Source of the DNA: Ornithinibacillus caprae | GTDB taxonomy: Bacteria; Bacillota; Bacilli; Bacillales; Amphibacillaceae | NCBI RefSeq assembly: GCF_009728145.1 | Contig: NZ_WOCA01000002.1 | Location: 1-64,000 of the forward strand | Reading direction: 5' to 3' | DNA length: 64,000 nt | In this document: piece by piece, positions 1 through 64,000 of the stretch | How the letters are laid out: each line of letters starts with the position of its first letter | How positions within the stretch are numbered: the first letter of the stretch is position 1 | Program-made: the position numbers and the translations under genes | Notes under the pieces: model-generated | Databases searched by the model: none | The model's input: the letters and a program-made list of their open reading frames with translations, nothing else | Told to the model about the DNA's origin: nothing

Positions 1-421
1 ACAGAGACCTGGTATTACCAAGCAGTCCTTAAAGGATATTTTGATGAGGAAGGGGTAGGTCATACCGATAATATCTCGAAATCAATAGAGTATAGTAGGG
101 TAGACACCCGACCAGGATCTGTAGTAACAACTGCCGAAGATTTAATGAAAAACAACTATGAGAAGTTGATAAAAGAAGGAAAGGCACCAGAAGGGAGTAC
201 GTACCTTGAATCGACAACAAAGAGTTATGTGAATGGGGAAGAGATTACAAATCGAATCCATTCGACTGGAGTGTTGAATGAGCATCAAATGCTTGGACCA
301 ATCACAAGTACGAGTGCTTACAGAGCTAAGGAAGACGTGCAACGAAATAGTTCGTATGCTACACTAGCAGCACATCGTAATGGACCAATGCCTGTGATGG
401 ATTCGTTTAATTCAGCGCAAG
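1..421 (+). repeat. 421-bp direct repeat, copy 1 (toxin conserved region)
   Basis: Identical by eye, base for base, to 3608-4028. Divergence begins at base 422 versus 4029, where the variable tips start. Copy 1 is in the continuous toxin frame entering from outside the window. Confidence 0.95.
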
Positions 422-1116
422 TAAATATAGGCAAAACAACTGTAAATACCCCTGTTAATTCAAGTGTAAAAGATAAGACAGAGGAGAAAAAATCAAAGTC
501 CAAAGGATTATTTGGAAATATTATTTCTTCCGTTAAAAAAACGGTGAAAAAAGCAGCCCCTGCTATATCAACTGGTCTCGATCTTGTGCCGATTGTCGGA
601 AATGTAAAAAGTGGCCTTGAGGCAATTGTCGGAAAAGACTTGGTAACAGGGGAGAAATTATCACCAGCTGTACGAGCCGCAGCCGCAACGGGTGTGTTTA
701 CAGGCGGATCTTCTAAAGTAATTGCGAAGACAGCTATTAAAGCTGGGTCTAAGTTGAGTTCTAATGTGAGTAAGAAACTTACTAAGGGTACAGAAAAAAC
801 TTATCAGACATATACAAAAACTAATCCAAAAACTGGAGAAGTATACACTGGTAGAACAAGTGGTACAGGAACTCCTTTAGAAAATATCGCAAAGCGAGAT
901 GCTAATCACCATATGAATAAAGAAGGGTTTGGGCCAGCAATACGTGACAAATCTTCAACAAATAAAGATGCTATCCGTGGAAGAGAACAGCAACTTATTG
1001 ACCTCAATGGTGGTGCAAAATCGACTCGTGGTACTTCTGGTAATAAAATTAATGGAATATCAGATAGTAACCCTAATAAACAAAAGTATATAGATGCAGC
1101 GAATAAGGAGTGGTAA
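1..1116 (+). CDS. Polymorphic toxin, C-terminal part (5' end outside window), PT-TG pre-toxin region and URI/GIY-YIG-like nuclease tip
   Basis: The reading frame is open from base 1, so this is the 3' end of a longer secreted toxin; the first in-frame ATG (145) is probably internal. Residues encoded by 1-421 form a conserved region repeated exactly at 3608. Next comes a Lys-rich linker, then a pre-toxin segment with DLVPIVGNVK and GKDLVTGEKLSP, matching the PT-TG type that precedes tips in Gram-positive polymorphic toxins. The last ~100 residues (VYTGRTSGTG, RDANHHMN, RGREQQLI, then a GG and NGI) resemble the Tox-URI/GIY-YIG nuclease group, so a DNA-degrading tip is inferred. The immunity gene follows after one base. 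The N-terminal delivery domains are not visible. Confidence 0.75.
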   Translation, partial: TETWYYQAVLKGYFDEEGVGHTDNISKSIEYSRVDTRPGSVVTTAEDLMKNNYEKLIKEGKAPEGSTYLESTTKSYVNGEEITNRIHSTGVLNEHQMLGPITSTSAYRAKEDVQRNSSYATLAAHRNGPMPVMDSFNSAQVNIGKTTVNTPVNSSVKDKTEEKKSKSKGLFGNIISSVKKTVKKAAPAISTGLDLVPIVGNVKSGLEAIVGKDLVTGEKLSPAVRAAAATGVFTGGSSKVIAKTAIKAGSKLSSNVSKKLTKGTEKTYQTYTKTNPKTGEVYTGRTSGTGTPLENIAKRDANHHMNKEGFGPAIRDKSSTNKDAIRGREQQLIDLNGGAKSTRGTSGNKINGISDSNPNKQKYIDAANKEW

Positions 1117-1117
1117 A

Positions 1118-1540
1118 ATGACTAAAAGAAATAGGGTAAAAATCGGTGATGTTTTTGCAATCCCTTTACCAAACAGTAAGTATGCATTTGGAAGAAGATA
1201 TAGGGATGCGTCTATCGGGATATATAAGTATATCGGGGTAGATGTAGATGATTTACCACAACAGGAAGAATACCAATTTATTGTTGGGGTATATGATGAT
1301 GTTTTGAAGTCGGGGAAATGGCCAATTGTAGATAATCGACCATTTAATAATGAAGAGGAAGAATGGCCACCCCCTTATTACATTAAAGACCCCATCACTG
1401 GGAAATATTCAATTTACCATAAAGGTCAAGACCGTAAATCGACTGAACAAGAGTGTAAGGGATTAGAAGTTGCTGCAGTTTGGGAAGCAGAACATATTAT
1501 CGATAGGATAATGGGTAGCGATAAGTGGAATAAAAATTAG
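1118..1540 (+). CDS. Imm26-like immunity protein
   Basis: 140 aa. ATG 1118 is chosen over the upstream in-frame start at 1094 because AAGGAG (1105-1110) sits 7 bases before it. The TAA of the toxin ends at 1116, so the two genes are translationally coupled. The N-terminus (KIGDVFAIPLP, then YAFGR, then IGIYKYIG) matches the pattern of immunity protein family 26 as I know it. No signal peptide is visible, as expected for a cytoplasmic protein protecting the producer from its own nuclease tip. Function is inferred from family resemblance and position. A terminator follows. Confidence 0.7.
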   Translation: MTKRNRVKIGDVFAIPLPNSKYAFGRRYRDASIGIYKYIGVDVDDLPQQEEYQFIVGVYDDVLKSGKWPIVDNRPFNNEEEEWPPPYYIKDPITGKYSIYHKGQDRKSTEQECKGLEVAAVWEAEHIIDRIMGSDKWNKN

Positions 1541-1545
1541 GATTG

Positions 1546-1583
1546 AAACCTTGATTGGCTTTATAGCCTTTCGAGGTTTTTTT
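1546..1583 (+). terminator. Cassette terminator 1
   Basis: AAACCTTGA pairs with TCGAGGTTT with a small GGC/GCC inner helix, followed by a T-run. The same element recurs after the other two immunity genes (5186 and 7279), so it marks the 3' boundary of a mobile unit. Confidence 0.8.
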
Positions 1584-2043
1584 GAACAGAGGAATTAAAA
1601 TATACTAATTTTGAATCAAAAGCTCATGATGGTTGACTGATATATGAGATTGGTTACAGTGACAATTAAATAAAAGAACCACACTTACTACTCGATTTAT
1701 ATTTGCACACGAGAATGACAAAGATCGTAGTGGTAAAGGCGGAAATACACTGATACATAAGGCAAGTGAACAAAAAAGAGATAAAGAATTTATGAATAGG
1801 ACAACATGAATGATATTTTCTCTGAAATTCATAACTCATGATGGTTGTACCGTCATGGAGTATCAAGTTAATACTTGGAATAGCTGACAAGAACGAGAAA
1901 TAGGCGAGATGACATTTTACATGGCAGGGGTAGTTATGACATGGAGTAACAAACAAACTAACGAGATCGTACATGCTCGTGGCGATAAACAATGGGTAAC
2001 GTGTAAAAGTGTTTTTTATTGACTTTGGCTCATAAATTTTGGG
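1584..2043. other. Degenerate spacer, no gene recognised
   Basis: No intact gene with a ribosome binding site is visible. A 13-bp direct repeat CTCATGATGGTTG occurs at 1623-1635 and 1835-1847. A short open stretch reading FAHENDKDRSGKGG near 1710-1760 looks protein-like but I cannot assign it. Probably a decayed insertion or gene remnant between the first immunity gene and the recombinase pseudogene. Confidence 0.4.
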
Positions 2044-2073
2044 TTGTATTTTTACAAGAGACGGTCGTATAAT
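2044..2073 (+). promoter_or_regulatory. Putative sigma-A promoter of recombinase copy 1
   Basis: TTGTAT (2044-2049) lies 18 bases before a perfect TATAAT (2068-2073). It stands upstream of the CGTTAC/GTAACG inverted repeat and the recombinase start. Confidence 0.5.
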
Positions 2074-2094
2074 ACTCGCTATTCGTCTAAAAAG

Positions 2095-2122
2095 CGTTAC
2101 GAAAATTACAATTTATGTAACG
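2095..2122. promoter_or_regulatory. Inverted repeat CGTTAC-N16-GTAACG before recombinase copy 1
   Basis: Half-sites at 2095-2100 and 2117-2122 flank an AT-rich centre. The equivalent repeat (5903-5929) precedes recombinase copy 2 at the same place. Candidate operator for the linked Xre protein, or part of a recombination site. Confidence 0.5.
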
Positions 2123-2135
2123 GGTGGGTGAGAAG

Positions 2136-2918
2136 TTGAACGTTGTTGGGTATATACGAGTTTCAACGCAAGGGCAAGCCAAAGATGGTTATAGCTTGAA
2201 ATATCAAGAAGATGAAATCAAAGCATATTGTGAAGAGAATAACTTGAACCTGATACACATTTTTAGAGATGAAGGAACCAGTGGAGCAAAACTGAACGAA
2301 GAAGCATTGGAAATAGACATGGTGGGCCTACAGGAGATGTTGGCTCACCTTTCCTTTCGTCTATCCAAGCACAGTATGTGATAGTGCTCAATACAAGCCG
2401 ATTGTGGCGGTCAGATATTGTAAAGGTGCTGATCCAACGAGAGTTGAAGAAATATGGCTGTGATATTAAAGAATTGAACAACCATCTTACAGTATCCACA
2501 AAAAAGACCCAAACGACTTTTTGGTCAACGGCTTAATGGAATTATTAGACCAATATCAACGGCTTGAAATAGCGCTAAAGCTAACGAAAGGAAGAAATAA
2601 AAAGGCAAAAGAAGGTGGATATGCAGGAGGAAGGGTAACCTTTGGATACACGAAACAAAAGGGTGAAAAGGAATTAAAATACATAATGGTCATGCAGAAG
2701 TAGTGAAACGGTTGTTTGAGCTTAAACAGATACAACATAGAAAATGGTCACTGTCTAGATTGGCAGAAGCATTAAATGATGAAGGCTATCGAACTACTCA
2801 AGGGAAAGCATTTACGAAAGTGCAAGTGAACCGAATATTAGACCGAGAAAGCTTTTATCAAGGAGTTTATACATACGGACAAATACAAGCAAATGGTAAG
2901 CATGAAGCAATAATTTAA
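2136..2918 (+). pseudogene. Serine recombinase (resolvase/recombinase family), frameshifted
   Basis: The resolvase domain starts LNVVGYIRVSTQGQ with the catalytic Ser in RVST and continues past DEGTSGAKL. Reading then breaks near 2330-2400, where LNTSRLWRSDI is in another frame. It breaks again near 2470, where one base is missing relative to copy 2 (GACATTAAGAGC), and again near 2690. The C-terminal recombinase segment resumes at VKRLFELKQ and ends at 2918. Start taken as TTG 2136 by analogy with copy 2; GTG 2124 is the alternative. At least three frame breaks make an active protein unlikely. Homologous along its length to the gene at 5945. Confidence 0.85.
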
Positions 2919-3065
2919 TTTACCACTTAAAAAAAGCACTTATTTTCTTATAGGTTACTTTGTAACGATGAAAATGGATAGGCTTTCGTACCAATGCGCA
3001 CCGCAAGGTGAACGCTCGAACTAAGGTTGCCGGCATTTTCATTTAATTGAATAGGGGATGAGAAA
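2919..3065 (+). ncRNA. IS110-type left end with probable bridge-RNA-like structure
   Basis: This spacer lies directly before an IS110-family transposase start. It contains a GNRA hairpin, GCGCACC-GCAA-GGTG..CGC (2996-3015), enclosed by a perfect 9-bp inverted repeat ATGAAAATG (2968-2976) / CATTTTCAT (3034-3042). GTTAC/GTAAC (2954-2966) is a further short palindrome. IS110-family elements are known to encode a guide (bridge) RNA in the end next to the transposase start. The assignment is by position and structure only. Confidence 0.45.
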
Positions 3066-3577
3066 ATGCATGAAAAACAGAAACACTTGTATGTTGGAGT
3101 AGACTTGCATAAACAACACCATGTGGCAGTGATTATTAATTGTTGGCAGGAGAAACTGGAGGAAATAAAGCTTGAAAATAAACCTTCCGTCTTCCCCGCG
3201 TTTTTACTGGATATTGATAAACTGATGGAAGAAGGAATGACACTTGTATTTGGTTTAGAAGATGTCGGAGGCTATGGAAGAGCGTTGGCGCAGTTTTTAA
3301 ACGACCATGGACAGGTAGTAAAAGAAGTGAATCCAGCACTTTCATACGCTGAACGAAAAAGCCATATGACCACACAAAAAAGTGACAGCTGGGATGCAGA
3401 ATGTGTGGCACGCATTTTGTTGAACCAACTGAACCATTTGCCTGACGCGAAGCCTAATGATTTATTTTGGTCGATACAACAATTGGTCACTAGAAGAAAT
3501 GCATTGGTGAAAGCTCAAGGTGAATTAAAGGACCAACTGCACACTCAATTGAGCCACCATTATCCAAAAAGCTATAG
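3066..3577 (+). pseudogene. IS110-family transposase, N-terminal fragment
   Basis: About 170 residues read as the DEDD/RuvC-like N-terminal domain of IS110 transposases: VGVDLHKQHHVAV at the start, FGLEDVGGYGRAL, KSDSWDAECVARIL and a QLV..RNALVK helix. A normal family member is about 400 aa. The C-terminal Transposase_20 domain is absent, and the frame stops just where the conserved toxin sequence of unit 2 begins. ATG 3066 is preceded by GGGGATGAG. The truncation suggests that recombination or insertion of the toxin unit removed the right half, leaving an immobile element. Confidence 0.85.
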
Positions 3578-3607
3578 GACATAACACTGTATTGGGATGA
3601 AGTCACG

Positions 3608-4028
3608 ACAGAGACCTGGTATTACCAAGCAGTCCTTAAAGGATATTTTGATGAGGAAGGGGTAGGTCATACCGATAATATCTCGAAATCAATAGAGTAT
3701 AGTAGGGTAGACACCCGACCAGGATCTGTAGTAACAACTGCCGAAGATTTAATGAAAAACAACTATGAGAAGTTGATAAAAGAAGGAAAGGCACCAGAAG
3801 GGAGTACGTACCTTGAATCGACAACAAAGAGTTATGTGAATGGGGAAGAGATTACAAATCGAATCCATTCGACTGGAGTGTTGAATGAGCATCAAATGCT
3901 TGGACCAATCACAAGTACGAGTGCTTACAGAGCTAAGGAAGACGTGCAACGAAATAGTTCGTATGCTACACTAGCAGCACATCGTAATGGACCAATGCCT
4001 GTGATGGATTCGTTTAATTCAGCGCAAG
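3608..4028 (+). repeat. 421-bp direct repeat, copy 2
   Basis: Exact copy of 1-421. The homologous reading frame extends slightly upstream to about 3578 (reading ..LYWDEVTTETWYYQ). The left boundary of copy 1 is cut by the window edge, so the true repeat may be longer. Confidence 0.95.
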
Positions 4029-4780
4029 GGAACGTAAAAAAGAATGGAGTCTTGCAAAAGGCAGGTAGTATTGTAAAAGGTGTAGCAGACTTTTTATTCC
4101 TAGATGACATTAAAACGTTAACAAGTCAAGATACGTCGCTCCTTGAAAAAGGAATGGCAGCAGCTAATTTCTTTCCTATTGGAAAGGTAGTTAAAGGGGC
4201 TAAGTTAGGGTATAACGTTATTTCGAACTCTCAAGTAATTGGAAAAGTTACTGAAGGGGTTAAAAAAGGTTGGAATAAAGCGAAAAACGCTGCCAAAACG
4301 GTTACTGATAAAACATCAAAAGCAATAAAATCAGGTGCAAACGGGATTAAAAATGCCTGGAATAAGTTGTTTGGTAAAGGTGATAGTAATAAAGCTAAGG
4401 ATGTTAAGGATGCTGTTGAGGGTAAGGATAATATCGGATGGAGTATGCCACAAGGTGGTGGAACAATAAATGGTAGAAAGTATTCAGAGCATGCCTTAGA
4501 GAGAATGGCCCCTAATACTCCAGAGGTAAGAGCTGAATTAACAACAAGGGCACATCAAAGAGCTACCCAGCAGGGATTAAAACCAGGGACTAAGGAGTAT
4601 AATGACTTTATGAAGAAACAAGTTGACCCACGAGGTATAACTCCTAGTGTAGTGGAAGATACAATTAAGTATGGGACACCGTCCCCTGGAAATACGCCAG
4701 GCACAACTGTATATCAAAGAGACCAAATTAGAGTAGTTACAAACTCTAATGGAGATGTTATTACAGTTATACCTAGATAG
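3752..4780 (+). CDS. Orphan polymorphic-toxin tip, DUF4258/BECR-like C-terminus
   Basis: The frame is open from 3578, just after the truncated transposase, but no delivery domain, signal or good ribosome binding site precedes it. ATG 3752 is therefore only the first available start, and the unit looks like a silent cassette. Up to 4028 it equals toxin 1. It then diverges into a linker with ANFFPIGKVVKG and a Lys/Ala-rich stretch. The C-terminus (SEHALERMAP, RGITPSVVEDTIKYG, VYQRDQIRVVT, GDVITVIP) resembles DUF4258-type or BECR-fold toxins, often RNases. The immunity gene is 11 bases downstream. Confidence 0.65.
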   Translation: MKNNYEKLIKEGKAPEGSTYLESTTKSYVNGEEITNRIHSTGVLNEHQMLGPITSTSAYRAKEDVQRNSSYATLAAHRNGPMPVMDSFNSAQGNVKKNGVLQKAGSIVKGVADFLFLDDIKTLTSQDTSLLEKGMAAANFFPIGKVVKGAKLGYNVISNSQVIGKVTEGVKKGWNKAKNAAKTVTDKTSKAIKSGANGIKNAWNKLFGKGDSNKAKDVKDAVEGKDNIGWSMPQGGGTINGRKYSEHALERMAPNTPEVRAELTTRAHQRATQQGLKPGTKEYNDFMKKQVDPRGITPSVVEDTIKYGTPSPGNTPGTTVYQRDQIRVVTNSNGDVITVIPR

Positions 4781-4791
4781 GAGGAATGTGG

Positions 4792-5133
4792 GTGTATATT
4801 AATTTCAATGAGTATGAAATGCTAGAATTATTTGAAAGCGATCCAGTTGTAATTGGTCAATATGAGGCAGGAAATTTCATATATAGTAAAACAGATGAAT
4901 TTGGATTTAAATTAGTATTCACAATTTCTATTTATGAAAATGAATGTATAGTTAGTCTTAGTCATCAAAGCTATAAAACTCCTATTGTAGATTATAGGTT
5001 CAAGGATGTTGTAGCTTTAGTTAAAAATGAAGATTGTCTAATACTAAAAAGAAATAACAATGAAGAATTGATTAAAGTATTTTTTAAACCTAACTTTTCT
5101 TTTAGTTTTCCTAATACATCTAATGATAGGTAA
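4792..5133 (+). CDS. Probable immunity protein for the unit-2 toxin tip
   Basis: 113 aa if started at GTG 4792, which lies 7 bases after GGAGG (4780-4784); ATG 4786 is too close to that site. Short, acidic and soluble, with no signal peptide or membrane span. Contains NEYEMLELFESDP near the N-terminus and a VFFKPNFSFSF strand at the end. I cannot name the family. The role follows from its position directly after a toxin tip and before the cassette-type terminator. Confidence 0.6.
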   Translation: MYINFNEYEMLELFESDPVVIGQYEAGNFIYSKTDEFGFKLVFTISIYENECIVSLSHQSYKTPIVDYRFKDVVALVKNEDCLILKRNNNEELIKVFFKPNFSFSFPNTSNDR

Positions 5134-5185
5134 ACTATAAGAAAAATAATTTCTATGTTATTTCATACACATGAAGAGACTTATT

Positions 5186-5226
5186 AAACCTTGATTGGCT
5201 GTGTGCCTTTCAAGGTTCTTTTTTTT
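5186..5226 (+). terminator. Cassette terminator 2
   Basis: AAACCTTGA (5186-5194) pairs with TCAAGGTT (5210-5217), followed by CTTTTTTTT. Near-identical to the terminators at 1546 and 7279. Confidence 0.85.
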
Positions 5227-5587
5227 GGGGGGGATTACCCAGTGACGAATAAACGCTTTACACCATCCCTATTAACTATAACCCTAGTAATACCAATACA
5301 ACTATGTATAAATTACTTTGTACGCACAATTAATACTTACAATTTTATAACCTATTTCCTCCAACTTATTACTTACAACAGCCCCAATATCAGCAGATAC
5401 CATCATTTTCAACTAACAAGATGTTATCTTCGCTTTCTCCTTGCCTATGAAAATATTTTGTCTACGTTAATAAATGTTGGCAACTATTTTTGAGTAAATC
5501 CGATTACTATGTCGAGAAGGTTGTCCAAGAAAAGAAAAAACCTTTGCAACTATTCCTATCGTCATTTCGATAGTTATATTACAAAGG
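5227..5587. other. Spacer after unit 2, no gene supported
   Basis: AT-rich, with a possible frame but no ribosome binding site or recognisable protein. The stretch CTTCGCTTTCTCCTTGCCT near 5430 recurs near 7522 in the corresponding spacer after unit 3. The two spacers are therefore diverged copies of one sequence. Confidence 0.5.
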
Positions 5588-5791
5588 TTAATCCTCTAAG
5601 ACCATAAGGTCTTTAAGGTCAATGTCCAATGCTCTACAAATCACTTCTAATGTCTCGAAATATGCACTGTTTACTTTGTCTGAACACAAGTGGCTAATGG
5701 TATTAGGTCTTAGCCCTGTAAGGCGTGATAGTTCACGTTGAGAAATTCCACGTTCCTTGATAATTTCATTTAAGCGTAATCGTATGGGCAT
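5588..5791 (-). CDS. Small Xre/Cro-family HTH regulator
   Basis: 67 aa, essentially one helix-turn-helix domain: LNEIIKERGISQRELSRLTGL, then PNTISHLC as recognition helix and VICRALDIDLKDLMVLE at the C-terminus. It resembles the small YozG-type Cro/CI proteins. GGAAGGGA precedes the ATG on the minus strand. It is divergent from recombinase copy 2, and the shared 153-bp region carries two inverted repeats. The likely job is repression of the recombinase promoter and of itself. A decayed homologue lies at 7592-7684 after unit 3. Confidence 0.85.
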   Translation of the reverse strand: MPIRLRLNEIIKERGISQRELSRLTGLRPNTISHLCSDKVNSAYFETLEVICRALDIDLKDLMVLED

Positions 5792-5855
5792 CGTTATTTC
5801 CCTTCCATCAATGTATTTCTACTCATTACTATACCATGTGAGAAGAAATTCGTCA

Positions 5856-5884
5856 TTGAAAGTATCGGAATACCGTTATATAAT
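5856..5884 (+). promoter_or_regulatory. Sigma-A promoter of recombinase copy 2
   Basis: TTGAAA (5856-5861), 17-base spacer, TATAAT (5879-5884): close to consensus. The -10 is covered by the CCGTTATA/TATAACGG palindrome, the position expected for repression. Confidence 0.65.
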
Positions 5885-5929
5885 AACGATATAACGGAGT
5901 AGCGTTACGATAATCTTAATTACGTAACG
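5873..5929. promoter_or_regulatory. Two inverted repeats, candidate Xre operators
   Basis: CCGTTATA (5873-5880) pairs with TATAACGG (5890-5897). CGTTAC (5903-5908) pairs with GTAACG (5924-5929). Both share a CGTTAN half-site and lie between the divergent Xre gene and the recombinase. The second is conserved before recombinase copy 1. Confidence 0.55.
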
Positions 5930-5944
5930 GAGGTGGGAATTACT

Positions 5945-6541
5945 TTGAATGTTATCGGTTATGTACGAGCCTCGACACAAGGACAAGCCAAGGATGGTTA
6001 TAGTTTGGCTTATCAGCTAGATGAAATCCAAGCATACTGTAAACAGCAAGGATGGACATTACTCCAAACCTTCTATGATGAAGGGATTAGTGGGGCGAAG
6101 ATCAATGAGGATACGTTAGAAGTCGATAGGGGAGGTTTACAGAACGTATTGCACTATCTATCTTCAAACAAAGTAGATTATGTTTTAACCTTGAATACGA
6201 GCCGATTATGGCGTTCAGACATTGTGAAGGTGCTTATCCATCGAGAGTTTAAGAAATATGGAGTGGACATTAAGAGCATTGAACAACCACAGTATAGCAT
6301 TTATAAGAAAGACCCTAGTGACCTTCTCATCAATGGGCTAATGGAACTCCTTGACCAATATCAACGCTTAGAAATTGCCATGAAATTGAGGAGAGGAAGA
6401 AACAAGAAAGCCCAACAAGGGGGCTATGCAGGTGGAAATGTGGCATTAGGCTACAAAGTAAAGAAAGGCAAGAAAGCCATTGAAGTCGATAACAGACAAG
6501 CTAGTACGGTGCAAAGAGTGTTTGAAAGACGCAAGAGATAG
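5945..6541 (+). pseudogene. Serine recombinase copy 2, C-terminally truncated
   Basis: About 198 aa from TTG 5945, preceded by GGAGG (5929-5933); GTG 5933 overlaps that site and is less likely. The resolvase domain is intact by eye: NVIGYVRASTQGQ (the catalytic Ser follows RA), DEGISGAKI, VLTLNTSRLWRSDIV and the long helix MELLDQYQRLEIA. The recombinase domain begins (GYAGGNVALGY) but at QRVFER the sequence switches to toxin-tip coding sequence in another frame. The DNA-binding C-terminus seen in copy 1 is lost, so the product probably cannot recombine DNA. Confidence 0.8.
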
Positions 6542-6782
6542 AACTAACCTTGAAAGAATGCAGAAGGGACTAGCCCCACATGGTCCAGATGGAAAATCTA
6601 TAATCCTCCATCACATGACACAAAGAAATGAAAGTTTGATAGCAGAGGTTACACAGACGTTTCATAAAGATAACAGTTCTGTAATTCACATCAATCCTAA
6701 TACTATACCTTCAGGTATAAGTAGGTCTGAGTTTAATAAATGGCGAACTGATTACTGGAAAAATAGAGCCAATGACTTTTAA
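6526..6782 (+). pseudogene. LHH-type nuclease toxin tip, remnant
   Basis: About 80 residues read in frame to the TAA: RTNLERMQKGLAPHGPDGK, then IILHHMTQR (the LHH triad of the HNH/EndoVII-type LHH nuclease family), VIHINPN and FNKWRTDYWKNRANDF, a typical complete C-terminus for that family. It is joined directly to the broken recombinase at about 6520-6530 and has no pre-toxin or delivery part. It is an orphan tip without its own start, kept beside its immunity gene. Confidence 0.75.
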
Positions 6783-6800
6783 TGTTAAAGGGGGATGGAA

Positions 6801-7271
6801 ATGAGTGTAGAAAATTATCAAAAAGCAAAGGAAATTATTTTGAGTGAAGAAGAGATTGGAGACTTTGTGGGTGGTCATACAGATGAATTAATTAGTTTGG
6901 CTGAAGAAAAATTAGGGTTAAAGTTTACTGGTTTATATTTTGATTATTTAAAGACATTTGGAGCAGGTAATTTCGGAGCGCAAGAAATATACGGAATTAT
7001 TAATGCTGATTTTGAAAATTCATCAGTTCCAGACGCTATATGGTACACTTTAACAGAACGAAGAGAAATTAATCTACCTGATAATCTGCTAGTTATATAT
7101 GATACTGGGAGTGACGAAATATTTTGTTTAGACTATAATCAACTTGATGATAATGGAGAACCAAAAGTAGTATCTTTTGTACCTGGAGTTGACTTAGAGA
7201 GTCAAACATATGAAATAATTGCTAATGACTTTGGTGATTTTTTATTAGACTTAGTTAAGCAAGAAGTATAG
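6801..7271 (+). CDS. SMI1/KNR4 (SUKH) family immunity protein
   Basis: 156 aa. ATG 6801 is preferred over ATG 6795 because the AAAGGGGG site (6787-6794) is 6 bases before it. Seen: an N-terminal helix pair (LSEEEIGDFVGG), LAEEKLGLKFTGLYFDYLKTFGAGNFGAQEIYGI, IYDTGSDEIFCLDY and VPGVD. The FxxYLxxFGxGxxxxxEIYG pattern is characteristic of SUKH proteins, a known partner class of LHH nucleases, so this is very probably the antidote to the preceding tip. Confidence 0.85.
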   Translation: MSVENYQKAKEIILSEEEIGDFVGGHTDELISLAEEKLGLKFTGLYFDYLKTFGAGNFGAQEIYGIINADFENSSVPDAIWYTLTERREINLPDNLLVIYDTGSDEIFCLDYNQLDDNGEPKVVSFVPGVDLESQTYEIIANDFGDFLLDLVKQEV

Positions 7272-7278
7272 ATTTGAA

Positions 7279-7318
7279 AAACCTTGATTGGCTATATGCC
7301 CTTCAAGGTTTCTTTTTT
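7279..7318 (+). terminator. Cassette terminator 3
   Basis: AAACCTTGA (7279-7287) pairs with TCAAGGTTT (7303-7311), then CTTTTTT. Third copy of the cassette end. Confidence 0.85.
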
Positions 7319-7591
7319 GTGTAAGGGGCTACCTATTACCGAAAAAACCGCCTGTTATTTAGAAAATAGAGATAACCCTTGTAAGCACTATGTGATGTTT
7401 TACCAAATTCTTTGGTACGTACACCACCTTTAAAACATATACCCTATTTACTTTGTCTCATTCCTTATAAATAACCTGTAAATCTTCAGTTACCACCATT
7501 CACAACCTCAAATATTTTACCTTCGCTTTCTCCTTGCCTTTTAAATTTTTCGCAACTTTTACGTACATAGAACGATAGCTACTGCGAGAGG
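7319..7591. other. Spacer after unit 3, diverged copy of 5227-5587
   Basis: No gene is visible. CTTCGCTTTCTCCTTGCCT is shared with the spacer after unit 2. The region sits between the cassette terminator and the Xre remnant, the same order as in unit 2. Confidence 0.45.
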
Positions 7592-7684
7592 CTACTCCAC
7601 CTCTATTAACTCCTGAATGTCGATGTCTAACACATTGCATACACTACAGTTAAATTTAACAATCTTTCAAAATAAGTAGTTACT
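7592..7684 (-). pseudogene. Decayed Xre regulator (C-terminal remnant)
   Basis: On the minus strand the final 16 codons read VCNVLDIDIQELIEVE then stop, matching VICRALDIDLKDLMVLE of the intact Xre protein at 5588. Upstream in a second frame YFERLL aligns with YFETLE of the intact gene, with a frameshift between. No N-terminal HTH part is recognisable. It shows that unit 3 once carried the same regulator module. Confidence 0.65.
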
Positions 7685-7907
7685 ATTCCAACTAGGTAAT
7701 TTAACCTATACAAATTGTAAAAATATTACGGATTTTATCATAAATCATAGAATCCACCATTAATTTTACCTATGACATTAGACTCTTGTCTAAGTATTAA
7801 GAATTATCTATCATATAAGTCACTTGGTAATGAAGTCTTAGTAAATTTAGTGGGAAGGGGAGGACAAGTTATTTTGGGCAATAAAAAACTGAATGAGGGG
7901 GAAGTAT
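7685..7907. promoter_or_regulatory. Upstream region of the subtilase gene
   Basis: Contains an inverted repeat TTAGAC-TCTT-GTCTAA (7778-7793), a strong GGGGAGGA (7857-7864) and a possible 13-codon leader frame from TTG 7874 to TAA 7915 overlapping the protease ATG. No clear -35/-10 pair is recognised. Confidence 0.35.
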
Positions 7908-10900
7908 ATGCTTAAACGTATTTCAGTACTACTATTAATCTTTTTAATGGCATTTAGTAATGTCTCCTTTGCTATGGGGGATCTTGCACCTAAGAGAGAT
8001 TTGCAGAGGGAAAATCTTGCATCAACTGAACTAGAGCCGACAGTAGATCCGAACGAGGAAGTTCGTGTAATTGTCGAACTAGATGGAGAAGCTCCGATTG
8101 AAAAAGCAACACAAAAAGGTGTTAAATTTGGAGATTTAAGCGTTTCTGAGAAAAAGCAGCTTTTAAATCAAGCAAAAGAACAAAAACGAGCAGTTAAAGC
8201 TGCTATGAAGGGCAAAAATGTAAATGCTGAAGTTATTCAAGAATTCGATACTGTAGTAAATGGATTTGGTGCGAAAGTGAAATTCGGTGAGATCGAATCT
8301 ATTAAAGAGATCACTGGAGTAAAAGAAGTTTATATTTCTACTCAATATGAACGTCCTATTGCTGAGCCAAACATGACGTACAGTAAAGATTTAGTAGAAG
8401 CACAGCAAGCATGGAATGACTATGGATACAAAGGGGAAGGCATGGTTGTCGGTGTAATTGATACTGGTGTCGACCATGACCATCGTGACATGCTATTATC
8501 CGATACTGATTCGGTAGCATTAACAGAAGAAGAAGTAACCGAAATCATCGCTGATGAAGATCTTCCTGGTTTATTCTACACAGAAAAAGTTCCATACGGT
8601 TACAATTATATGGACGAAAACCATGAGTATACAGATGATTTCGCTGGTGGATCTGCACACGGTATGCACGTAGCTGGAACAGTTGGTGCAAATGGTGATG
8701 AAGAGAACGGTGGAATCGTAGGTATCGCTCCTGAAGCCCAAATTTTGAATTTGAAGGTTTTTGGAAATGATCCTGAGATGCAATATACGTATGGTGATGT
8801 ATACATTAAAGCAATTGATGATGCAATTAAGCTAGGTGCTGATGCACTTAACATGAGCCTTGGTTCACCTTCAGGCTTTGTGGATGAAAATAGCCCAGAG
8901 CAACAAGCAGTTTCACGTGCTGTAGATAATGGTGTGTTAATGTCTATTTCTGCTGGTAACTCTGCTCTATTTGCGGATGGCTTTTTCTATCCATATGCAT
9001 CTAACCCAGATTATGGTGTAAGTGGATCTCCTGGTCTTGCTTATGACTCATTACAAGTAGCTTCCTATGAAAATGATTATATGACAGCGGATGCGCTTGA
9101 ATATACGATTAATGGAGAAAGTGAAGTGGCAGCTTATCTATCTGCTAGCCAAACAGATCCTCCAACTGATGGAAGTACATTTGAGTTAGTGGAAGCAGGT
9201 CTAGGTTACCCTGAGGATTATGAAGGAAAAGATCTAGAAGGTAAATATGCGCTTGTTCAACGTGGAGAATTAGACTTTGTAACAAAAGCACTAAACGCTC
9301 AACATGCAGGTGCAGCTGGAGTGTTTGTTTATAATAATGCTGATGGTATGGTTAATATGGCGTCAGACCCAGAGATTGTAATTCCGCAGTTATTCTTAGC
9401 TAAAAGTGATGGGGATCGTTTAGCTGAAGCGGTACAAACTGGACAAGCTGTTTCTGTAACATTTAATGGAGAACAAACTTCTATTCCAAATGCAGAGGCA
9501 GGCCAAATGAGTGCATTCTCATCTTGGGGATTAACTCCAAACCTTGATTTCAAACCAGAAATCACTGCACCAGGTGGACAAATCTACTCTACATTAAACA
9601 ATGATGAGTATGGTGTGAAAAGTGGTACATCAATGGCTGCTCCACATGTATCTGGTGGTGGCGCATTAGTACTACAACGTGTAGATGAAGAGTTTGGTTT
9701 CGAAGGTTCTGAACGTGTAAATCTAGCAAAAAATATTATGATGAACACTGGTAGAATCGTAGACTTTGATGGTGCTCCGGTATCTCCTCGTCGTCAAGGT
9801 GCTGGTATGATGCAATTGCATGCAGCATTATCAACTCCAGTAATGGTGACAGAGGCTGAAACAGGAGAAGCAAAAGTTGCGTTGAAAGAAGTAACGGAAG
9901 ATGTAGTTACATTTGAATTAACGGCAGAAAACTTTACGGATGAGGCTGTAACCTATGAGGTTGATGTAAATGCTCAGACGGATACACCTGTAAATGCGGG
10001 AGTCATGGTTAGTGCACCTAACTTATTTGGAGCACTTGAGTTAGATGGTGTAGCGTCAGTTGATGGCACAGTTGAAGTTCCTGCGAATGGTTCTACTACA
10101 TTTGAAGTAACATTAGATGTGTCTGATTGGGATGCAGATCTAAATTCTATCTTTACAAATGGTTACTGGTTAGAAGGATATGTTACATTAACAGATCCAA
10201 CTGATGTTAATCCAGATCTAACAGTTCCATATGTAGGATTTAAAGGGAATTGGGATGCAGCTCCAATCTTTGATACTGCAGATGAATTGTCATTCTATGA
10301 AATGACAGGACTAGCTACTCCTTTAGATGATGAAGGAAGTTATGGTTTCTTTGAAGGAGATGCTATTCTATCTCCAAATGGAGACGGACAATCAGATGAA
10401 GCATTATTAGTTGTTTCGTTCCTGAGGAATGCAAAAGAAGTAAGATTTAACGTATTAGATGAAAATGGAAATCTATTAACAACACTAACTGAGGAAAGCG
10501 ATGTACGTAAAAACTATTATGATGGTGGACTAGCTCCTTATTACTCACTAGACCCCGCACGTACTTGGGACGGAACCATTTATAATAGAGTTGTTCCAGA
10601 TGGTCTATATTATTTACAGGCTGAGGGAGTAATTGACTACGATGGAGCAGAATGGGATTCAATTGAACTACCTATCTACGTGGATGCAACAGGACCAGAA
10701 GTGGAAGCGGATATTAATCGTGGAAAACGAGAAGTATTGCTATCAGTATCTGATGTTAATGGAGTAGATTCTTGGGAAGTTCAAGTGGATAACAACGAAC
10801 CAATTGTATTGACAGACGAAACAGAATATAAATTAACAAATATTTATCCAAACCAAGTTGTGACCGTTGTTGCAACTGACAGCCTAGGTAACGTCTCAGA

Positions 10901-10955
10901 ACAAGTCGTTATGGGACCACAAGGTAAAGCAAAAGGGAAAAATAAACTTAGATAA
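7908..10955 (+). CDS. Secreted subtilisin-family (S8) serine protease, Vpr/lactocepin-like
   Basis: 1015 aa. ATG 7908 is chosen because GAGGGGGA precedes it. A signal peptide (MLKRISVLLLIFLMAFSNVSFA) is followed by an I9-type propeptide (residues ~30-145). The catalytic triad is D185 (VIDTGVD), H251 (HGMHVAGT) and S575 (GTSMAAPH), with N351 of SAGNS as oxyanion residue. A PA insert lies at about 390-530 and Fn3-like beta domains follow the catalytic part. The C-terminus is Lys-rich (GKAKGKNK) with no LPXTG or membrane span, so it is probably released or charge-bound to the wall. Likely an extracellular nutrient protease. It is monocistronic, ending at a strong terminator. Confidence 0.93.
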   Translation: MLKRISVLLLIFLMAFSNVSFAMGDLAPKRDLQRENLASTELEPTVDPNEEVRVIVELDGEAPIEKATQKGVKFGDLSVSEKKQLLNQAKEQKRAVKAAMKGKNVNAEVIQEFDTVVNGFGAKVKFGEIESIKEITGVKEVYISTQYERPIAEPNMTYSKDLVEAQQAWNDYGYKGEGMVVGVIDTGVDHDHRDMLLSDTDSVALTEEEVTEIIADEDLPGLFYTEKVPYGYNYMDENHEYTDDFAGGSAHGMHVAGTVGANGDEENGGIVGIAPEAQILNLKVFGNDPEMQYTYGDVYIKAIDDAIKLGADALNMSLGSPSGFVDENSPEQQAVSRAVDNGVLMSISAGNSALFADGFFYPYASNPDYGVSGSPGLAYDSLQVASYENDYMTADALEYTINGESEVAAYLSASQTDPPTDGSTFELVEAGLGYPEDYEGKDLEGKYALVQRGELDFVTKALNAQHAGAAGVFVYNNADGMVNMASDPEIVIPQLFLAKSDGDRLAEAVQTGQAVSVTFNGEQTSIPNAEAGQMSAFSSWGLTPNLDFKPEITAPGGQIYSTLNNDEYGVKSGTSMAAPHVSGGGALVLQRVDEEFGFEGSERVNLAKNIMMNTGRIVDFDGAPVSPRRQGAGMMQLHAALSTPVMVTEAETGEAKVALKEVTEDVVTFELTAENFTDEAVTYEVDVNAQTDTPVNAGVMVSAPNLFGALELDGVASVDGTVEVPANGSTTFEVTLDVSDWDADLNSIFTNGYWLEGYVTLTDPTDVNPDLTVPYVGFKGNWDAAPIFDTADELSFYEMTGLATPLDDEGSYGFFEGDAILSPNGDGQSDEALLVVSFLRNAKEVRFNVLDENGNLLTTLTEESDVRKNYYDGGLAPYYSLDPARTWDGTIYNRVVPDGLYYLQAEGVIDYDGAEWDSIELPIYVDATGPEVEADINRGKREVLLSVSDVNGVDSWEVQVDNNEPIVLTDETEYKLTNIYPNQVVTVVATDSLGNVSEQVVMGPQGKAKGKNKLR

Positions 10956-10969
10956 GCAAGATAAGCACC

Positions 10970-11018
10970 AAACCCAAAGAACCGTTGCCCCACAGTGGAG
11001 CAACGGTTCTTTGGGTTT
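10970..11018 (+). terminator. Strong terminator after the subtilase gene
   Basis: A 19-bp perfect stem, AAACCCAAAGAACCGTTGC (10970-10988) with GCAACGGTTCTTTGGGTTT (11000-11018), around an 11-base loop. Confidence 0.85.
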
Positions 11019-11030
11019 ACTATCTGACAA

Positions 11031-11041
11031 GTGCCTGTCAC
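11031..11041. repeat. Interspersed motif GTGCCTGTCAC, single copy
   Basis: GACAAGTGCCTGTCAC-type motif. The same motif with its inverted partner is at 12827-12865. Confidence 0.6.
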
Positions 11042-11068
11042 TCCTCGAATTTTGTCGAATGGTTTTAG

Positions 11069-11096
11069 TTGATTTTTTTGATTTATGGTATATGAT
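11069..11096 (+). promoter_or_regulatory. Putative promoter of the arsR-type gene
   Basis: TTGATT (11069-11074), 16-base spacer, TATGAT (11091-11096), directly upstream of the palindromic operator. Confidence 0.5.
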
Positions 11097-11106
11097 GGTA
11101 ATATAT

Positions 11107-11126
11107 AAATCAAAAATTTTTGATTT
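11107..11126. promoter_or_regulatory. Palindromic ArsR-family operator 1
   Basis: Perfect 20-bp palindrome AAATCAAAAATTTTTGATTT between the promoter and the regulator start. ATCAAW/WTTGAT half-sites recur before the permease. Confidence 0.7.
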
Positions 11127-11147
11127 AATAAGGGTGAGGTGAAAGAA

Positions 11148-11468
11148 ATGAAGGAAATTCCAGTTATTGATAACTCTTTAGATAAAACATTTGATACGTA
11201 TGCAGCAAAGTTCAAGGCTCTTTCTGATCCCAAGAGATTACACATCATGCACCTGTTAACAGAGAACGGCTCAACATGTGTCTGTGATTTGGTTGAATTG
11301 ATTGGTATGCCTCAATCAAAACTATCTTACCACTTGAAAATCCTACTAGATGCCAACCTAATTCAAAAGGAAACAAAAGGTACGTGGGGCTATTATCAAC
11401 TTAACGAGAAAGAAGTTAATCATATCTTATCAAGTGAACTATGTTGTTTGTTTGTACCATCTTGTTAA
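11148..11468 (+). CDS. ArsR-family metalloregulator
   Basis: 106 aa winged-HTH repressor. ATG 11148 follows AGGTG (11137-11141); GTG 11139 overlaps that site. KFKALSDPKRLHIMHLL, then STCVCDLVELIGMPQSKLSYHLKIL contains the CVCDL motif that binds As(III)/Sb(III) in ArsR-type sensors. The C-terminus adds three more cysteines (CC and SC). It probably represses its own gene and the downstream permease through ATCAA/TTGAT palindromes. The ligand is inferred to be a thiophilic metalloid or metal. Confidence 0.85.
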   Translation: MKEIPVIDNSLDKTFDTYAAKFKALSDPKRLHIMHLLTENGSTCVCDLVELIGMPQSKLSYHLKILLDANLIQKETKGTWGYYQLNEKEVNHILSSELCCLFVPSC

Positions 11469-11505
11469 TAGGTGGGAACCTAACAACATATTTTTTACAT
11501 ATTAC

Positions 11506-11555
11506 ATCAAATAAATTTGATTTATTTTTTGTTCAATACATCAAAAAAAATTGAT
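11506..11555. promoter_or_regulatory. ArsR-family operators 2 and 3 before the permease
   Basis: ATCAAATAAATTTGAT (11506-11521) is a perfect 7-2-7 palindrome. ATCAAAAAAAATTGAT (11540-11555) repeats the half-sites directly before the Shine-Dalgarno. They suggest a second regulated promoter for the permease. Confidence 0.6.
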
Positions 11556-11572
11556 TAAAGGAGTAGTTTTAA

Positions 11573-12433
11573 GTGGAAACGATAAAAAGCTTTTTGTTTA
11601 TTGCACTGGAATTAACGGTTCTGTTTTTCGTAATTACGTTCCTATTGAGTGCCCTGCAAGCCTATATTCCTTATAAAAAAATAGAACATTACCTAGGTAA
11701 GAAAAATAAATGGATAGGGGTTTTAGCTGCATTGCTTTTTGCCTTCATCACACCATTTTGTTCTTGCTCAACCATTCCGATAGTGGTAAACATGCTTCGA
11801 AAAAATATGCCATTTTCAATCGTTATGATCTTTCTTTTTGCATCACCAGTTCTAGACCCAACGATTCTTACGCTTATGGGGGTCATTCTTGGCTGGAAAG
11901 TAGCGATCATCTATACCCTAATAACCTCGATTTTCTCCGTACTGATCGGATTTATGTTAAGTAAGCTAGGATTTGATCGATATGTCAAAAACGTGATGAT
12001 GACTGGGTACGAAGAAGAAACAAAAACATTTAACTGGAAAGGTGCATGGAAAGAAACGATGGCGTTAATGAGAAGTGTCTATCCATACCTTATTATTGGA
12101 GCAGCAATTGGAGCAGTCATCCATGGGCTTGTTCCGACAGCATGGGTATCGGAATGGCTCGGGGAAGAAGCTTGGTGGATCGTGCCAATTGCAGCAGTCA
12201 TTGGTATTCCGTTATACATCCGACTTTCTAGCATGATCCCAATCTCCCAGGTGTTCATCATGAAGGGAATGGCGCTAGGACCGGTGATGGCCATGATGAT
12301 CAGTTCAGCAGGAGCAAGTTTACCAGAAGTAATACTGTTAAAATCAATTTTCCAGAAGCAACTCGTCATCGCATTTGTTTTTTCCGTGATCACGATGGCA
12401 ACCTTATCCGGATTTATTTTCTATCTGGTATAG
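11573..12433 (+). CDS. Permease of the DUF318/ArsP-like family
   Basis: 286 aa integral membrane protein with about eight hydrophobic segments. GTG 11573 follows AAAGGAG. The TPFCSCSTIP motif (about residues 61-70) is the hallmark of the PF03773 permease family, which includes ArsP (organoarsenical efflux) and related exporters. It pairs with an ArsR-type regulator and a Cys-rich mini-protein, so efflux of a thiophilic toxicant is inferred. Substrate is not determined by the sequence. Confidence 0.8.
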   Translation: METIKSFLFIALELTVLFFVITFLLSALQAYIPYKKIEHYLGKKNKWIGVLAALLFAFITPFCSCSTIPIVVNMLRKNMPFSIVMIFLFASPVLDPTILTLMGVILGWKVAIIYTLITSIFSVLIGFMLSKLGFDRYVKNVMMTGYEEETKTFNWKGAWKETMALMRSVYPYLIIGAAIGAVIHGLVPTAWVSEWLGEEAWWIVPIAAVIGIPLYIRLSSMIPISQVFIMKGMALGPVMAMMISSAGASLPEVILLKSIFQKQLVIAFVFSVITMATLSGFIFYLV

Positions 12434-12462
12434 AGGTGGATAGATGAAAGGAGGTGAGGCAA

Positions 12463-12561
12463 ATGTTATTAGTTAAAGTCTTTTGTAAGAATAAGGAAGA
12501 AAGCTGCTGCGAAGTCAAGATTGAAGAAGTAAAAGATGAAGTCTGTTGCGAGGAAAAATAA
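12463..12561 (+). CDS. 32-aa Cys-rich mini-protein of the ArsR-permease operon
   Basis: ATG 12463 has a near-perfect AAAGGAGGTGAGG 5 bases upstream and lies 29 bases after the permease stop. The product begins MLLVKVFCKNK and ends DEVCCEEK. Cysteines are at 8, 15, 16, 28 and 29, alternating with Glu/Lys-rich helix-like stretches. No signal peptide. Two vicinal Cys pairs suggest soft-metal or metalloid binding. I do not recognise the family. Ribosome binding site strength and operon position make it a real gene rather than chance. Confidence 0.65.
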   Translation: MLLVKVFCKNKEESCCEVKIEEVKDEVCCEEK

Positions 12562-12577
12562 TATAGGCTTGTTGTTG

Positions 12578-12605
12578 AGAACAGGGTGGGTTACTGCCCT
12601 GTTCT
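12578..12605 (+). terminator. Hairpin ending the arsR-type operon
   Basis: AGAACAGGG (12578-12586) pairs with CCCTGTTCT (12597-12605). The following tract is G/T-rich rather than a clean T-run. Confidence 0.6.
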
Positions 12606-12652
12606 TGGTTTGGGTGGGGGGAGGCGCTTTAGTAGAAAACGGCTTTGAGGTA

Positions 12653-12772
12653 GGATATTGGTTTTCGGAGGCAGGATATCGGCCTTCGAGGGAGAATATC
12701 GGCCTTTGAGCAAGAATATCAGCCTTCGAGCAAATATATCAGCTTTCAAGCAGAATATCGTCCTTCAACTCA
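12653..12772. repeat. Six-unit ~20-bp degenerate tandem repeat
   Basis: Units start at 12653, 12674, 12694, 12714, 12734 and 12753. The consensus is close to GAATATCGGCCTTCGAGCAA. Units vary at a few bases and by one base in length. There are no spacers, so it is not a CRISPR. It sits in a 514-bp gene-free region. Confidence 0.85.
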
Positions 12773-12826
12773 AATAGCCCCAACCCAAAACACCTAACCA
12801 CACCTCCATTCGACAAACCTCGACAA

Positions 12827-12865
12827 GTGCCTGTCACCTCCCGACTTTCGACAAGTGACAGGCAC
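12827..12865. repeat. Inverted pair of the GTGCCTGTCAC motif
   Basis: GTGCCTGTCAC (12827-12837) and GTGACAGGCAC (12855-12865) could form an 11-bp stem. A single copy of the same motif lies at 11031. Confidence 0.75.
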
Positions 12866-13076
12866 GTCCCATATACTTCCATATTATATCTGAACTCCAA
12901 ATACGGTTATTACGGGATATATTTCCTTGAAATTATGTGTTTTTTTATAATTTACTTTTATATGCCCCGTATTCTTCCGATATCTCGTCGTATTCTAATA
13001 ATAGCTAACATGTAATTGAAGCAGGATTTTGAGATAATTATTTAGTATAACGAAATAATAAAGGGGTTTATTATAT

Positions 13077-14534
13077 ATGAAAGAACGAACGACATTGAAG
13101 AAATCATTAAAAGCACACTGGGTGTGGGCCATTGCACTTGGTTCCTCTATTGGTTGGGGTGCTTTTGTACAGCCAACAACATGGATGTCATCAGCAGGTC
13201 CAATGGGGGTAATTGCAGGATTTGGAATCGGTGCATTATTAATGATGCTGATTGCTGTAAGCTATGGGTTTCTGATTAAAAGCTTCCCTGTATCAGGTGG
13301 GGAGTTTGCTTATTCTTATATTAGTTTAGGACGTACACATGCATTTATTGCCGGATGGTTCTTAACATTAGGTTACATCTGTATTGTAGCTCTAAATGCT
13401 TCTGCATTTGCACTTATGTTTAAATTTGTTTTCCCAGCATTAATTGAAAATCTAAAGCTTTACCAAATCGCTGGCTGGGATGTATACGGAATGGAAATTG
13501 TTGTTGCGTCAGTAGCGTTAGGGATTTTCGGATTCTTTAATATTCGTGGGACAGGTCTATCTGGTCGTATGCAATTTATCTTTTGTAGTGTAATGGTTAT
13601 AAGTGTAGTAGCTTTAACGTTATTAGTTGGGGCACAACCAGGTGCAGGACTGTCAAATGTTGCGCCAATGTTTCCAGCAGAGACAACTGCATTTGCTGCG
13701 ATTATCTCCATCGTTGCGATTGCTCCATGGGCATACGTTGGATTTGATAACGTACCACAGGCGGCAGAAGAATTTCATTTTTCATCTAGAAAAGCATTCA
13801 CATTAATTATTTTAGCGATACTTTTTGCTGCAATTTTATATAGTCTTATGATTTTAGCAACTGCGATGATCGCACCATGGGAAAGTCTTGTTGCTCAAGG
13901 AGAAGTATGGGGGACTGGCGCTGCTGTTCAAGAACTACTTGGAACGATGGGATTAATCATCTTGGTGACTGCATTAACAATGGGGGTATTTACAGGATTA
14001 AATGGATTTATTATTTCATCAAGTCGTTTGTTATTTGCAATGTCACGTGCGAAAATTATTCCAGATGCTTTCTCCAAGCTACATCCGAAGCATAAAACAC
14101 CATATGTGGGGATTATTTTTACTGTCATTGTATCTATGTTTGCTCCATGGTTTGGTCGCGAAGCATTACTTTGGGTCGTAGACATGTCATCTATTGGTGT
14201 AACGGTAGCGTATTTCTATACATGTTTTACAGCATTTACCTTATTTAAAACCAACATGGGACCTGGATTCAATGCCGCGAAACATGTTGTAGCACCAACG
14301 AAAAAAGTAATTTCAGCAATTGGTATGGCAGCAAGTCTAGTGTTCTTAGGGCTATTACTAATCCCAGGATCACCAGCATTTCTAGGTATCGAATCACGAA
14401 TTGCCTTAGCTATTTGGATAGGATTAGGAATTCTATTCTATATCATCAAACGTAAAGAATTTAATCAAATCCCAGAAAAAGAACTAAACTATCTAATTCT
14501 AGGGAACGAAAAAATTGAAGCGGAAAATAAATAG
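13077..14534 (+). CDS. APC-superfamily amino-acid permease
   Basis: 485 aa, about 12 hydrophobic segments. SSIGWGAFVQP in TM1 corresponds to the GxG-containing substrate-binding break of APC transporters, and PVSGGEFAYSY follows in TM3. AFVGF-type NVPQAAEEFHF lies mid-protein. ATG 13077 follows AAAGGGG with an 8-base gap. It precedes a sodium:solute symporter and an amidohydrolase in the same direction, separated by inverted repeats, so a shared amino-acid or amide uptake theme is plausible but unproven. Confidence 0.85.
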   Translation: MKERTTLKKSLKAHWVWAIALGSSIGWGAFVQPTTWMSSAGPMGVIAGFGIGALLMMLIAVSYGFLIKSFPVSGGEFAYSYISLGRTHAFIAGWFLTLGYICIVALNASAFALMFKFVFPALIENLKLYQIAGWDVYGMEIVVASVALGIFGFFNIRGTGLSGRMQFIFCSVMVISVVALTLLVGAQPGAGLSNVAPMFPAETTAFAAIISIVAIAPWAYVGFDNVPQAAEEFHFSSRKAFTLIILAILFAAILYSLMILATAMIAPWESLVAQGEVWGTGAAVQELLGTMGLIILVTALTMGVFTGLNGFIISSSRLLFAMSRAKIIPDAFSKLHPKHKTPYVGIIFTVIVSMFAPWFGREALLWVVDMSSIGVTVAYFYTCFTAFTLFKTNMGPGFNAAKHVVAPTKKVISAIGMAASLVFLGLLLIPGSPAFLGIESRIALAIWIGLGILFYIIKRKEFNQIPEKELNYLILGNEKIEAENK

Positions 14535-14595
14535 GGGTCAGGTCCCTCGTCCTGCTTACAGAAAATTAAAACAACTGGGACAAGGGACCTGACCC
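14535..14595. repeat. Inverted repeat GGGTCAGGTCCCTCGTCC, locus 1
   Basis: The left arm starts right after the permease TAG (14532-14534). The right arm is TGGGACAAGGGACCTGACCC (14576-14595). The loop contains CTTACAGAAAATTAAAACAA, the same sequence as in the locus at 17720. It can act as a transcription-stopping hairpin. Confidence 0.85.
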
Positions 14596-14624
14596 TAAAT
14601 GTCCCAAAAAGGAGTATTAACAAC

Positions 14625-16058
14625 ATGGCGTGGTATTTGAGTTATATTTTGGTTTATTTTATTTTAATGTTTGCGATGGGTTTTTATTATTTTTTCAAGG
14701 TAAAAACTTATGATGAGTATTTGATTGGAAGCTGGAACACAGGCTTTTGGAAAATTACTGGAACGATCATTAGTACATGGTGTGGCGCAGCCGTATTTAT
14801 TGGTTGGGTCGGCATGGGATTCACAGTAGGAATGTCAGGATTTTTCAAGTTTGCATTACCAGGAATTATATTTTGTTTACTACTAATCGTCGCATTCGCT
14901 GGACCACTTAGAAGACAGCGTCTATACACATTAGCTGACCTATTCGGTGAGCGTTTCGGAGGAAGAGCGGGAATCATTCCATCGATCCTTTCCGCATTTA
15001 TTTATTCTGTTCCAACACTTGCCTTGCAAATGGTTGGAATGTCTACAATTTTTCACATTACTCTTGGAATTGAACCAAGTACAGGAATCGCATTGTCATT
15101 TGCATTAATTTTAGGATTTACCATCTTAGGTGGATTACCAGCAACAATTATTACGGATGCCATACAATCGATCATCGTTATAATCGGTATTATTGTTCTA
15201 TTTATTGCAAGTATCGTATATGCAGGAGGATTCGGGGAGGCTATTTCCAATATCCCTGCAGAATATCTAAATCCACTTGGTCCAGATGGCTTAGGAGAAA
15301 TATTGCTTTATGCATTATCTGTTGGTCCATTCTATATGGTTTGGCAATCAACATGGCAACGAATATTTGCTTCAGAAAGTGAGACGGTCGCTAGAAAAGC
15401 TGGAGTCACTGGTTTCGTTATTGCCGGTGCTATTTCTATCTTACCATACTCAATTGGAGTGATCGCTCGTCAATACGTACCATTAGATATGGATCCAGAC
15501 TTGATTTTTTCTTATGTAACAGCAGAATTATTACCACCAGCAATCGGCGGTATCGTGTTCATCGGTCTATTAGCAGCGCTTATGACTGGTGCGACATCAT
15601 TTATTTTACAAGGAAGCTCCAACCTAACACGTGACCTATATCAGCGTTTAGTAAAACCGAATGCTAACAACAAACAGCTAATGGTGACAGCAAGACTAAC
15701 CGTTGTGATTATTACAGTATTAGGGTTATTTGTATCCTATTTTGTAACAGACATTGCAAGTGCATATCAATGGGCATTAAGACTTTCAGCAACCGTACTA
15801 GTCTTCCCGTTCTTAGCTGTTATGTTCTGGAAACGAACTACAAAAGTCGGCATGATAGGAAGTATGATTCTAGCCTTAATTGCAACACTGAGCTGGCCAT
15901 TCTTAGGTATTGCACTTGACCACACGATATTTGGATTCGCTGTATCGATCATCAGCTTGGTCTTAATAAGCCTATTCACCCAGCACGATAACACCGAACA
16001 GGTTCGAGCAGTGTACTGGGAAGACCTAGAATCAGCAAAAGTAACCGAAGAAGCTTAA
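14625..16058 (+). CDS. Sodium:solute symporter (SSS family)
   Basis: 477 aa, about 13 hydrophobic segments. Begins MAWYLSYILVYFILMFAMGFYY. YDEYLIGSWNTGFWKITGTIISTWCGAAVFIGWVGMG is the Na-binding TM1/TM2 region of the PutP/PanF-like family. GSSNLTRDLYQRLVKP is the typical late-TM8 loop motif of SSS members. AAAAAGGAG lies 14 bases before the ATG. Placed 24 bases before the amidohydrolase, with which it probably forms a transport-and-hydrolysis pair. Substrate unknown. Confidence 0.85.
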   Translation: MAWYLSYILVYFILMFAMGFYYFFKVKTYDEYLIGSWNTGFWKITGTIISTWCGAAVFIGWVGMGFTVGMSGFFKFALPGIIFCLLLIVAFAGPLRRQRLYTLADLFGERFGGRAGIIPSILSAFIYSVPTLALQMVGMSTIFHITLGIEPSTGIALSFALILGFTILGGLPATIITDAIQSIIVIIGIIVLFIASIVYAGGFGEAISNIPAEYLNPLGPDGLGEILLYALSVGPFYMVWQSTWQRIFASESETVARKAGVTGFVIAGAISILPYSIGVIARQYVPLDMDPDLIFSYVTAELLPPAIGGIVFIGLLAALMTGATSFILQGSSNLTRDLYQRLVKPNANNKQLMVTARLTVVIITVLGLFVSYFVTDIASAYQWALRLSATVLVFPFLAVMFWKRTTKVGMIGSMILALIATLSWPFLGIALDHTIFGFAVSIISLVLISLFTQHDNTEQVRAVYWEDLESAKVTEEA

Positions 16059-16082
16059 ACCAGTGAAAAGAGGGGAAGCATC

Positions 16083-17720
16083 ATGAGTACGTTTGATCTC
16101 GTAATCAAAAATGCCAACATTTTAACTATCGATGAAAAAAATCCAAAGGCAGGTTCACTAGCCGTTTCGGATGGCCGCATTAAAAAAGTGTGGCTACAGC
16201 CAGAACCTCCATCAGATGAATTATATATTACAAAAGATACAGAAGTAATTGATTTACAGAGAAAAACACTGATCCCTGGATTTGTTGATACGCATAATCA
16301 TTTATTGATGTACGCCCAATTTCGTAAACAAGCTAATTGTAGTACACCGCCAAACAAGAATATTTCAGATATCCTAAAAAGAGTTAAAGATCTTGCTGAA
16401 GAGACACCAGAAGGCGAATGGGTGATGGGCTGGGGATATGACGATACCTTGTTAGAAGAAAAACGTCATCCGACTCGAGACGAATTAGATGCTGTAGCAC
16501 CGAACCATCCCGTATTTCTTCGTCATATTTCTGTTCATTTTGCGGCGGCAAATTCAAAAGCCTTGGAGTTAGCTGGTGTGAACGAAGAATCACCAGATCC
16601 TAAGGGTGGCCATTTTGGAAGAGATGAAAATGGGAGATTAAATGGCGTCTTACACGAGCTACCGGCGTTAGATCCAGTTCAAGCGATCATACCAGAGCCT
16701 TCAGCAGATGAACTTGCTACATTAATCGGAGAAGCATCACAGGATTACCTCGCTCAAGGGATTACAACAAGTTCAGATGCGGGGGTTGGACTGGATCAAG
16801 GGATTTCTGAGTATGAGGCTCATATCAAAGCTTCTGCAAATGGAGATAACCCATTACGCATGCGTCTTATGCTGCTTCATTATTTATTAAATGATGAATT
16901 TAAGGACTATACCGCACAGCAGCTTGACGAGGAAATACAAGCCCGTACCAATGGAAATGCCAAGCTAGATAGTGCTAAGCATTTCCAGGATGGTTCTATT
17001 CAAGGAATGACAGGAGCACTTCGAAAACCCTATTATAATGATCCAACCGTTTACGGAGAGCTTCTTAATGATCAAGATACTTTTAACGAGACAATTCTAC
17101 ATCTTCATAAACGCGGATTCCGTATTACGATTCATGGAAATGGTGACCGAGCAATCGGTTCCATCCTAGATGCTTATGAGTATGCACTAGAAAACGAACC
17201 TCGTTCTGATCATCGCCATCGAATTGAGCATGTACAAACAGCAACATCTGAAGATCTCGATCGGTTCAAGCGACTAGATGTTGCAGCATCCTTTTTCATT
17301 AATCATGTATTCTACTGGGGAGATCGACATAAAAATATCTTCTTAGGACCAGAACGAGCGAGTAGAATGAATCCACTCGCAGATGCATCGAAACGGAAGC
17401 TTTTATACACCTTGCATTCGGATTGTCCAATCACACCAATATCACCGTTATTCTCTATATGGGCAGCTGTGAACAGAGTGACGAGAGAAGGACATGTTTT
17501 AGGAGCAGAGCAACGGATCAGTGTTGAAAAAGCATTACGTACGATGACGATAGATGGTTCCAAACTTAACTTTGATGAAGAGAATACAGGTAGTATTGAA
17601 GTTGGAAAGTTAGCTGATTTTGCAGTGCTTGATGCGGACCCAACTACTATCGACCCAATGAAGATCAAGGATATAAAAGTTATAGCAACATTCATTGGTG
17701 GAGAGAAGGTTTATACGTAG
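16083..17720 (+). CDS. YtcJ-like metal-dependent amidohydrolase (amidohydrolase 3)
   Basis: 545 aa cytoplasmic TIM-barrel enzyme. FVDTHNH is the metal-binding HxH motif (about residue 75). HGNGDRAIGSILDAYEYAL carries a second metal His, and RHRIEHVQ and HSDCPITPISP complete the YtcJ/ExoB-type pattern. The LTIDGSKLNFDEENTGSIE-like C-terminus is typical. AGAGGGGAAG precedes the ATG. The context with the symporter suggests hydrolysis of an imported amide, carbamate or N-acyl compound; the specific substrate cannot be read. Confidence 0.85.
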   Translation: MSTFDLVIKNANILTIDEKNPKAGSLAVSDGRIKKVWLQPEPPSDELYITKDTEVIDLQRKTLIPGFVDTHNHLLMYAQFRKQANCSTPPNKNISDILKRVKDLAEETPEGEWVMGWGYDDTLLEEKRHPTRDELDAVAPNHPVFLRHISVHFAAANSKALELAGVNEESPDPKGGHFGRDENGRLNGVLHELPALDPVQAIIPEPSADELATLIGEASQDYLAQGITTSSDAGVGLDQGISEYEAHIKASANGDNPLRMRLMLLHYLLNDEFKDYTAQQLDEEIQARTNGNAKLDSAKHFQDGSIQGMTGALRKPYYNDPTVYGELLNDQDTFNETILHLHKRGFRITIHGNGDRAIGSILDAYEYALENEPRSDHRHRIEHVQTATSEDLDRFKRLDVAASFFINHVFYWGDRHKNIFLGPERASRMNPLADASKRKLLYTLHSDCPITPISPLFSIWAAVNRVTREGHVLGAEQRISVEKALRTMTIDGSKLNFDEENTGSIEVGKLADFAVLDADPTTIDPMKIKDIKVIATFIGGEKVYT

Positions 17721-17810
17721 GGTCAGGTCCCTCGTCCCACTTACAGAAAATTAAAACAACTGGGACGAGGGACCTGACCCCCAAGCTGACTGGGACGAGG
17801 GACCTGACCC
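17720..17810. repeat. Inverted repeat GGGTCAGGTCCCTCGTCCCA, locus 2, with duplicated right arm
   Basis: The left arm (17720-17739) starts on the last base of the amidohydrolase TAG. Right arms TGGGACGAGGGACCTGACCC are at 17761-17780 and 17791-17810. Same family as 14535-14595. Confidence 0.85.
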
Positions 17811-17922
17811 CAAATCCCCCCAATCTGCACCCAATTTTACAATTGCTTCAAGTCTAATTCATACTTCCTTAATATTCTATCTTTAGAATGAGAGTATATC
17901 TAATTGCTAGGGGGAGAATGGT

Positions 17923-18624
17923 ATGAGAATTAGGGGAGTTGCTCATCGTGGTTATCCAAGAAATTATCCAGAAAACACATTATCTTCATTTCAAGCGGCA
18001 ATTGACTTAGGGTTTACACATATGGAGTTGGATGTTCATTTAAGTAAGGATGGCGTTCCGGTTGTTATGCACGACCATTCCATTGATCGGATGACTGATG
18101 GCAAAGGTGAAATAAAAAATTACACATTAAAAGAGTTAAAACAATTTAACATTGAACCGGATGAAAAAATACCAAGCTTAAAGGAAGCTCTACTGTTAGC
18201 TAAGGATCAAATCATTGTATCGATAGAGTTGAAAAAGCCAGAGTTATATCCGGGTATTGAAAAAAAAGTGTATGAGGTTATTTCGAAATTAGACATGATT
18301 GATCAAGTTTATATTATTTCCTTTAATCATAAAACCCTTGCAAAATTACGTGTGCTTTCAAGTGAGTTACATATCGGACCTTTAGTTAGTAGGGTCAAAA
18401 AATCTCACTTCAATTTAATAAAAAAATTAAATGCTAATTACTTTGCTGTAAAATATGACTCTGTAAAAGATAAACATATTAAACAGTGTGAAGACATGGA
18501 TGTGCAATTAGTGGTGTGGACGGTTAATCGGGAAGAGGATATGACATCCATAGGAAATTATCCATCGGTACTAGTAACTACAGATGAATTAGAAAAATAT
18601 AGCAATCTGTATCTAACTCGATAA
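17923..18624 (+). CDS. Glycerophosphodiester phosphodiesterase (GDPD)
   Basis: 233 aa, cytoplasmic (no signal peptide). HRGYPRNYPENTLSSF carries the first catalytic His, MELDVHLSKDGVPVVMHD gives the metal-binding E/D and second His, and ISIELKKPE the next Glu. VWTVNREEDM is the C-terminal strand motif. It hydrolyses glycerophosphodiesters to sn-glycerol-3-phosphate and an alcohol. Single gene between a terminator and an inverted repeat. It could feed glycerol-3-phosphate to the teichoic acid pathway encoded later in the window (inference). Confidence 0.9.
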   Translation: MRIRGVAHRGYPRNYPENTLSSFQAAIDLGFTHMELDVHLSKDGVPVVMHDHSIDRMTDGKGEIKNYTLKELKQFNIEPDEKIPSLKEALLLAKDQIIVSIELKKPELYPGIEKKVYEVISKLDMIDQVYIISFNHKTLAKLRVLSSELHIGPLVSRVKKSHFNLIKKLNANYFAVKYDSVKDKHIKQCEDMDVQLVVWTVNREEDMTSIGNYPSVLVTTDELEKYSNLYLTR

Positions 18625-18634
18625 TAATAAAACT

Positions 18635-18672
18635 AAAAACCACTGTTTGAAAATATCAAACAGTGGTTTTTT
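18635..18672. terminator. Bidirectional terminator
   Basis: AAACCACTGTTTGA (18637-18650) pairs with TCAAACAGTGGTTT (18656-18669), with A-run before and T-run after. It serves the converging GDPD and UDP-sugar dehydrogenase genes. Confidence 0.9.
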
Positions 18673-18676
18673 AAGT

Positions 18677-19990
18677 TTATAAACTCCAGTAATGATACCC
18701 TTTGGATTCGAATTCTTTTCTATCCAAAATACTCTTGATATCAACGATTACTTTTTTGTCATTCTTATATAATTTATCCAACGTTTCTACATTGTGTGTT
18801 TCTTTAAACTCATCATGTGAAACAGCTAATACGACACTATCTACATCTTTAACTTGGTCGATATCTACTAATTCAATGCCAAATTCATTATAAACCTCTT
18901 CAGGATCGGCTACAGGATCATGTACTAACACATCAACATCATATTCTTTCAATTCAGTTATGATATCAATGATCTTAGTGTTTCGAACATCCGCAACATT
19001 TTCTTTAAATGTTAATCCAAAGATAGCCACTCTTGCTCCATCAATATCCTGTTTTGCTTTAATCATTTGTTTAATAATATTGCTTGCAACGTATTTCCCC
19101 ATATCATCATTGATTTTTCTACCTGATAATATGATTTGAGAGTGGTAACCAAGCTGTTCAGCTTTATATGTAAAGTAATATGGATCCACTCCGATACAAT
19201 GTCCCCCAACTAAACCAGGGGTAAACTTTAAGAAATTCCATTTCGTTCCGGCTGCCTCTAATACTGCTTTTGTATTAATCCCCATCTTATTAAAAACAAT
19301 GGAAAGCTCATTCATAAAGGCAATGTTGATATCGCGTTGGGAATTTTCAATTACTTTTGCAGCCTCAGCAACTTTAATAGACTCTGCTTCATGTACTCCT
19401 GCTTCAATGATGGAGCCATACACCGCAGAAATCTCACTCAAAGCTTCTTCATCAGATCCTGACACAATTTTAATAATTTTAGTTAATGTATTAACTTTAT
19501 CACCAGGATTTATACGTTCTGGAGAGTAACCTACCTTAAAGTCTTCTCCATATGTAAGTCCTGAGACTTCTTCTAAAATAGGGATACAAATCTCTTCCGT
19601 TGTCCCTGGATATACAGTCGATTCATATACAACAATAGATCCTTTAGTTAAATTTCTACCAACAGTCTCGCTTGCTCCAATAACGGGTTTAAGGTTAGGG
19701 GTTTTATCAATATTTATTGGTGTTGGTACTGCAACTACATGAAACTTACACTCTTTCAGTTCACTTTCATTATTTGTAAATTTCATTGTAGTGTTTTGAA
19801 CAGCTTCGTCACCAACCTCATCTGTAATGTCAACACCACTTAGATATTTATCTAGTTTAGAAGTGTTTATATCAAATCCAATTACATCATAATTCTTAGC
19901 AAATTCAATAGCTAATGGTAAGCCAACATAACCTAGCCCGATAACGGAAATTTTTTCATCTTTTGACTGAATTTTGTCAAATAAGCTCAT
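18677..19990 (-). CDS. UDP-N-acetyl-hexosamine-type nucleotide-sugar dehydrogenase (WbpA/TviB-like)
   Basis: 437 aa. The Rossmann start is ISVIGLGYVGLPLAIEFAK. The four-electron-oxidising catalytic Cys is C265 in GGHCIGVDPYY, the form found in UDP-GlcNAc/GalNAc 6-dehydrogenases, whereas the UDP-glucose enzyme at 44106 has [16 protein letters not shown] and FGLTFKENVADVRNTK are further family motifs. It supplies an N-acetyl-hexosaminuronic acid donor for a surface polysaccharide. Divergent from galU across a 194-bp regulatory gap. Confidence 0.88.
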   Translation of the reverse strand: MSLFDKIQSKDEKISVIGLGYVGLPLAIEFAKNYDVIGFDINTSKLDKYLSGVDITDEVGDEAVQNTTMKFTNNESELKECKFHVVAVPTPINIDKTPNLKPVIGASETVGRNLTKGSIVVYESTVYPGTTEEICIPILEEVSGLTYGEDFKVGYSPERINPGDKVNTLTKIIKIVSGSDEEALSEISAVYGSIIEAGVHEAESIKVAEAAKVIENSQRDINIAFMNELSIVFNKMGINTKAVLEAAGTKWNFLKFTPGLVGGHCIGVDPYYFTYKAEQLGYHSQIILSGRKINDDMGKYVASNIIKQMIKAKQDIDGARVAIFGLTFKENVADVRNTKIIDIITELKEYDVDVLVHDPVADPEEVYNEFGIELVDIDQVKDVDSVVLAVSHDEFKETHNVETLDKLYKNDKKVIVDIKSILDRKEFESKGYHYWSL

Positions 19991-20122
19991 ATTTTCTCGA
20001 CCCTTTCATCAATTTATAGAAAATATCATTATTACTATACAGCTATATCATAACCTTGTATAGTAATTTCTATTATATATTGTAATATATATCAATGCAT
20101 TTTTCTAATAACAGTAATAAAA

Positions 20123-20151
20123 TTGGAGTGTATAAACCAATATGATAAAAT
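20123..20151 (+). promoter_or_regulatory. Putative sigma-A promoter of galU
   Basis: TTGGAG (20123-20128), 17-base spacer, TAAAAT (20146-20151). Imperfect but well spaced. Confidence 0.45.
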
Positions 20152-20184
20152 TAATTTAATAATAAAAAAAGGAGAAAATTGTCG

Positions 20185-21069
20185 ATGAAAGTAAAAAAAG
20201 CGATTATTCCTGCTGCGGGCTTAGGAACAAGATTTTTACCTGCTACAAAAGCACAGCCTAAAGAAATGCTTCCAATCGTAGATAAACCAACTATTCAATA
20301 TATAGTAGAAGAAGCTGTGGCTTCGGGTATAGAGGATATTATCATTATCTCAGGTAGAGGAAAACGAGCAATTGAAGATCATTTTGACATTTCCTATGAA
20401 TTAGAGGAAAAATTAGCTCAAAAAGGTGATGAAGAAAAACTAGAGATGGTCCGTACTATATCTAATCTAGCTAATATCCATTATATAAGACAGAAAGAGC
20501 CAAAGGGACTTGGCCATGCAATTTCTTGCGCACATAGTTTTGTTGGGAATGAACCATTTGCAGTTTTGCTTGGAGACGATATTGTCGAGTCAGAGGATCC
20601 ATGCTTAAAGCAACTAATTGAGGTGTATAATGAACACCAAAAATCTATCATTGGGGTTCACGATGTACCGAGGGAAGATGTATCAAAGTACGGTATTGTT
20701 AAACCTTTAAACACTAAAAATTTAGGTCCATCGGTTAGTGCAATTGATTCATTAGTAGAAAAACCTAAACAAGAAGAAGCACCTTCTAATTTAGCCATTA
20801 TGGGACGCTATATCCTTACACCCGAAATTTTCGAAATCCTAGAGAATCAAAGACCTGGTAAAAATGCAGAAATCCAGCTGACAGATGCTTTAGAAAAATT
20901 AAATGAAAAACAACAAGTATTAGCTTATAACTTTAATGGTAAAAGATATGATATAGGAAGCAAGTTGGGATTTGTACAAGCTACTATTGATTTTGCGTTA
21001 TTACGTGAGGACTTACATGACGATATTAAGGAATATATGGAAAGAAAGTTACAATCATTCTATAAATAG
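20185..21069 (+). CDS. galU: UTP-glucose-1-phosphate uridylyltransferase
   Basis: 294 aa from ATG 20185, with AGGAG ending 10 bases upstream; TTG 20179 is too close to that site. [26 protein letters not shown] is the nucleotidyltransferase signature (split here: [13 protein letters not shown] then QPKEMLPI). LGDDIV binds the metal and VEKPK follows. It makes UDP-glucose, the precursor for the UDP-glucose dehydrogenase at 44106 and for glycosylation of teichoic acids. Bacillus calls this gene gtaB. Confidence 0.95.
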
Positions 21070-21157
21070 TATATTGATTACAAAGGAATTTGACAGATCG
21101 GAGTTGAATTCCTTTCTTCTATTAATTGGTGCAATAATTTATAAATTGCCAACGCTA

Positions 21158-21166
21158 TGGTATAAT
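21158..21166 (+). promoter_or_regulatory. Extended -10 promoter before the glycosyltransferase operon
   Basis: TGG-TATAAT (TG at 21158, TATAAT 21161-21166) followed by CTTTTGAGT. The same TATAATNNTTTGAGT arrangement occurs at 34857. Confidence 0.5.
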
Positions 21167-21224
21167 CTTTTGAGTGTAAATTTAGTCCATTAGGTAGATT
21201 TTAAAGATTGGAAGGCTGGATTCT

Positions 21225-22361
21225 GTGGAGAAGATTAAAATCGTATTTTTTATTTACCAATTAGGTTCTGGTGGAGCTGCTAGGACAATGTTAAATATTT
21301 TAAATAAAATAGATAGAAGCAAATTTAAGCCTATTCTTGTAACGTTAAATTATACTGGAAACTATGAGGAATATTTAAAAGAAGATGTAAAGTTTGTTAA
21401 ATTATCAACAACAAGATTACGTTCAGCAATTCTACCATTAGCTAAAGTAATTCGAAGGGAAAATGCTGATATTGTATTTAGTACTATTCCCAATTATAAT
21501 ACGGTAGCTATTCTTGCTAATTTGGTTTCTTTTAGTAGAGCAAAAAACATTGTAAGAGAAGCGGCCTTTTTAGGGGGATCTTTTACTAGTAATCTGAAGC
21601 TACTAGCATATGGCTTTTTATATAAGCTTGCTCCAAGCGTAATTGCTTTGTCGCAAGGAGTAAAAGATAATATAGTAAAGCGCTATAAGGTAAATCCACA
21701 TAAGATTAAAGTGATTTATAATCCAGTAGATATTGAATGGATACACTCTAGCATTTTAAATGGCAAGATACATGAACAGTATGACTCAATCTTTACTAGT
21801 AAAGAAAAAAAGATTGTAACTGCTGGACGTCTAGTACCAGATAAAGATCATAAAACATTACTAGAAGCTTTTGCGAAAGTAAATAAAAAATTCAATTCAA
21901 ATCTATTTATTTTAGGTGAGGGCGAATTAGAAAACACCTTAAAACACAAAGCTAAACAATTAAATATTCAAGACAAAGTACATTTTATTGGTTTTCAGCA
22001 AAATCCATATATTTATTTTAAACATGCGGATTTATTTGTACTATCCTCAAGACGAGAAGGTTTTGGGCATGTATTAGCAGAAGCTCTAGCAAGTGGTACA
22101 CCAGTTGTATCTACAAAGTGTAAACCTGGTGCAGTTGAAGTATTGGAAGATGGAAAGTACGGTAGGTTATGTGAAGTAGGTAATGCAGATGAACTGGCGA
22201 ATAAAATATCCGATGTTTTATCCTATAATACAGAAGAACTGCACCAAGTAGTTAGTAGGGGACTACATCGGGTGGAAGAGTTTGATGCAAAAGTTATTGT
22301 AAAGCAATATGAAGAAGTGTTTATGCGACATGCGACTCATAGGATTAGCGACAGGAATTAG
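21225..22361 (+). CDS. Glycosyltransferase family 4
   Basis: 378 aa, GT-B fold. GTG 21225 after a GGAAGG-type site. GSGGAARTMLNIL near the N-terminus is the donor-loop glycine motif. KKIVTAGRLVPDKDHKTLLEAF and SSRREGFGHVLAEALASGTPVVST contain the C-terminal donor-binding E-x7-E. No transmembrane segment, so it acts at the inner membrane face on a lipid-linked acceptor. First gene of a run of four transferases with short gaps. Sugar specificity unknown. Confidence 0.88.
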   Translation: MEKIKIVFFIYQLGSGGAARTMLNILNKIDRSKFKPILVTLNYTGNYEEYLKEDVKFVKLSTTRLRSAILPLAKVIRRENADIVFSTIPNYNTVAILANLVSFSRAKNIVREAAFLGGSFTSNLKLLAYGFLYKLAPSVIALSQGVKDNIVKRYKVNPHKIKVIYNPVDIEWIHSSILNGKIHEQYDSIFTSKEKKIVTAGRLVPDKDHKTLLEAFAKVNKKFNSNLFILGEGELENTLKHKAKQLNIQDKVHFIGFQQNPYIYFKHADLFVLSSRREGFGHVLAEALASGTPVVSTKCKPGAVEVLEDGKYGRLCEVGNADELANKISDVLSYNTEELHQVVSRGLHRVEEFDAKVIVKQYEEVFMRHATHRISDRN

Positions 22362-22371
22362 GAGGTAGGGA

Positions 22372-23502
22372 ATGGAATTATCCAAACGTGTAGTACATTT
22401 AACGACAGTACACCACCCATACGATCCACGTATTTACCATAAGGAATGTAAGTCATTACATCAAGCTGGATATGATGTAACATTAATTGCGCAAGAAGAT
22501 CCAAATGAATCTAGAAATAATGGAAGCATTAAACATATTAAGCTAAAGTCATATTCAAGCAGATTGAAGCGAATGATATTTGGAACTTACGATGTATACA
22601 AGAAAGCAAAACGATTAAATGCAGATGTATACCATTTTCATGACCCGGAGTTATTACCAGTTGGTTGGCTTTTAAAGAAGAAAAGTAATGTTGTAATTTA
22701 TGATATTCACGAAGACTACGTAACAAGTATTATGCAGAAAGAATATATGAAAGAACCCATTAAAAAGCTGGTGGCATCAGCGTATAAGTTTATGGAGAAT
22801 ATCTTTGCGAAAAAGATCGAACTTTGCTTAGCAGAAAAATATTATAAAGATATTTATCCCAGGGGAAAATGTATATTAAATTATCCAATCATAAACGATA
22901 ATATAATTAATCATCAACGAGAGAATAGTCCAGTGGAAGATAGCTTATTATATACGGGAAATGTTACCCATGTAAGGGGAGCATTGATCCATGCAAAGTT
23001 ACCTTTGATTGATCCTAGTGTATCTGTCCAATTTGTAGGCAAATGTAACCAATCAATAGCTGATGAAATTTTTACAATTGCAAATGATAAACAACATCAG
23101 ATTGAGATTGTAGGGATTGATCGTTTCATAGAGAAAGAAGATATCGAAGCAAAATACGTTAGCCGTAACTGGCTAGCGGGAATCGCACTTTTTCCACCAA
23201 CTGAACATTACATGAAGAAAGAGTTGACCAAGTTTTTTGAATATATGAGTGCAGGCCTACCTATTATTTGTTCGAACTTTCCAGTTTGGAAAAAGTTTAT
23301 GGAAACTTATGAGTGTGGAATTGCAGTCGATCCGTATAACGAACATGAGATTAAAGAGGCTATTGAATTTTTAAGAAATAACCCGCAAGAAGTAATCCGG
23401 ATGGGTGAGAATGGCAAGAGTGCCGTAGTCGAAAAACTAAACTGGAGTGTAGAAGAGGAAAAACTTGTTAGTTGGTATAGGGAATTACTTGATAAGAGCT
23501 AA
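22372..23502 (+). CDS. Glycosyltransferase (GT4/GT-B type)
   Basis: 376 aa. ATG 22372 lies 10 bases after the previous stop, with GGAGGTAGGG between. VVHLTTVHHPYDPRIYHKEC and VYHFHDPELLPVGW are motifs of a subset of GT4 proteins in capsule clusters. KFFEYMSAGLPIICSNFPVW is the donor-site region. Likely co-translated with the preceding transferase and acting on the same polymer. Confidence 0.85.
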   Translation: MELSKRVVHLTTVHHPYDPRIYHKECKSLHQAGYDVTLIAQEDPNESRNNGSIKHIKLKSYSSRLKRMIFGTYDVYKKAKRLNADVYHFHDPELLPVGWLLKKKSNVVIYDIHEDYVTSIMQKEYMKEPIKKLVASAYKFMENIFAKKIELCLAEKYYKDIYPRGKCILNYPIINDNIINHQRENSPVEDSLLYTGNVTHVRGALIHAKLPLIDPSVSVQFVGKCNQSIADEIFTIANDKQHQIEIVGIDRFIEKEDIEAKYVSRNWLAGIALFPPTEHYMKKELTKFFEYMSAGLPIICSNFPVWKKFMETYECGIAVDPYNEHEIKEAIEFLRNNPQEVIRMGENGKSAVVEKLNWSVEEEKLVSWYRELLDKS

Positions 23503-23543
23503 ACTTTTAATGCAAATAGATATTTATAGAAAAGAGGGGAAAT

Positions 23544-24332
23544 ATGTCACAACAACATTACCCTTTAATATCAGTTATAACACCAGCGTTTAATGCGGAA
23601 AAATTTATATCGAGAACAATTGAGTCTGTACTTGATCAAACGTACACAAATTGGGAAATGGTTATTGTGGATGATCGTTCAACTGATAATACGGTGAGCA
23701 TTATACAAGAATATCAAAAGAAAGATGAACGAATTAAACTGCATATTTTACCTGAAAACAGTGGTTCTGCAATTGCTCGAAATACAGCAATGAAAAATGC
23801 ACAGGGACAATATATAGCATTTTTAGATAGTGATGACCTTTGGTATCCTCAAAAACTTGAAAAACAATTAAAGTTTATGCAGGAAAAGGATATTGCTTTT
23901 TCATTTACAAAGTATAGAAGGATGGACGAAGATGGTACAATAAGAAATGTAGTGTCAAAAGCTCCAAAGTCCGTAGGCTACCATGACTTGTTAAGGCATT
24001 GCGTAATTGGTTGCTTAACAGTAATGATCGATCGTGATAAAGTTGGTCGTTTGGATATGATAGACATACGAACTAGGCAGGATTATGCTTATTGGTTAGA
24101 AATAACGAAGAGAGGTTTTCGTGCCTATGGATTGCCGGAAGTATTATCCAAGTATAGGACGGTTGAGAATTCTATATCTAGAAATAAGTTTAAAGCTGCT
24201 AAAAGACAATGGTATGTGTATCGGAATGTTGAAAATTTAGGAATTTTAAAAAGCCTTTGGTACTTTACTCATTATACCTTTATGGGTGTGAAAAATACAA
24301 TTAAATACAAGGTATCATCAAAGAATAAATAA
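23544..24332 (+). CDS. Glycosyltransferase family 2
   Basis: 262 aa, GT-A fold, TuaG-like size. ISVITPAFNAEKFI (start), VDDRSTDNTV, SAIARNTAMKNAQGQYIAFLDSDD (DxD donor/metal site) and TRQDYAYWLEITKRG (catalytic base region). ATG 23544 follows AGAGGGGAAA. No membrane span. TuaG-like enzymes build teichuronic acid, which would fit the two uronic-acid dehydrogenases here, but the assignment is by resemblance only. Confidence 0.87.
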   Translation: MSQQHYPLISVITPAFNAEKFISRTIESVLDQTYTNWEMVIVDDRSTDNTVSIIQEYQKKDERIKLHILPENSGSAIARNTAMKNAQGQYIAFLDSDDLWYPQKLEKQLKFMQEKDIAFSFTKYRRMDEDGTIRNVVSKAPKSVGYHDLLRHCVIGCLTVMIDRDKVGRLDMIDIRTRQDYAYWLEITKRGFRAYGLPEVLSKYRTVENSISRNKFKAAKRQWYVYRNVENLGILKSLWYFTHYTFMGVKNTIKYKVSSKNK

Positions 24333-24367
24333 ATAATTTAATCAATCAAGGATGGTGGCTGACCGCG

Positions 24368-26308
24368 GTGAAGAACATTTTCAAGAAAATACTTTCTTTC
24401 CCCATGGATTGGTTCCTTTTTACTGTTTTAAATGAGAATCAGCGAAAGTTTTTAAGTAGCTTGTTATCGGAGAATGTAAAGGAAAAAATAAAAAGACTAA
24501 TCAGTGGGAAAAAACTAATAGAAAGAAATAAACTGCAAAAAATAAAATACCATCTATATAATTTAGGTATGGAAGAAAAAGGACTTGATGCATTAGAAGA
24601 ATTTTATGGGAATGCGAAAGATCCATATATAAAGCGAACAGCTGCATGGGAACTAGTTTTATGGCATGCTAATCAATATTCTGAGCATGGTGCAAGAAAA
24701 GCGTTAACCCTTATTCCGGCAGCTTCACTAAAGCAGAGAAATAAGGATCAACTTAGAAGGATAGCGATAATCAAAGCAGAATGTCTGGATTTGTTAAATA
24801 AAGGTCAAGAAGCTAGAGAAACGATAGATCAGATGCTTACTTTGGATAAGCATCCAGATTTATTTTTAGCAAAGGCCAACTTAGAGAATTCGATTGAAAA
24901 GAAACTCAACTGGATAAACAAGGCTTTTGATTATTATAATCTATCTACTATATCCTTCTCAGGAAAAACGGTTTCTGTAAGTTATGATGATCTATCCACT
25001 GAAGTGTTAGAACCAGTAGAAAATGCGGAGACAAAAGTATCTATTATTCTACCGGCTTATAATGCGGAGACAGGTATCCAAACAGCGATTAATTCCTTAT
25101 TAGCCCAAACATGGCAGAATTTCGAGCTGCTGGTTGTAGATGATTGTAGTCCAGATGATACAGTGAAAGTAGTTCGGGAATATGCGGAAAAGGACTCTAG
25201 GATTAAACTTTTAAATACCCCAATTAATAGTGGACCATATGTTGCGAGAAATATAGCCCTAAAAGAAGCAACAGGAGAGTTCGTAACGATTAATGATTCA
25301 GACGACTGGTCTCATCCTCAAAAAATTGAAATACAAGTGAAGCACTTGTTGGTGAACGAGCATATCATTGCAAATACATCTGAACATGCCCGCTTAACAG
25401 AAGAAATTAAATTATATCGTCGAGGTACTCCAGGTAAATATATTTTTCCTAATATGTCTTCTATTATGTTTAGGCGCAAACCTGTCATTGAGAAGATAGG
25501 ATTTTGGGATAGTGTTCGATTTGCTGCGGATGGTGAGTTTAAACGTCGTTTATTAAAAGAATTTGGCGTGCAACGTTATGTAGATTTACAGACAGGTCCA
25601 TTATCATTACCAAGACAATCCGTTTCATCCTTAACAGGAAGCTCTGCATTTGGATACAATGGCTTCTTTAAAGGAGTACGAAAAGAATATGTGGAAAGTC
25701 TTGAATATTACCATAACCGTGCTGATAATTTGTATTATCCCTATCCTCAAATGAAAAGGCTATTTCCTGTTCCTGAGCCAATGTGGCCCCTAAGGGAAGA
25801 AAAGCCTTTTGGGAAACGCCATTTTGAAATAGTTATTGCTACTGATTTCAGAGTGTACACTATGGCTACGTTAAACGAAATAAAACGAAGATCTAACCTA
25901 CATGAACGCATCGGACTTGTACAAATAAATCAATTTAATTTAGATTTAGACAACAAGACAAATGAGGCATATAGAAGTTTGATTGATGGTGAAAAAATAC
26001 AAATGCTAGTATACGGAGAAAAAATTAAATGTTTGAAATTAATCATTATAAATCCAGTTGTTCTAGAAGCATCTCAACACTATATACCTGATATTGAACC
26101 AGAAGAAGTCTACGTTGTTGTTAATCGTTTACCTGTAGAGAATGGTCAGAGGTATTATCATTTCAATAACTGTAAACAACATTTAACAAGCTATTACAAT
26201 TCCAATTGTATCTGGGTTCCTTATGATTCTTCGATTCGAAATAAATTACTTGAAGAGTATAATGAAGAACTAAATCACATTTCTCTTTCAAATTACGACT
26301 GGAAATAA
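24368..26308 (+). CDS. Long GT2 glycosyltransferase with extra N- and C-terminal domains
   Basis: 646 aa. The first ~220 residues are helical and TPR-like (basic N-terminus, then repeated helix pairs around WELVLWHANQYSEHGARKAL). The GT2 domain begins at about residue 223 (VSIILPAYNAETGIQ, VDDCSPDDTV, NDSDDWSHPQKIEIQ). A C-terminal ~180-residue domain (after YYPYPQMKRLFPVPEP) is shared with the protein at 32684. Start GTG 24368 (reads ...GCGGTG AAG), no strong ribosome binding site. Followed by a clear terminator. Target polymer unknown. Confidence 0.8.
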   Translation: MKNIFKKILSFPMDWFLFTVLNENQRKFLSSLLSENVKEKIKRLISGKKLIERNKLQKIKYHLYNLGMEEKGLDALEEFYGNAKDPYIKRTAAWELVLWHANQYSEHGARKALTLIPAASLKQRNKDQLRRIAIIKAECLDLLNKGQEARETIDQMLTLDKHPDLFLAKANLENSIEKKLNWINKAFDYYNLSTISFSGKTVSVSYDDLSTEVLEPVENAETKVSIILPAYNAETGIQTAINSLLAQTWQNFELLVVDDCSPDDTVKVVREYAEKDSRIKLLNTPINSGPYVARNIALKEATGEFVTINDSDDWSHPQKIEIQVKHLLVNEHIIANTSEHARLTEEIKLYRRGTPGKYIFPNMSSIMFRRKPVIEKIGFWDSVRFAADGEFKRRLLKEFGVQRYVDLQTGPLSLPRQSVSSLTGSSAFGYNGFFKGVRKEYVESLEYYHNRADNLYYPYPQMKRLFPVPEPMWPLREEKPFGKRHFEIVIATDFRVYTMATLNEIKRRSNLHERIGLVQINQFNLDLDNKTNEAYRSLIDGEKIQMLVYGEKIKCLKLIIINPVVLEASQHYIPDIEPEEVYVVVNRLPVENGQRYYHFNNCKQHLTSYYNSNCIWVPYDSSIRNKLLEEYNEELNHISLSNYDWK

Positions 26309-26320
26309 CTATTTTTTTGT

Positions 26321-26362
26321 GAGCAAGAAGCGGAAATAATCTCCGTATTCTTGCTCTTTTTT
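26321..26362 (+). terminator. Terminator after the first glycosyltransferase run
   Basis: GAGCAAGAA (26321-26329) pairs with TTCTTGCTC (26348-26356), with a CGGA/TCCG inner helix, then TTTTTT. Confidence 0.85.
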
Positions 26363-26574
26363 ATTCGATATAAAGCGACAATAGTAGTATCCCCCCATTT
26401 ACTTTCGACAAATATTCTACTAATATATTAAGTAGAGTATAAAAGGGGGTGGACTATGAAAGTGACGGCAGTCCAAAAATAGAATAATAGAGGATAGGTT
26501 TATTCGAATCCTTCTATAATACGCTTTGATAGTCTACTTAAAATAGAATGATTTTATCTATTAGGAGGATTTGC

Positions 26575-29500
26575 ATGACGAGAAGAATTTTATGTAGTTT
26601 AATTTGTTTTTTCCTTATACCTACCTTCGTTTTCGCTGAAACTAGTGATGATGTAGATGTTGAAAATGAGACTGATTTAGTTGAGGAAGTACAAGATCCT
26701 ACGTCACAGGAAGACGATGTCAACCTATCGACTGAACTTTCGGTGAGTAACGAGGACGAAGCAGAGGTAGAAAAGGAAGAAGAAGCAAGGGAAGTATCTA
26801 CAACAAGTAGTACGAAAACTCCAGATGAATGGTATGAAGAAGGGATGAATGATCCTTCTGCAACCAAAAGAGTCGAAATTTTCGAAGAGGCTTACAGTTA
26901 TTATCCTGAAAACGAAAAAATCATCTCAGGATTAAATGAAAGTGTAAGAAATCTATTAAATTGGGCTAGTGGTAAGCACAATAGTGGGGATTTTGATACA
27001 GCTATCGATAGATATAATTATATAATAACTGTCGAGGGGATAAGCAGTACTTATAGTGATGAAGCATCATGGAAAAAAGAATACGCTATTAATAAAACGA
27101 ACTACCCTACAGCAGATCAACTTTATGATGAGGCTATGTCAGAATCGACAGCTTCTGGTAGATTTGATGCATTTATAGAAAGCTATACGTACTATCCCAA
27201 TAATAAAAGAATTTTAGAAGGTCTTCGTTCAAGTGCAGAGTTATTATATAATTGGGCAATTAAGCAACATGGCCTTAGAAAGTTTGATACGGCAATTGAT
27301 AGATATGAACGACTACTTACTTCTGATGCACTTACCTCTAGCTTTCTTTCAAAAGTAGAATCTCGTCTGAATGAAGCACTCCAAGAGAAAAGGCCTCCGG
27401 AGATTATTTATGAAGAAGCAAAAAATGAATATAGTGCATCTAGAAAATTAGAACTTTATATCGAGGGATATGACTCCTATCCAGATAATACAGACTTCAT
27501 CAATGGAGTGAATGACAGTGGCAAGTTGTTGTTGAGTTGGGCAAGAGGGCAACATCAATCTGGTAAATGGAGTACAGCAATTGACCGTTATCTTAAGATC
27601 CTAGATAGTCCAGTGACATCTAAATCACTTCAGGATTCAGTTGCTTTGCATTTAGAGAAAGCAGAAAATCGTAACACTATCCCGACTGCTACTTCACTAC
27701 GTGAGGAATACAAAAAACAGACAAAAGTATCGGAAATCTTCAGAAAAAGTGTTGAGAACTTTCTTTATTACCCAGAATCTGAAAAGTTTGAAACAGAAAT
27801 GAATCATGCAGCAGAACAACTATTAATTTGGGCTAGAGGTAAACATGATAACGGTGACTTTACTACAGCTAAAAATAGATATGAGATCATTATATCTACA
27901 ACATATATCAACGAATCGATTAGAAATAAAACAGAATCGCTACTATCCGATGCAGAGGTTGGCAAGCGTTCCGCGGATGCTATTTATCAGGATGCGGTAG
28001 AAGAAGGTAGAGCATCTTATAAGTTGAATCTTTTTATAAATGGATATGAGTTTTATCCAGATGATCAGCGTTTCATTAAAGGGATTCAAGATAGTGCTGA
28101 AGCATTATTTGATTATGCGGTAAGAAAACATAATGCTGGTGATTTTGTTACTGCAATTGAACGTTACGAAATAATATTAGCTTCACCTTCCATATTAGAC
28201 TCCACTAGTGAAAAGACGCAAGGTAAATTAGCGGATGCTAAAATTGGTAAACGTCCTGCAGATGTAATCTATAACCTGGTCAGAGAAGAAACAACAGCAT
28301 CGGGCTTATTTGAAATGAATAGTCAAGGGTATTATTTCTATCCAGAAGATGATCGATTCATTACTGGGTTAGCAGAGAGTTCAAAAAAATTACTTGAGCT
28401 AGCTGAACGTTACCATTCACAAGGAAGATTTACTGATGCAAATTCTCGCTATGAAAAATTATTAATTACAGAAGGTGTTCCAGATAGTTATGAAACAAAA
28501 GCAATGTATCTTCAAAAGTATTCTGTTGAAGAAAAGCTTGCACCTAATGCAGAAGATTATGAGGCACTTATCGAGAAGGAAGCTACTATTTCTGGAAAAT
28601 TGGATATAGCTGTTGAAGGCTATTGGATTTATAGTGAGAAACCTCTTATGGTTAACCTTGTTATAGAGAATGCATATGGATTATTAAAATGGGCAACAGG
28701 AGTTCACCAACGTGGTGATATCACTACTGCTCTCAATAGATATAATAGAATACTAGATTTACCTGTGAAAAATGATGATCTAATCACGGAAACTACTTTA
28801 AAGAAAAGTTATGCTGATTCGGGGGAAGTTTTACCAACTGCGGATCAAATTTACAATGAGGCACAAGAGGAAACAAGAGCATCCTATATATTTGATCTAT
28901 ATGTTAAAGGTAATATCCTTTACCGTAATGATGAAAGATTTAAAGTTGGAATTGAAGAAAGCTCTATTTCTCTTCTAAACCTAGCTATTCGCTATCATGA
29001 TAGTGGTCAATATGATAGTGCGATTGATCGTTATGATACACTAATATCTACAGTAAGTGTTCCTAGTCATATTAGTTTAGAAGCAGAACTTAGAAAACGC
29101 TATGCTAAAAATAGTCAAATAGTTCCTAAAGCAAATGATTTGTATAATTTAGCATTAAAACATACCACAGTTAGTGGGAAATTTGATGCATTTGTTGAAG
29201 GATACGTAATCTATCCGTCTGATGAAAGGTTTGTAAGTGGGTTAGAAATTAGCGCATATGATTTATATAAATATACAATTAGAATTCACAAAAATAAGGA
29301 CTTCCGTGGAGCTATAAGTCGGTATGAGAAGCTAATTAATTCACCTGGTATTCCTGATTATATTGTAGAAGGAGCATTAGCAAACCTAGAATATGCTAAA
29401 GATCGAATTGTTCCTGTTAGCCAAATGATTAACTTTACGGAATATAATATTAGTCTTCAGGATGCCTTGAGTATACAAATGAAGGTTTCACCACAAACGG

Positions 29501-30519
29501 ATAAATATATTGGGGTACCAGCTTTTGCGCATGGTAACTATATTCGAATTATTCAAGATTCACAAATTTCCGGATCAACCGTTAATGTAAGGACCGCTCC
29601 AATTCTAGAGGATAAGTATGTTTCTAAATCCCTAAATGGAGGAACAAAAGTAGAAATTTTGGACCGAGTAGTGGGAGATAGCTTTAGCGGGAGTAAGTTA
29701 TGGTATAAAATTGATTATAATGGAGAAATATTATATGCTCACACATTATTAGTTGATCCAGCTATTGGTGAAACTACAGCAAATGTAAATATGCGAATGG
29801 AACCAGATTCAAACAGTCATAGTTTTGGAACAATGTCTAAAGGAAGTAGAATTACGATTATAGGTAGCACAGGTAATTGGTATAAAGTTATCTATGACAA
29901 AGACTGGAAGAACGCAACAAGTAACGATACGGAGTATTATTTAGATCCAACAAATTTTATTAATGATAATAACCAGAAGTATCAATTTCTTGATCTTAGA
30001 TATTACACAGGTATTCCATCATCGGAACTAAAAGACTTATTAAAGGGAAAAGGAAAATTAGATGGAATGGAAGATGTTTTTAGAGAAGCAGCAAAAAGAG
30101 CAGGGATTAATGAGTTATACCTTATTTCACATGCTCTACTAGAAACAGGACACGGAACATCAACACTTGCTAGAGGAGTAGAATATAACGGCAAGACCGT
30201 TTATAACTTCTTTGGAATTGCGGCAGTTGATGGTAATGCGGTTAATGGAGGAGCGAAAAGAGCTTATGAAGAAGGCTGGTTCACAGTAGAAGATGCCATT
30301 ATTGGTGGAGCAGAATTTGCAAAACAAAAGTACATTTATGCTGGGCAAAATACCCTATACTCTATGCGTTGGAATCCAGCTAAAATGGACCAAAATGGAT
30401 ATGCTACCCATCAATATGCAACAGATATAGGCTGGGCTTATAAACAAGTTGCATATTATACCCGTTTTTATTCCAAAGGAGATTACAATCTAATCTTTGA
30501 TATTCCTGTCTATAAGTAA
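26575..30519 (+). CDS. Secreted GH73 N-acetylglucosaminidase with nine ~95-aa repeats and SH3b domains
   Basis: 1314 aa. ATG 26575 follows AGGAGG (26562-26567). Signal peptide MTRRILCSLICFFLIPTFVFA, then an acidic stretch (~23-80). Nine tandem repeats span ~82-945, each with a GY..YP motif, LLxWAxxxH, and AIDRYxxIL, usually ending in P before the next unit. Two SH3b-like domains follow (~1000-1130; VNVRTAPIL, VNMRMEPDSNSHSFG). The C-terminal glucosaminidase has the catalytic Glu at about 1190 (SHALLETGHG), as in LytD/LytG-type enzymes. Probably remodels peptidoglycan beside the surface-polymer machinery. The same repeats are found in the M14 protein at 57057. Confidence 0.88.
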   Translation: MTRRILCSLICFFLIPTFVFAETSDDVDVENETDLVEEVQDPTSQEDDVNLSTELSVSNEDEAEVEKEEEAREVSTTSSTKTPDEWYEEGMNDPSATKRVEIFEEAYSYYPENEKIISGLNESVRNLLNWASGKHNSGDFDTAIDRYNYIITVEGISSTYSDEASWKKEYAINKTNYPTADQLYDEAMSESTASGRFDAFIESYTYYPNNKRILEGLRSSAELLYNWAIKQHGLRKFDTAIDRYERLLTSDALTSSFLSKVESRLNEALQEKRPPEIIYEEAKNEYSASRKLELYIEGYDSYPDNTDFINGVNDSGKLLLSWARGQHQSGKWSTAIDRYLKILDSPVTSKSLQDSVALHLEKAENRNTIPTATSLREEYKKQTKVSEIFRKSVENFLYYPESEKFETEMNHAAEQLLIWARGKHDNGDFTTAKNRYEIIISTTYINESIRNKTESLLSDAEVGKRSADAIYQDAVEEGRASYKLNLFINGYEFYPDDQRFIKGIQDSAEALFDYAVRKHNAGDFVTAIERYEIILASPSILDSTSEKTQGKLADAKIGKRPADVIYNLVREETTASGLFEMNSQGYYFYPEDDRFITGLAESSKKLLELAERYHSQGRFTDANSRYEKLLITEGVPDSYETKAMYLQKYSVEEKLAPNAEDYEALIEKEATISGKLDIAVEGYWIYSEKPLMVNLVIENAYGLLKWATGVHQRGDITTALNRYNRILDLPVKNDDLITETTLKKSYADSGEVLPTADQIYNEAQEETRASYIFDLYVKGNILYRNDERFKVGIEESSISLLNLAIRYHDSGQYDSAIDRYDTLISTVSVPSHISLEAELRKRYAKNSQIVPKANDLYNLALKHTTVSGKFDAFVEGYVIYPSDERFVSGLEISAYDLYKYTIRIHKNKDFRGAISRYEKLINSPGIPDYIVEGALANLEYAKDRIVPVSQMINFTEYNISLQDALSIQMKVSPQTDKYIGVPAFAHGNYIRIIQDSQISGSTVNVRTAPILEDKYVSKSLNGGTKVEILDRVVGDSFSGSKLWYKIDYNGEILYAHTLLVDPAIGETTANVNMRMEPDSNSHSFGTMSKGSRITIIGSTGNWYKVIYDKDWKNATSNDTEYYLDPTNFINDNNQKYQFLDLRYYTGIPSSELKDLLKGKGKLDGMEDVFREAAKRAGINELYLISHALLETGHGTSTLARGVEYNGKTVYNFFGIAAVDGNAVNGGAKRAYEEGWFTVEDAIIGGAEFAKQKYIYAGQNTLYSMRWNPAKMDQNGYATHQYATDIGWAYKQVAYYTRFYSKGDYNLIFDIPVYK

Positions 30520-30536
30520 TAAGCAAACTAATTTAG

Positions 30537-30570
30537 ACTACCTATTGTTAATTCAATGGGTAGTTTTTCT
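30537..30570 (+). terminator. Terminator after the glucosaminidase gene
   Basis: ACTACCTATTG (30537-30547) pairs with CAATGGGTAGT (30554-30564) with one wobble, then TTTTCTTG. Confidence 0.8.
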
Positions 30571-30592
30571 TGTTTTTTACAATTGTGGTTCA

Positions 30593-30621
30593 TTGACATG
30601 ATATACTCTATTAAGTATTAT
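30593..30621 (+). promoter_or_regulatory. Consensus sigma-A promoter
   Basis: TTGACA (30593-30598), 17-base spacer, TATTAT (30616-30621), upstream of the asparagine-synthase-like gene. Confidence 0.75.
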
Positions 30622-30682
30622 GTTACTATTCAAGTTACATAAATATATAGTGAATTTGGTGCTATAATTAAGGAGGGACGAT

Positions 30683-32095
30683 ATGAATTCTAATATTATG
30701 AGATATCGTTTTGGGTTTGCGATATATAAGAACACCTCGCGTCCTAATTTGGACGAAATCAAAAATTGGGACAAGTTTGAAACAAATGGATATTATATAC
30801 ATACTCATCCGGAAGTGAATGTTCAAACAGTCGAAACTAGTCATGGAACTGCAATATTGATCGGTGAAGCGTTTGTATGTAAAGGAAGAAAAAAGTTAAC
30901 TCATATCATTAAAGTCCTATTGAAGGAAGATAATTGGGAAGCATTTAATTGTATTACTGGAAGATTTGCTTTATTCCTTATTACCGCATCACAGGCAAAA
31001 ATACTCCATGATCCCTTCGGATCTAGAACTGTATATTATTTGCAAAATGGGGAGGTATGTGTTGCTTCACATTCAGCTTTAGTAGCTTCCTTGTTTAATG
31101 AAAAAGTTAGTGAGGAGGCAAGGAGTTTTATAAAATTGCCTGAATATAAAGCGAGGGGTACAGGTTATCTTCCTGGTGATGTGACCATGTATGATAATAT
31201 TAAAGCTTTGGTACCTAATAACTTTTATGATATGAATGAAAAAAAGACAGTTCGGTATTGGCCAAGAAAACCTATAAAGACGGTGTCTACACGCTACTTT
31301 TTAAAACAATGTGATCGGTATCTTTTTAGCTTCACCCAATATTATTCCCCAAAATATAATTTACTACTTGGACTAACAGGAGGAGTAGACACTAGAGCAT
31401 TGGTTGCTGGAATAATGGGAAAAGGTGTAAAGCCTAGGTTAATAACTTGGACAGGTAAACGGCTTCCAGAAAAAGAGGTGCCAATAGTAGCTAAAATGAA
31501 GGAACATCTTGGGTGTCCTCATGTATACTTAGATCCTTCGGAAAAAATGGATAGTGATACATTTACAGATATTGGTAAACAAGCTAGTGCTGCAACTGGT
31601 TATTCAAGAGGCTTTTCAAGATTAACAGCGCATATGGGCGAAGTGGTTCAACCTAATGAGGCTTTTGTTCGTGGATTTGGTGGAGAAATCATTAGAGGTT
31701 TTTACAGCAGACATAAGACCTCTATGTCAGGAGACCTGATAAAGGACTTTGTTAATTTATATAAAACAAAAAGAATAAAAGAACCTGGTGAAGAATTTAT
31801 TAATTTTGTAACAGAATCAACTAAAGGGTTTATAGAGAGAGCAAATTATAGTAATGGAATGTTTAATGTAGATGTAAGTGATTTATTTTACTGGGAGCAA
31901 CGAATGGGTATGTGGGGAGCCAATATGCTAAATGAGATGGATCCGGCAATATATTCATTAGTAGGATTTAATAGCCGCCCGTTATATGAATCTGCTTTCG
32001 GTCTAGATGAAAAAGAAAGGCTTGGAGCAGAGATTATGTTGAAAATTACTGCTCGCTATGACAAGAAGTTCTCTGAGATTGGAGTATTATCCTAA
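30683..32095 (+). CDS. Asparagine-synthase-like protein without the glutaminase cysteine
   Basis: 470 aa. ATG 30683 follows AAGGAGGG. The N-terminal ~170 residues look like a class-II amidotransferase fold (ITGRFALFLI, LHDPFGSRTVYY) but begin MNSNIMRYRFGF, so the invariant Cys2 nucleophile of AsnB is missing. The C-terminal half has an ATP-pyrophosphatase loop LTGGVDTRALVAG, a variant of SGGxDS, and FGGEIIRGFY. Likely activates a carboxyl group with ATP and couples it to an amine. In a polysaccharide cluster that could mean amidating a uronic acid, but this is inference. Confidence 0.75.
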   Translation: MNSNIMRYRFGFAIYKNTSRPNLDEIKNWDKFETNGYYIHTHPEVNVQTVETSHGTAILIGEAFVCKGRKKLTHIIKVLLKEDNWEAFNCITGRFALFLITASQAKILHDPFGSRTVYYLQNGEVCVASHSALVASLFNEKVSEEARSFIKLPEYKARGTGYLPGDVTMYDNIKALVPNNFYDMNEKKTVRYWPRKPIKTVSTRYFLKQCDRYLFSFTQYYSPKYNLLLGLTGGVDTRALVAGIMGKGVKPRLITWTGKRLPEKEVPIVAKMKEHLGCPHVYLDPSEKMDSDTFTDIGKQASAATGYSRGFSRLTAHMGEVVQPNEAFVRGFGGEIIRGFYSRHKTSMSGDLIKDFVNLYKTKRIKEPGEEFINFVTESTKGFIERANYSNGMFNVDVSDLFYWEQRMGMWGANMLNEMDPAIYSLVGFNSRPLYESAFGLDEKERLGAEIMLKITARYDKKFSEIGVLS

Positions 32096-32146
32096 AGATG
32101 TTTAAAACGTTTAGGTTCTAATCTAATACTTAGACTAACTAATTTT

Positions 32147-32182
32147 AGCCTCCCTTTAAATAATGTTTAAAGAGAGGCTTTT
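32147..32182 (+). terminator. Terminator after the asparagine-synthase-like gene
   Basis: AGCCTCCCTTTAAA (32147-32160) pairs with TTTAAAGAGAGGCT (32166-32179) with one mismatch, then TTT. Confidence 0.75.
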
Positions 32183-32305
32183 AATGTGTTATTATTTTAA
32201 AAGTAGGTTAAAGGAATAATTGTGAAAAAGTATGTAGTTTTCTAGTTTCAAATTAATAATAAAGTAAATAATATATATGAATAATTGGTAGAGGATGTGA
32301 ATGGT

Positions 32306-32659
32306 TTGGAATCTGCATCGAAAGATAGGGAACAAATTACTAAAAATGATCTCGATAAGATTTTTGCTGAACAAAAAAGGTATTATAATTTGATAAAATT
32401 AGAATTAGAAATTTTTAACTTAGAGAATCAATATAATAATAAATCTTCTGAAAACAGAGAAATGCTAGAGAAAATCGAAAGATATGAAAAAGAGATTAAC
32501 CTTTATAAATCTAGTTTACATAGTGTGTCAGAGGAACAACAGTATTATTTAAAAGAATATAATAAGATCCTAAATAGCACCTCGTGGAAGGTAATGGCAC
32601 CTATGAGAATGGTTGGTTCCGTATTTAAAGGAATTACAGGAAGAAGAAATAAACGATAA
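32306..32659 (+). CDS. Small coiled-coil protein with a SWKxxAPxR tail
   Basis: 117 aa if started at TTG 32306, about 10 bases after GAGGA; GTG 32297 and TTG 32285 are in-frame alternatives. Nearly all predicted helix with heptad-like spacing (EQKRYYNLIKLELEIFNLE, then MLEKIERYEKEINLYK). The tail ILNSTSWKVMAPMR is a motif that commonly follows coiled coils in glycosyltransferases. The same kind of motif (INKSRSWKLSLPVR) is in the next protein. It may be a detached scaffold partner of that transferase. Function unknown. Confidence 0.6.
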   Translation: MESASKDREQITKNDLDKIFAEQKRYYNLIKLELEIFNLENQYNNKSSENREMLEKIERYEKEINLYKSSLHSVSEEQQYYLKEYNKILNSTSWKVMAPMRMVGSVFKGITGRRNKR

Positions 32660-32683
32660 CATATTGACTTGGAGGTGAAAAAA

Positions 32684-34753
32684 ATGACAGAAGGAATAGA
32701 GAAGCAATTATTAGATGCTAGTGATTTACAAGAACTTTTACAAAAAAGAAATGAACTAGAGGAATTATTAGCCCAAGAGGAAGAACAAAGCATCTTTTTA
32801 GCTGAAGAAATAAAGAAGGTAGAACACCAATTACATAGTGTAAAGAATAGGTATAAACGTGAAGCAGCTTTAAGAAGTAAAAATAAAAAAGAACTTGATA
32901 AAATCAATAAAAGTCGTTCTTGGAAGTTAAGTTTACCAGTACGGAAACTTGGTGAGGTAGTAAAAAAATCTAAGGAAAATGACTCGGAAGAACAATTTAA
33001 TACAGCTGTTAAAGATATTGTAGTTCAGTCAGAAAATGAAAAATATAATGCTAGAGCTTTAGATAGAAAATTATGGGGTGGTTACTCTAATTATGCTTTG
33101 GAGGAACTTCTTGAATTAAAAAACTCAGAAAATGCCCCAATGAATGAACGTATGAGAGCAACAAGAAGTCTATCTCGTTGGTATTATGATCATCAGGAAT
33201 ACGAAAAAGCATATGAAGAACTTGAATATATTAATGAAGTAAAACCAATAAATAACCCTAATCCTGATCGTGTTATAACTGAGATTAAAGTGATGAAGAA
33301 GTTAGGTGAAATAAAGGCAGCTAGAAGAAAAGTATGGGAAGTAATTAACTCTAGAGGTCTTCAAACGAATTTATGCTTAAGTATGGCACATCTCGCTGAG
33401 GAAGAGCTAGAAAGACTAAATTGGTATAATTTAGTTTATGATAAAAATGGCTATAACCAAATTAGAAAAATTGATGAACAAAAACCATTAGATTTAGAAA
33501 ATATCTATACACCTACAACTGCAATAGATAAAGGATTAAATAAATTTAAAGTATCGGTGATTATCCCTGCCTATAATGCTGCAGATTTAATTCATATTGC
33601 ATTGGATAGTTTATTAAAACAAACCATACAAAATATAGAAATAATAGTAGTAGATGATTGTAGCCCGGATAACACTGCAGAGGTAGTTTCAAAGTACGCT
33701 GAGCAAGATGAGAGAGTTAAACTTATAAAAAAAGAAAATAATGAAGGTGCATACGCAGCAAGGAACACGGGTCTACAGTATGCAACTGGTGACTTTATTA
33801 CAATCCATGATAGTGATGATTGGTCTCATTCTCAAAAAATTGAAATACAGCTAAAAGCATTGATTAAAAACCCATCGGCAGTTGGATCGATTTCTTATTT
33901 AGTACGGGCATCAAAGGATATTTGTCCACTTAATGCTGGTTCATTATTAAGTGTAAAATTTTTAATGATGAATTCCTCATCGTTACTAGTTCGACGAAGT
34001 GTCATAGACAACCTTGGTGGTTGGGACAGCGTTAGAGTTGCTGGAGATACCGAGTTTTTATGGAGAATCGAGAAGATTTATGGTGATGAAAGTATTATTC
34101 GAGTCGAACCTACTATTCCGCTGTCCATTGCTCTATCAAATGAGAATTCATTGACAGGAACAAGCACCACACATGTAAAAACGATTCATTTCGGTTTGAG
34201 AAGAACGTATCGAGAATCCTTCCAATGGTGGCATGAACAGGCAGAGTCTGCAAAAGATTTATATATGGATCCAACTCAGGTCAATAGACATTTTCCATGT
34301 CCAGTTCCAAACATGCTCAAAAGACCAGAAGTAAGAGAATATGACATCGTTGTTATTGCAGACTTTTCGAGTGAATCTGATCAAGAATTGTTAGATGAAA
34401 TGCTTAAGAAGTTTACTAATAACTATGAAAAAGTAGCATTGTTCCATTGGCCAGATTATAATGGAAATCCTTCAAGGACAATAGCAAATAATATTTATTA
34501 CTTAGCTAGTAAACATCAGATTGATTTATTAGTTCCTAATGAAGAGATAAGCACGGAGAAAATGATATTCCTAACTCCAAGAATTTTGGATTATAAGTTA
34601 GATAGTGCTCCAAAAATCAAATATGGAAAAACATATGCAGCTGATGAGGATAAATCAAGTGAAACCAGAATGAACAGAGAGAAAAATCTAATTAAGACAA
34701 TGAATGTAAAAGATATAGAATGGTGTACAACAGAAGAACTTAAAAATATATAA
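32684..34753 (+). CDS. Long GT2 glycosyltransferase with N-terminal coiled coil
   Basis: 689 aa. ATG 32684 follows GGAGGTG. Order: coiled coil (1-75), SRSWKLSLPVR (~78-88), TPR-like helical segment (~120-260), GT2 domain from ~290 (VSVIIPAYNAADLIHIA, VDDCSPDNTA, HDSDDWSHSQKIEIQ) and a C-terminal domain (~530-689; FPCPVPNM, YDIVVIADF) shared with the protein at 24368. No signal or membrane span. With the preceding coiled-coil protein and the downstream ABC exporter it probably assembles a polymer at the cytoplasmic face. Confidence 0.8.
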   Translation: MTEGIEKQLLDASDLQELLQKRNELEELLAQEEEQSIFLAEEIKKVEHQLHSVKNRYKREAALRSKNKKELDKINKSRSWKLSLPVRKLGEVVKKSKENDSEEQFNTAVKDIVVQSENEKYNARALDRKLWGGYSNYALEELLELKNSENAPMNERMRATRSLSRWYYDHQEYEKAYEELEYINEVKPINNPNPDRVITEIKVMKKLGEIKAARRKVWEVINSRGLQTNLCLSMAHLAEEELERLNWYNLVYDKNGYNQIRKIDEQKPLDLENIYTPTTAIDKGLNKFKVSVIIPAYNAADLIHIALDSLLKQTIQNIEIIVVDDCSPDNTAEVVSKYAEQDERVKLIKKENNEGAYAARNTGLQYATGDFITIHDSDDWSHSQKIEIQLKALIKNPSAVGSISYLVRASKDICPLNAGSLLSVKFLMMNSSSLLVRRSVIDNLGGWDSVRVAGDTEFLWRIEKIYGDESIIRVEPTIPLSIALSNENSLTGTSTTHVKTIHFGLRRTYRESFQWWHEQAESAKDLYMDPTQVNRHFPCPVPNMLKRPEVREYDIVVIADFSSESDQELLDEMLKKFTNNYEKVALFHWPDYNGNPSRTIANNIYYLASKHQIDLLVPNEEISTEKMIFLTPRILDYKLDSAPKIKYGKTYAADEDKSSETRMNREKNLIKTMNVKDIEWCTTEELKNI

Positions 34754-34762
34754 TCATTTAAA

Positions 34763-34797
34763 AAAATCCGTCATAGTCGATTTATATGGCGGATTTT
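34763..34797 (+). terminator. Terminator-like hairpin
   Basis: AAAATCCGTCATA (34763-34775) pairs with TATGGCGGATTTT (34785-34797) with one wobble. Followed by CCTCTCTTTTT. Confidence 0.65.
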
Positions 34798-34853
34798 CCT
34801 CTCTTTTTATAAAATGGAGTCGTTTTATATTTATTTATTAATCATCCCTACTG

Positions 34854-34862
34854 TGATATAAT
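34854..34862 (+). promoter_or_regulatory. Extended -10 promoter before the fused-ATPase exporter
   Basis: TGA-TATAAT (TATAAT 34857-34862) then GCTTTGAGT, nearly the same layout as the element at 21158. Confidence 0.5.
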
Positions 34863-34943
34863 GCTTTGAGTATTAGTATTATATGCAAATTAATTGATCA
34901 ATTTATATATTAATGACAGAAATAGGCGGTGTGAGTTTCACTT

Positions 34944-35720
34944 ATGAAGAGTTATATACAAGAAATACTAATGAGAAAAGACTTATTAATATATTTAGTT
35001 AAATCAGGACTAAAAGCTGAGCATCGCAATAGTTATCTAGGTTATTTTTGGTGGCTCTTAGATCCACTGCTTAATGTTTTAGTATACTACTTCCTAGTAG
35101 TAATAGTATTAGAAAGAGGCGATGCAAATTATCCATTATTCCTAGTTATTGGACTAGTTGTATGGCGGTGGATCAGTTCTAGTATTAATGCCTCTGCAAA
35201 GTCGATTTTACGTTATAGTTCTATAATAAATCAGGTATACTTACCAAAAGCAATTTTTCCAATGTCATTTGTTTTGTCTCAATTGTTCAATTTTCTTTTT
35301 GGACTAATAGTAGTTGGAGTATTTCTTCTGTTATTTGGTGTTATGCCAGGGTGGGAATTAATATTTTTACCTTTATTAATTTTGATTACTATAATATTCC
35401 TATTTGCGGTAGGGCTTTTGCTAGGATATATCAATATTTTTGTGCGTGATATAGATAATTTATTAACATATGTCATTCGAATACTTTTCTATGCATCTCC
35501 AATTATTTGGGAAGGTGGGAGGTTACCAGCTGAATATAGTTGGGCAATTGATTATAATCCAATAGCAATAATTGTAGAGTCTTATCGTGCTATTTTAATG
35601 TACAATACAACTCCAAACTTTGTTGGGTTAGGAGTTATTCTATTAATTTCTATTGTCATAAGTGTGATTATGATTAACCATTACAGTAAAAATGAGCACA
35701 AGATAATTAAAGCTCTTTAA
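34944..35720 (+). CDS. ABC-2 type polysaccharide exporter permease (TagG-like)
   Basis: 258 aa with about six membrane spans. The N-terminal RKDLLIYLVKSGLKAEHRNSYLGYFWWLLDPLLNVLVYY is the usual amphipathic and first-TM region of TagG/RfbA permeases (YLGxxWxxLxPL). RDIDNLLTYVIRILFYASPIIW is the conserved C-terminal loop and span. It exports an undecaprenyl-PP-linked polymer with the ATPase encoded 21 bases downstream. A second, separate TagG is at 52568. Confidence 0.88.
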   Translation: MKSYIQEILMRKDLLIYLVKSGLKAEHRNSYLGYFWWLLDPLLNVLVYYFLVVIVLERGDANYPLFLVIGLVVWRWISSSINASAKSILRYSSIINQVYLPKAIFPMSFVLSQLFNFLFGLIVVGVFLLLFGVMPGWELIFLPLLILITIIFLFAVGLLLGYINIFVRDIDNLLTYVIRILFYASPIIWEGGRLPAEYSWAIDYNPIAIIVESYRAILMYNTTPNFVGLGVILLISIVISVIMINHYSKNEHKIIKAL

Positions 35721-35741
35721 TAGAAAGTGGATGATCTAATA

Positions 35742-37220
35742 ATGAATAACAAAAGGCAAATAATCCGTTCTAATAAAGTGGGAGTAGCCTTCTATTCAGG
35801 TAATAAAGATGATATAAAATCAAAGGCTTTACGTTTATTCACAAATAAAGAAAAAAATAAAAAGCAAAAAAAAGTATGGGCTTTAGAGGATATAAATTTT
35901 GCAGGATATGAAGGTGAAATTCTAGGTATCATTGGCTCTAATGGAGCTGGTAAAACTACTTTGAGTAAAGTCATCTCACGAATTCTTCAAGAAGATCGAG
36001 GAGAAATGAAAGTAGATGGAAAAGTAACTGCGCTATTTTCATTTGGAATGGGATTTAAACAAGAACTTACAGGTCGGGAAAATGTATATCTTAACGGGAT
36101 GATGCTTGGAATCGAAAAAGAAAAGATTACCGAGTACATTGATGACATTCATGAGTTCTCTGATTTAGGAGATTTTTTGGATCAGCCAATGAAGTACTAT
36201 TCTAGTGGAATGAAAGCAAGACTAGGTTTTAGTGTTGCTTCCCACCTACAGCCTGAGATTTTAATTTTGGATGAAGCGCTAAACACAGGTGATGCTAATT
36301 TTAGTAAAAAAGCTGCTGAGAAGATGAAAGAACTAGTCAAACAGGCAAAGATGGTAGTTATTGTTACGCATAGTTTAGGATATGCCAAGCGGCACTGTAC
36401 GAGATTAATATGGTTAGATGGAGGTGCGGTAAGAGAAGATGGAAATCCTGAAGAAGTAGTTAGCAACTATCAGGCCAGTCTACCTGCTGCAAAGCCAAAG
36501 AAACGTCGAATTCTAGAGTTAGAAAAAACAGAAAGTCAAATTCGTGGTAATGCTATAATAAAAGCGAATAATGTTGGAGTTTCTTTTAACTTAAAAGGTG
36601 GAGAATTTTGGGCACTTCGAAACTTAAATTTTGAAGTGAAAGAAGGAGAAGTTCTTGGTATTATCGGACATAATGGTGCTGGAAAGAGTACATTGTGTAA
36701 GTTGTTAACTAGGATTTTTAAACCTGATGAAGGAGACATTGAAATATTAGGTCAAACATCTGCGTTGTTAGGTTATGGAACAGGCTTTAATCAGCAGTTA
36801 ACTGGTAGAGATAATATTTATTTAAATGCCATGTTACTTGGTATTCCCAAGGAGCGTGTCGATGAGAAGTATGAAGAAATAATAGACTTTTCAGGAATAA
36901 GAAATGCAATTGATAAACCAGTTAAGCAGTATTCTAGTGGTATGAAATCAAGATTAGGTTTTAGCATTGCTGCAATACTAAAACCAGATATTTTTATTAT
37001 AGATGAAGCATTGTCAACTGGAGATATAAGCTTTCAACAAAAAGCTAGTGAGAGAATTCAAGAAATTATTGAAAGTGCTAAGGCAGTAATTATTGTTTCA
37101 CATAATATGAGTTTTGTTGAAAAAGTATGTACAAGAGCAATTTGGATGAGTAAAGGTGAAATCATCTTTGATGGTGATCCAGAAGTAGCTGTTGCGAAGT
37201 ATAAAGAATCAACTATTTAA
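35742..37220 (+). CDS. Polysaccharide-export ABC ATPase with two fused nucleotide-binding domains
   Basis: 492 aa from ATG 35742; GTG 35727 is an in-frame alternative. Both halves are complete TagH-type NBDs. NBD1: Walker A GSNGAGKTT (65-73), signature YSSGMKARLGFS, Walker B ILILDEALNTGD. NBD2: Walker A GHNGAGKST (~309-317), signature YSSGMKSRLGFS, Walker B IFIIDEALSTGD. The usual TagH has one NBD and acts as a homodimer. The TagH at 53458 is 271 aa with one. No extended carbohydrate-binding C-terminus is present, so this is a true tandem duplication. Confidence 0.9.
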   Translation: MNNKRQIIRSNKVGVAFYSGNKDDIKSKALRLFTNKEKNKKQKKVWALEDINFAGYEGEILGIIGSNGAGKTTLSKVISRILQEDRGEMKVDGKVTALFSFGMGFKQELTGRENVYLNGMMLGIEKEKITEYIDDIHEFSDLGDFLDQPMKYYSSGMKARLGFSVASHLQPEILILDEALNTGDANFSKKAAEKMKELVKQAKMVVIVTHSLGYAKRHCTRLIWLDGGAVREDGNPEEVVSNYQASLPAAKPKKRRILELEKTESQIRGNAIIKANNVGVSFNLKGGEFWALRNLNFEVKEGEVLGIIGHNGAGKSTLCKLLTRIFKPDEGDIEILGQTSALLGYGTGFNQQLTGRDNIYLNAMLLGIPKERVDEKYEEIIDFSGIRNAIDKPVKQYSSGMKSRLGFSIAAILKPDIFIIDEALSTGDISFQQKASERIQEIIESAKAVIIVSHNMSFVEKVCTRAIWMSKGEIIFDGDPEVAVAKYKESTI

Positions 37221-37242
37221 AATCAGAGTAGGTGTAGTTAAT

Positions 37243-38076
37243 ATGCTTAATAATTATCAACGGTATACGGTTGATTATAATCAATTAGAAGGTTTTTCTT
37301 TACCAGTGGATGACTCTCCATTAGTATTAGTAGTTATAAAGGGACAAGTAAAATTTGAGTTTTTAATTAGGTTAAATCAAGAGAGTGAGAAAGCTATTGT
37401 GTTCGGATCAGGAGCTTATGATGCAACATCCGAATTAGAACCACCTATTTTTCAAAGGCATAAGTGGATGAAGCATTTTGACGAGAATTTAATCTATTAC
37501 AATGATCCTACTCTATACCTTGGTCAAATAAATCTAGGTTGGGGTTTTGGATGTCAAGAGAGACATTATCTAAAAGAAATAGCGTTAATTTTAGAAGTAC
37601 TTCTTAATAAAGCAAAACTTAAGAGAGAGAATACTCTTTTCTACGGGAGTTCAGCAGGAGGATTTATGTCTTTAATGCTGGCAGGATTTATAAAAGAAAC
37701 AGTAGCTTTAGTAAATAATCCCCAAACTATAGTCTGGAATTATTATGATAGACATGTGAATGCCATGTTTAACAGAGCACACCCTAACCTTTCTAGAGAA
37801 GAGATTATTGAAATTTATTCTAATAGGCTTAACGTTCTATCTTTTTATGAAAATATCAATTACGTTCCAAAGATTATATATCTTCAAAACCTAGCAAGTG
37901 AGAGGGATTTAACACACCACTTAACCCCTTTTATTCTTGGATTAGGTCAAATGCATTTAGAAGATTTTTTTGATAGAATAAAAGTTGAATTATACTATGA
38001 TAAAGATCTAGGACATAGTCCTTTACGTTTAAAAGAATCTGTAGATTATATAAAGAAAACAATTGATAAGATGTAA
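37243..38076 (+). CDS. Serine-hydrolase-like protein (GSSAGG nucleophile elbow, Asp2-like)
   Basis: 277 aa. ATG 37243 follows TAGGTG. The frame starts upstream inside the ATPase gene but has no ribosome binding site there. Core motif FYGSSAGGFMSLMLAG (~143-158) is an alpha/beta-hydrolase nucleophile elbow. A possible acid (YDKDLGHSP) and the His in GHSP lie near the C-terminus. No signal peptide. Similar hydrolase-like proteins (Asp2 and relatives) accompany surface glycosylation and export and can be acetyltransferases. Function here is not established. Confidence 0.65.
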   Translation: MLNNYQRYTVDYNQLEGFSLPVDDSPLVLVVIKGQVKFEFLIRLNQESEKAIVFGSGAYDATSELEPPIFQRHKWMKHFDENLIYYNDPTLYLGQINLGWGFGCQERHYLKEIALILEVLLNKAKLKRENTLFYGSSAGGFMSLMLAGFIKETVALVNNPQTIVWNYYDRHVNAMFNRAHPNLSREEIIEIYSNRLNVLSFYENINYVPKIIYLQNLASERDLTHHLTPFILGLGQMHLEDFFDRIKVELYYDKDLGHSPLRLKESVDYIKKTIDKM

Positions 38077-38398
38077 TATAAAATTCTTATTAGGGAGACA
38101 ACTTATTTCATTAATATTTAGTTCTCTCCCCACCTTAATATTAACATAGTCTCTCGGAAGTTAATTTCCTGTATTAGCTCTAGTCTTTTGACTAGGGCTT
38201 CTGTATTTGGTTCTACTTTTTAATACCAACACTAAAATTTTTCGATTTAAGTATTTTGTTTTAGTTAAGCCCCATTTTATTAAAGATGTGTTATAATGCC
38301 CAAGAGTAACATCTAAATTATATATCTATATGTCTAATATATATTATAAAACTATCAAATAAGCAAATGTTTATTTGGAATTTTAAAGGAGATTTTAA
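38077..38398. other. 322-bp intergenic region with hairpin and extended -10
   Basis: AGCTCTAGTC (38176-38185) pairs with GACTAGGGCT (38190-38199), a possible terminator of the exporter operon. TGT-TATAAT (TATAAT 38292-38297) is an extended -10 for the acyltransferase. No gene seen. Confidence 0.5.
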
Positions 38399-40405
38399 AT
38401 GAAACAACAAGATACGCTAATTCAAAAGAAATTCCGTCCAGAGATTGAGGGGGTTCGTGCGGTTGCTGCATTGCTTGTAGCGATTTATCATATCTGGTTT
38501 GGAAAAGTATCCGGTGGAGTTGATGTTTTCTTTATAGTATCTGGGTTTCTTATAACAACTTCAATACTATCCAACTATCAAAGAACTGGTAAAATAGTAT
38601 TTATAACCTATTATTTAAATCTGATGAAAAGGTTAATTCCCCTCGGCTTTTTAGTCTTAGTTCTTATAACAATTGCCAGTTATTTATTTTTACCACAGAT
38701 TGTTTGGTCTGAAACGATTAAACAATTATTTGCTTCTGCACTTTATTATGAGAATTGGCAACTAGCATTTAACTCGGTTGATTACCTTGCACAAAATAAT
38801 GAAGCTAGTCCGGTACAGCATTTCTGGGCAATGTCACTTCAAGGGCAATTCTATTTAATATGGCCCGTTGTTATGTTAATTGCAATTTTCCTTGATAAAT
38901 ATATAATAAAGAAATCTTTTAGAACCTCCGTATTAATGGTACTCATAACTTTATTTACTATTTCTATTATCTACTCAATATACAAAACATCTGCTAATCA
39001 ATCATGGGCGTACTTTGATACATTTGCTCGTGTTTGGGAGTTTACTTTAGGAGGTATCTTGGCCTTAACAATCTTTAAGGTCCATTTAAAGGAAAGTATA
39101 GCAGTAATACTAGGGTGGCTTGGATTGGTTATAATTATTAGTACGGGTTTATTGCTTCCTGTTTCAACTGTATTTCCAGGGTATGCCGCTTTATATCCGA
39201 TTACTGGAGTTATTTTAATTATGATTTCTGGATCGAACGGTGGGAGATTTGGAGTACACAATATTCTAGCGTCTAAACCACTTACTAGCTTAGGTGGTAT
39301 TTCCTATGGTATTTATTTATTCCATTGGCCAATATTAGTCTTTTACTATGAGATTTCGGAAAAGGCAGAAGTCTCCTTCCTGCATGGATTATTAATTATT
39401 GCTGTGTCAATACTGTTATCTTATATTGTTACTAGTTTAATAGAAAAGCCTATAAGATCTGTAAGCGTTCAGTCAAATCGACCGAAAGTTATTGCGATTA
39501 TATTTGCTTTTATGATTCCGATGTTAACAGTCAATTCACTCTGGCAATTAGAAGTAAAAAGTTCAGAAGTAGAACTAACAAATATAGTGTTTGATTTGGA
39601 ATATCCCGGTGCCATGGTGTTTTCTCAAATTGATGATACTCAGATGGATGAGGGGGTTGAAGTTAGACCTAATCCATTACAGTCTAGACAAGATAAACCC
39701 GTTTCCTATCCTGATGGATGCCATCAGGTTCAAGGTGAATCCGAAGTAATTAAGTGTGAGTATGGGGTGATGGATGATCCTGAATATGTTATAGCGATTG
39801 TTGGAGGTTCACATTCTGCGCAATGGTTACCAACGTTACAAACAATTTCAGAGACTGAAAGTATTAAAATAATTAACATGACTAAATCCGCATGTAGATT
39901 TACTACGTCAGAGGATGACATTGAAGAAGACTGTCAAAATTGGAATAAAAAAGTAATCCCAGAACTAGTCGAATTAAATCCAGATTTAGTTTTTGCCACT
40001 GCGGATATTGGTTCTACTCAAACCATACCTAATGGTTATGTGGAACAATGGAAAAAATTAGAGGAACACAATATTTCCGTATTTGCAATACGTGATAATG
40101 CTTGGTTAAACTTTGACCCAGCAGTGTGTGCAGAAGAGAATTACTCAAATTATTTGGAGTGTTCTGTTGATCAGGAAGATGTGCTGCCAAAAGTTGGAGC
40201 ATGGGACAAATTAGATAATAAACCCAGTAATGTATTTTATTATGACCTATCGGAGTATTTCTGTGAAGACGGGCGATGTGATATTGTTGTAGGTAATATA
40301 CTAGTGTATCGTGACAGTCATCACATTACAGCAACATATGCTCGTTCATTAGCACCAGTTTTAAAACCATATATTATGAATGCATTAAAAGAAATAGATA
40401 AATGA
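38399..40405 (+). CDS. Membrane acyltransferase 3 fused to SGNH domain (OafA/YrhL-like), copy 1
   Basis: 668 aa. The N-terminal acyltransferase-3 domain (RPEIEGVRAVAALLVAIYHIW with the catalytic-type His, SGGVDVFFIVSGFLI) has about ten membrane spans to residue ~380. The C-terminal extracytoplasmic SGNH domain has GGSHSAQW (Ser in block I) and RDSHHITATYA (Asp/His block V). Such proteins O-acetylate surface polysaccharides. AAAGGAG precedes ATG 38399. Paralogue at 45729 with the same length. Confidence 0.9.
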   Translation: MKQQDTLIQKKFRPEIEGVRAVAALLVAIYHIWFGKVSGGVDVFFIVSGFLITTSILSNYQRTGKIVFITYYLNLMKRLIPLGFLVLVLITIASYLFLPQIVWSETIKQLFASALYYENWQLAFNSVDYLAQNNEASPVQHFWAMSLQGQFYLIWPVVMLIAIFLDKYIIKKSFRTSVLMVLITLFTISIIYSIYKTSANQSWAYFDTFARVWEFTLGGILALTIFKVHLKESIAVILGWLGLVIIISTGLLLPVSTVFPGYAALYPITGVILIMISGSNGGRFGVHNILASKPLTSLGGISYGIYLFHWPILVFYYEISEKAEVSFLHGLLIIAVSILLSYIVTSLIEKPIRSVSVQSNRPKVIAIIFAFMIPMLTVNSLWQLEVKSSEVELTNIVFDLEYPGAMVFSQIDDTQMDEGVEVRPNPLQSRQDKPVSYPDGCHQVQGESEVIKCEYGVMDDPEYVIAIVGGSHSAQWLPTLQTISETESIKIINMTKSACRFTTSEDDIEEDCQNWNKKVIPELVELNPDLVFATADIGSTQTIPNGYVEQWKKLEEHNISVFAIRDNAWLNFDPAVCAEENYSNYLECSVDQEDVLPKVGAWDKLDNKPSNVFYYDLSEYFCEDGRCDIVVGNILVYRDSHHITATYARSLAPVLKPYIMNALKEIDK

Positions 40406-40414
40406 TTAATAAAA

Positions 40415-40445
40415 GAGTTTGGGACTTATTGTCCAAACTCCTTTA
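40415..40445 (+). terminator. Terminator after acyltransferase copy 1
   Basis: GAGTTTGGGAC (40415-40425) pairs with GTCCAAACTC (40431-40440) with one bulge, then CTTTATT. Confidence 0.75.
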
Positions 40446-40513
40446 TTAAGATTTATTTTTTTATTAAAAGGTGATAAGATGAATAGTGAAAATAGATTAA
40501 AGAGGTGCCAGAT

Positions 40514-41599
40514 ATGTGGAATATAAGTGAGTTAGTAGTGGCATTCATTTTGTCAGTCACCACGGCATTACTTGTTACTCCGTTGATTTCACGATTAGCG
40601 TTTAAATTAAATGCGGTCGATAAACCCGATAATAATCGAAAATCACATAACGGTGAAAAACCGAGTATGGGCGGATTAGCCATCTTTATTGGGGTTGCAG
40701 TTGGTTTTGTTTATTTGCAACCTGGAGACCAGCATATGACGGCAATTATTATTGGTGCCCTGATTATGATCATAACTGGTATGTTGGATGATATTTTCAA
40801 TATTAAACCACTTTACAAATTATTAGGTCAAACTACAGCGGCTACTGTAGTTGTAGCTTCAGGTTTAGTTATTGAAAAATTAACCATTCCGTTTATGGGG
40901 CAAGTATATATAGATAATTTTGGTATTATATTAACTATCTTATGGATCGTTGCAGCATCTAACGCTATTAATCTAATAGATGGATTAGATGGATTAGCGG
41001 CAGGAGTATCTGCAATAGGTTTAGTAAGTATATTAATTATGGGAATCATGGATGCTAGACTTGTAGTAGTAGCCTTAGCAATAATATTAGTAGGTAGCTG
41101 TATTGGATTCTTATTCCATAATTTTTATCCTGCGAAGATCTTTATGGGGGACACAGGGGCCTTATTTTTGGGATATTCCATTGCGATTATTTCAATGCTA
41201 GGTTTATTTAAAAATGTTGCTTTCTTTAGCTTTATTGTCCCTATTATTGTCATTGCAGTCCCTGTTTTTGATACGGTCCTCGCAATTATTAGACGAGCAA
41301 TTAATAAACAAGGAATAGCTACAGCAGACCGTAATCATATTCATTACCAACTAATAAAAATGGGTTACTCACATCGAACTGCAGTATTAATAATATATGG
41401 TTTTAGCGCCTTTTTTGGAAGTATGGCTATTGTATTTAATAGCACAAGATTATTAACATCACTCGTCATTTTTGGTTTTATTATTTTAGGGATACAATTG
41501 ATTGCTGAAATAGCAGGTGTGACTTCTTCTAAGAAACAACCTTTACTAGACAGTATGAGAAAACTAGTAGGAATATCTAAAGTAAATAAATTAAAGTAA
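40514..41599 (+). CDS. tagO: Undecaprenyl-phosphate GlcNAc-1-phosphate transferase (TagO/WecA)
   Basis: 361 aa, about eleven membrane spans. ATG 40514 is six bases after AGAGGTG. DKPDNNRKSHNGEKPSMGG (N-terminal loop), GMLDDIFNIKP (catalytic DD), NAINLIDGLDGLAAG, GDTGALFLGY and RNHIHYQL are signature motifs of the MraY/WecA family. It begins wall teichoic acid and related polymers by loading GlcNAc-1-P on undecaprenyl phosphate. The linked tagA (54329) would act next. Confidence 0.93.
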   Translation: MWNISELVVAFILSVTTALLVTPLISRLAFKLNAVDKPDNNRKSHNGEKPSMGGLAIFIGVAVGFVYLQPGDQHMTAIIIGALIMIITGMLDDIFNIKPLYKLLGQTTAATVVVASGLVIEKLTIPFMGQVYIDNFGIILTILWIVAASNAINLIDGLDGLAAGVSAIGLVSILIMGIMDARLVVVALAIILVGSCIGFLFHNFYPAKIFMGDTGALFLGYSIAIISMLGLFKNVAFFSFIVPIIVIAVPVFDTVLAIIRRAINKQGIATADRNHIHYQLIKMGYSHRTAVLIIYGFSAFFGSMAIVFNSTRLLTSLVIFGFIILGIQLIAEIAGVTSSKKQPLLDSMRKLVGISKVNKLK

Positions 41600-41603
41600 A
41601 AAA

Positions 41604-41641
41604 ACTGCTAATCTCTTATTTGAAGATTAGCAGTTTTTTTA
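41604..41641. terminator. Bidirectional terminator tagO / LCP
   Basis: ACTGCTAATCT (41604-41614) pairs with AGATTAGCAGT (41624-41634), flanked by A- and T-runs. Confidence 0.9.
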
Positions 41642-41642
41642 A

Positions 41643-42695
41643 TTAATAGGAATCACTTTCTGACTCATTCTGTAATGCATTAACACTTCCTGTATTAGCA
41701 TCCTTATCTTCTATGATTTCTAAATGTGTTTGTAAAGTCTGCTTTGTTTCATTTAGAGCTAACTCATCTAATTGCCAGTAATAAACATTTGCAGGCTGAT
41801 GATCATGCCCTTCTAGAGTCATTGAATCGATATCGAGGTTGCTTCCACTAGTTGCATAGGATAAAAAGCTTTTCATTTCATTAAAAGATAAGTTAGTTGT
41901 CATATTATCGCCTACAGCTTCAATTACATCATCTAATTTCATAACTGAACTAACAGAAGTTGCTTTTTTAGCTACAGATTTAATGATATCCATCTGTCTT
42001 TTACCACGTTCTATATCATTATCTAGTTTTCTCGTACGTGCTAATGCAAGTGCTTCTTCACCATCTAACAATTGTTCACCTGGTAATAAGTGAATAGAGT
42101 TTTTCTTATCATTTGAATCCGATTCCCAAAATTCATACGGTACGTCTACTGTAATTCCATCAATTGCGTTTACAACATCAACGAAGGCATGGAAATTCAA
42201 TTTTACAAAATAATCAACAGGTATATCTAATAAGTTCTCAACCGTCTCAATTGTTGCTTGTGGTCCACCAAAGGCATGAGCATGAGTGATTTTATCTTCA
42301 TAACCGACCTCTGGGATAAACACTTTAGAGTCACGAGGAATACTTAGTAACTTAACACTCTTATCCTTTTTGTTTAATGTTGCTAGGAGTAGGGCATCAG
42401 ATCTAGAATCACCAGCATTGTCACGGTGGTTATTTTCATCCACACCTATTATAAGAATAGAAACATTATCCTCTGTTGGATCAACTTTTGAATCCCTTAA
42501 GTCTGATTTTTCCCTTCCGTCATCTTCATAAGAATCTGAAACTGTTGATTCAGCTTTAATATATAAAGAGATGAAATATCCAAAACCGATAAAGGCTATT
42601 AGGAATGGTATTAATATAAAGTAAATTCTTTTACGTAATTTTCGCTTTTTAGTTTGCTTCACAAGTCTAGATGGTGAAGATTCGTTTTTACTCAT
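41643..42695 (-). CDS. LytR-CpsA-Psr (LCP) family ligase, copy 1
   Basis: 350 aa. Short basic cytoplasmic N-terminus (KQTKKRKLRKR), one TM anchor (IYFILIPFLIAFIGFGYFI), then the extracellular LCP domain: ILIIGVDENNHRD, LLSIPRDSKVFIP, KITHAHAFGGP, LNFHAFVDVVNAIDGI, and ALALARTRKLDNDIERGKRQ. These Arg/Asp residues bind the pyrophosphate of the lipid-linked polymer, which LCP proteins transfer to peptidoglycan. Good AAGGGG site before the ATG. One of three LCP genes here. Confidence 0.92.
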   Translation of the reverse strand: MSKNESSPSRLVKQTKKRKLRKRIYFILIPFLIAFIGFGYFISLYIKAESTVSDSYEDDGREKSDLRDSKVDPTEDNVSILIIGVDENNHRDNAGDSRSDALLLATLNKKDKSVKLLSIPRDSKVFIPEVGYEDKITHAHAFGGPQATIETVENLLDIPVDYFVKLNFHAFVDVVNAIDGITVDVPYEFWESDSNDKKNSIHLLPGEQLLDGEEALALARTRKLDNDIERGKRQMDIIKSVAKKATSVSSVMKLDDVIEAVGDNMTTNLSFNEMKSFLSYATSGSNLDIDSMTLEGHDHQPANVYYWQLDELALNETKQTLQTHLEIIEDKDANTGSVNALQNESESDSY

Positions 42696-42904
42696 TAGTT
42701 GTTTCCCCTTTATTAAAATTAAGATATTTATAATAATATATATTTGAAAACCAACTTATATTTTACTATGAAACACTAAATTAGTACATTAAAAAGTGAT
42801 TACAAATATTGGTTTTTCTGAAATACGACCTACTATATTAGACGTAAAAAAGGCCTATTATGTTTCAAAAAAGATATATTTTATTATTTCCATAAAGGAG
42901 AGGG

Positions 42905-43918
42905 TTATTTAATCGAAAAGGAAATTCCAATATGGTAAAGAGAAGGATTGTTAGTTATTACTATATCTAAATGATTTTTCAGCTCCTGTTGAACCCTTCT
43001 TTTACTCTCTTCCTCTATTTGATAATACCATCCACCATTCATATAGCTGCCTTTCCCCTCAAAATTGACTGTCTCAATTTCTATATCTTTATCTAATCCA
43101 TAGCTAAGAAAACTCTTCATTTCTTGAAAGGATAAATTTGTTTTCAAATTGTCTCCAATTGCTTCGATAACATTTGATAATTTTGGTACAGATGATATCG
43201 ATGTCGTTTTTGAGATTATTACTTTAATGATTTCTTGCTGTCTTTTCCCACGGTCAACATCACTATCATACTTACGAGTTCTTGCTAAGGCTAATGCTTG
43301 TTCTCCATTTAATTTCTGATATCCAGGTGTTAAATGAATGGTGTTTTTATTATCATGAGAATCGGATTCAACGATTTCATATGGTACATCAAACAGAATA
43401 CCATCTAAGGCATCAACTACTTCGACAAAAGCATCGAAATTCATCCTAACATAATAATCAATAGGAACGTCTAAAAATTGTTCAATTGTTTCAATGGTAG
43501 ATATGGGTCCCCCATAAAAATGGGCATGATTAATTTTCGTATAGTTACCAACTTTTGGGACAAAGACATAAGTATCTCGCGGAATGCTTAATAATTTTAT
43601 GGAGCGCTCAAATTTATTAAAGGTAGCTAGTATAATTGCATCCGTACGACTGCTTTCACCATATTGTCGATGTTCACTAGTATCTGTTCCTAAAAATAAA
43701 ACGGAGACATTATCCTTAACAGGATCAACATGATCAGACCGAAGCTCTGATTTTGATTCTTTACGGTCTATTTGTTCATGTGATTCATTTACCATGTTCT
43801 CTGTTTGTTGATATAGATGTATGCTGTATCCAATAACAACTGTAATTAATAGCAATATAAAAAGTCCACTATATAATAACCAATTTCTTTTCTTTGATTT
43901 ATACTTTGTTTTTGGCAT
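42905..43918 (-). CDS. LCP family ligase, copy 2
   Basis: 337 aa, same layout as its neighbour: Lys-rich N-terminus, one TM (NWLLYSGLFILLLITVVIGY), LFLGTDTSEHRQYG, LLSIPRDTYVFVP, KINHAHFYGGP and ALALARTRKYDSDVDRGKRQ. The C-terminus is shorter and less acidic than copy 1. It is closer in sequence by eye to the LCP at 55126 than to copy 1. Separated by 209 bp from copy 1, so probably transcribed from its own promoter. Confidence 0.92.
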   Translation of the reverse strand: MPKTKYKSKKRNWLLYSGLFILLLITVVIGYSIHLYQQTENMVNESHEQIDRKESKSELRSDHVDPVKDNVSVLFLGTDTSEHRQYGESSRTDAIILATFNKFERSIKLLSIPRDTYVFVPKVGNYTKINHAHFYGGPISTIETIEQFLDVPIDYYVRMNFDAFVEVVDALDGILFDVPYEIVESDSHDNKNTIHLTPGYQKLNGEQALALARTRKYDSDVDRGKRQQEIIKVIISKTTSISSVPKLSNVIEAIGDNLKTNLSFQEMKSFLSYGLDKDIEIETVNFEGKGSYMNGGWYYQIEEESKRRVQQELKNHLDIVITNNPSLYHIGISFSIK

Positions 43919-44105
43919 AAAAGAGATTCCCCTTAATTAATCCATGTTCTCTTTTAAGTATTTAACTAAAATAGTACCCTATATACATAGGGAGATAATT
44001 GTTCTTATCCTTTGTTTTCTTTTAAATTAATATTATAATTGAGTAGCAATCATCTTAAATATAAGAATCTAAAGATAAAGTATTCTGGTAATAGGAGGTA
44101 CAAAT

Positions 44106-45272
44106 ATGAAAATAACAGTAGCAGGTACTGGTTATGTGGGTCTATCCAATGCAGTTCTCCTTGCTCAACATAACGAGGTCATCGCCCTAGATATTCTTCC
44201 AGAAAAAGTAAATATGATAAATAATAAGAAGTCTCCAATAGTTGATCAGGAGATTGAGCAGTTTCTTGAAAATAAAGAACTTCATCTAACAGCTACAACT
44301 GATGTAAATAAAGCTTTTAAGGATGCCGATTTTATTATTATCTCAACACCTACTAATTATGATGACGAGAAAAATTACTTTGATACGAGCTCAGTAGAGG
44401 ATGTCATAACTAAAGTTTTAAAAATAAACCCAGATGCAACAATGATTATTAAATCTACCGTTCCTGTTGGGTATACGAAAAGTGTTAGAGAGAAATTCAA
44501 TATGACAAATATTATTTTCTCACCTGAGTTTTTGAGGGAAGGACAAGCACTTTACGACAACTTATATCCATCTCGAATTATTGTTGGTGAACAATCTGAA
44601 AAGGCTAAACAATTTGCCGATCTATTAACTCAAGGAGCGATAAAAAAGGATGTCCCGGTATTGTTTACCGATTCTACAGAAGCAGAGGCGATTAAATTAT
44701 TTGCGAATACATATCTCGCTCTACGGGTATCTTTCTTTAATGAACTAGATACTTATGCAGAAGTAAGGGGACTTAATAGCCAGCAAATCATTGAAGGAGT
44801 TGGTTTAGATCCAAGAATTGGTGACCATTATAATAATCCTTCTTTTGGGTATGGTGGATATTGTTTACCTAAAGACACAAAGCAGCTTCTTGCTAATTAC
44901 CAAGATGTACCTAATAATATTATTGCAGCCATTGTGGAAGCCAATACTACTAGAAAAGATCATATTGCTAATATGATCTTAAAGCGTAATCCTAAAACGG
45001 TTGGGGTCTATAGACTAACGATGAAAACTAATTCGGATAATTTTAGAGAGTCTGCTATTCAAGGTGTGATGGAACGCATTAAAGCAAAAGGTGTTGAGGT
45101 TGTCATTTATGAACCTGCAGTACATGAATCAGAGTTTTATCATTCCAATGTGATTAAAGATCTTAATGAATTCAAAACAGTAAGTGATGTCATTGTAGCA
45201 AATCGACTATCGGATGAAATTATAGATGTAAAAAACAAAGTTTATACAAGGGATTTATTTAATAAAGAGTAA
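44106..45272 (+). CDS. ugd: UDP-glucose 6-dehydrogenase (short form)
   Basis: 388 aa. Rossmann motif [43 protein letters not shown], and the catalytic C253 in [39 protein letters not shown] is typical of the ~388-aa form found in Firmicute and enterobacterial capsule clusters. It converts UDP-glucose (from GalU) to UDP-glucuronate. ATG 44106 follows AGGAGG. It points to a uronic-acid-containing surface polymer. Confidence 0.93.
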
Positions 45273-45298
45273 ACAAAACCAACCATTAACTTGGTTGT

Positions 45299-45336
45299 CA
45301 GGCTTTCGAAAAAACCTCGACAGCCTGTTTTTTTAT
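45299..45336 (+). terminator. Terminator after ugd
   Basis: CAGGCT and AGCCTG pair around TTCGAAAAAACCTCGAC (which adds a TCGA/CGA helix), then TTTTTTT. Confidence 0.75.
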
Positions 45337-45406
45337 ATAGAAAAATTTAACAATTCACCGTGTTAATTTGTTATAATATAAGTTACAATATAAGACGGTG
45401 GTAACT

Positions 45407-45663
45407 GTGTTTCATATTAGAAAATACTCAAAATGAAGTTGAATTTGAAAGTATAGAAGACTTAGTACCCCAAGATCATTTACTTCGTAAGATAGATAAA
45501 CATATCGACTTTTCTTTTAGATACTTCTTTTGCATTTGTTCCGAACTCCAGTTAGAAAAAGAAGTTCAGTTAAATGTAGCATATCGCTGAATTTTAGGAT
45601 TACGATTAACAGATCCCGTTCCTGACCACACCACGATTAGTTGGCATCGTTGTAAGAGATAGA
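45407..45663 (+). pseudogene. IS1182-family transposase remnant
   Basis: VFHIRKYS then, in another frame, NEVEFESIEDLVPQDHLLRK and IDKHIDFSF match the N-terminus of IS1182-type transposases. An internal deletion joins to LQLEKEVQLNVAYR, where an expected Trp codon is TGA (45588-45590), then LGLRLTDPVPDHTTISWHR. About 85 codons remain of ~450. Frameshift, deletion and stop make it dead. Confidence 0.8.
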
Positions 45664-45728
45664 ATGATAGAATTGGTTATCAACTTCATAATAGCTATTG
45701 AAATAGACTAGCATTGGAGATGAAAATA

Positions 45729-47735
45729 ATGACAGATTTAAGAATAGCCGAAAAAAGATTTCGACCAGAAATAGAAGGAGTAAGAGTTTTTGCTGCTTTA
45801 TTAGTGGCTATTTACCACATTTGGATAGGTTCCGTTTCTGGTGGAGTAGATGTCTTTTTTATCGTTTCTGGTTATTTGATTACGATTTCTTTGGTAACGA
45901 AAATGGAGAGACAAGGAAAAATTAACTATTTGGAGTATGTATTAGGATTGACGAGAAGGTTAATTCCCCTAGCTTTTACTGTGCTTTTTAGTGTTGCACT
46001 AATTTCCTTTATTATCATACCACAGCTACAGTGGAAGCAAATCATTTCTGAGATTTTTTCTTCTGCTTTTTACTATCAAAATTGGCAACTTGCTACAAAT
46101 GCTGTAGATTATCTTGCCCAAAATAATGAGGCAAGTCCACTTCAGCACTTCTGGGCACTATCAATACAAGGACAATTTTATGTGACATGGCCATTAGTAA
46201 TATTTATTGCTTATGTAATTTCAACTAAGCTCCTAAAAACACCAATTAGAAAAACCCTCTTAGCTATACTGAGCATCATGTTTATAGCTTCTATCGGATA
46301 TTCAATATACATTACCACTACTAATCAACCGTGGGCTTATTTTGACACCTTTGCACGTGTTTGGGAGTTTTGCTTAGGTGGAATATTAGCGCTATTAATT
46401 CCTTATTTAAGCTTGAAAAGAGCTATTAGCTTAATAGTTGGTTGGCTAGGATTAGCGATTATTTGTTTTACTGGGGTCATTTTACCAGTATCTACTGTCT
46501 TTCCTGGTTATGCGGCGTTACTACCAACAACTGGAGTAATATTGGTAATCATTTCAGCTGAAAATGGCAGTAAATTTGGTGTTGATCGATTATTAGGTAT
46601 GAAACCATTTCAATACTTTGGAAATATATCGTATGGTTTTTATTTATGGCATTGGCCACTATTAACATTCTATTACGCTAATTTTGCAACAGATACTGTT
46701 TCGTTTACTGCTGGGATAGGGATCATGATCCTAACTACTATTCTATCTATTATTTCGGCAAAATTAATTGAAAAACCAATAAGGAAAATAAGTGTAAGAC
46801 AATCTAAAGTAAAACTAGCACTTATATTATTTGTATTTATTATTTCAGTAATGTTGGTCAACACTTCCTGGGGGTATTATTCCAATAAAAAGGAAAGTAA
46901 ATTTACTGATGAATACCATGTAGAAGATTATCCAGGTGCGGTTGCTGCATTTGGAAATATAAAGCCTAATCCCGATAAAGAACCAATCTTACAAGAAGCG
47001 GAAGAAGCTAGTCTATTGCCGTCATTTTATTCAAGTAGGTCATGTTATTCAAACAATAAGGATGAAACAGAAGTAAAGATATGTTCCTTTGGGGAAACAG
47101 AGAATCCAAAATACACCATTGCACTTGTTGGAGGATCTCACTCTGGTCACTGGTTCCCTGCTTTAGAGGAGTTATCAGAAAAACTAAAACTACAAATTGA
47201 TGTATATAATAAAGACGGTTGCCGCTTTACTGATGATGATATGGGTGGACGGATGACAGAAGCATGTATGGAATGGAATGAAAATGTCCTAGAACCGTTA
47301 ATGAAAAATTCACCAGATATTATCTTCACGACTGCAAATGTTAATAGCGAAGATACGGTTCCAATTGGTTATATAAATCAATGGAAAAAATTCGAAGAAA
47401 TCTCTGAAATTTTTGCCATACGTGATAATCCAAGAATGAATGAGAAAATACCACTCTGTTTAGAGACAAAAAGTATCGAAGAATGTTCTAAACCTAGGGA
47501 GGAAGCATTATCGGAAACACCTCCTTGGGAAAATACAGACGGAATACCTAGTAATGTGACATTCGCTGATTTATCGGATAGCTTTTGTGATGCGGAAACT
47601 TGCTATCCTGTTATAGGGAACATTATTGTATATAGAGACCAACATCATCTTACTACTTTGTATGTAAAAACAATGGCTGCCACACTAGAAGAACATCTAA
47701 TAGGTGCTCTAAAAAAAGTTGAAAAATCTAGATAA
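45729..47735 (+). CDS. Membrane acyltransferase 3 fused to SGNH domain, copy 2
   Basis: 668 aa from ATG 45729 with GGAGATGA upstream; TTG 45714 is in frame but overlaps that site. Same architecture as 38399: RPEIEGVRVFAALLVAIYHIW, SGGVDVFFIVSGYLI, a long shared NWQLATNAVDYLAQNNEAS-type loop, SGNH block I GGSHSGHW, block V RDQHHLTTLY. Likely acetylates the same or a related polymer. The dead IS1182 remnant directly upstream may have separated it from ugd. Confidence 0.9.
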   Translation: MTDLRIAEKRFRPEIEGVRVFAALLVAIYHIWIGSVSGGVDVFFIVSGYLITISLVTKMERQGKINYLEYVLGLTRRLIPLAFTVLFSVALISFIIIPQLQWKQIISEIFSSAFYYQNWQLATNAVDYLAQNNEASPLQHFWALSIQGQFYVTWPLVIFIAYVISTKLLKTPIRKTLLAILSIMFIASIGYSIYITTTNQPWAYFDTFARVWEFCLGGILALLIPYLSLKRAISLIVGWLGLAIICFTGVILPVSTVFPGYAALLPTTGVILVIISAENGSKFGVDRLLGMKPFQYFGNISYGFYLWHWPLLTFYYANFATDTVSFTAGIGIMILTTILSIISAKLIEKPIRKISVRQSKVKLALILFVFIISVMLVNTSWGYYSNKKESKFTDEYHVEDYPGAVAAFGNIKPNPDKEPILQEAEEASLLPSFYSSRSCYSNNKDETEVKICSFGETENPKYTIALVGGSHSGHWFPALEELSEKLKLQIDVYNKDGCRFTDDDMGGRMTEACMEWNENVLEPLMKNSPDIIFTTANVNSEDTVPIGYINQWKKFEEISEIFAIRDNPRMNEKIPLCLETKSIEECSKPREEALSETPPWENTDGIPSNVTFADLSDSFCDAETCYPVIGNIIVYRDQHHLTTLYVKTMAATLEEHLIGALKKVEKSR

Positions 47736-47747
47736 CTAGTTAATAGA

Positions 47748-47785
47748 AAAGGCGCACTTTCATAACAAAGTGTGTTTTTTCTTTT
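47748..47785 (+). terminator. Terminator after acyltransferase copy 2
   Basis: GCACTTT and AAAGTGT pair around CATAAC, then TTTTTTCTTTTT. Confidence 0.65.
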
Positions 47786-47844
47786 TATTGTTGCCACCTT
47801 TTAACCACTTTCATCGATTGTATAGGTGAAAGGAGGTGGTAAGC

Positions 47845-48069
47845 ATGGCAGTAGCAGATAAGATGAACTCTCATTTGCGTCTAGTCCTTCATGATGGGAA
47901 CGACATGTTAACCGGAGATCCCATATACAAAGTAAAAAGCTTCACGAATGTTAAAACGGACGCAACAGCTGATCAGTTGTACGCCATTGCAACAGTATTA
48001 GTTGGACTTCAAGAGCGCCCGTTATTCAATATCGAGCGTAAGGATAGCTTTGATATCCGACAAGGCTAA
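47845..48069 (+). CDS. DUF1659 family small protein
   Basis: 74 aa, cytoplasmic. ATG 47845 follows a perfect AAAGGAGGTG. The pattern LRLVLHDGND, KVKSFTNVKTDATADQLYAIATVLVGL matches DUF1659. In Firmicutes this family is typically followed by DUF2922 and YvrJ genes, as here. Function unknown. Confidence 0.85.
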   Translation: MAVADKMNSHLRLVLHDGNDMLTGDPIYKVKSFTNVKTDATADQLYAIATVLVGLQERPLFNIERKDSFDIRQG

Positions 48070-48104
48070 TGACTCAAAAAATAAAGTAGAAGGGAGGGGA
48101 AGCA

Positions 48105-48320
48105 ATGAAAAAGCTTGAGCTTAAATTTGAAAATGAAGACGGGAAAATTGTAACGTACACATTGGACAAGCCAGTTGAACCAGTTGATCCTGCAGCAGTT
48201 AGTGCAGCAATGGACGAAATCATCGCACAGAATGCATTCACATCAGGTGGTGGAAACTTAGTAGCCAAAAAAAGTGCACGTGTTGTGGAACGTTATGTGG
48301 AAGAAGTTGAAATAGGCTAA
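48105..48320 (+). CDS. DUF2922 family small protein
   Basis: 71 aa. ATG 48105 after GGGAGGGGAAGC. LELKFENEDGKIVTYTLDKP, VSAAMDEIIAQNAF and ARVVERYVEE fit DUF2922. 35 bases after the DUF1659 gene, so co-transcribed. Confidence 0.85.
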   Translation: MKKLELKFENEDGKIVTYTLDKPVEPVDPAAVSAAMDEIIAQNAFTSGGGNLVAKKSARVVERYVEEVEIG

Positions 48321-48327
48321 TACAGTA

Positions 48328-48359
48328 ATTAGACCAGCAGATCTGCTGGTCTAATTTTG
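48328..48359. terminator. 28-bp perfect palindrome after DUF2922
   Basis: ATTAGACCAGCAGA (48328-48341) and TCTGCTGGTCTAAT (48342-48355) followed by TTTT. It lies before the YvrJ gene, so it could attenuate that gene. Confidence 0.7.
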
Positions 48360-48390
48360 CTAAAGAATAATAAAGATGGGAGGTTTAAGA

Positions 48391-48525
48391 ATGGATACCT
48401 GGGTATCATTCGTAACGGAAGTTGGTTTTCCTATTGCTGTAACCTTCTATTTGTTACACCGCATTGAGGGAAAATTAAACGACTTGATCGAATCAATCCA
48501 CTCATTACCAGATAGGATGAATTAG
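48391..48525 (+). CDS. yvrJ: YvrJ family small membrane protein
   Basis: 44 aa. ATG 48391 follows GGGAGG. Product MDTWVSFVTEVGFPIAVTFY then LLHRIEGKLNDLIESI: one membrane span and an amphipathic C-terminal helix, the YvrJ pattern. Completes the DUF1659-DUF2922-YvrJ trio. Function unknown. Confidence 0.85.
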   Translation: MDTWVSFVTEVGFPIAVTFYLLHRIEGKLNDLIESIHSLPDRMN

Positions 48526-48532
48526 CTGGAAG

Positions 48533-48575
48533 CTACTGTCATTTGTTTGTTTTCGTACCTCAAATGGCAGTAGTT
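48533..48575. terminator. Hairpin between yvrJ and the tagB-like gene
   Basis: CTACTGTCATTTG pairs with CAAATGGCAGTAG with one wobble around a 15-base loop. It lies at a convergent gene junction. Confidence 0.6.
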
Positions 48576-49742
48576 CTATACAACAACTTCTTCCCGGAGT
48601 TCTTCTTCGACTGATGTGATAAATTTAGCCACATTCATACTAGAATACCCTCTAGAATACTCATTCCATTGCAATCCAAAAGCTTCAACCTTGGTTAAAT
48701 CATATGTTTGGCTTTTAATTTTCTCAATGATATCTGCTGTACTAAATACAACTGGTCCCGGCATTTCAGTTTGGTAATTCTGGATTAATCCACTTTTTTT
48801 ACTATATTCCTCCATATCATAAGCATAGAAGATCATGGGTTTCTTTAATAATGCGTATTCGAATGGAATAGAGGAATAATCAGTTATTAACAGATCCGTT
48901 TTTAGTAAGATATGATTTATATCAAAATAATTGGTTAAGTCGTATACAAAATCCTCATATTTTGTATCTAGCGTATAAGATACTGCTGGATGGACTTTAA
49001 TAAATAGTACATATTCATCCGATAACTCTTTATAAAGCTGCTCTATGTCAAGGTTTAATTGGTAATTCTTTAATTGGCAATCACGAAATGTTGGTGCATA
49101 TAAAATTACTTTTTTATCTTTTATAGTGGGAATGGAATTCCCTTTAATGGTATGTTCCAGGTTATAAAATACATCTGTTCTCGGGATTCCTGTACGTATG
49201 ATTCGTTCATTCTGTACATTGAAATTACTTCGAAACACAGAAGCCATCTTTTCTGATCCAACCGTTATATAATCGAATTGATCATAAACCTTTTGAAATC
49301 GCTCGTGAGCCCGCTTGCTACGGTTCTTAATGGAAGGATCTGTTAGTCCAAAATGTTTAATAGCTCCAGATGCATGCCAAAGTTGGATACACGTAGTTTC
49401 TTCTTTGAAGTTCGTTACTGCTAAAAATCCATAATAGTTATCTACTAAAATAGTGGAAGCAGTAGCTAGATGATATATCGAACGTAAAAAAGAAAACGGG
49501 TATCTAAAATGAAATGGAATAACTTCAGCGATGGAAGGATCAAATGGATAGGAACAAGACTTATCTTGTAAAATAATGATTTCTTGGTCAGAAATTTCCC
49601 GTAGAGAACGTGTTGTAAAATAAATATTATCCCCAAAGGAAGCGACACATACCGTTTTCTTCTTTTGAGGAAATAATTTAAAAATGGTAAAGAAGAGTTG
49701 AAACAATACTAGATAGATAGAAATTGCAAATTCTCTAGCCAT
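48576..49742 (-). CDS. CDP-glycerol glycerophosphotransferase family, TagB-like
   Basis: 388 aa. N-terminal hydrophobic helix (AISIYLVLFQLFFTIF), then LWHASGAIKHFGL, GIPRTDVFYN, VILYAPTFRD, and LLITDYSSIPFEYALLKKPMIFYA, which are the GT-B CDP-glycerol transferase motifs. By size it fits TagB (adds the first glycerol-phosphate to the linkage disaccharide) rather than the long TagF at 50283. Overlaps tagD by 8 bp and shares its operon. Confidence 0.85.
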   Translation of the reverse strand: MAREFAISIYLVLFQLFFTIFKLFPQKKKTVCVASFGDNIYFTTRSLREISDQEIIILQDKSCSYPFDPSIAEVIPFHFRYPFSFLRSIYHLATASTILVDNYYGFLAVTNFKEETTCIQLWHASGAIKHFGLTDPSIKNRSKRAHERFQKVYDQFDYITVGSEKMASVFRSNFNVQNERIIRTGIPRTDVFYNLEHTIKGNSIPTIKDKKVILYAPTFRDCQLKNYQLNLDIEQLYKELSDEYVLFIKVHPAVSYTLDTKYEDFVYDLTNYFDINHILLKTDLLITDYSSIPFEYALLKKPMIFYAYDMEEYSKKSGLIQNYQTEMPGPVVFSTADIIEKIKSQTYDLTKVEAFGLQWNEYSRGYSSMNVAKFITSVEEELREEVVV

Positions 49743-50133
49743 TTTTCACCTGTAATAAATCTTCTTTGATTTTCGTTGTAGATATACCAACAGTTCTTGG
49801 TAAATAAACTACTTCACAGTATTCCTTAAGAAAATCAAACTTACCTTCCCAATCGTCTCCCATTACAAATAGATCCACATTATGGTTTTGGACATCCAGT
49901 ATTTTTTGATCCCAATTATTTTCTGGAATGACTTCATCTACATAACGAATGGCTTCCAAAATATTTTTTCGGTTTTCGTAGCTATGATATGCTTTCTTAT
50001 TTTTAATGGCGTTAAATTCATCTGTTGAGACAGCTACAATTAGGTAATCTCCAAGTTCCTTTGCTCGACGTAATATATTGATATGTCCATTGTGTAGTAA
50101 ATCAAATGTACCGTACGTAATAACTCTTTTCAT
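49735..50133 (-). CDS. tagD: Glycerol-3-phosphate cytidylyltransferase
   Basis: 132 aa from the ATG at 50133-50131; the longer frame back to 50184 adds a non-homologous 17-residue leader. RVITYGTFDLLHNGHINILRRA has the HxGH nucleotidyltransferase site, and VGISTTKIKEDL the C-terminal ISTT motif. RYVDEVIPE is typical TagD. It makes CDP-glycerol for the TagB-like and TagF enzymes. Divergent from tagF across ~149 bp. Confidence 0.93.
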   Translation of the reverse strand: MKRVITYGTFDLLHNGHINILRRAKELGDYLIVAVSTDEFNAIKNKKAYHSYENRKNILEAIRYVDEVIPENNWDQKILDVQNHNVDLFVMGDDWEGKFDFLKEYCEVVYLPRTVGISTTKIKEDLLQVKNG

Positions 50134-50282
50134 CGAAATAGCCCCCAGTGCTATAAAAATTTTAATACTTCGATGTATTTTCACTTATATATTATACTAT
50201 CATAACTTTACAATAAATTAACATTGGATTTACAATAGGAATAAATTTATTTAAGTGAAAATAACAGAAGAGGAGATACCAC

Positions 50283-52391
50283 ATGGAGACGATGAAAGAC
50301 AGACAGCTACTTAAAGTTGATCTAGATAATAAAAATTATAAATTAATAATCTCGGTTCTAAAGTCTTCATTTGAAGAATGGGAAGATTACTACTTTGCAT
50401 TAAGTAATCGACAAAAGAGTGAAACGGAAGTTATATCACATATTCAAATAGATCAAAAGAGTTCTTTTTTATTATTTGAACTCACCATACCAATTGAAGA
50501 GTGGGAAGGTTTTCTTAGACAGGGAGAAATATTTGATTTAGTTTTTGTGAGAAAACGAAATGATGAAGAAAAAAGAACTAGGATAAAGTCGAATTATGAT
50601 CACCTTGAACTATTACAATTGCAAATGAATGATCAGACAATTTTTTATCCAGGAACCACGAAAATGGGGAATGTCAGTTTCTATCTAACAGAGAACTATT
50701 TACATGCCAAATTAGATGAACTTGAATGGACCGATACGGCTATTTTAAATTTAAAAGGGCTATATCACTATCCTGGACTATCATTAGAAAAAATTAAAAA
50801 AGCTGAAATTACAATAACTACTGATGTTACAGAAGAAGAAAGGGTTATTCCTGTTCAATTAAATACACTCCCTAATGGATATGAATCGTATTCGTGGTAC
50901 GATGAAGCACAAGAATTCGGCTTTAGTGTGGATGTAGACTTGAACCCTTATGTTTCAGTGGAGATGGATCAATTTCTAAAGTTTTATTTTAGGATTGAAG
51001 TAGAAGATGGAGATTCGATTAAAATACTGGAAAGTCCTAGAATGAAAGTAAATCATTTAAAGAAAAATTATCCATTAAGAAAAAAAATGAGAAATAATGA
51101 TAGGACTGTCCGTATAACAGTAAAACCAACTAATAAAGCAAAATATCTCTCAGTTGGAGTTGCGGATTATAAATTACATCGAGAAATTGTACGGAGTGTA
51201 AAACAAAAATGGGTACAATTGCGTCGTAGTAAACAGTTGTTACATGCTTATAAGGCAGCATTTTTTGTTCTTGGAAGAATTCTTCCATCCCATAAAAAAC
51301 GTATTGTTTTCGAAAGTTTTCATGGGAAACAATTTAGTGATAATCCACGTGCGATTTATGAGTATATGAAACAAAATAATTCAGATTACGACATGATTTG
51401 GAGTGTAGATCGCAGAAGTATTCCTCATTTTCAAGAGAAGGATATTGAATTTGTTCGTCGTTTTTCTATTCGTTGGTTGTTCGTAATGACGAGATCAAAA
51501 TACTGGGTAACCAATGCTCGGCTACCTTTATGGATTCCAAAGCCGAAGCACACTACCTATTTACAAACTTGGCATGGAACGCCATTAAAACGATTGGCAA
51601 CGGATATGGATGAAGTGCATATGCCAGGAACAAATGCAGAGAAGTATAAAGAGAACTTTACGAAGGAAGCAAGTAAATGGGACTACTTGATTTCACCTAA
51701 TAACTACTCTACAACGATCTTTCGTCGTGCCTTTCAGTTTGATAAAGAAATGATTGAGTCTGGTTACCCTAGAAATGATTATTTGTACAATAGTAATCAG
51801 AAAGGTGAAATTATAAGGTTGAAGAAAGATTTAAGTCTTCCAGAGGATAAAAAAGTAATTCTCTATGCACCAACATGGCGTGATAATCAATTTTATAGTA
51901 AAGGTAACTATAAATTTGATTTAGAGCTAGATTTGGAAAAATTACAGGCAACGTTTGGTGAAACTCATGTCATTGTATTGCGGATGCATTATTTAGTTGC
52001 TGAAAACTTAGACATAAGTGCGTATGAAGGGTTCGTTTATGATTTTTCAAAACATGAAGATATTCGGGATCTATATTTGATTTCTAATTTGTTAATTACA
52101 GACTATTCATCGGTTTTCTTTGATTACGCAAATTTAAGAAGACCAATGATATTCTTTGTATACGACATTGAGGATTATCGTGACAATTTAAGAGGATTTT
52201 ATTTTGATTTTGAAACGAAAGCTCCAGGACCACTTGTGAAAACAACCGATGAGATTATAGAGGAAATTAAAAAAGTAGAAGTGGAATTTTCACCATCAGA
52301 GGTTTATGAGGAGTTTTATCAGAGATTTTGCTACTTAGAGGATGGTAATGCTTCCAAGAGAGTAATAGATAAAGTTTTTCAAAGTAGATAG
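50283..52391 (+). CDS. tagF: Teichoic acid poly(glycerol phosphate) polymerase (TagF-like)
   Basis: 702 aa. GAGGAG lies 8 bases before ATG 50283. The N-terminal ~330 residues are a beta-rich domain without a recognised fold. The C-terminal GT-B half has TWHGTPLKRLATDMDEV, YPRNDYLYN, VILYAPTWRDNQFYSKGNYKF, and LLITDYSSVFFDYANLRRPMIFFVYD with the FYFDFE..APGP tail. It extends the WTA main chain from CDP-glycerol at the membrane. Followed by tagG, tagH and tagA. Confidence 0.92.
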   Translation: METMKDRQLLKVDLDNKNYKLIISVLKSSFEEWEDYYFALSNRQKSETEVISHIQIDQKSSFLLFELTIPIEEWEGFLRQGEIFDLVFVRKRNDEEKRTRIKSNYDHLELLQLQMNDQTIFYPGTTKMGNVSFYLTENYLHAKLDELEWTDTAILNLKGLYHYPGLSLEKIKKAEITITTDVTEEERVIPVQLNTLPNGYESYSWYDEAQEFGFSVDVDLNPYVSVEMDQFLKFYFRIEVEDGDSIKILESPRMKVNHLKKNYPLRKKMRNNDRTVRITVKPTNKAKYLSVGVADYKLHREIVRSVKQKWVQLRRSKQLLHAYKAAFFVLGRILPSHKKRIVFESFHGKQFSDNPRAIYEYMKQNNSDYDMIWSVDRRSIPHFQEKDIEFVRRFSIRWLFVMTRSKYWVTNARLPLWIPKPKHTTYLQTWHGTPLKRLATDMDEVHMPGTNAEKYKENFTKEASKWDYLISPNNYSTTIFRRAFQFDKEMIESGYPRNDYLYNSNQKGEIIRLKKDLSLPEDKKVILYAPTWRDNQFYSKGNYKFDLELDLEKLQATFGETHVIVLRMHYLVAENLDISAYEGFVYDFSKHEDIRDLYLISNLLITDYSSVFFDYANLRRPMIFFVYDIEDYRDNLRGFYFDFETKAPGPLVKTTDEIIEEIKKVEVEFSPSEVYEEFYQRFCYLEDGNASKRVIDKVFQSR

Positions 52392-52400
52392 GAAAGGTTT

Positions 52401-52421
52401 AGACTTTCCTATCCTGCATAA
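52401..52421 (+). repeat. Intercistronic repeat, copy 1 (after tagF)
   Basis: AGACTTTCC TATCCTGCATAA. Its left part pairs with GATAGGAAAG (52387-52396) to form a hairpin. A one-mismatch copy follows tagG (53375). Confidence 0.7.
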
Positions 52422-52567
52422 ACAATAGGAAGTTTTTAACAAATTCTAGGAAATTATAGATTGTATGTTATGATAAATCTAGCAACTATTTCATATTGCT
52501 ATAGGATAAATATCTTAGTATACTCTTAAGGAAATGACATTAGTAGAGTTTGAGAAAGGACCTTATT

Positions 52568-53374
52568 ATGAAAGCAGTCATAACGGTATTAACAGAACAA
52601 ATAAAACACTTTTATTTATTACGTAGACTCTCGTTATATGAAATAAAAAGTAAAAATAAAATGACCTATTTAGGGTTAGCGTGGGAGCTTATCAATCCTT
52701 CCATTCAAATTGCTATATACTGGTTTATATTCGGTTATGGAATTAGAAGAGGCCAAGAGATTGATGGTGATCCGTTCTTTCAATGGATGCTATCGGGTAT
52801 TATTGTGTGGTTCTTCTTTAATCCAGCCATTTTAGAAGGATCGAAGTCGATCTATCAACGAGTGAAAATGTTATCCAAAATGAATTTTCCAATGAGTCTA
52901 ATTCCAAATATAATCATTTATTCCAAGTTTTATTCTCATGTGGGATTAATTATTTTGACAATGATTGTATTGAATTTTACGGGTTATCCAATTAATATTT
53001 ATTATTTGCAGTTGCCACTATTTGTGTTTGCAACCTACTTGTTTATTTTTTCACTGTCTTTAATTACTTCAACATTAAATACATTTATTCGTGATCTTCA
53101 AATGCTACTTCAAGCATTACTACGAATGCTCTTGTATATGACTCCAATTTTATGGGCGACGTTTTCACTTCCAGATTGGGTACAGAACTTAATGAAGATA
53201 AATCCATTGTACTATCTAGTAGAAGGATATCGTTACTCATTATTAGGTAAAGAGTGGTACTTTATTACCAATTGGGAGTATTCCTTATACTTTTGGGGCG
53301 TAACTATTTTTCTATTACTAGCTGGAGCAACCTTACATGTTCGTTTTAGAAGAAGATTTATAGATTTTATATAA
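52568..53374 (+). CDS. tagG: Teichoic acid export permease TagG
   Basis: 268 aa from ATG 52568 with AAAGGA upstream; TTG 52550 has no site. About six membrane spans. YEIKSKNKMTYLGLAWELINPSIQIAIYW is the amphipathic and TM1 region, FIRDLQMLLQALLRMLLYMTPILW the conserved distal segment. Pairs with TagH 83 bp downstream to flip undecaprenyl-PP-linked WTA outward. Confidence 0.92.
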   Translation: MKAVITVLTEQIKHFYLLRRLSLYEIKSKNKMTYLGLAWELINPSIQIAIYWFIFGYGIRRGQEIDGDPFFQWMLSGIIVWFFFNPAILEGSKSIYQRVKMLSKMNFPMSLIPNIIIYSKFYSHVGLIILTMIVLNFTGYPINIYYLQLPLFVFATYLFIFSLSLITSTLNTFIRDLQMLLQALLRMLLYMTPILWATFSLPDWVQNLMKINPLYYLVEGYRYSLLGKEWYFITNWEYSLYFWGVTIFLLLAGATLHVRFRRRFIDFI

Positions 53375-53401
53375 GACTTTCTTATCCTGCATAAGGATAA
53401 A
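53375..53401 (+). repeat. Intercistronic repeat, copy 2 (after tagG)
   Basis: AGACTTTCT TATCCTGCATAA (53375-53395) begins directly after the tagG stop. It folds as TTATCCT-GCATA-AGGATAA (53383-53401). A looser relative (ATTCCTTAGCATAGGAAG) is just before tagH. Confidence 0.7.
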
Positions 53402-53457
53402 GAAGATTTTTGCCGCAGAGGTGTGGCACATACTATTCCTTAGCATAGGAAGGGATC

Positions 53458-54273
53458 ATGATGAAAAAAACAATTAAATTATTAAATGTTTCTAAGAAGC
53501 ATAAATTATATACAAGCACATCACAAAAGGTAAAAGATATCTTCCTTAGTAAAAGTTATGGAGAGGATTTCTTTGCTTTAAAGAATGTTAATTTTGAAGC
53601 ATATAGTGGAGAAGTTGTTGGTTTAGTTGGTGTTAATGGTGCAGGAAAATCAACTCTCTCTAATATTATTGCTGGGATATTGCCGGAAACTTCTGGGACG
53701 GTGGATGTAACAGGAAGTGTGGCGTTGATAGCTATTGCTTCTGGTTTAAAAGGTAACCTGACAGGACGAGAAAATATAGAATTAAAATGCCTAATGTTAG
53801 GATTTACTAAAGATGAGATCAAAGCTTTAGAACCTCAAATTATTGAATTTGCAGAACTAGGGAAATTTATCGATCAACCAATAAAATCCTACTCGACTGG
53901 AATGCGCTCAAGACTTGGCTTTGCCATATCTGTTTCTATTGATCCAGATATTATTATTATTGATGAAGCTTTAGCAGTAGGTGACAAAGCGTTTAACGAA
54001 AAAGCCTTCAATAAAATGATGGAGTTTAAAGAAAAAGGAAAGACCATTCTATTTGTTAGTCATTCTATAAAATTAATGGAAAAGTTTGCTGATAAAATAC
54101 TATGGCTTGAATATGGTCAAGTGAAGGATTATGGTTTAAAAGATGAAATCCTACCAAAGTATGAGGAATTTATAAAGGAATACAAAAAGATGACCAAGGC
54201 CGAAAAGGAAAAGTACAAAGTCGAGGCTCTAAAGCAACAGTATGGTTCGGATATGTTTGTAGAATTAAAGTAG
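53458..54273 (+). CDS. tagH: Teichoic acid export ATPase TagH
   Basis: 271 aa, one NBD: Walker A GVNGAGKST, signature YSTGMRSRLGFA, Walker B IIIIDEALAVGD. The N-terminal KKHKLYTSTSQKVKDIFL is the TagH-type extension. B. subtilis TagH carries a long C-terminal extension that is absent here; the protein ends in a charged helix (EYKKMTKAEKEKYK). ATG 53458 and 53461 are both possible. Confidence 0.9.
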   Translation: MMKKTIKLLNVSKKHKLYTSTSQKVKDIFLSKSYGEDFFALKNVNFEAYSGEVVGLVGVNGAGKSTLSNIIAGILPETSGTVDVTGSVALIAIASGLKGNLTGRENIELKCLMLGFTKDEIKALEPQIIEFAELGKFIDQPIKSYSTGMRSRLGFAISVSIDPDIIIIDEALAVGDKAFNEKAFNKMMEFKEKGKTILFVSHSIKLMEKFADKILWLEYGQVKDYGLKDEILPKYEEFIKEYKKMTKAEKEKYKVEALKQQYGSDMFVELK

Positions 54274-54328
54274 TAAATCTGGGAAAAGCTTTGTTGTTTT
54301 ACGGCATAGCTGAAAGGTTGAATATAAT

Positions 54329-55090
54329 ATGACAAATGTTGTATATCATAAGCCAAATAAAAATACGGAAAACCATGTTTCTATTATGGATATTCATTTT
54401 ATAAGTACAACAAAAACTAACTTATTAAGTGACGAATTGATCCCAAGATTAAAAAACAAAGAAAAATGTTTTATTGTCACTGCAAATCCTGAAATAGTCA
54501 TGCAAACGAAAGAGGACGCTCAGTTTAAACACATTGTCCAAACAGCCGATTTTGTTGTTCCTGATGGTGTGGGGATTGTCATTGCATCAAAGCATAAGAA
54601 ACAACCAATCAAAGAGCGAATTCCTGGATTTGATTTAATGCTGGACCTGCTTAAGTATGCTAATGACAATCAGCTTTCTTGTTACTTCTTAGGTGCGAAG
54701 GACTATATAAATAATAAAGCAGTATCTGAGATAAATAGGAGGTTCCCATATTTAAAGGTAGCTGGGCACCACCATGGTTATTTCAAAGGAAAAGAGTCTG
54801 AAGTGTTAAGGGAAATGAAAGCAACTAAAGCTGATTTAGTTTTTGTAGCACTTGGTTCCCCGCAACAAGAAAGATGGATTCATAAAAATATTGATCAGTT
54901 TTCACATGGTCTATTTATGGGTGTTGGGGGTAGCTTTGATGTTTTATCCGGTGAAGTTAAACGTGCACCGGAAAAATGGATTAAACTTAATTTGGAATGG
55001 TTGTACCGGTTATTAAAGGAGCCATTTCGCTGGAAGAGAATTTTAAAAGTAATAGAGTTTATGATTCGAATATATATAAAGAAAGAATGA
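54329..55090 (+). CDS. tagA: N-acetylmannosaminyltransferase TagA (WecG/TagA/CpsF family)
   Basis: 253 aa. FIVTANPEIVMQTKEDAQFK, ADFVVPDGVGIVIAS (catalytic Asp), ADLVFVALGSPQQERWIHKN and GVGGSFDVLSGEVKRAPEKW are the family motifs. It adds ManNAc to GlcNAc-PP-undecaprenol to finish the WTA linkage unit. Genes for UDP-ManNAc synthesis are not in this window. GAAAGG precedes the ATG. Confidence 0.93.
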   Translation: MTNVVYHKPNKNTENHVSIMDIHFISTTKTNLLSDELIPRLKNKEKCFIVTANPEIVMQTKEDAQFKHIVQTADFVVPDGVGIVIASKHKKQPIKERIPGFDLMLDLLKYANDNQLSCYFLGAKDYINNKAVSEINRRFPYLKVAGHHHGYFKGKESEVLREMKATKADLVFVALGSPQQERWIHKNIDQFSHGLFMGVGGSFDVLSGEVKRAPEKWIKLNLEWLYRLLKEPFRWKRILKVIEFMIRIYIKKE

Positions 55091-55120
55091 AAGGATGGGA
55101 GTTATGTTACCCATCCTTTA
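55090..55120. terminator. Bidirectional terminator tagA / LCP copy 3
   Basis: AAAGGATGGG (55090-55099) pairs with CCCATCCTTT (55110-55119). Confidence 0.85.
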
Positions 55121-55125
55121 ATATT

Positions 55126-56178
55126 TTAGTAGAGTCTTTGTATAGATTGAATGTCATCATAATTTTCAGCATTACTTTCCAAGTCTAAATGATCTTTTAA
55201 CGTTATTTCGATTTCAGATCTACTTTCTTCATCAGCAACATAATACCATAAGCCGTCATCCATATAGCCTCCATATCCATCAAGATTAAGAGAAGAAATA
55301 GATAAGTCGGTGCTTAACCCATAAGAAGCAAATGTTTTCATATCTTCAAATGTTAGGTTAGTAGTCATGTTCTTACCAACAGAATCGATGAGCTCACTTA
55401 ATTTGAACACAGTTGATGCAGAAGCGGCTTCTTTTATTACTGTTTTTATTATTTCTTGTTGCCTTTTTCCACGTTCAATATCACTATCATATTTTCTCGT
55501 TCGTGCAAGAGCTAAGGCTTCTTCACCATTAATTTTTTGGTACCCGGGAAGTAAATGTATGGCATCCTTTTTGTCCTTAGAGTCCATTTCGTACATTTCA
55601 AATGGAACATCATAATGGATACCTCCAAGAGAGTCGATTACTTCAATAAATGCCTCAAAATTTAATCGTACATAGTAATCTACTGGAACATGAAGGAATT
55701 CTTCTACTGTTTCAATAGCTGCTTTTGCTCCACCATAGAAATGTGCATGATTTATTTTTGTATAATAATCTACCTCTGGTACATAAGCATATGTATCTCT
55801 AGGAATACTTAATAGTTTAATATCCTCTTGTTCTTTATTAAATGTAGCTAGGATTAATGTGTCAGAGCGACTTTGTTCTTCATACCCACGTCTTTCACTG
55901 TCGTCGACACCAATTATAAGAATGGAAACATTATCTATCATCGGATCGATCGGTTCCTCTCGTAAATTGGAAACTTCATTTTCCCTACCTACATTTTTGT
56001 AAGACTCATCAACGGTTTGTTCCACCTTAAAATATATATAGGCACTATATGAAAGAGTAGTTATAAAAATGACCGTTATGGGTATTAGAATGCATAAAAG
56101 AATGATTTTTTTTTTATTTCTAGCTTTTCGCTTTTTCAACATTCTGCTCTCTTTTTGTTTTTCTTCCGACATAAACAT
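55126..56178 (-). CDS. LCP family ligase, copy 3
   Basis: 350 aa. Lys/Arg-rich N-terminus, one TM (IILLCILIPITVIFITTLSYSAYIY), then ILIIGVDDSERRGYEEQ, LLSIPRDTYAYVP, KINHAHFYGGA, LNFEAFIEVIDSLGGI and ALALARTRKYDSDIERGKRQ. It lies next to the tag operon, so it is the best candidate for attaching WTA to peptidoglycan. The two LCPs at 41643 and 42905 may serve the other polymer (inference). Confidence 0.92.
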   Translation of the reverse strand: MFMSEEKQKESRMLKKRKARNKKKIILLCILIPITVIFITTLSYSAYIYFKVEQTVDESYKNVGRENEVSNLREEPIDPMIDNVSILIIGVDDSERRGYEEQSRSDTLILATFNKEQEDIKLLSIPRDTYAYVPEVDYYTKINHAHFYGGAKAAIETVEEFLHVPVDYYVRLNFEAFIEVIDSLGGIHYDVPFEMYEMDSKDKKDAIHLLPGYQKINGEEALALARTRKYDSDIERGKRQQEIIKTVIKEAASASTVFKLSELIDSVGKNMTTNLTFEDMKTFASYGLSTDLSISSLNLDGYGGYMDDGLWYYVADEESRSEIEITLKDHLDLESNAENYDDIQSIQRLY

Positions 56179-56599
56179 ATTCCCCTCAAAAAATAAACTT
56201 ATCTTTAGTTTACTACTAAGGACTTTCTTCGTAAATATTTAATCATTAAAAGGGTAGAACTGCTTATAACTCTTTCAAGTATCATGGTTAACATAGATTC
56301 TAACTCAAGTGTTTTTTAAAGGTAATTTATAAAGGGAACATTATCTCTAGTTAAATGAGATGTAAATTTTAACAATAACATAAATTGTGTATTACTATTT
56401 ACTTAGAGTGTGTTATAATATCTTTTAAATTGTAAAAATATAACTATAACTCTTTAAAGTGAAATTTAATTCACTGTGGTTATGCTAAAAGTCCTTAAAC
56501 GAATTGGATATTGGGAAGTTGAACCCCTAAATCCTTTTAACTTTATCCACTGTTATAAAAGTGAGAGTTTACTAATTGTTAAATAAATAGGTGATATAA
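56179..56599. other. 421-bp intergenic region with extended -10
   Basis: Upstream sequences of the divergent LCP and small-ORF genes. TGT-TATAAT (TATAAT 56414-56419) is an extended -10 for the plus-strand small genes. No further gene is supported. Confidence 0.5.
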
Positions 56600-56737
56600 A
56601 TGAAAGAATTTGACCAATTACCAAAGTCAATTAAAAAGGCAGTAAGATATATAAAACAGGATGCACCAAAGGAAAAGTTAGAATTAATACAAAAAGTGAT
56701 AGAAAATGCTATAGAGTATAGAGCAAAAAAGGGATAG
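56600..56737 (+). CDS. Small hypothetical protein (45 aa)
   Basis: ATG 56600 preceded by ATAGGTG. Product MKEFDQLPKSIKKAVRYIKQ, then DAPKEKLELIQKVIENAIEYRAKKG: two likely amphipathic helices, basic, no membrane span. The spacing of hydrophobic residues looks like a real small helical protein. Followed after 13 bases by another small gene. I do not recognise the family. Confidence 0.55.
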   Translation: MKEFDQLPKSIKKAVRYIKQDAPKEKLELIQKVIENAIEYRAKKG

Positions 56738-56750
56738 AGGTGATAGGAGT

Positions 56751-56906
56751 ATGGATAAAAGAAAAAATGAAACAAAACAACTTGAAATTTTATTACGTAA
56801 TGCCTATGAAAAAGGATATAAAGGAGCTACGCTTCAGGAATTAATGGAAGATATGAAAAAGGGACTACAAAATATTACTCATGAAACGAAGAAGAGCAAT
56901 ATATAA
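56751..56906 (+). CDS. Small hypothetical protein (51 aa)
   Basis: ATG 56751 preceded by ATAGGAGT. Product MDKRKNETKQLEILLRNAYE, then KGYKGATLQELMEDMKKGLQ and a polar tail. Helical, charged, cytoplasmic. Arranged in tandem with the 45-aa gene under the same extended -10. Family not recognised. The pair resembles small regulatory or antirepressor-type proteins in size only. Confidence 0.55.
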   Translation: MDKRKNETKQLEILLRNAYEKGYKGATLQELMEDMKKGLQNITHETKKSNI

Positions 56907-57018
56907 GTCACCTCAAGTTTTTCCTAACTCCAAATATTATAGTAATAATTACTTCTGGAAATGCCTTCTATAAAGTTATTATTACTTATATAAAATAAGT
57001 TTAATTACTAATATTGAG

Positions 57019-57046
57019 AAAGCACCTAACCGAAGTTAGGTGCTTT
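57019..57046. terminator. Convergent hairpin
   Basis: AAAGCACCTAAC (57019-57030), CGAA loop, GTTAGGTGCTTT (57035-57046). Perfect 12-bp stem between the small genes and the converging M14 gene. Confidence 0.8.
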
Positions 57047-57056
57047 GCTCGCTGTA

Positions 57057-60000
57057 TTACCGATTTCTAGCTTCATCAGCTATCATTAAACCGATCGTAT
57101 TATTCTTTTTCCATATGGAATTAAAGTAAGATACTGGTACAGGTCTGTTCCCTACATATGGGGATATCTCAGGGGTTAATACCGGTCGACTTAATTCTCT
57201 TTGAGACCAATCCGACCTTCTTCCACCTCCAAGAGTCCCACGTGTGTAATATAGGGAATACCCCGTTTTTAAGCTTACTTTTTGTGCTATTTTTTTGCTC
57301 AATGTATGAAGCGAGTTATTAATACCAATTAGATCATCCCCAAAGTAAATAATTTCTCCAGATGAGTGGTAATCTACCTCTGTTTTAAAATTATGAGCTA
57401 ATGTAAATTCATAAAGAGCCCTTGATTCAGGTTCAGATAATGCACGATAGCCTTTGAAATTAGCTGGAGACGGAATTCCTGGATTGTTTTGAACTAAATT
57501 CCAGTTAGTAGAGAAGTTTCTATTTAAATCTACTCCTCTAATATTAGCTTTCCATCCGTTAAAATTAGTTTTTCCATTATTTATTTTTATTACTTCTAAA
57601 GGATTTTTTGCACTTGATGCACCAAACTGTACTAATGATACACCATCAGGATTTACCATTGGGACAAACCAAATAGATACTTCATCTAATATTTCTTTTG
57701 TATTATAGGAACTGTACGTTGTACCTTTTGCGTAAGAATATGCATACTCATCAAGCATTGTCATTAATAGATTAGTAGTCATATGTTCACGAGCATGGAA
57801 TGAACCGTTAAAGAATACTTCTTTTTTACCAAATCCTAATTTTACTGCATAAATGTTTCGACCATCAACAGACTTGCCGATGATTTCTGATGTTACTAAT
57901 TCCGGGTATTGCCTTTCTAATGTTTTAATATCATTTACCATTTGATTATATGAGTACTTAGCAACATTCCCGTTAACAACTTTTGAAGTAATGTATATCC
58001 TCTTCCCACTTTTAGCTAATTTTAAATAATTTTCTACTTGTTGTTTAATGGACTTATTAACCCCAGAAGATCCTATAATTTTATTGTATCGATCAATCGC
58101 AGTTTTGAAGTTTCCACTTTGATGTTTTGTAGTAGCCCAGTCTAGTAATAATTGAGCACTTTCATTCAATCCTGCTTTCATCTGCTTATCTCTAGGATAA
58201 TATACATATCCATTATTATAGATTTCTAGTTTACCTGAAGCAGTGGTATTTTTATTAGCATTTTCTATTATTTGAGATACGGTAGGAATTTGTTTACCTT
58301 GATTAGCATAATCAAGTTTTGTTTTTGTTTCTTTCGTTATATTACTCTTTAACACAGGGGCACTTAGTATACTCTCATATCTGCTTTTAGCAGTAGCTAT
58401 ATTCCCTAAAGAATGCTGAATAGTAGCCCAATCTAATAGAGTAATAGCACTAGAATTAATCATGTCTTCAAATTTGTTACTTCTTGGATACAACTCATAT
58501 CCTTCAATAGATCTTTCAAACTTGTCAGAGGCTTTGTTTGAATTTTCTATTTGTGTAATTAATTCTTTTTCAGTTGGTAGTGTTTTTCCTTCTAAAGCGA
58601 ATGATAGCTTCTTTTCTATTTCGTTTGAAATATTATTTTTAATACCTGATGCTTCTAAGATCTTATTATAACGATTTTTTGCGACTTCAATATTGCTATT
58701 TTGATGCTGAATAGTAGCCCAATCTAGTAGTATTAAGGCATTATTATTTAATACTTCCTGAATGCTTATACTTCTTGGATATAACCAGTACCCTTCCAAT
58801 GATTTCTCAAATTTTCCAGAGGCAGTGGTTTCGTTGTTTATTAGTTGTTGTAATTCCTTTTGTGTAGGCAGTATTTGTTCATCATTTGCCAATTCTAATT
58901 TAAGAGTTGTTTCTCGCTCTACATTAGCAGCTAATACAGGTGATTCTAATATTCTTTCATACCTTACTTTAGCGGTTTCAATATTCCCCTTTTGATGTTG
59001 GTTAGAAGCCCAATCTATTAACAGAATAATGCTATTAGCTAACCCCTCTTGTACTAATGAATTTTCGGGATAAAGATTGTGTCCTTCCAAAAATAACGAA
59101 TACTTCTCAGATACTTTATTAGAACTATTAGCTAAGCTAATTATTTGATCGGAGGTTAATTGACCTTGTAATGCAACGTTTAAATTGTCCTCCGTTTTTT
59201 GTTTAATTTCTTCTTTTAGTTTAGGAGCATGTAAAATTTTCTCATAACGGTTAATCGCAGTATCAAAATTTCTAAGTTGGTGTTGATTATCAGCCCAATT
59301 GAATAATAGTTGAGCACTTATGTTGATACCATCCCATATCTGTTGTTCCTTAGGATATAATAGATACCCTTGTAAATAGATTTCCAGTTTTCCTGAAGCA
59401 CTATTATTTTGTTCTGCTGAATATATTAGCTCATCAATCGTTGGTAATACATTTTCATTTACAGCAAACTCTAACTTATATTCTGTCATTTCTTGTACAG
59501 TAGAGTCTAATAAAGGAAGGTTTAATATACGTTCATATCTATCTTTTGCAGTATTGATATTCCCTTTTAGATGTTGACTAGTAGCCCATTCTAATAGAGA
59601 GAGTGTGCTGTTATGTACACCTTCTACTATTTCTTCGTTATCAGGATATAAGCTGTAGCCTTCTTCAAATAGGCTTAGAATTTCGGATACCTTGTTAGAT
59701 CGATTAGCTAATTCAACATAATGCTTAGGAGCTAAATGACCTTCAAGGGCATAACCCAAGTATTCCTCTGTTTTCAGTCTAAACTCTGTGTCTATTAGAG
59801 GTACATTTAGAATTGTTTGATAACGATCTGTTGCTGTAGAAAATTTTCTTTCATTATGTTGTCTATCAGCCCAAACAAATAGAAGATTAGCACTGTTTTT
59901 TAGGCCAGATTTGATCTGGTCATTATTAGGATACAAGCTAAATGCTTCACTATATTTTTGTAGTTTTCCTGAAGCGGTACTAATAGATTCGGCTGAATTA

Positions 60001-60434
60001 ATAAAATCGGATTCAGTTGGGAGTTTTTTATTGATATACTCTAGTTTTCGCTGTGTTTCTCTTGCGATAGGCTCGTCTAATTCTGGTGCACTTAGTATGC
60101 GGTTGTAGCGAATCTCAGCTACGGTTAAATTTTTTAATTGGTGTTGACGGGTAGCCCAGTCTAATAGTAATCTTGCACTTGAATTTATACCTTTTACAAA
60201 TCGTTCATCCGATGGATAATGATGATAACCTTCTATAAAAGCTTCTAGTAATGCAGATGCAGTAGTTTGTGAGTTAGCATATTCTAACCACTCATCAGCA
60301 GATAGGTCTTTGTCACTAGATTGCTCCAATATGCTTTCTGACGTCTGATCCCCAGTGTTTTCCTCACCATAAATATTGTTTGGATAAATGGTGATGGCTA
60401 CTACTAATAAAATAATTACTAGTTTTTTCAACAA
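57057..60434 (-). CDS. Secreted M14 zinc carboxypeptidase with eight ~95-aa repeats
   Basis: 1125 aa. Signal peptide MLKKLVIILLVVAITIYPNNIYG. Eight tandem repeats (~46-810), each with GY..YP, LLDWATxQHQxGN and AxxRYxxIL, ending ..P-T before the next unit; these match the repeats of the glucosaminidase at 26575. The C-terminal M14 domain has zinc ligands in FHAREH (HxxE) and DYHSSGE (His), substrate Arg region GVDLNRNFSTNW, and catalytic Glu probably in TPEI. Bacterial relatives cleave gamma-D-Glu-mDAP bonds of peptidoglycan, so a wall-peptide hydrolase is inferred. Single gene on the minus strand. Confidence 0.88.
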   Translation of the reverse strand: MLKKLVIILLVVAITIYPNNIYGEENTGDQTSESILEQSSDKDLSADEWLEYANSQTTASALLEAFIEGYHHYPSDERFVKGINSSARLLLDWATRQHQLKNLTVAEIRYNRILSAPELDEPIARETQRKLEYINKKLPTESDFINSAESISTASGKLQKYSEAFSLYPNNDQIKSGLKNSANLLFVWADRQHNERKFSTATDRYQTILNVPLIDTEFRLKTEEYLGYALEGHLAPKHYVELANRSNKVSEILSLFEEGYSLYPDNEEIVEGVHNSTLSLLEWATSQHLKGNINTAKDRYERILNLPLLDSTVQEMTEYKLEFAVNENVLPTIDELIYSAEQNNSASGKLEIYLQGYLLYPKEQQIWDGINISAQLLFNWADNQHQLRNFDTAINRYEKILHAPKLKEEIKQKTEDNLNVALQGQLTSDQIISLANSSNKVSEKYSLFLEGHNLYPENSLVQEGLANSIILLIDWASNQHQKGNIETAKVRYERILESPVLAANVERETTLKLELANDEQILPTQKELQQLINNETTASGKFEKSLEGYWLYPRSISIQEVLNNNALILLDWATIQHQNSNIEVAKNRYNKILEASGIKNNISNEIEKKLSFALEGKTLPTEKELITQIENSNKASDKFERSIEGYELYPRSNKFEDMINSSAITLLDWATIQHSLGNIATAKSRYESILSAPVLKSNITKETKTKLDYANQGKQIPTVSQIIENANKNTTASGKLEIYNNGYVYYPRDKQMKAGLNESAQLLLDWATTKHQSGNFKTAIDRYNKIIGSSGVNKSIKQQVENYLKLAKSGKRIYITSKVVNGNVAKYSYNQMVNDIKTLERQYPELVTSEIIGKSVDGRNIYAVKLGFGKKEVFFNGSFHAREHMTTNLLMTMLDEYAYSYAKGTTYSSYNTKEILDEVSIWFVPMVNPDGVSLVQFGASSAKNPLEVIKINNGKTNFNGWKANIRGVDLNRNFSTNWNLVQNNPGIPSPANFKGYRALSEPESRALYEFTLAHNFKTEVDYHSSGEIIYFGDDLIGINNSLHTLSKKIAQKVSLKTGYSLYYTRGTLGGGRRSDWSQRELSRPVLTPEISPYVGNRPVPVSYFNSIWKKNNTIGLMIADEARNR

Positions 60435-61106
60435 TTTTCCCCCTTTTTTTACACCTATATACAGTTTTTTATTATATCAAATTAATTAGATTATAGGAAG
60501 ATGAGATGGAGTATAACCTTCCGTATCCGACACTGACAATGGAAAGTAATAACTAGTTCAATAGTCTCGTATGTAAGTGGCTTTTTAACGGATCTACCAA
60601 ATAGTAAATTTGGAGTGAATTTGTACTTTTTTTGGGATACGGAAATTTTAATGGAAGATATATACTGAGTAGAAATGTTTGCCCTTTTTTGTAAACGCAT
60701 CCAAAAAACTATTGCTTTTCCCAAATTCATATTGTATTATTGTAAATAATCAAACAAATCAAAAGGTACAATGGGTAGAGATTAGGAGAACCCTGTGAAC
60801 AGTAAAACGTATTACGTTGATGTAGTACTTTTATTTGTTCATGGGGTTTTGTGTATTTTATCCCGTATTTATCGGGCAGTAAATACCAGTTTAACTTTAT
60901 TATCTTAATCTTTAAAATGTACAAACTAAACAATCACTTTACACCCATTTCATACTTTTTTTACATGGATAAGTCATGCTATGAAGTAAAGAATCCATTT
61001 ATTTTAAGTAATATGTAACGACATATTACTTGTAAATAACATGCTTCTATACATATAGAAGTAGTTTATAGAATCTCTTGAACTATTAAAAAGGAGGAAA
61101 GTGTAA
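60435..61106. other. 672-bp intergenic region with several inverted repeats
   Basis: No supported gene: minus-strand frames at 60491-60933 lack ribosome binding sites and known motifs. Holds a 13-bp stem AACCCTGTGAACA (60789-60801) / TGTTCATGGGGTT (60836-60848) and CCCG/CGGG (60862-60876), plus two palindromes nearer the ABC operon listed separately. Confidence 0.5.
61006..61061. promoter_or_regulatory. Two palindromes upstream of the ABC importer
   Basis: AAGTAATATGT-AACG-ACATATTACTT (61006-61031, perfect 11-bp arms) and CTTCTAT-ACAT-ATAGAAG (61044-61061). Placed 46-100 bp before the ATG, they are good candidates for a sugar-responsive repressor's operators. Confidence 0.55.
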
Positions 61107-62369
61107 ATGAAGGGGAAGGTTTTGTCTTTATGTGCTATTTTAGTTATCATTCTGGCAGCATGTAGTAGCACGACATCAAGTGAAGAGGTTGAAATCGACT
61201 TTTATTTCCCGGTTGCTGTTGGGGGACCAATTGCAAACATTGTGGATGATTTAGTTGATGAGTTTGAGGAAGAAAATCCAAATATTACAGTAAATGCTAA
61301 CTTTGGTGGTAGTTATGCAGAAACGATGACTCAGGTTATGGCTTCTGTACAAGGTGGAAATCCTCCAGAGCTGGCAGTGTTGTTTTCTATTGATTTATTT
61401 ACCTTACTAGAAAATGATGTCATCGAAGAAATGACACCACTATTTGATGAAGCTTATTTCGATGATTTTTATGATGGATTTATGGCGAATTCCTCTATTG
61501 GGGATGAAGTGTGGAGTATCCCATTCCAACGGAGTACGATCGTTCTTTACTATAACAAAAATGCTTTCGCTGAGGCAGGACTAGACCCAGATCAGCCTCC
61601 AACAACATGGGACGAATTAGTGGAATATGGGAAAAAGTTAACGACTGATGAACAATGGGGTCTTGAAATCCCAAGTACTGGTTATCAGTACTGGATGCTA
61701 CAAGCTTTAACCTTACAAACAGAGGACAATATTATGTCCTATGATGGAAAAGAAACGTACTTTGATGCTCCATATGTGAAGGAATCGATGGATTTCTGGA
61801 TGGACTTAAGTCAAGAACACCAAATTATGCCAGAAGGAGTTATTGAATGGGCTACCGTACCATCTGATTTCTTAAGTGGTAAAACAGCTATGATGTACCA
61901 TACAACTGGTAACCTATCAAATGTAAAAGAAAATGCGGAATTTGATTTTGGCGTATCGTTCCTGCCAGCTAATAATCAATATGGTTCCCCAACTGGTGGA
62001 GGTAATATTTACTTGTTTAAGGATGTACCAGAAGAAAATCGTGATGCAGCAATTAAGTTTATTGAGTTTTTAACGGAGCCTGAAAGAGTAGCGCAATGGT
62101 CAATCGATACGGGGTATGTAGCAACTAGGGAATCAGCATATGAAACAGATAAGTTAAAAAAGTATGTGGAGGAATTTCCAGCAGCACTGGTTGCGAGAGA
62201 ACAGCTAGAATACTCCGATAGTGAGCTTGCTACTTATCAAAATGGTGAGGTGCAAAAAATCTTAAACGATAATATCCAATCCATTTTAACTGGAGATCGT
62301 ACAGTTGATGAAGCACTGGAAAGAGCACAGCAACAAGCAGAAGAAGTGCTTGAGCCATTTCAAGATTAA
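61107..62369 (+). CDS. Extracellular solute-binding lipoprotein (family 1, UgpB/MalE-like)
   Basis: 420 aa. Lipobox LAAC at about residues 17-20 after a hydrophobic signal. FGGSYAETMTQVMASVQGGNPPELAV is the UgpB/family-1 hinge region; YYNKNAFAEAGLDPDQPPTTWDEL and FIEFLTEPERVAQWSI are family-1 motifs. AAAGGAGGAAA precedes the ATG. It delivers a sugar or sn-glycerol-3-phosphate-type ligand to the two permeases downstream. Ligand not determinable; glycerol-phosphate would suit the teichoic acid context (inference). Confidence 0.88.
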   Translation: MKGKVLSLCAILVIILAACSSTTSSEEVEIDFYFPVAVGGPIANIVDDLVDEFEEENPNITVNANFGGSYAETMTQVMASVQGGNPPELAVLFSIDLFTLLENDVIEEMTPLFDEAYFDDFYDGFMANSSIGDEVWSIPFQRSTIVLYYNKNAFAEAGLDPDQPPTTWDELVEYGKKLTTDEQWGLEIPSTGYQYWMLQALTLQTEDNIMSYDGKETYFDAPYVKESMDFWMDLSQEHQIMPEGVIEWATVPSDFLSGKTAMMYHTTGNLSNVKENAEFDFGVSFLPANNQYGSPTGGGNIYLFKDVPEENRDAAIKFIEFLTEPERVAQWSIDTGYVATRESAYETDKLKKYVEEFPAALVAREQLEYSDSELATYQNGEVQKILNDNIQSILTGDRTVDEALERAQQQAEEVLEPFQD

Positions 62370-62388
62370 TGACTTTAAAGTAGATATG

Positions 62389-62424
62389 GAGAAGCTCTGT
62401 TTCTGGTCATAAACTGAGCTTCTC
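62389..62424 (+). terminator. Hairpin between binding protein and permease genes
   Basis: GAGAAGCTC (62389-62397) pairs with GAGCTTCTC (62416-62424). No long T-run, so probably a partial terminator or mRNA-stabilising hairpin keeping the binding protein in excess. Confidence 0.65.
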
Positions 62425-62464
62425 TCTTTACATACACCACCGATTGGAGGTTATACATAATCTA

Positions 62465-63370
62465 ATGAAAACAACGAATCAGAAATCATTCAAACAGAGG
62501 TTTAGTCGGTCATTTCGGCAAAATATTTTTGCATATACGCTGTTACTTCCATCTTTTATTTTTCTAACTTTATTTACGTTTTATCCAACCATTAAGTCGA
62601 TTCAGCTCAGTTTTTATAGTGGCCCAATGACCAGGCTGCAATTTTCAGGGCTGGATCAATATAAAGATGTTTTTACGGATGAAATTTTTAGGAAGGTGTT
62701 ATGGAATAATATCATTTTTATGATTGGTACGGTACCAGCTAGTCTTTTTTTAGCAATGTACTTGGCCATTTGGTTAAACAAGAGAATGAAGGGGAGTGCA
62801 TTACTTCGAACATCATTTTTTTATCCGACAGTTATTCCATTAATTGCGGTAGCGAATATCTGGCTATTTATTTATACCCCTCAATACGGACTATTGGATC
62901 GTTTCTTGGATGTATTTGGAGGAAGTGGACCGAACTGGTTAGGTGATCCGAATACCGTTATGATTGCGATGATCATAATGATTATTTGGAAAGATGCTGG
63001 ATTCTTTATGATTTTTTACTTGGCAGGGTTGCAAAATTTACCGAGGGATGTTTATGAAGCGGCAACTATTGAGGGAGCAAAACCGTTTCAAATGTTTCGG
63101 AATATTACATTTCCATTATTGATGCCGACGACATTATTTGTTCTAATTGTTGCTATCACCAATTCATTTAAGAACGTGGATCACTTATATATCATGACAA
63201 AAGGCGGACCAGATAATGCTAGTAATCTATTACTTTACTATATTTATGAAGTAGCCTTTACGAATTGGGATTTAGGGAAGGCAGCTGTGTTAACTGTCAT
63301 TTTAATTGTTATTTTATTAAGTGTGACCGCATTTAACTATCTATATTTAGACCGGAAAATTCATTATTAG
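62465..63370 (+). CDS. ABC sugar transporter permease 1 (UgpA/MalF-like)
   Basis: 301 aa, six membrane spans. ATG 62465 is 14 bases after GGAGG (62446-62450), an unusually long gap; TTG 62444 overlaps the site. YEAATIEGAKPFQMFRNITFPLL is the EAA loop that contacts the ATPase. SFYPTVIPLIAVANIWLFIY and PDNASNLLLYYIYEVAF are typical of UgpA/LacF-type permeases. Confidence 0.9.
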   Translation: MKTTNQKSFKQRFSRSFRQNIFAYTLLLPSFIFLTLFTFYPTIKSIQLSFYSGPMTRLQFSGLDQYKDVFTDEIFRKVLWNNIIFMIGTVPASLFLAMYLAIWLNKRMKGSALLRTSFFYPTVIPLIAVANIWLFIYTPQYGLLDRFLDVFGGSGPNWLGDPNTVMIAMIIMIIWKDAGFFMIFYLAGLQNLPRDVYEAATIEGAKPFQMFRNITFPLLMPTTLFVLIVAITNSFKNVDHLYIMTKGGPDNASNLLLYYIYEVAFTNWDLGKAAVLTVILIVILLSVTAFNYLYLDRKIHY

Positions 63371-63384
63371 AGAGGAGAAAATAA

Positions 63385-64000
63385 ATGAGTCGTTATATTA
63401 ATTATTCCATTATGATTATACTCGGATTGGTATTTTTTGCACCGTTACTTTGGATCTTTATAACTTCTTTTTCTCCTCCTGGTGAAGTTATTAATGGTTC
63501 GAACCCGTTTTGGGTGTCTAACCCAACGTTTCAAAACTATATCGATGCATGGAATGCTGCACCGTTTTTACGGTATTATTTAAATACATTTATTATCGTT
63601 TTTGGTGTTTTAATCGTACAGTTATTTACGATTACCTTAGCAGCATATGCATTTGCCAGACTAGATTTTAAGGGGAAAAATGTTCTATTTATCTTATTTT
63701 TATTACAACTTATGATTCAACCAGAAATTCTATTATTTCCGAACTATCAAGTGATGAGCCAGTTAGGCTTAGTAGATACGAAGCTAGCAGTTATGCTTCC
63801 ATATTGGGCATCTGCGTTTGGAGTGTTTTTGCTACGACAAACGTTTAAGCAGGTTCCATATGAATTAGACGAGGCTTCAAAAATGGATGGAAGTAAATGG
63901 TACCAGACATTGAGACATGTTTACATACCAGCAGCAAAGCCAACCTATGTTGCTTTTGCCCTCGTATCGGTAAGTACACACTGGAGTAATTTCATGTGGC
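63385..64000 (+). CDS. ABC sugar transporter permease 2 (UgpE/MalG-like), cut by window end
   Basis: At least 205 aa. ATG 63385 follows AGAGGAG, 14 bases after the first permease. IILGLVFFAPLLWIFITSFSPPGEV is the first span and loop; YELDEASKMDGSKWYQTLRHVYIPAAKP is the EAA loop. The C-terminal spans and any later genes (often a hydrolase or regulator) lie outside the window. Confidence 0.9.
   Translation, partial: MSRYINYSIMIILGLVFFAPLLWIFITSFSPPGEVINGSNPFWVSNPTFQNYIDAWNAAPFLRYYLNTFIIVFGVLIVQLFTITLAAYAFARLDFKGKNVLFILFLLQLMIQPEILLFPNYQVMSQLGLVDTKLAVMLPYWASAFGVFLLRQTFKQVPYELDEASKMDGSKWYQTLRHVYIPAAKPTYVAFALVSVSTHWSNFMW

Follow-up and report, generated by a model that had tools for sequence, protein, structure and literature searches.

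A tandem repeat of about 97 residues is shared by two large hydrolases, a GH73 glucosaminidase and an M14 peptidase, encoded in the window (the whole stretch analysed, 64,000 nucleotides of DNA of Ornithinibacillus caprae, a salt-loving relative of Bacillus), and we think it fairly probable that the repeat derives from TPR, folds as a five-helix module and, set in tandem, serves as the wall anchor of co-working secreted wall enzymes. Since known wall-binding modules fill the slot of the array in related enzyme pairs, the 97-aa repeat probably represents a novel type of wall anchor; a helical repeat in this role would, if true, be a new entry in the short list of anchor types. The two genes and their domains are arranged as follows.

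26575 to 30519, forward strand: GH73 glucosaminidase gene (1314 aa; nine units, SH3b and GH73; from translation and Pfam)
26824 to 29427, forward strand: nine-unit array of the GH73 gene (units of 95-98 aa, profile search), with unit starts at 26824, 27115, 27400, 27691, 27976, 28261, 28552, 28843 and 29134
29782 to 29898, forward strand: SH3_3, the better of two stretches in the GH73 protein (Pfam)
30076 to 30468, forward strand: GH73 catalytic domain (Pfam stretch)
57057 to 60434, reverse strand: M14 peptidase gene (1125 aa, TTG start; eight units and M14 domain; from translation and Pfam)
57987 to 60296, reverse strand: eight-unit array of the M14 gene (units of 95-97 aa, profile search)
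57060 to 57938, reverse strand: M14 catalytic domain, from the Pfam start to the protein end (Pfam, PDB)

In the GH73 protein the array spans residues 84-951, SH3_3 is matched at 6.2e-16 and the catalytic domain is PF01832 Glucosaminidase (3.8e-13, Pfam); its nearest PDB relative is the glucosaminidase of a bifunctional autolysin (6.7e-46). An in-frame ATG also lies at 26548, ahead of the gene start. The M14 protein carries its array at residues 47-816 and matches PF00246 Peptidase_M14 (4.4e-38), besides which no Pfam family passes its cut-off. The closest solved relatives of its catalytic domain are carboxypeptidase T (PDB), with MpaA only a weak NCBIfam match (0.006) and a specificity for wall peptide (gamma-D-Glu-DAP type) only putative, and H880, E883, H1023 and E1089, presumably the zinc-site residues, are invariant in nine of nine aligned proteins. 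Both proteins begin with a signal-like N-terminus, judged by eye, and may be secreted.

The sequence-only reading had described a repeat of about 95 aa in nine and eight copies with the motifs GY..YP, LLxWAxxxH and AxxRYxxIL, and both the copy numbers (nine in GH73, eight in M14, 95-98 aa) and the motifs were borne out. Profiles built from the units of a single gene recovered all those of its partner, the GH73 units at 52.7-88.2 bits and the M14 units at 76.2-102.4 bits, against best scores of 6.5 and 5.0 in 1000 shuffles of each protein, so a chance origin of the repeat was rejected. Mean unit identity is 31.4% in the GH73 array and 39.3% in the M14 array, and units compared across the two genes also average 31.4%. 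Over 189 units of at least 50 bits from 13 genomes, the key positions of the motifs are kept: L44 in 97%, A60 in 98%, Y64 in 98%, R63 in 94% and H52 in about 90%. A profile search of the source genome returned the 17 units and, outside the two genes, a single weak match (E 0.02). As had been supposed, the repeat appears to be unnamed: Pfam and NCBIfam yielded no family of its own and no characterised domain covering the whole unit.

A TPR-like character had also been claimed, and at the sequence level this stands for some 34 of the 97 positions; structure prediction gives a block of five helices (pLDDT 96.6) rather than plain TPRs in a row. Designed consensus TPR proteins align with columns 39-72 (2.4e-6), and A60 and Y64 fall at TPR signature places when mapped by eye. 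The relevant TPR families (Pfam PF13176, PF13424, PF13174 and their kin) have units of 34 aa and two helices, whereas the present unit has a period of 95-98 aa, five predicted helices and near-invariant H52 and R63. It is no tandem of 34-residue helix-turn-helix units, although the TPR signature is present in one stretch some 34 columns long, and a plain TPR array was rejected on its period and predicted helix number; the matches obtained are not in wide, unrelated use either. In Pfam the GH73 protein exceeds the cut-offs of TPR_7 (35.1 vs 27.9) and TPR_14 (25.5 vs 23.5), and the M14 protein that of no TPR model; among single units, TPR_2 matches weakly in three of 17 (best 0.011) and other TPR models in one unit each. 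The predicted three-unit model is all-helical, and its top Foldseek matches are TPR superhelices with a TM of only about 0.2. A single unit gave no Foldseek match at E<=0.001, nor did viral structures at the same threshold. VIA Z values of 8-9 for 14-3-3, BamD and LapB lie below the level of about 13 up to which caution is advised for helical repeats, and no family in the VIA lists is a convincing relative of known structure over the full unit.

Each of the 27 repeat proteins scanned has a hydrolase domain (GH73, M14, S8 or Amidase_3), with 3 to 9 units in uncut proteins, and PG_binding_1 arrays occur on the same four catalytic types. The N-terminal slot of the array is filled in many M14 relatives by SH3b, choline-binding, PG_binding_1 or SLH modules. 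Among 55 repeat-less M14 relatives with long N-termini, Pfam found SH3_4 on 14, SH3_3 on 9, Choline_bind_1/3 on 6, PG_binding_1 on 5 and SLH on 3, counts in which the families may overlap. Choline-binding, SH3b and SLH modules, which have described wall ligands, occupy the slot on homologous M14 and GH73 enzymes while being unrelated to the 97-aa repeat. PG_binding_1 arrays (PF01471; 4-11 copies of about 70 aa in relatives) resemble it in catalytic partners, in the M14 slot and partly in the kind of locus; in sequence they do not match it, and PF01471 was found neither in the 17 units nor in the two proteins.

Neighbouring GH73 and M14 genes agree in their anchors. The 80 named M14 loci contain 22 pairs of neighbouring GH73 and M14 genes, and in every pair the two partners fell in the same anchor category (five 97-aa/97-aa, two PGB/PGB and 15 other/other), where "other" is a catch-all in which ten of the 15 pairs carry no assigned anchor type. 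The five typed pairs are alike in kind, choline/choline at L130 and L137 and SH3b/SH3b at L110, L117 and L121, so that these modules are common to both neighbours. The earlier proposal that the complementary enzymes share a tether is consistent with this agreement. Given the substitution by known modules together with the 22 matched pairs, the array is most likely a shared wall anchor of the enzyme pair, and matched anchors would offer a simple route to further wall-binding modules, namely inspection of the module on the partner. Within genomes having both enzymes (n = 10), GH73 and M14 units are also more alike than across genomes (37.5% vs 33.3%, permutation p 5e-5).

Several observations speak against the anchor reading. 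The likeness of the GH73 and M14 arrays is 31.7% in the source genome and 29.3% in G099, hardly or no higher than between genomes. Not every member of this M14 group has an anchor: 15 of 71 repeat-less relatives have at most 133 residues ahead of the domain, some of these N-termini being cut by contig ends (L138, also a cut protein, is excluded from the count), and among the 55 long relatives at least 12 have none of the SH3b, choline-binding, PG_binding_1 or SLH modules. PG_binding_1-like arrays, for their part, turned up in only five of 23 TupA-type loci examined. SH3b domains are also present on the source GH73 protein itself. G273 holds a mixed pair, its M14 gene with the 97-aa repeat lying about 27 kb from a GH73 gene with PG_binding_1 repeats. 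Amidase_3 neighbours differ in type from M14 genes with the 97-aa repeat (one pair) or PGB (three pairs), though these may be unrelated amidases.

The two genes had been placed about 27 kb apart in one surface-polymer locus; the spacing is 26.5 kb, and exporter and glycosyltransferase genes indeed lie between them. The following genes of this locus are conserved beside repeat genes.

21225 to 26308, forward strand: four glycosyltransferase-like genes with starts at 21225, 22372, 23544 and 24368 (conserved neighbours); the last is GT2 by Pfam, and the first three we take to be glycosyltransferase-like from their sequences
32669 to 34753, forward strand: further GT2 glycosyltransferase of the polymer locus (Pfam; conserved neighbour)
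34944 to 35720, forward strand: ABC-2 permease of the polymer exporter (Pfam)
35727 to 37220, forward strand: exporter ATPase, a single chain with two ABC domains (two ABC_tran stretches in Pfam; locus marker)

In 13 of 15 genomes the repeat genes lie within this one conserved polymer-export locus. Locus markers within 10 kb accompany eight of ten repeat-bearing M14 genes vs three of 70 repeat-less loci (p 2.4e-7). The M14 genes with the repeat at L071 and L076 have no markers in about 19 kb around them, although the same contig carries the exporter some 40 kb away.

TupA-type loci of relatives have the exporter and glycosyltransferases in common with the repeat loci; the teichuronopeptide locus of alkaliphilic Bacillus, with tupA of B. 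halodurans, is described in PMC8153356. Fourteen of 15 repeat genomes lack TupA, the repeat loci that were fetched show neither TupA nor its companion ATP-grasp gene, and G000 has no PF14305 match, the mark of tupA in a teichuronopeptide locus. Of 39 family genomes with the exporter, five have repeats without TupA and 34 TupA without repeats, and one of 49 exporter genomes (G273) departs from the split; for G821 and G1125 exporter presence refers to the locus alone (seen in L100, not in L101). TupA also occurs without the exporter, in 19 of the 53 TupA-matching genomes of the family and in nine of the 72 sequential handles (two of them below cut-off). The 80 handles are non-random, G245, G273, G300, G302, G322, G336, G418 and G538 having been added on purpose; the fairer sample is the 72 sequential handles G159-G230, whose order-draw membership was inferred from their numbers.

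This split may simply reflect shared ancestry of the loci without functional meaning, an explanation we regard as somewhat less probable than its denial: the exporter tree needs only three label changes and offers three independent pairs (sign test 0.25), yet it rejects a single clade (p-AU 4.5e-5), contrasts exist within the genera g1 and g15, and the exception is single. Alternatively, the array may bind peptidoglycan itself, the role presumed for PG_binding_1 arrays, with the link to the polymer locus being operon history only. The replacement by PG_binding_1 arrays on all four catalytic types favours this, as does their presence in five of 23 TupA-type loci examined, but the repeat is strongly linked to the exporter and to the absence of TupA, and we hold this account to be rather doubtful. 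About as tentative is the idea that the array, as a new class of wall-polymer reader, recognises the polymer exported by its own locus, in a form without the TupA peptide decoration, and places the matched glycan- and peptide-cutting enzymes where the polymer enters the wall, a switch to TupA bringing in another anchor, e.g., PG_binding_1.

The usual ligands of TPR-type modules are proteins, and the array may likewise bind a protein; it might then be a scaffold that docks the hydrolases to one another or to an export or polymer-attachment complex with no wall sugar bound. The consensus TPR match of columns 39-72, the TPR superhelices found by Foldseek and the exporter beside the repeat genes are consistent with this, yet the array stands in for modules named as wall-binding and the markers are missing around L071 and L076, which makes a scaffold unlikely. 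Still less credible, and in our judgement very improbable, is a mere rigid stalk carrying the enzyme through the thick wall: variable unit number and the predicted all-helical model would suit it, but H52 and R63 are near-invariant outside the TPR signature (mapped by eye), and a spacer would not require one module on both partners.

Returning to the array as wall anchor, it would, after secretion, hold each enzyme in the wall by many weak contacts, in the manner of the PG_binding_1, choline-binding, SH3b or SLH modules of homologous enzymes. GH73 would cut glycan and the M14 peptidase a peptide, with Amidase_3 and S8 joining the set in relatives, and a common anchor would let both partners act at one place. 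Because the genes lie within a polymer-making and export locus, the enzymes probably remodel the wall at the insertion point of the exported polymer. The split between TupA and repeat loci could serve as a natural experiment in which polymer chemistry and wall-enzyme targeting change together.

The counts of repeat genes are lower bounds, with at most 12 candidates per genome scored in the order and class searches, 17 in the phylum search and 31 in the family search. A phage origin was rejected, tblastn with the M14 protein giving one phage record that matches the M14 domain only, and so was a plasmid origin, since the 20 listed of 22 plasmid records match over the M14 end (query from 810). 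Viral contigs scanned by pattern with the M14 protein yielded no confirmed relative either. In open-licence PMC text we recognised no paper describing the 97-aa repeat, and the main text of PMC8051824, which surveys the building blocks of autolysins, has neither "TPR" nor "M14". Judged by their species names only, many of the carrier bacteria come from salty or alkaline places.

The two genes of the window that encode the GH73 glucosaminidase and the M14 peptidase carry tandem units of a common repeat:

26575-30519, + strand, GH73 protein, nine units of 95-98 aa each
57057-60434, - strand, M14 protein, eight units of 95-98 aa each

Both arrays occupy most of the chain, from a signal-like N-terminal stretch (called by eye) to the catalytic part. 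Profiles built from one gene recovered all units of the other at 52.7-102.4 bits, while the best scores in a shuffle control (1000 per protein) were 6.5 and 5.0 bits, which bears out the sequence-only reading that the nine GH73 and eight M14 copies represent one repeat. The identity between GH73 and M14 units (31.4%) equals that among the GH73 gene's own units (31.4%). When the repeat profile was searched against the window's genome, the 17 units of both genes and one weak stretch (E 0.02) were obtained.

No family covering the whole 97-aa unit was found in Pfam or NCBIfam. According to Pfam, the whole GH73 protein is above the TPR_7 and TPR_14 cut-offs, and the M14 protein has no TPR model above cut-off. 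The 17-unit profile matched designed consensus TPRs in the PDB (2.4e-6) via columns 39-72. AlphaFold2 models of three units (five window rows; pLDDT 95.4, pTM 0.79) and one unit (17 window rows; pLDDT 96.6, pTM 0.87) both predict five helices per unit (2-9, 13-26, 31-53, 57-68/69 and 75-89). Foldseek ranked TPR superhelices first for the three-unit model with TM-scores of only about 0.2, and returned no match at E<=0.001 for the one-unit model; VIA-align Z values were about 8 to 10.6, below the caution level for helical repeats, with BamD, 14-3-3, LapB and designed helical repeats among the matches. Given the consensus-TPR profile match, the five-helix models and the Foldseek and VIA-align results, the most fitting description of the repeat is a solenoid derived from TPRs, with an unusual unit. 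The TPR-like helical pattern suggested earlier thus holds for the matched columns, but the predicted unit has five helices. A60, Y64, L44, R63 and H52 are among the most constant residues of 189 units; in the profile-TPR alignment (mapped by eye), A60 and Y64 fall on TPR signature places, and H52 and R63 do not.

The repeat was present in 5 of 159 same-family genomes, 10 of 397 order-sample genomes (two also in the family set), 2 of 398 class-sample and 2 of 299 phylum-sample genomes (the window's genome counted in both of these last two), 15 genomes in total. Carriers include Gracilibacillus halophilus, Alkalibacillus almallahensis, Evansella sp. AB-P1, Ornithinibacillus halophilus, Sutcliffiella horikoshii (two), Alkalihalobacillus bogoriensis, Anaerobacillus alkalilacustris and Natronobacillus azotifigens. 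When the M14 protein was compared with phages and plasmids, just its M14 end was matched, among the matches listed. A divergent repeat (52.9-62.5 bits per unit) is carried by a GH73 enzyme outside the class (genome G1125, locus L101, 8139-10967). The gene at L100 10911-14204 (genome G821) has seven units, several near-identical to one another, a sign of recent intragenic duplication.

Forty-four repeat-bearing ORFs were listed, many being one gene seen twice, and 27 were scanned with Pfam. GH73 was detected in 13, M14 in 11, S8 in four and Amidase_3 in one; with the double fusions S8+GH73 (L104) and S8+M14 (L111) these counts sum to 27, and therefore all 27 scanned proteins have a hydrolase domain. 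Among the 17 remaining ORFs, 10 are second copies of scanned genes, L041 1-2721 and L102 1-2721 are a single GH73 gene with its start missing, L045 and L076 are M14 by sequence, and L042, L046 and L103 22254 are pieces cut at a contig or locus end. In the natural fusions the array lies between the S8 protease and GH73 (L104 1-3492, Evansella sp. AB-P1) or M14 (L111 8999-12712, the same as L080 14747-18460, Anaerobacillus alkalilacustris).

The polymer genes of the window encode an ABC-2 permease, an ATPase whose single chain contains two ABC domains, and several glycosyltransferases. In 13 of the 15 genomes, one of which (G821) is outside the order, counterparts of these genes lie close to a repeat gene; in G025 the exporter and a cut repeat gene share one contig. 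The exceptions are G273, in which about 41 kb separate the repeat gene from the exporter, and G1125, in which the 19.5 kb fetched around the repeat gene showed no exporter gene. Locus markers lay within 10 kb of 8/10 repeat-bearing M14 genes versus 3/70 other loci (p 2.4e-7). The exporter ATPase (35727-37220), whose relatives in 38 other family genomes are 58-87% identical, occurs in 39 of 159 family genomes, including 5/5 with repeats (Fisher p 7.2e-4); among 72 sequentially taken genomes outside the family, the exporter was present in 2/2 repeat genomes and 0/70 others. Three genes inside the polymer region (41643-42695, 42905-43918 and 55126-56178) are, as we take it from their sequence, LytR-CpsA-Psr-like.

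In relatives, the exporter locus has another version with TupA (PF14305, 3.3e-67 in locus L182) and further ATP-grasp genes. TupA was present in 19 of 20 fetched family exporter loci, the twentieth being cut at a contig end, and none was found in the fetched repeat loci. The TupA-type loci L182-L204 usually hold both TupA and additional ATP-grasp proteins that contain the ALEGWRRGL motif, and the one such protein scanned carries an acylphosphatase domain. Among 39 family exporter genomes, five had repeats without TupA and 34 TupA without repeats (p 1.7e-6); outside the family, the 10 exporter genomes among 80 chosen ones comprised seven repeat-only, two TupA-only and one with both (G273). The combined p of 1.4e-10 (49 genomes: 12 repeat-only, 36 TupA-only, one both, none neither) is descriptive only, because the genomes were chosen. 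TupA also occurs in genomes without the exporter (19 in the family). On an exporter tree of 36 rows, with G273 labelled TupA, at least three label changes are needed and a single clade of repeat rows is rejected (p-AU 4.5e-5); the tree yields just three independent pairs, too few for significance. The split is thus striking but based on few events. Of the 23 TupA-type loci examined, 5 showed PG_binding_1-like arrays; the repeat loci showed none.

Substitution of the array by other modules is seen among M14 relatives. The 80 named loci hold 81 M14-domain relatives, 10 with the 97-aa array. Of the 71 array-less ones, 15 have at most 133 residues ahead of the domain and one (L138) is cut; in the 55 long ones Pfam found SH3_4 (14), SH3_3 (9), choline-binding repeats (6), PG_binding_1 (5) and SLH (3), overlaps unresolved, and none of these modules was found in at least 12. 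Like the 97-aa array, PG_binding_1 arrays are carried by all four catalytic types (GH73, M14, S8 and Amidase_3). All 22 GH73-M14 neighbour pairs (10 kb flanks) share an anchor category: five 97-aa, two PG_binding_1 and fifteen in the catch-all 'other'. Random dealing would give this full match once in 3,581,424, although related genomes are not independent. Five of the fifteen were typed, with choline-binding repeats (L130, L137) or SH3b (L110, L117, L121) on both partners; the GH73 of L174, with PG_binding_1 detected by Pfam only, is outside the 22 pairs. S8 neighbours of M14 genes also matched (one 97-aa, one PG_binding_1, ten other). Counter to this rule, about 27 kb separate an M14 gene with 97-aa repeats in G273 from a GH73 gene that has ten PG_binding_1 repeats, and Amidase_3 neighbours mismatch (one 97-aa/other, three PG_binding_1/other).

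Identity between GH73 and M14 units, compared in 10 genomes that have both enzymes, is 37.5% within a genome versus 33.3% between genomes (permutation p 5e-5); same-enzyme units across genomes reach 32.9% (GH73) and 34.7% (M14). This likeness is hardly or not seen in the window's genome (31.7%) and its congener G099 (29.3%).

We suggest that the array is probably a wall anchor keeping the glycan cutter and the peptidase together, likely at the site where the polymer of the locus would be inserted. That the array reads this polymer is less likely than not; peptidoglycan or a protein are the other candidate ligands. TPR scaffolds in Gram-negative polymer export, such as PgaA and AlgK, may offer a parallel.

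At the start of the window, ORFs 145-1116 and 3752-4780 have the same N-terminal ~92 residues and different C-terminal parts, and are separated by a transposase-like fragment (3066-3584, named from sequence); the pair resembles a polymorphic secreted protein whose ends have been exchanged.
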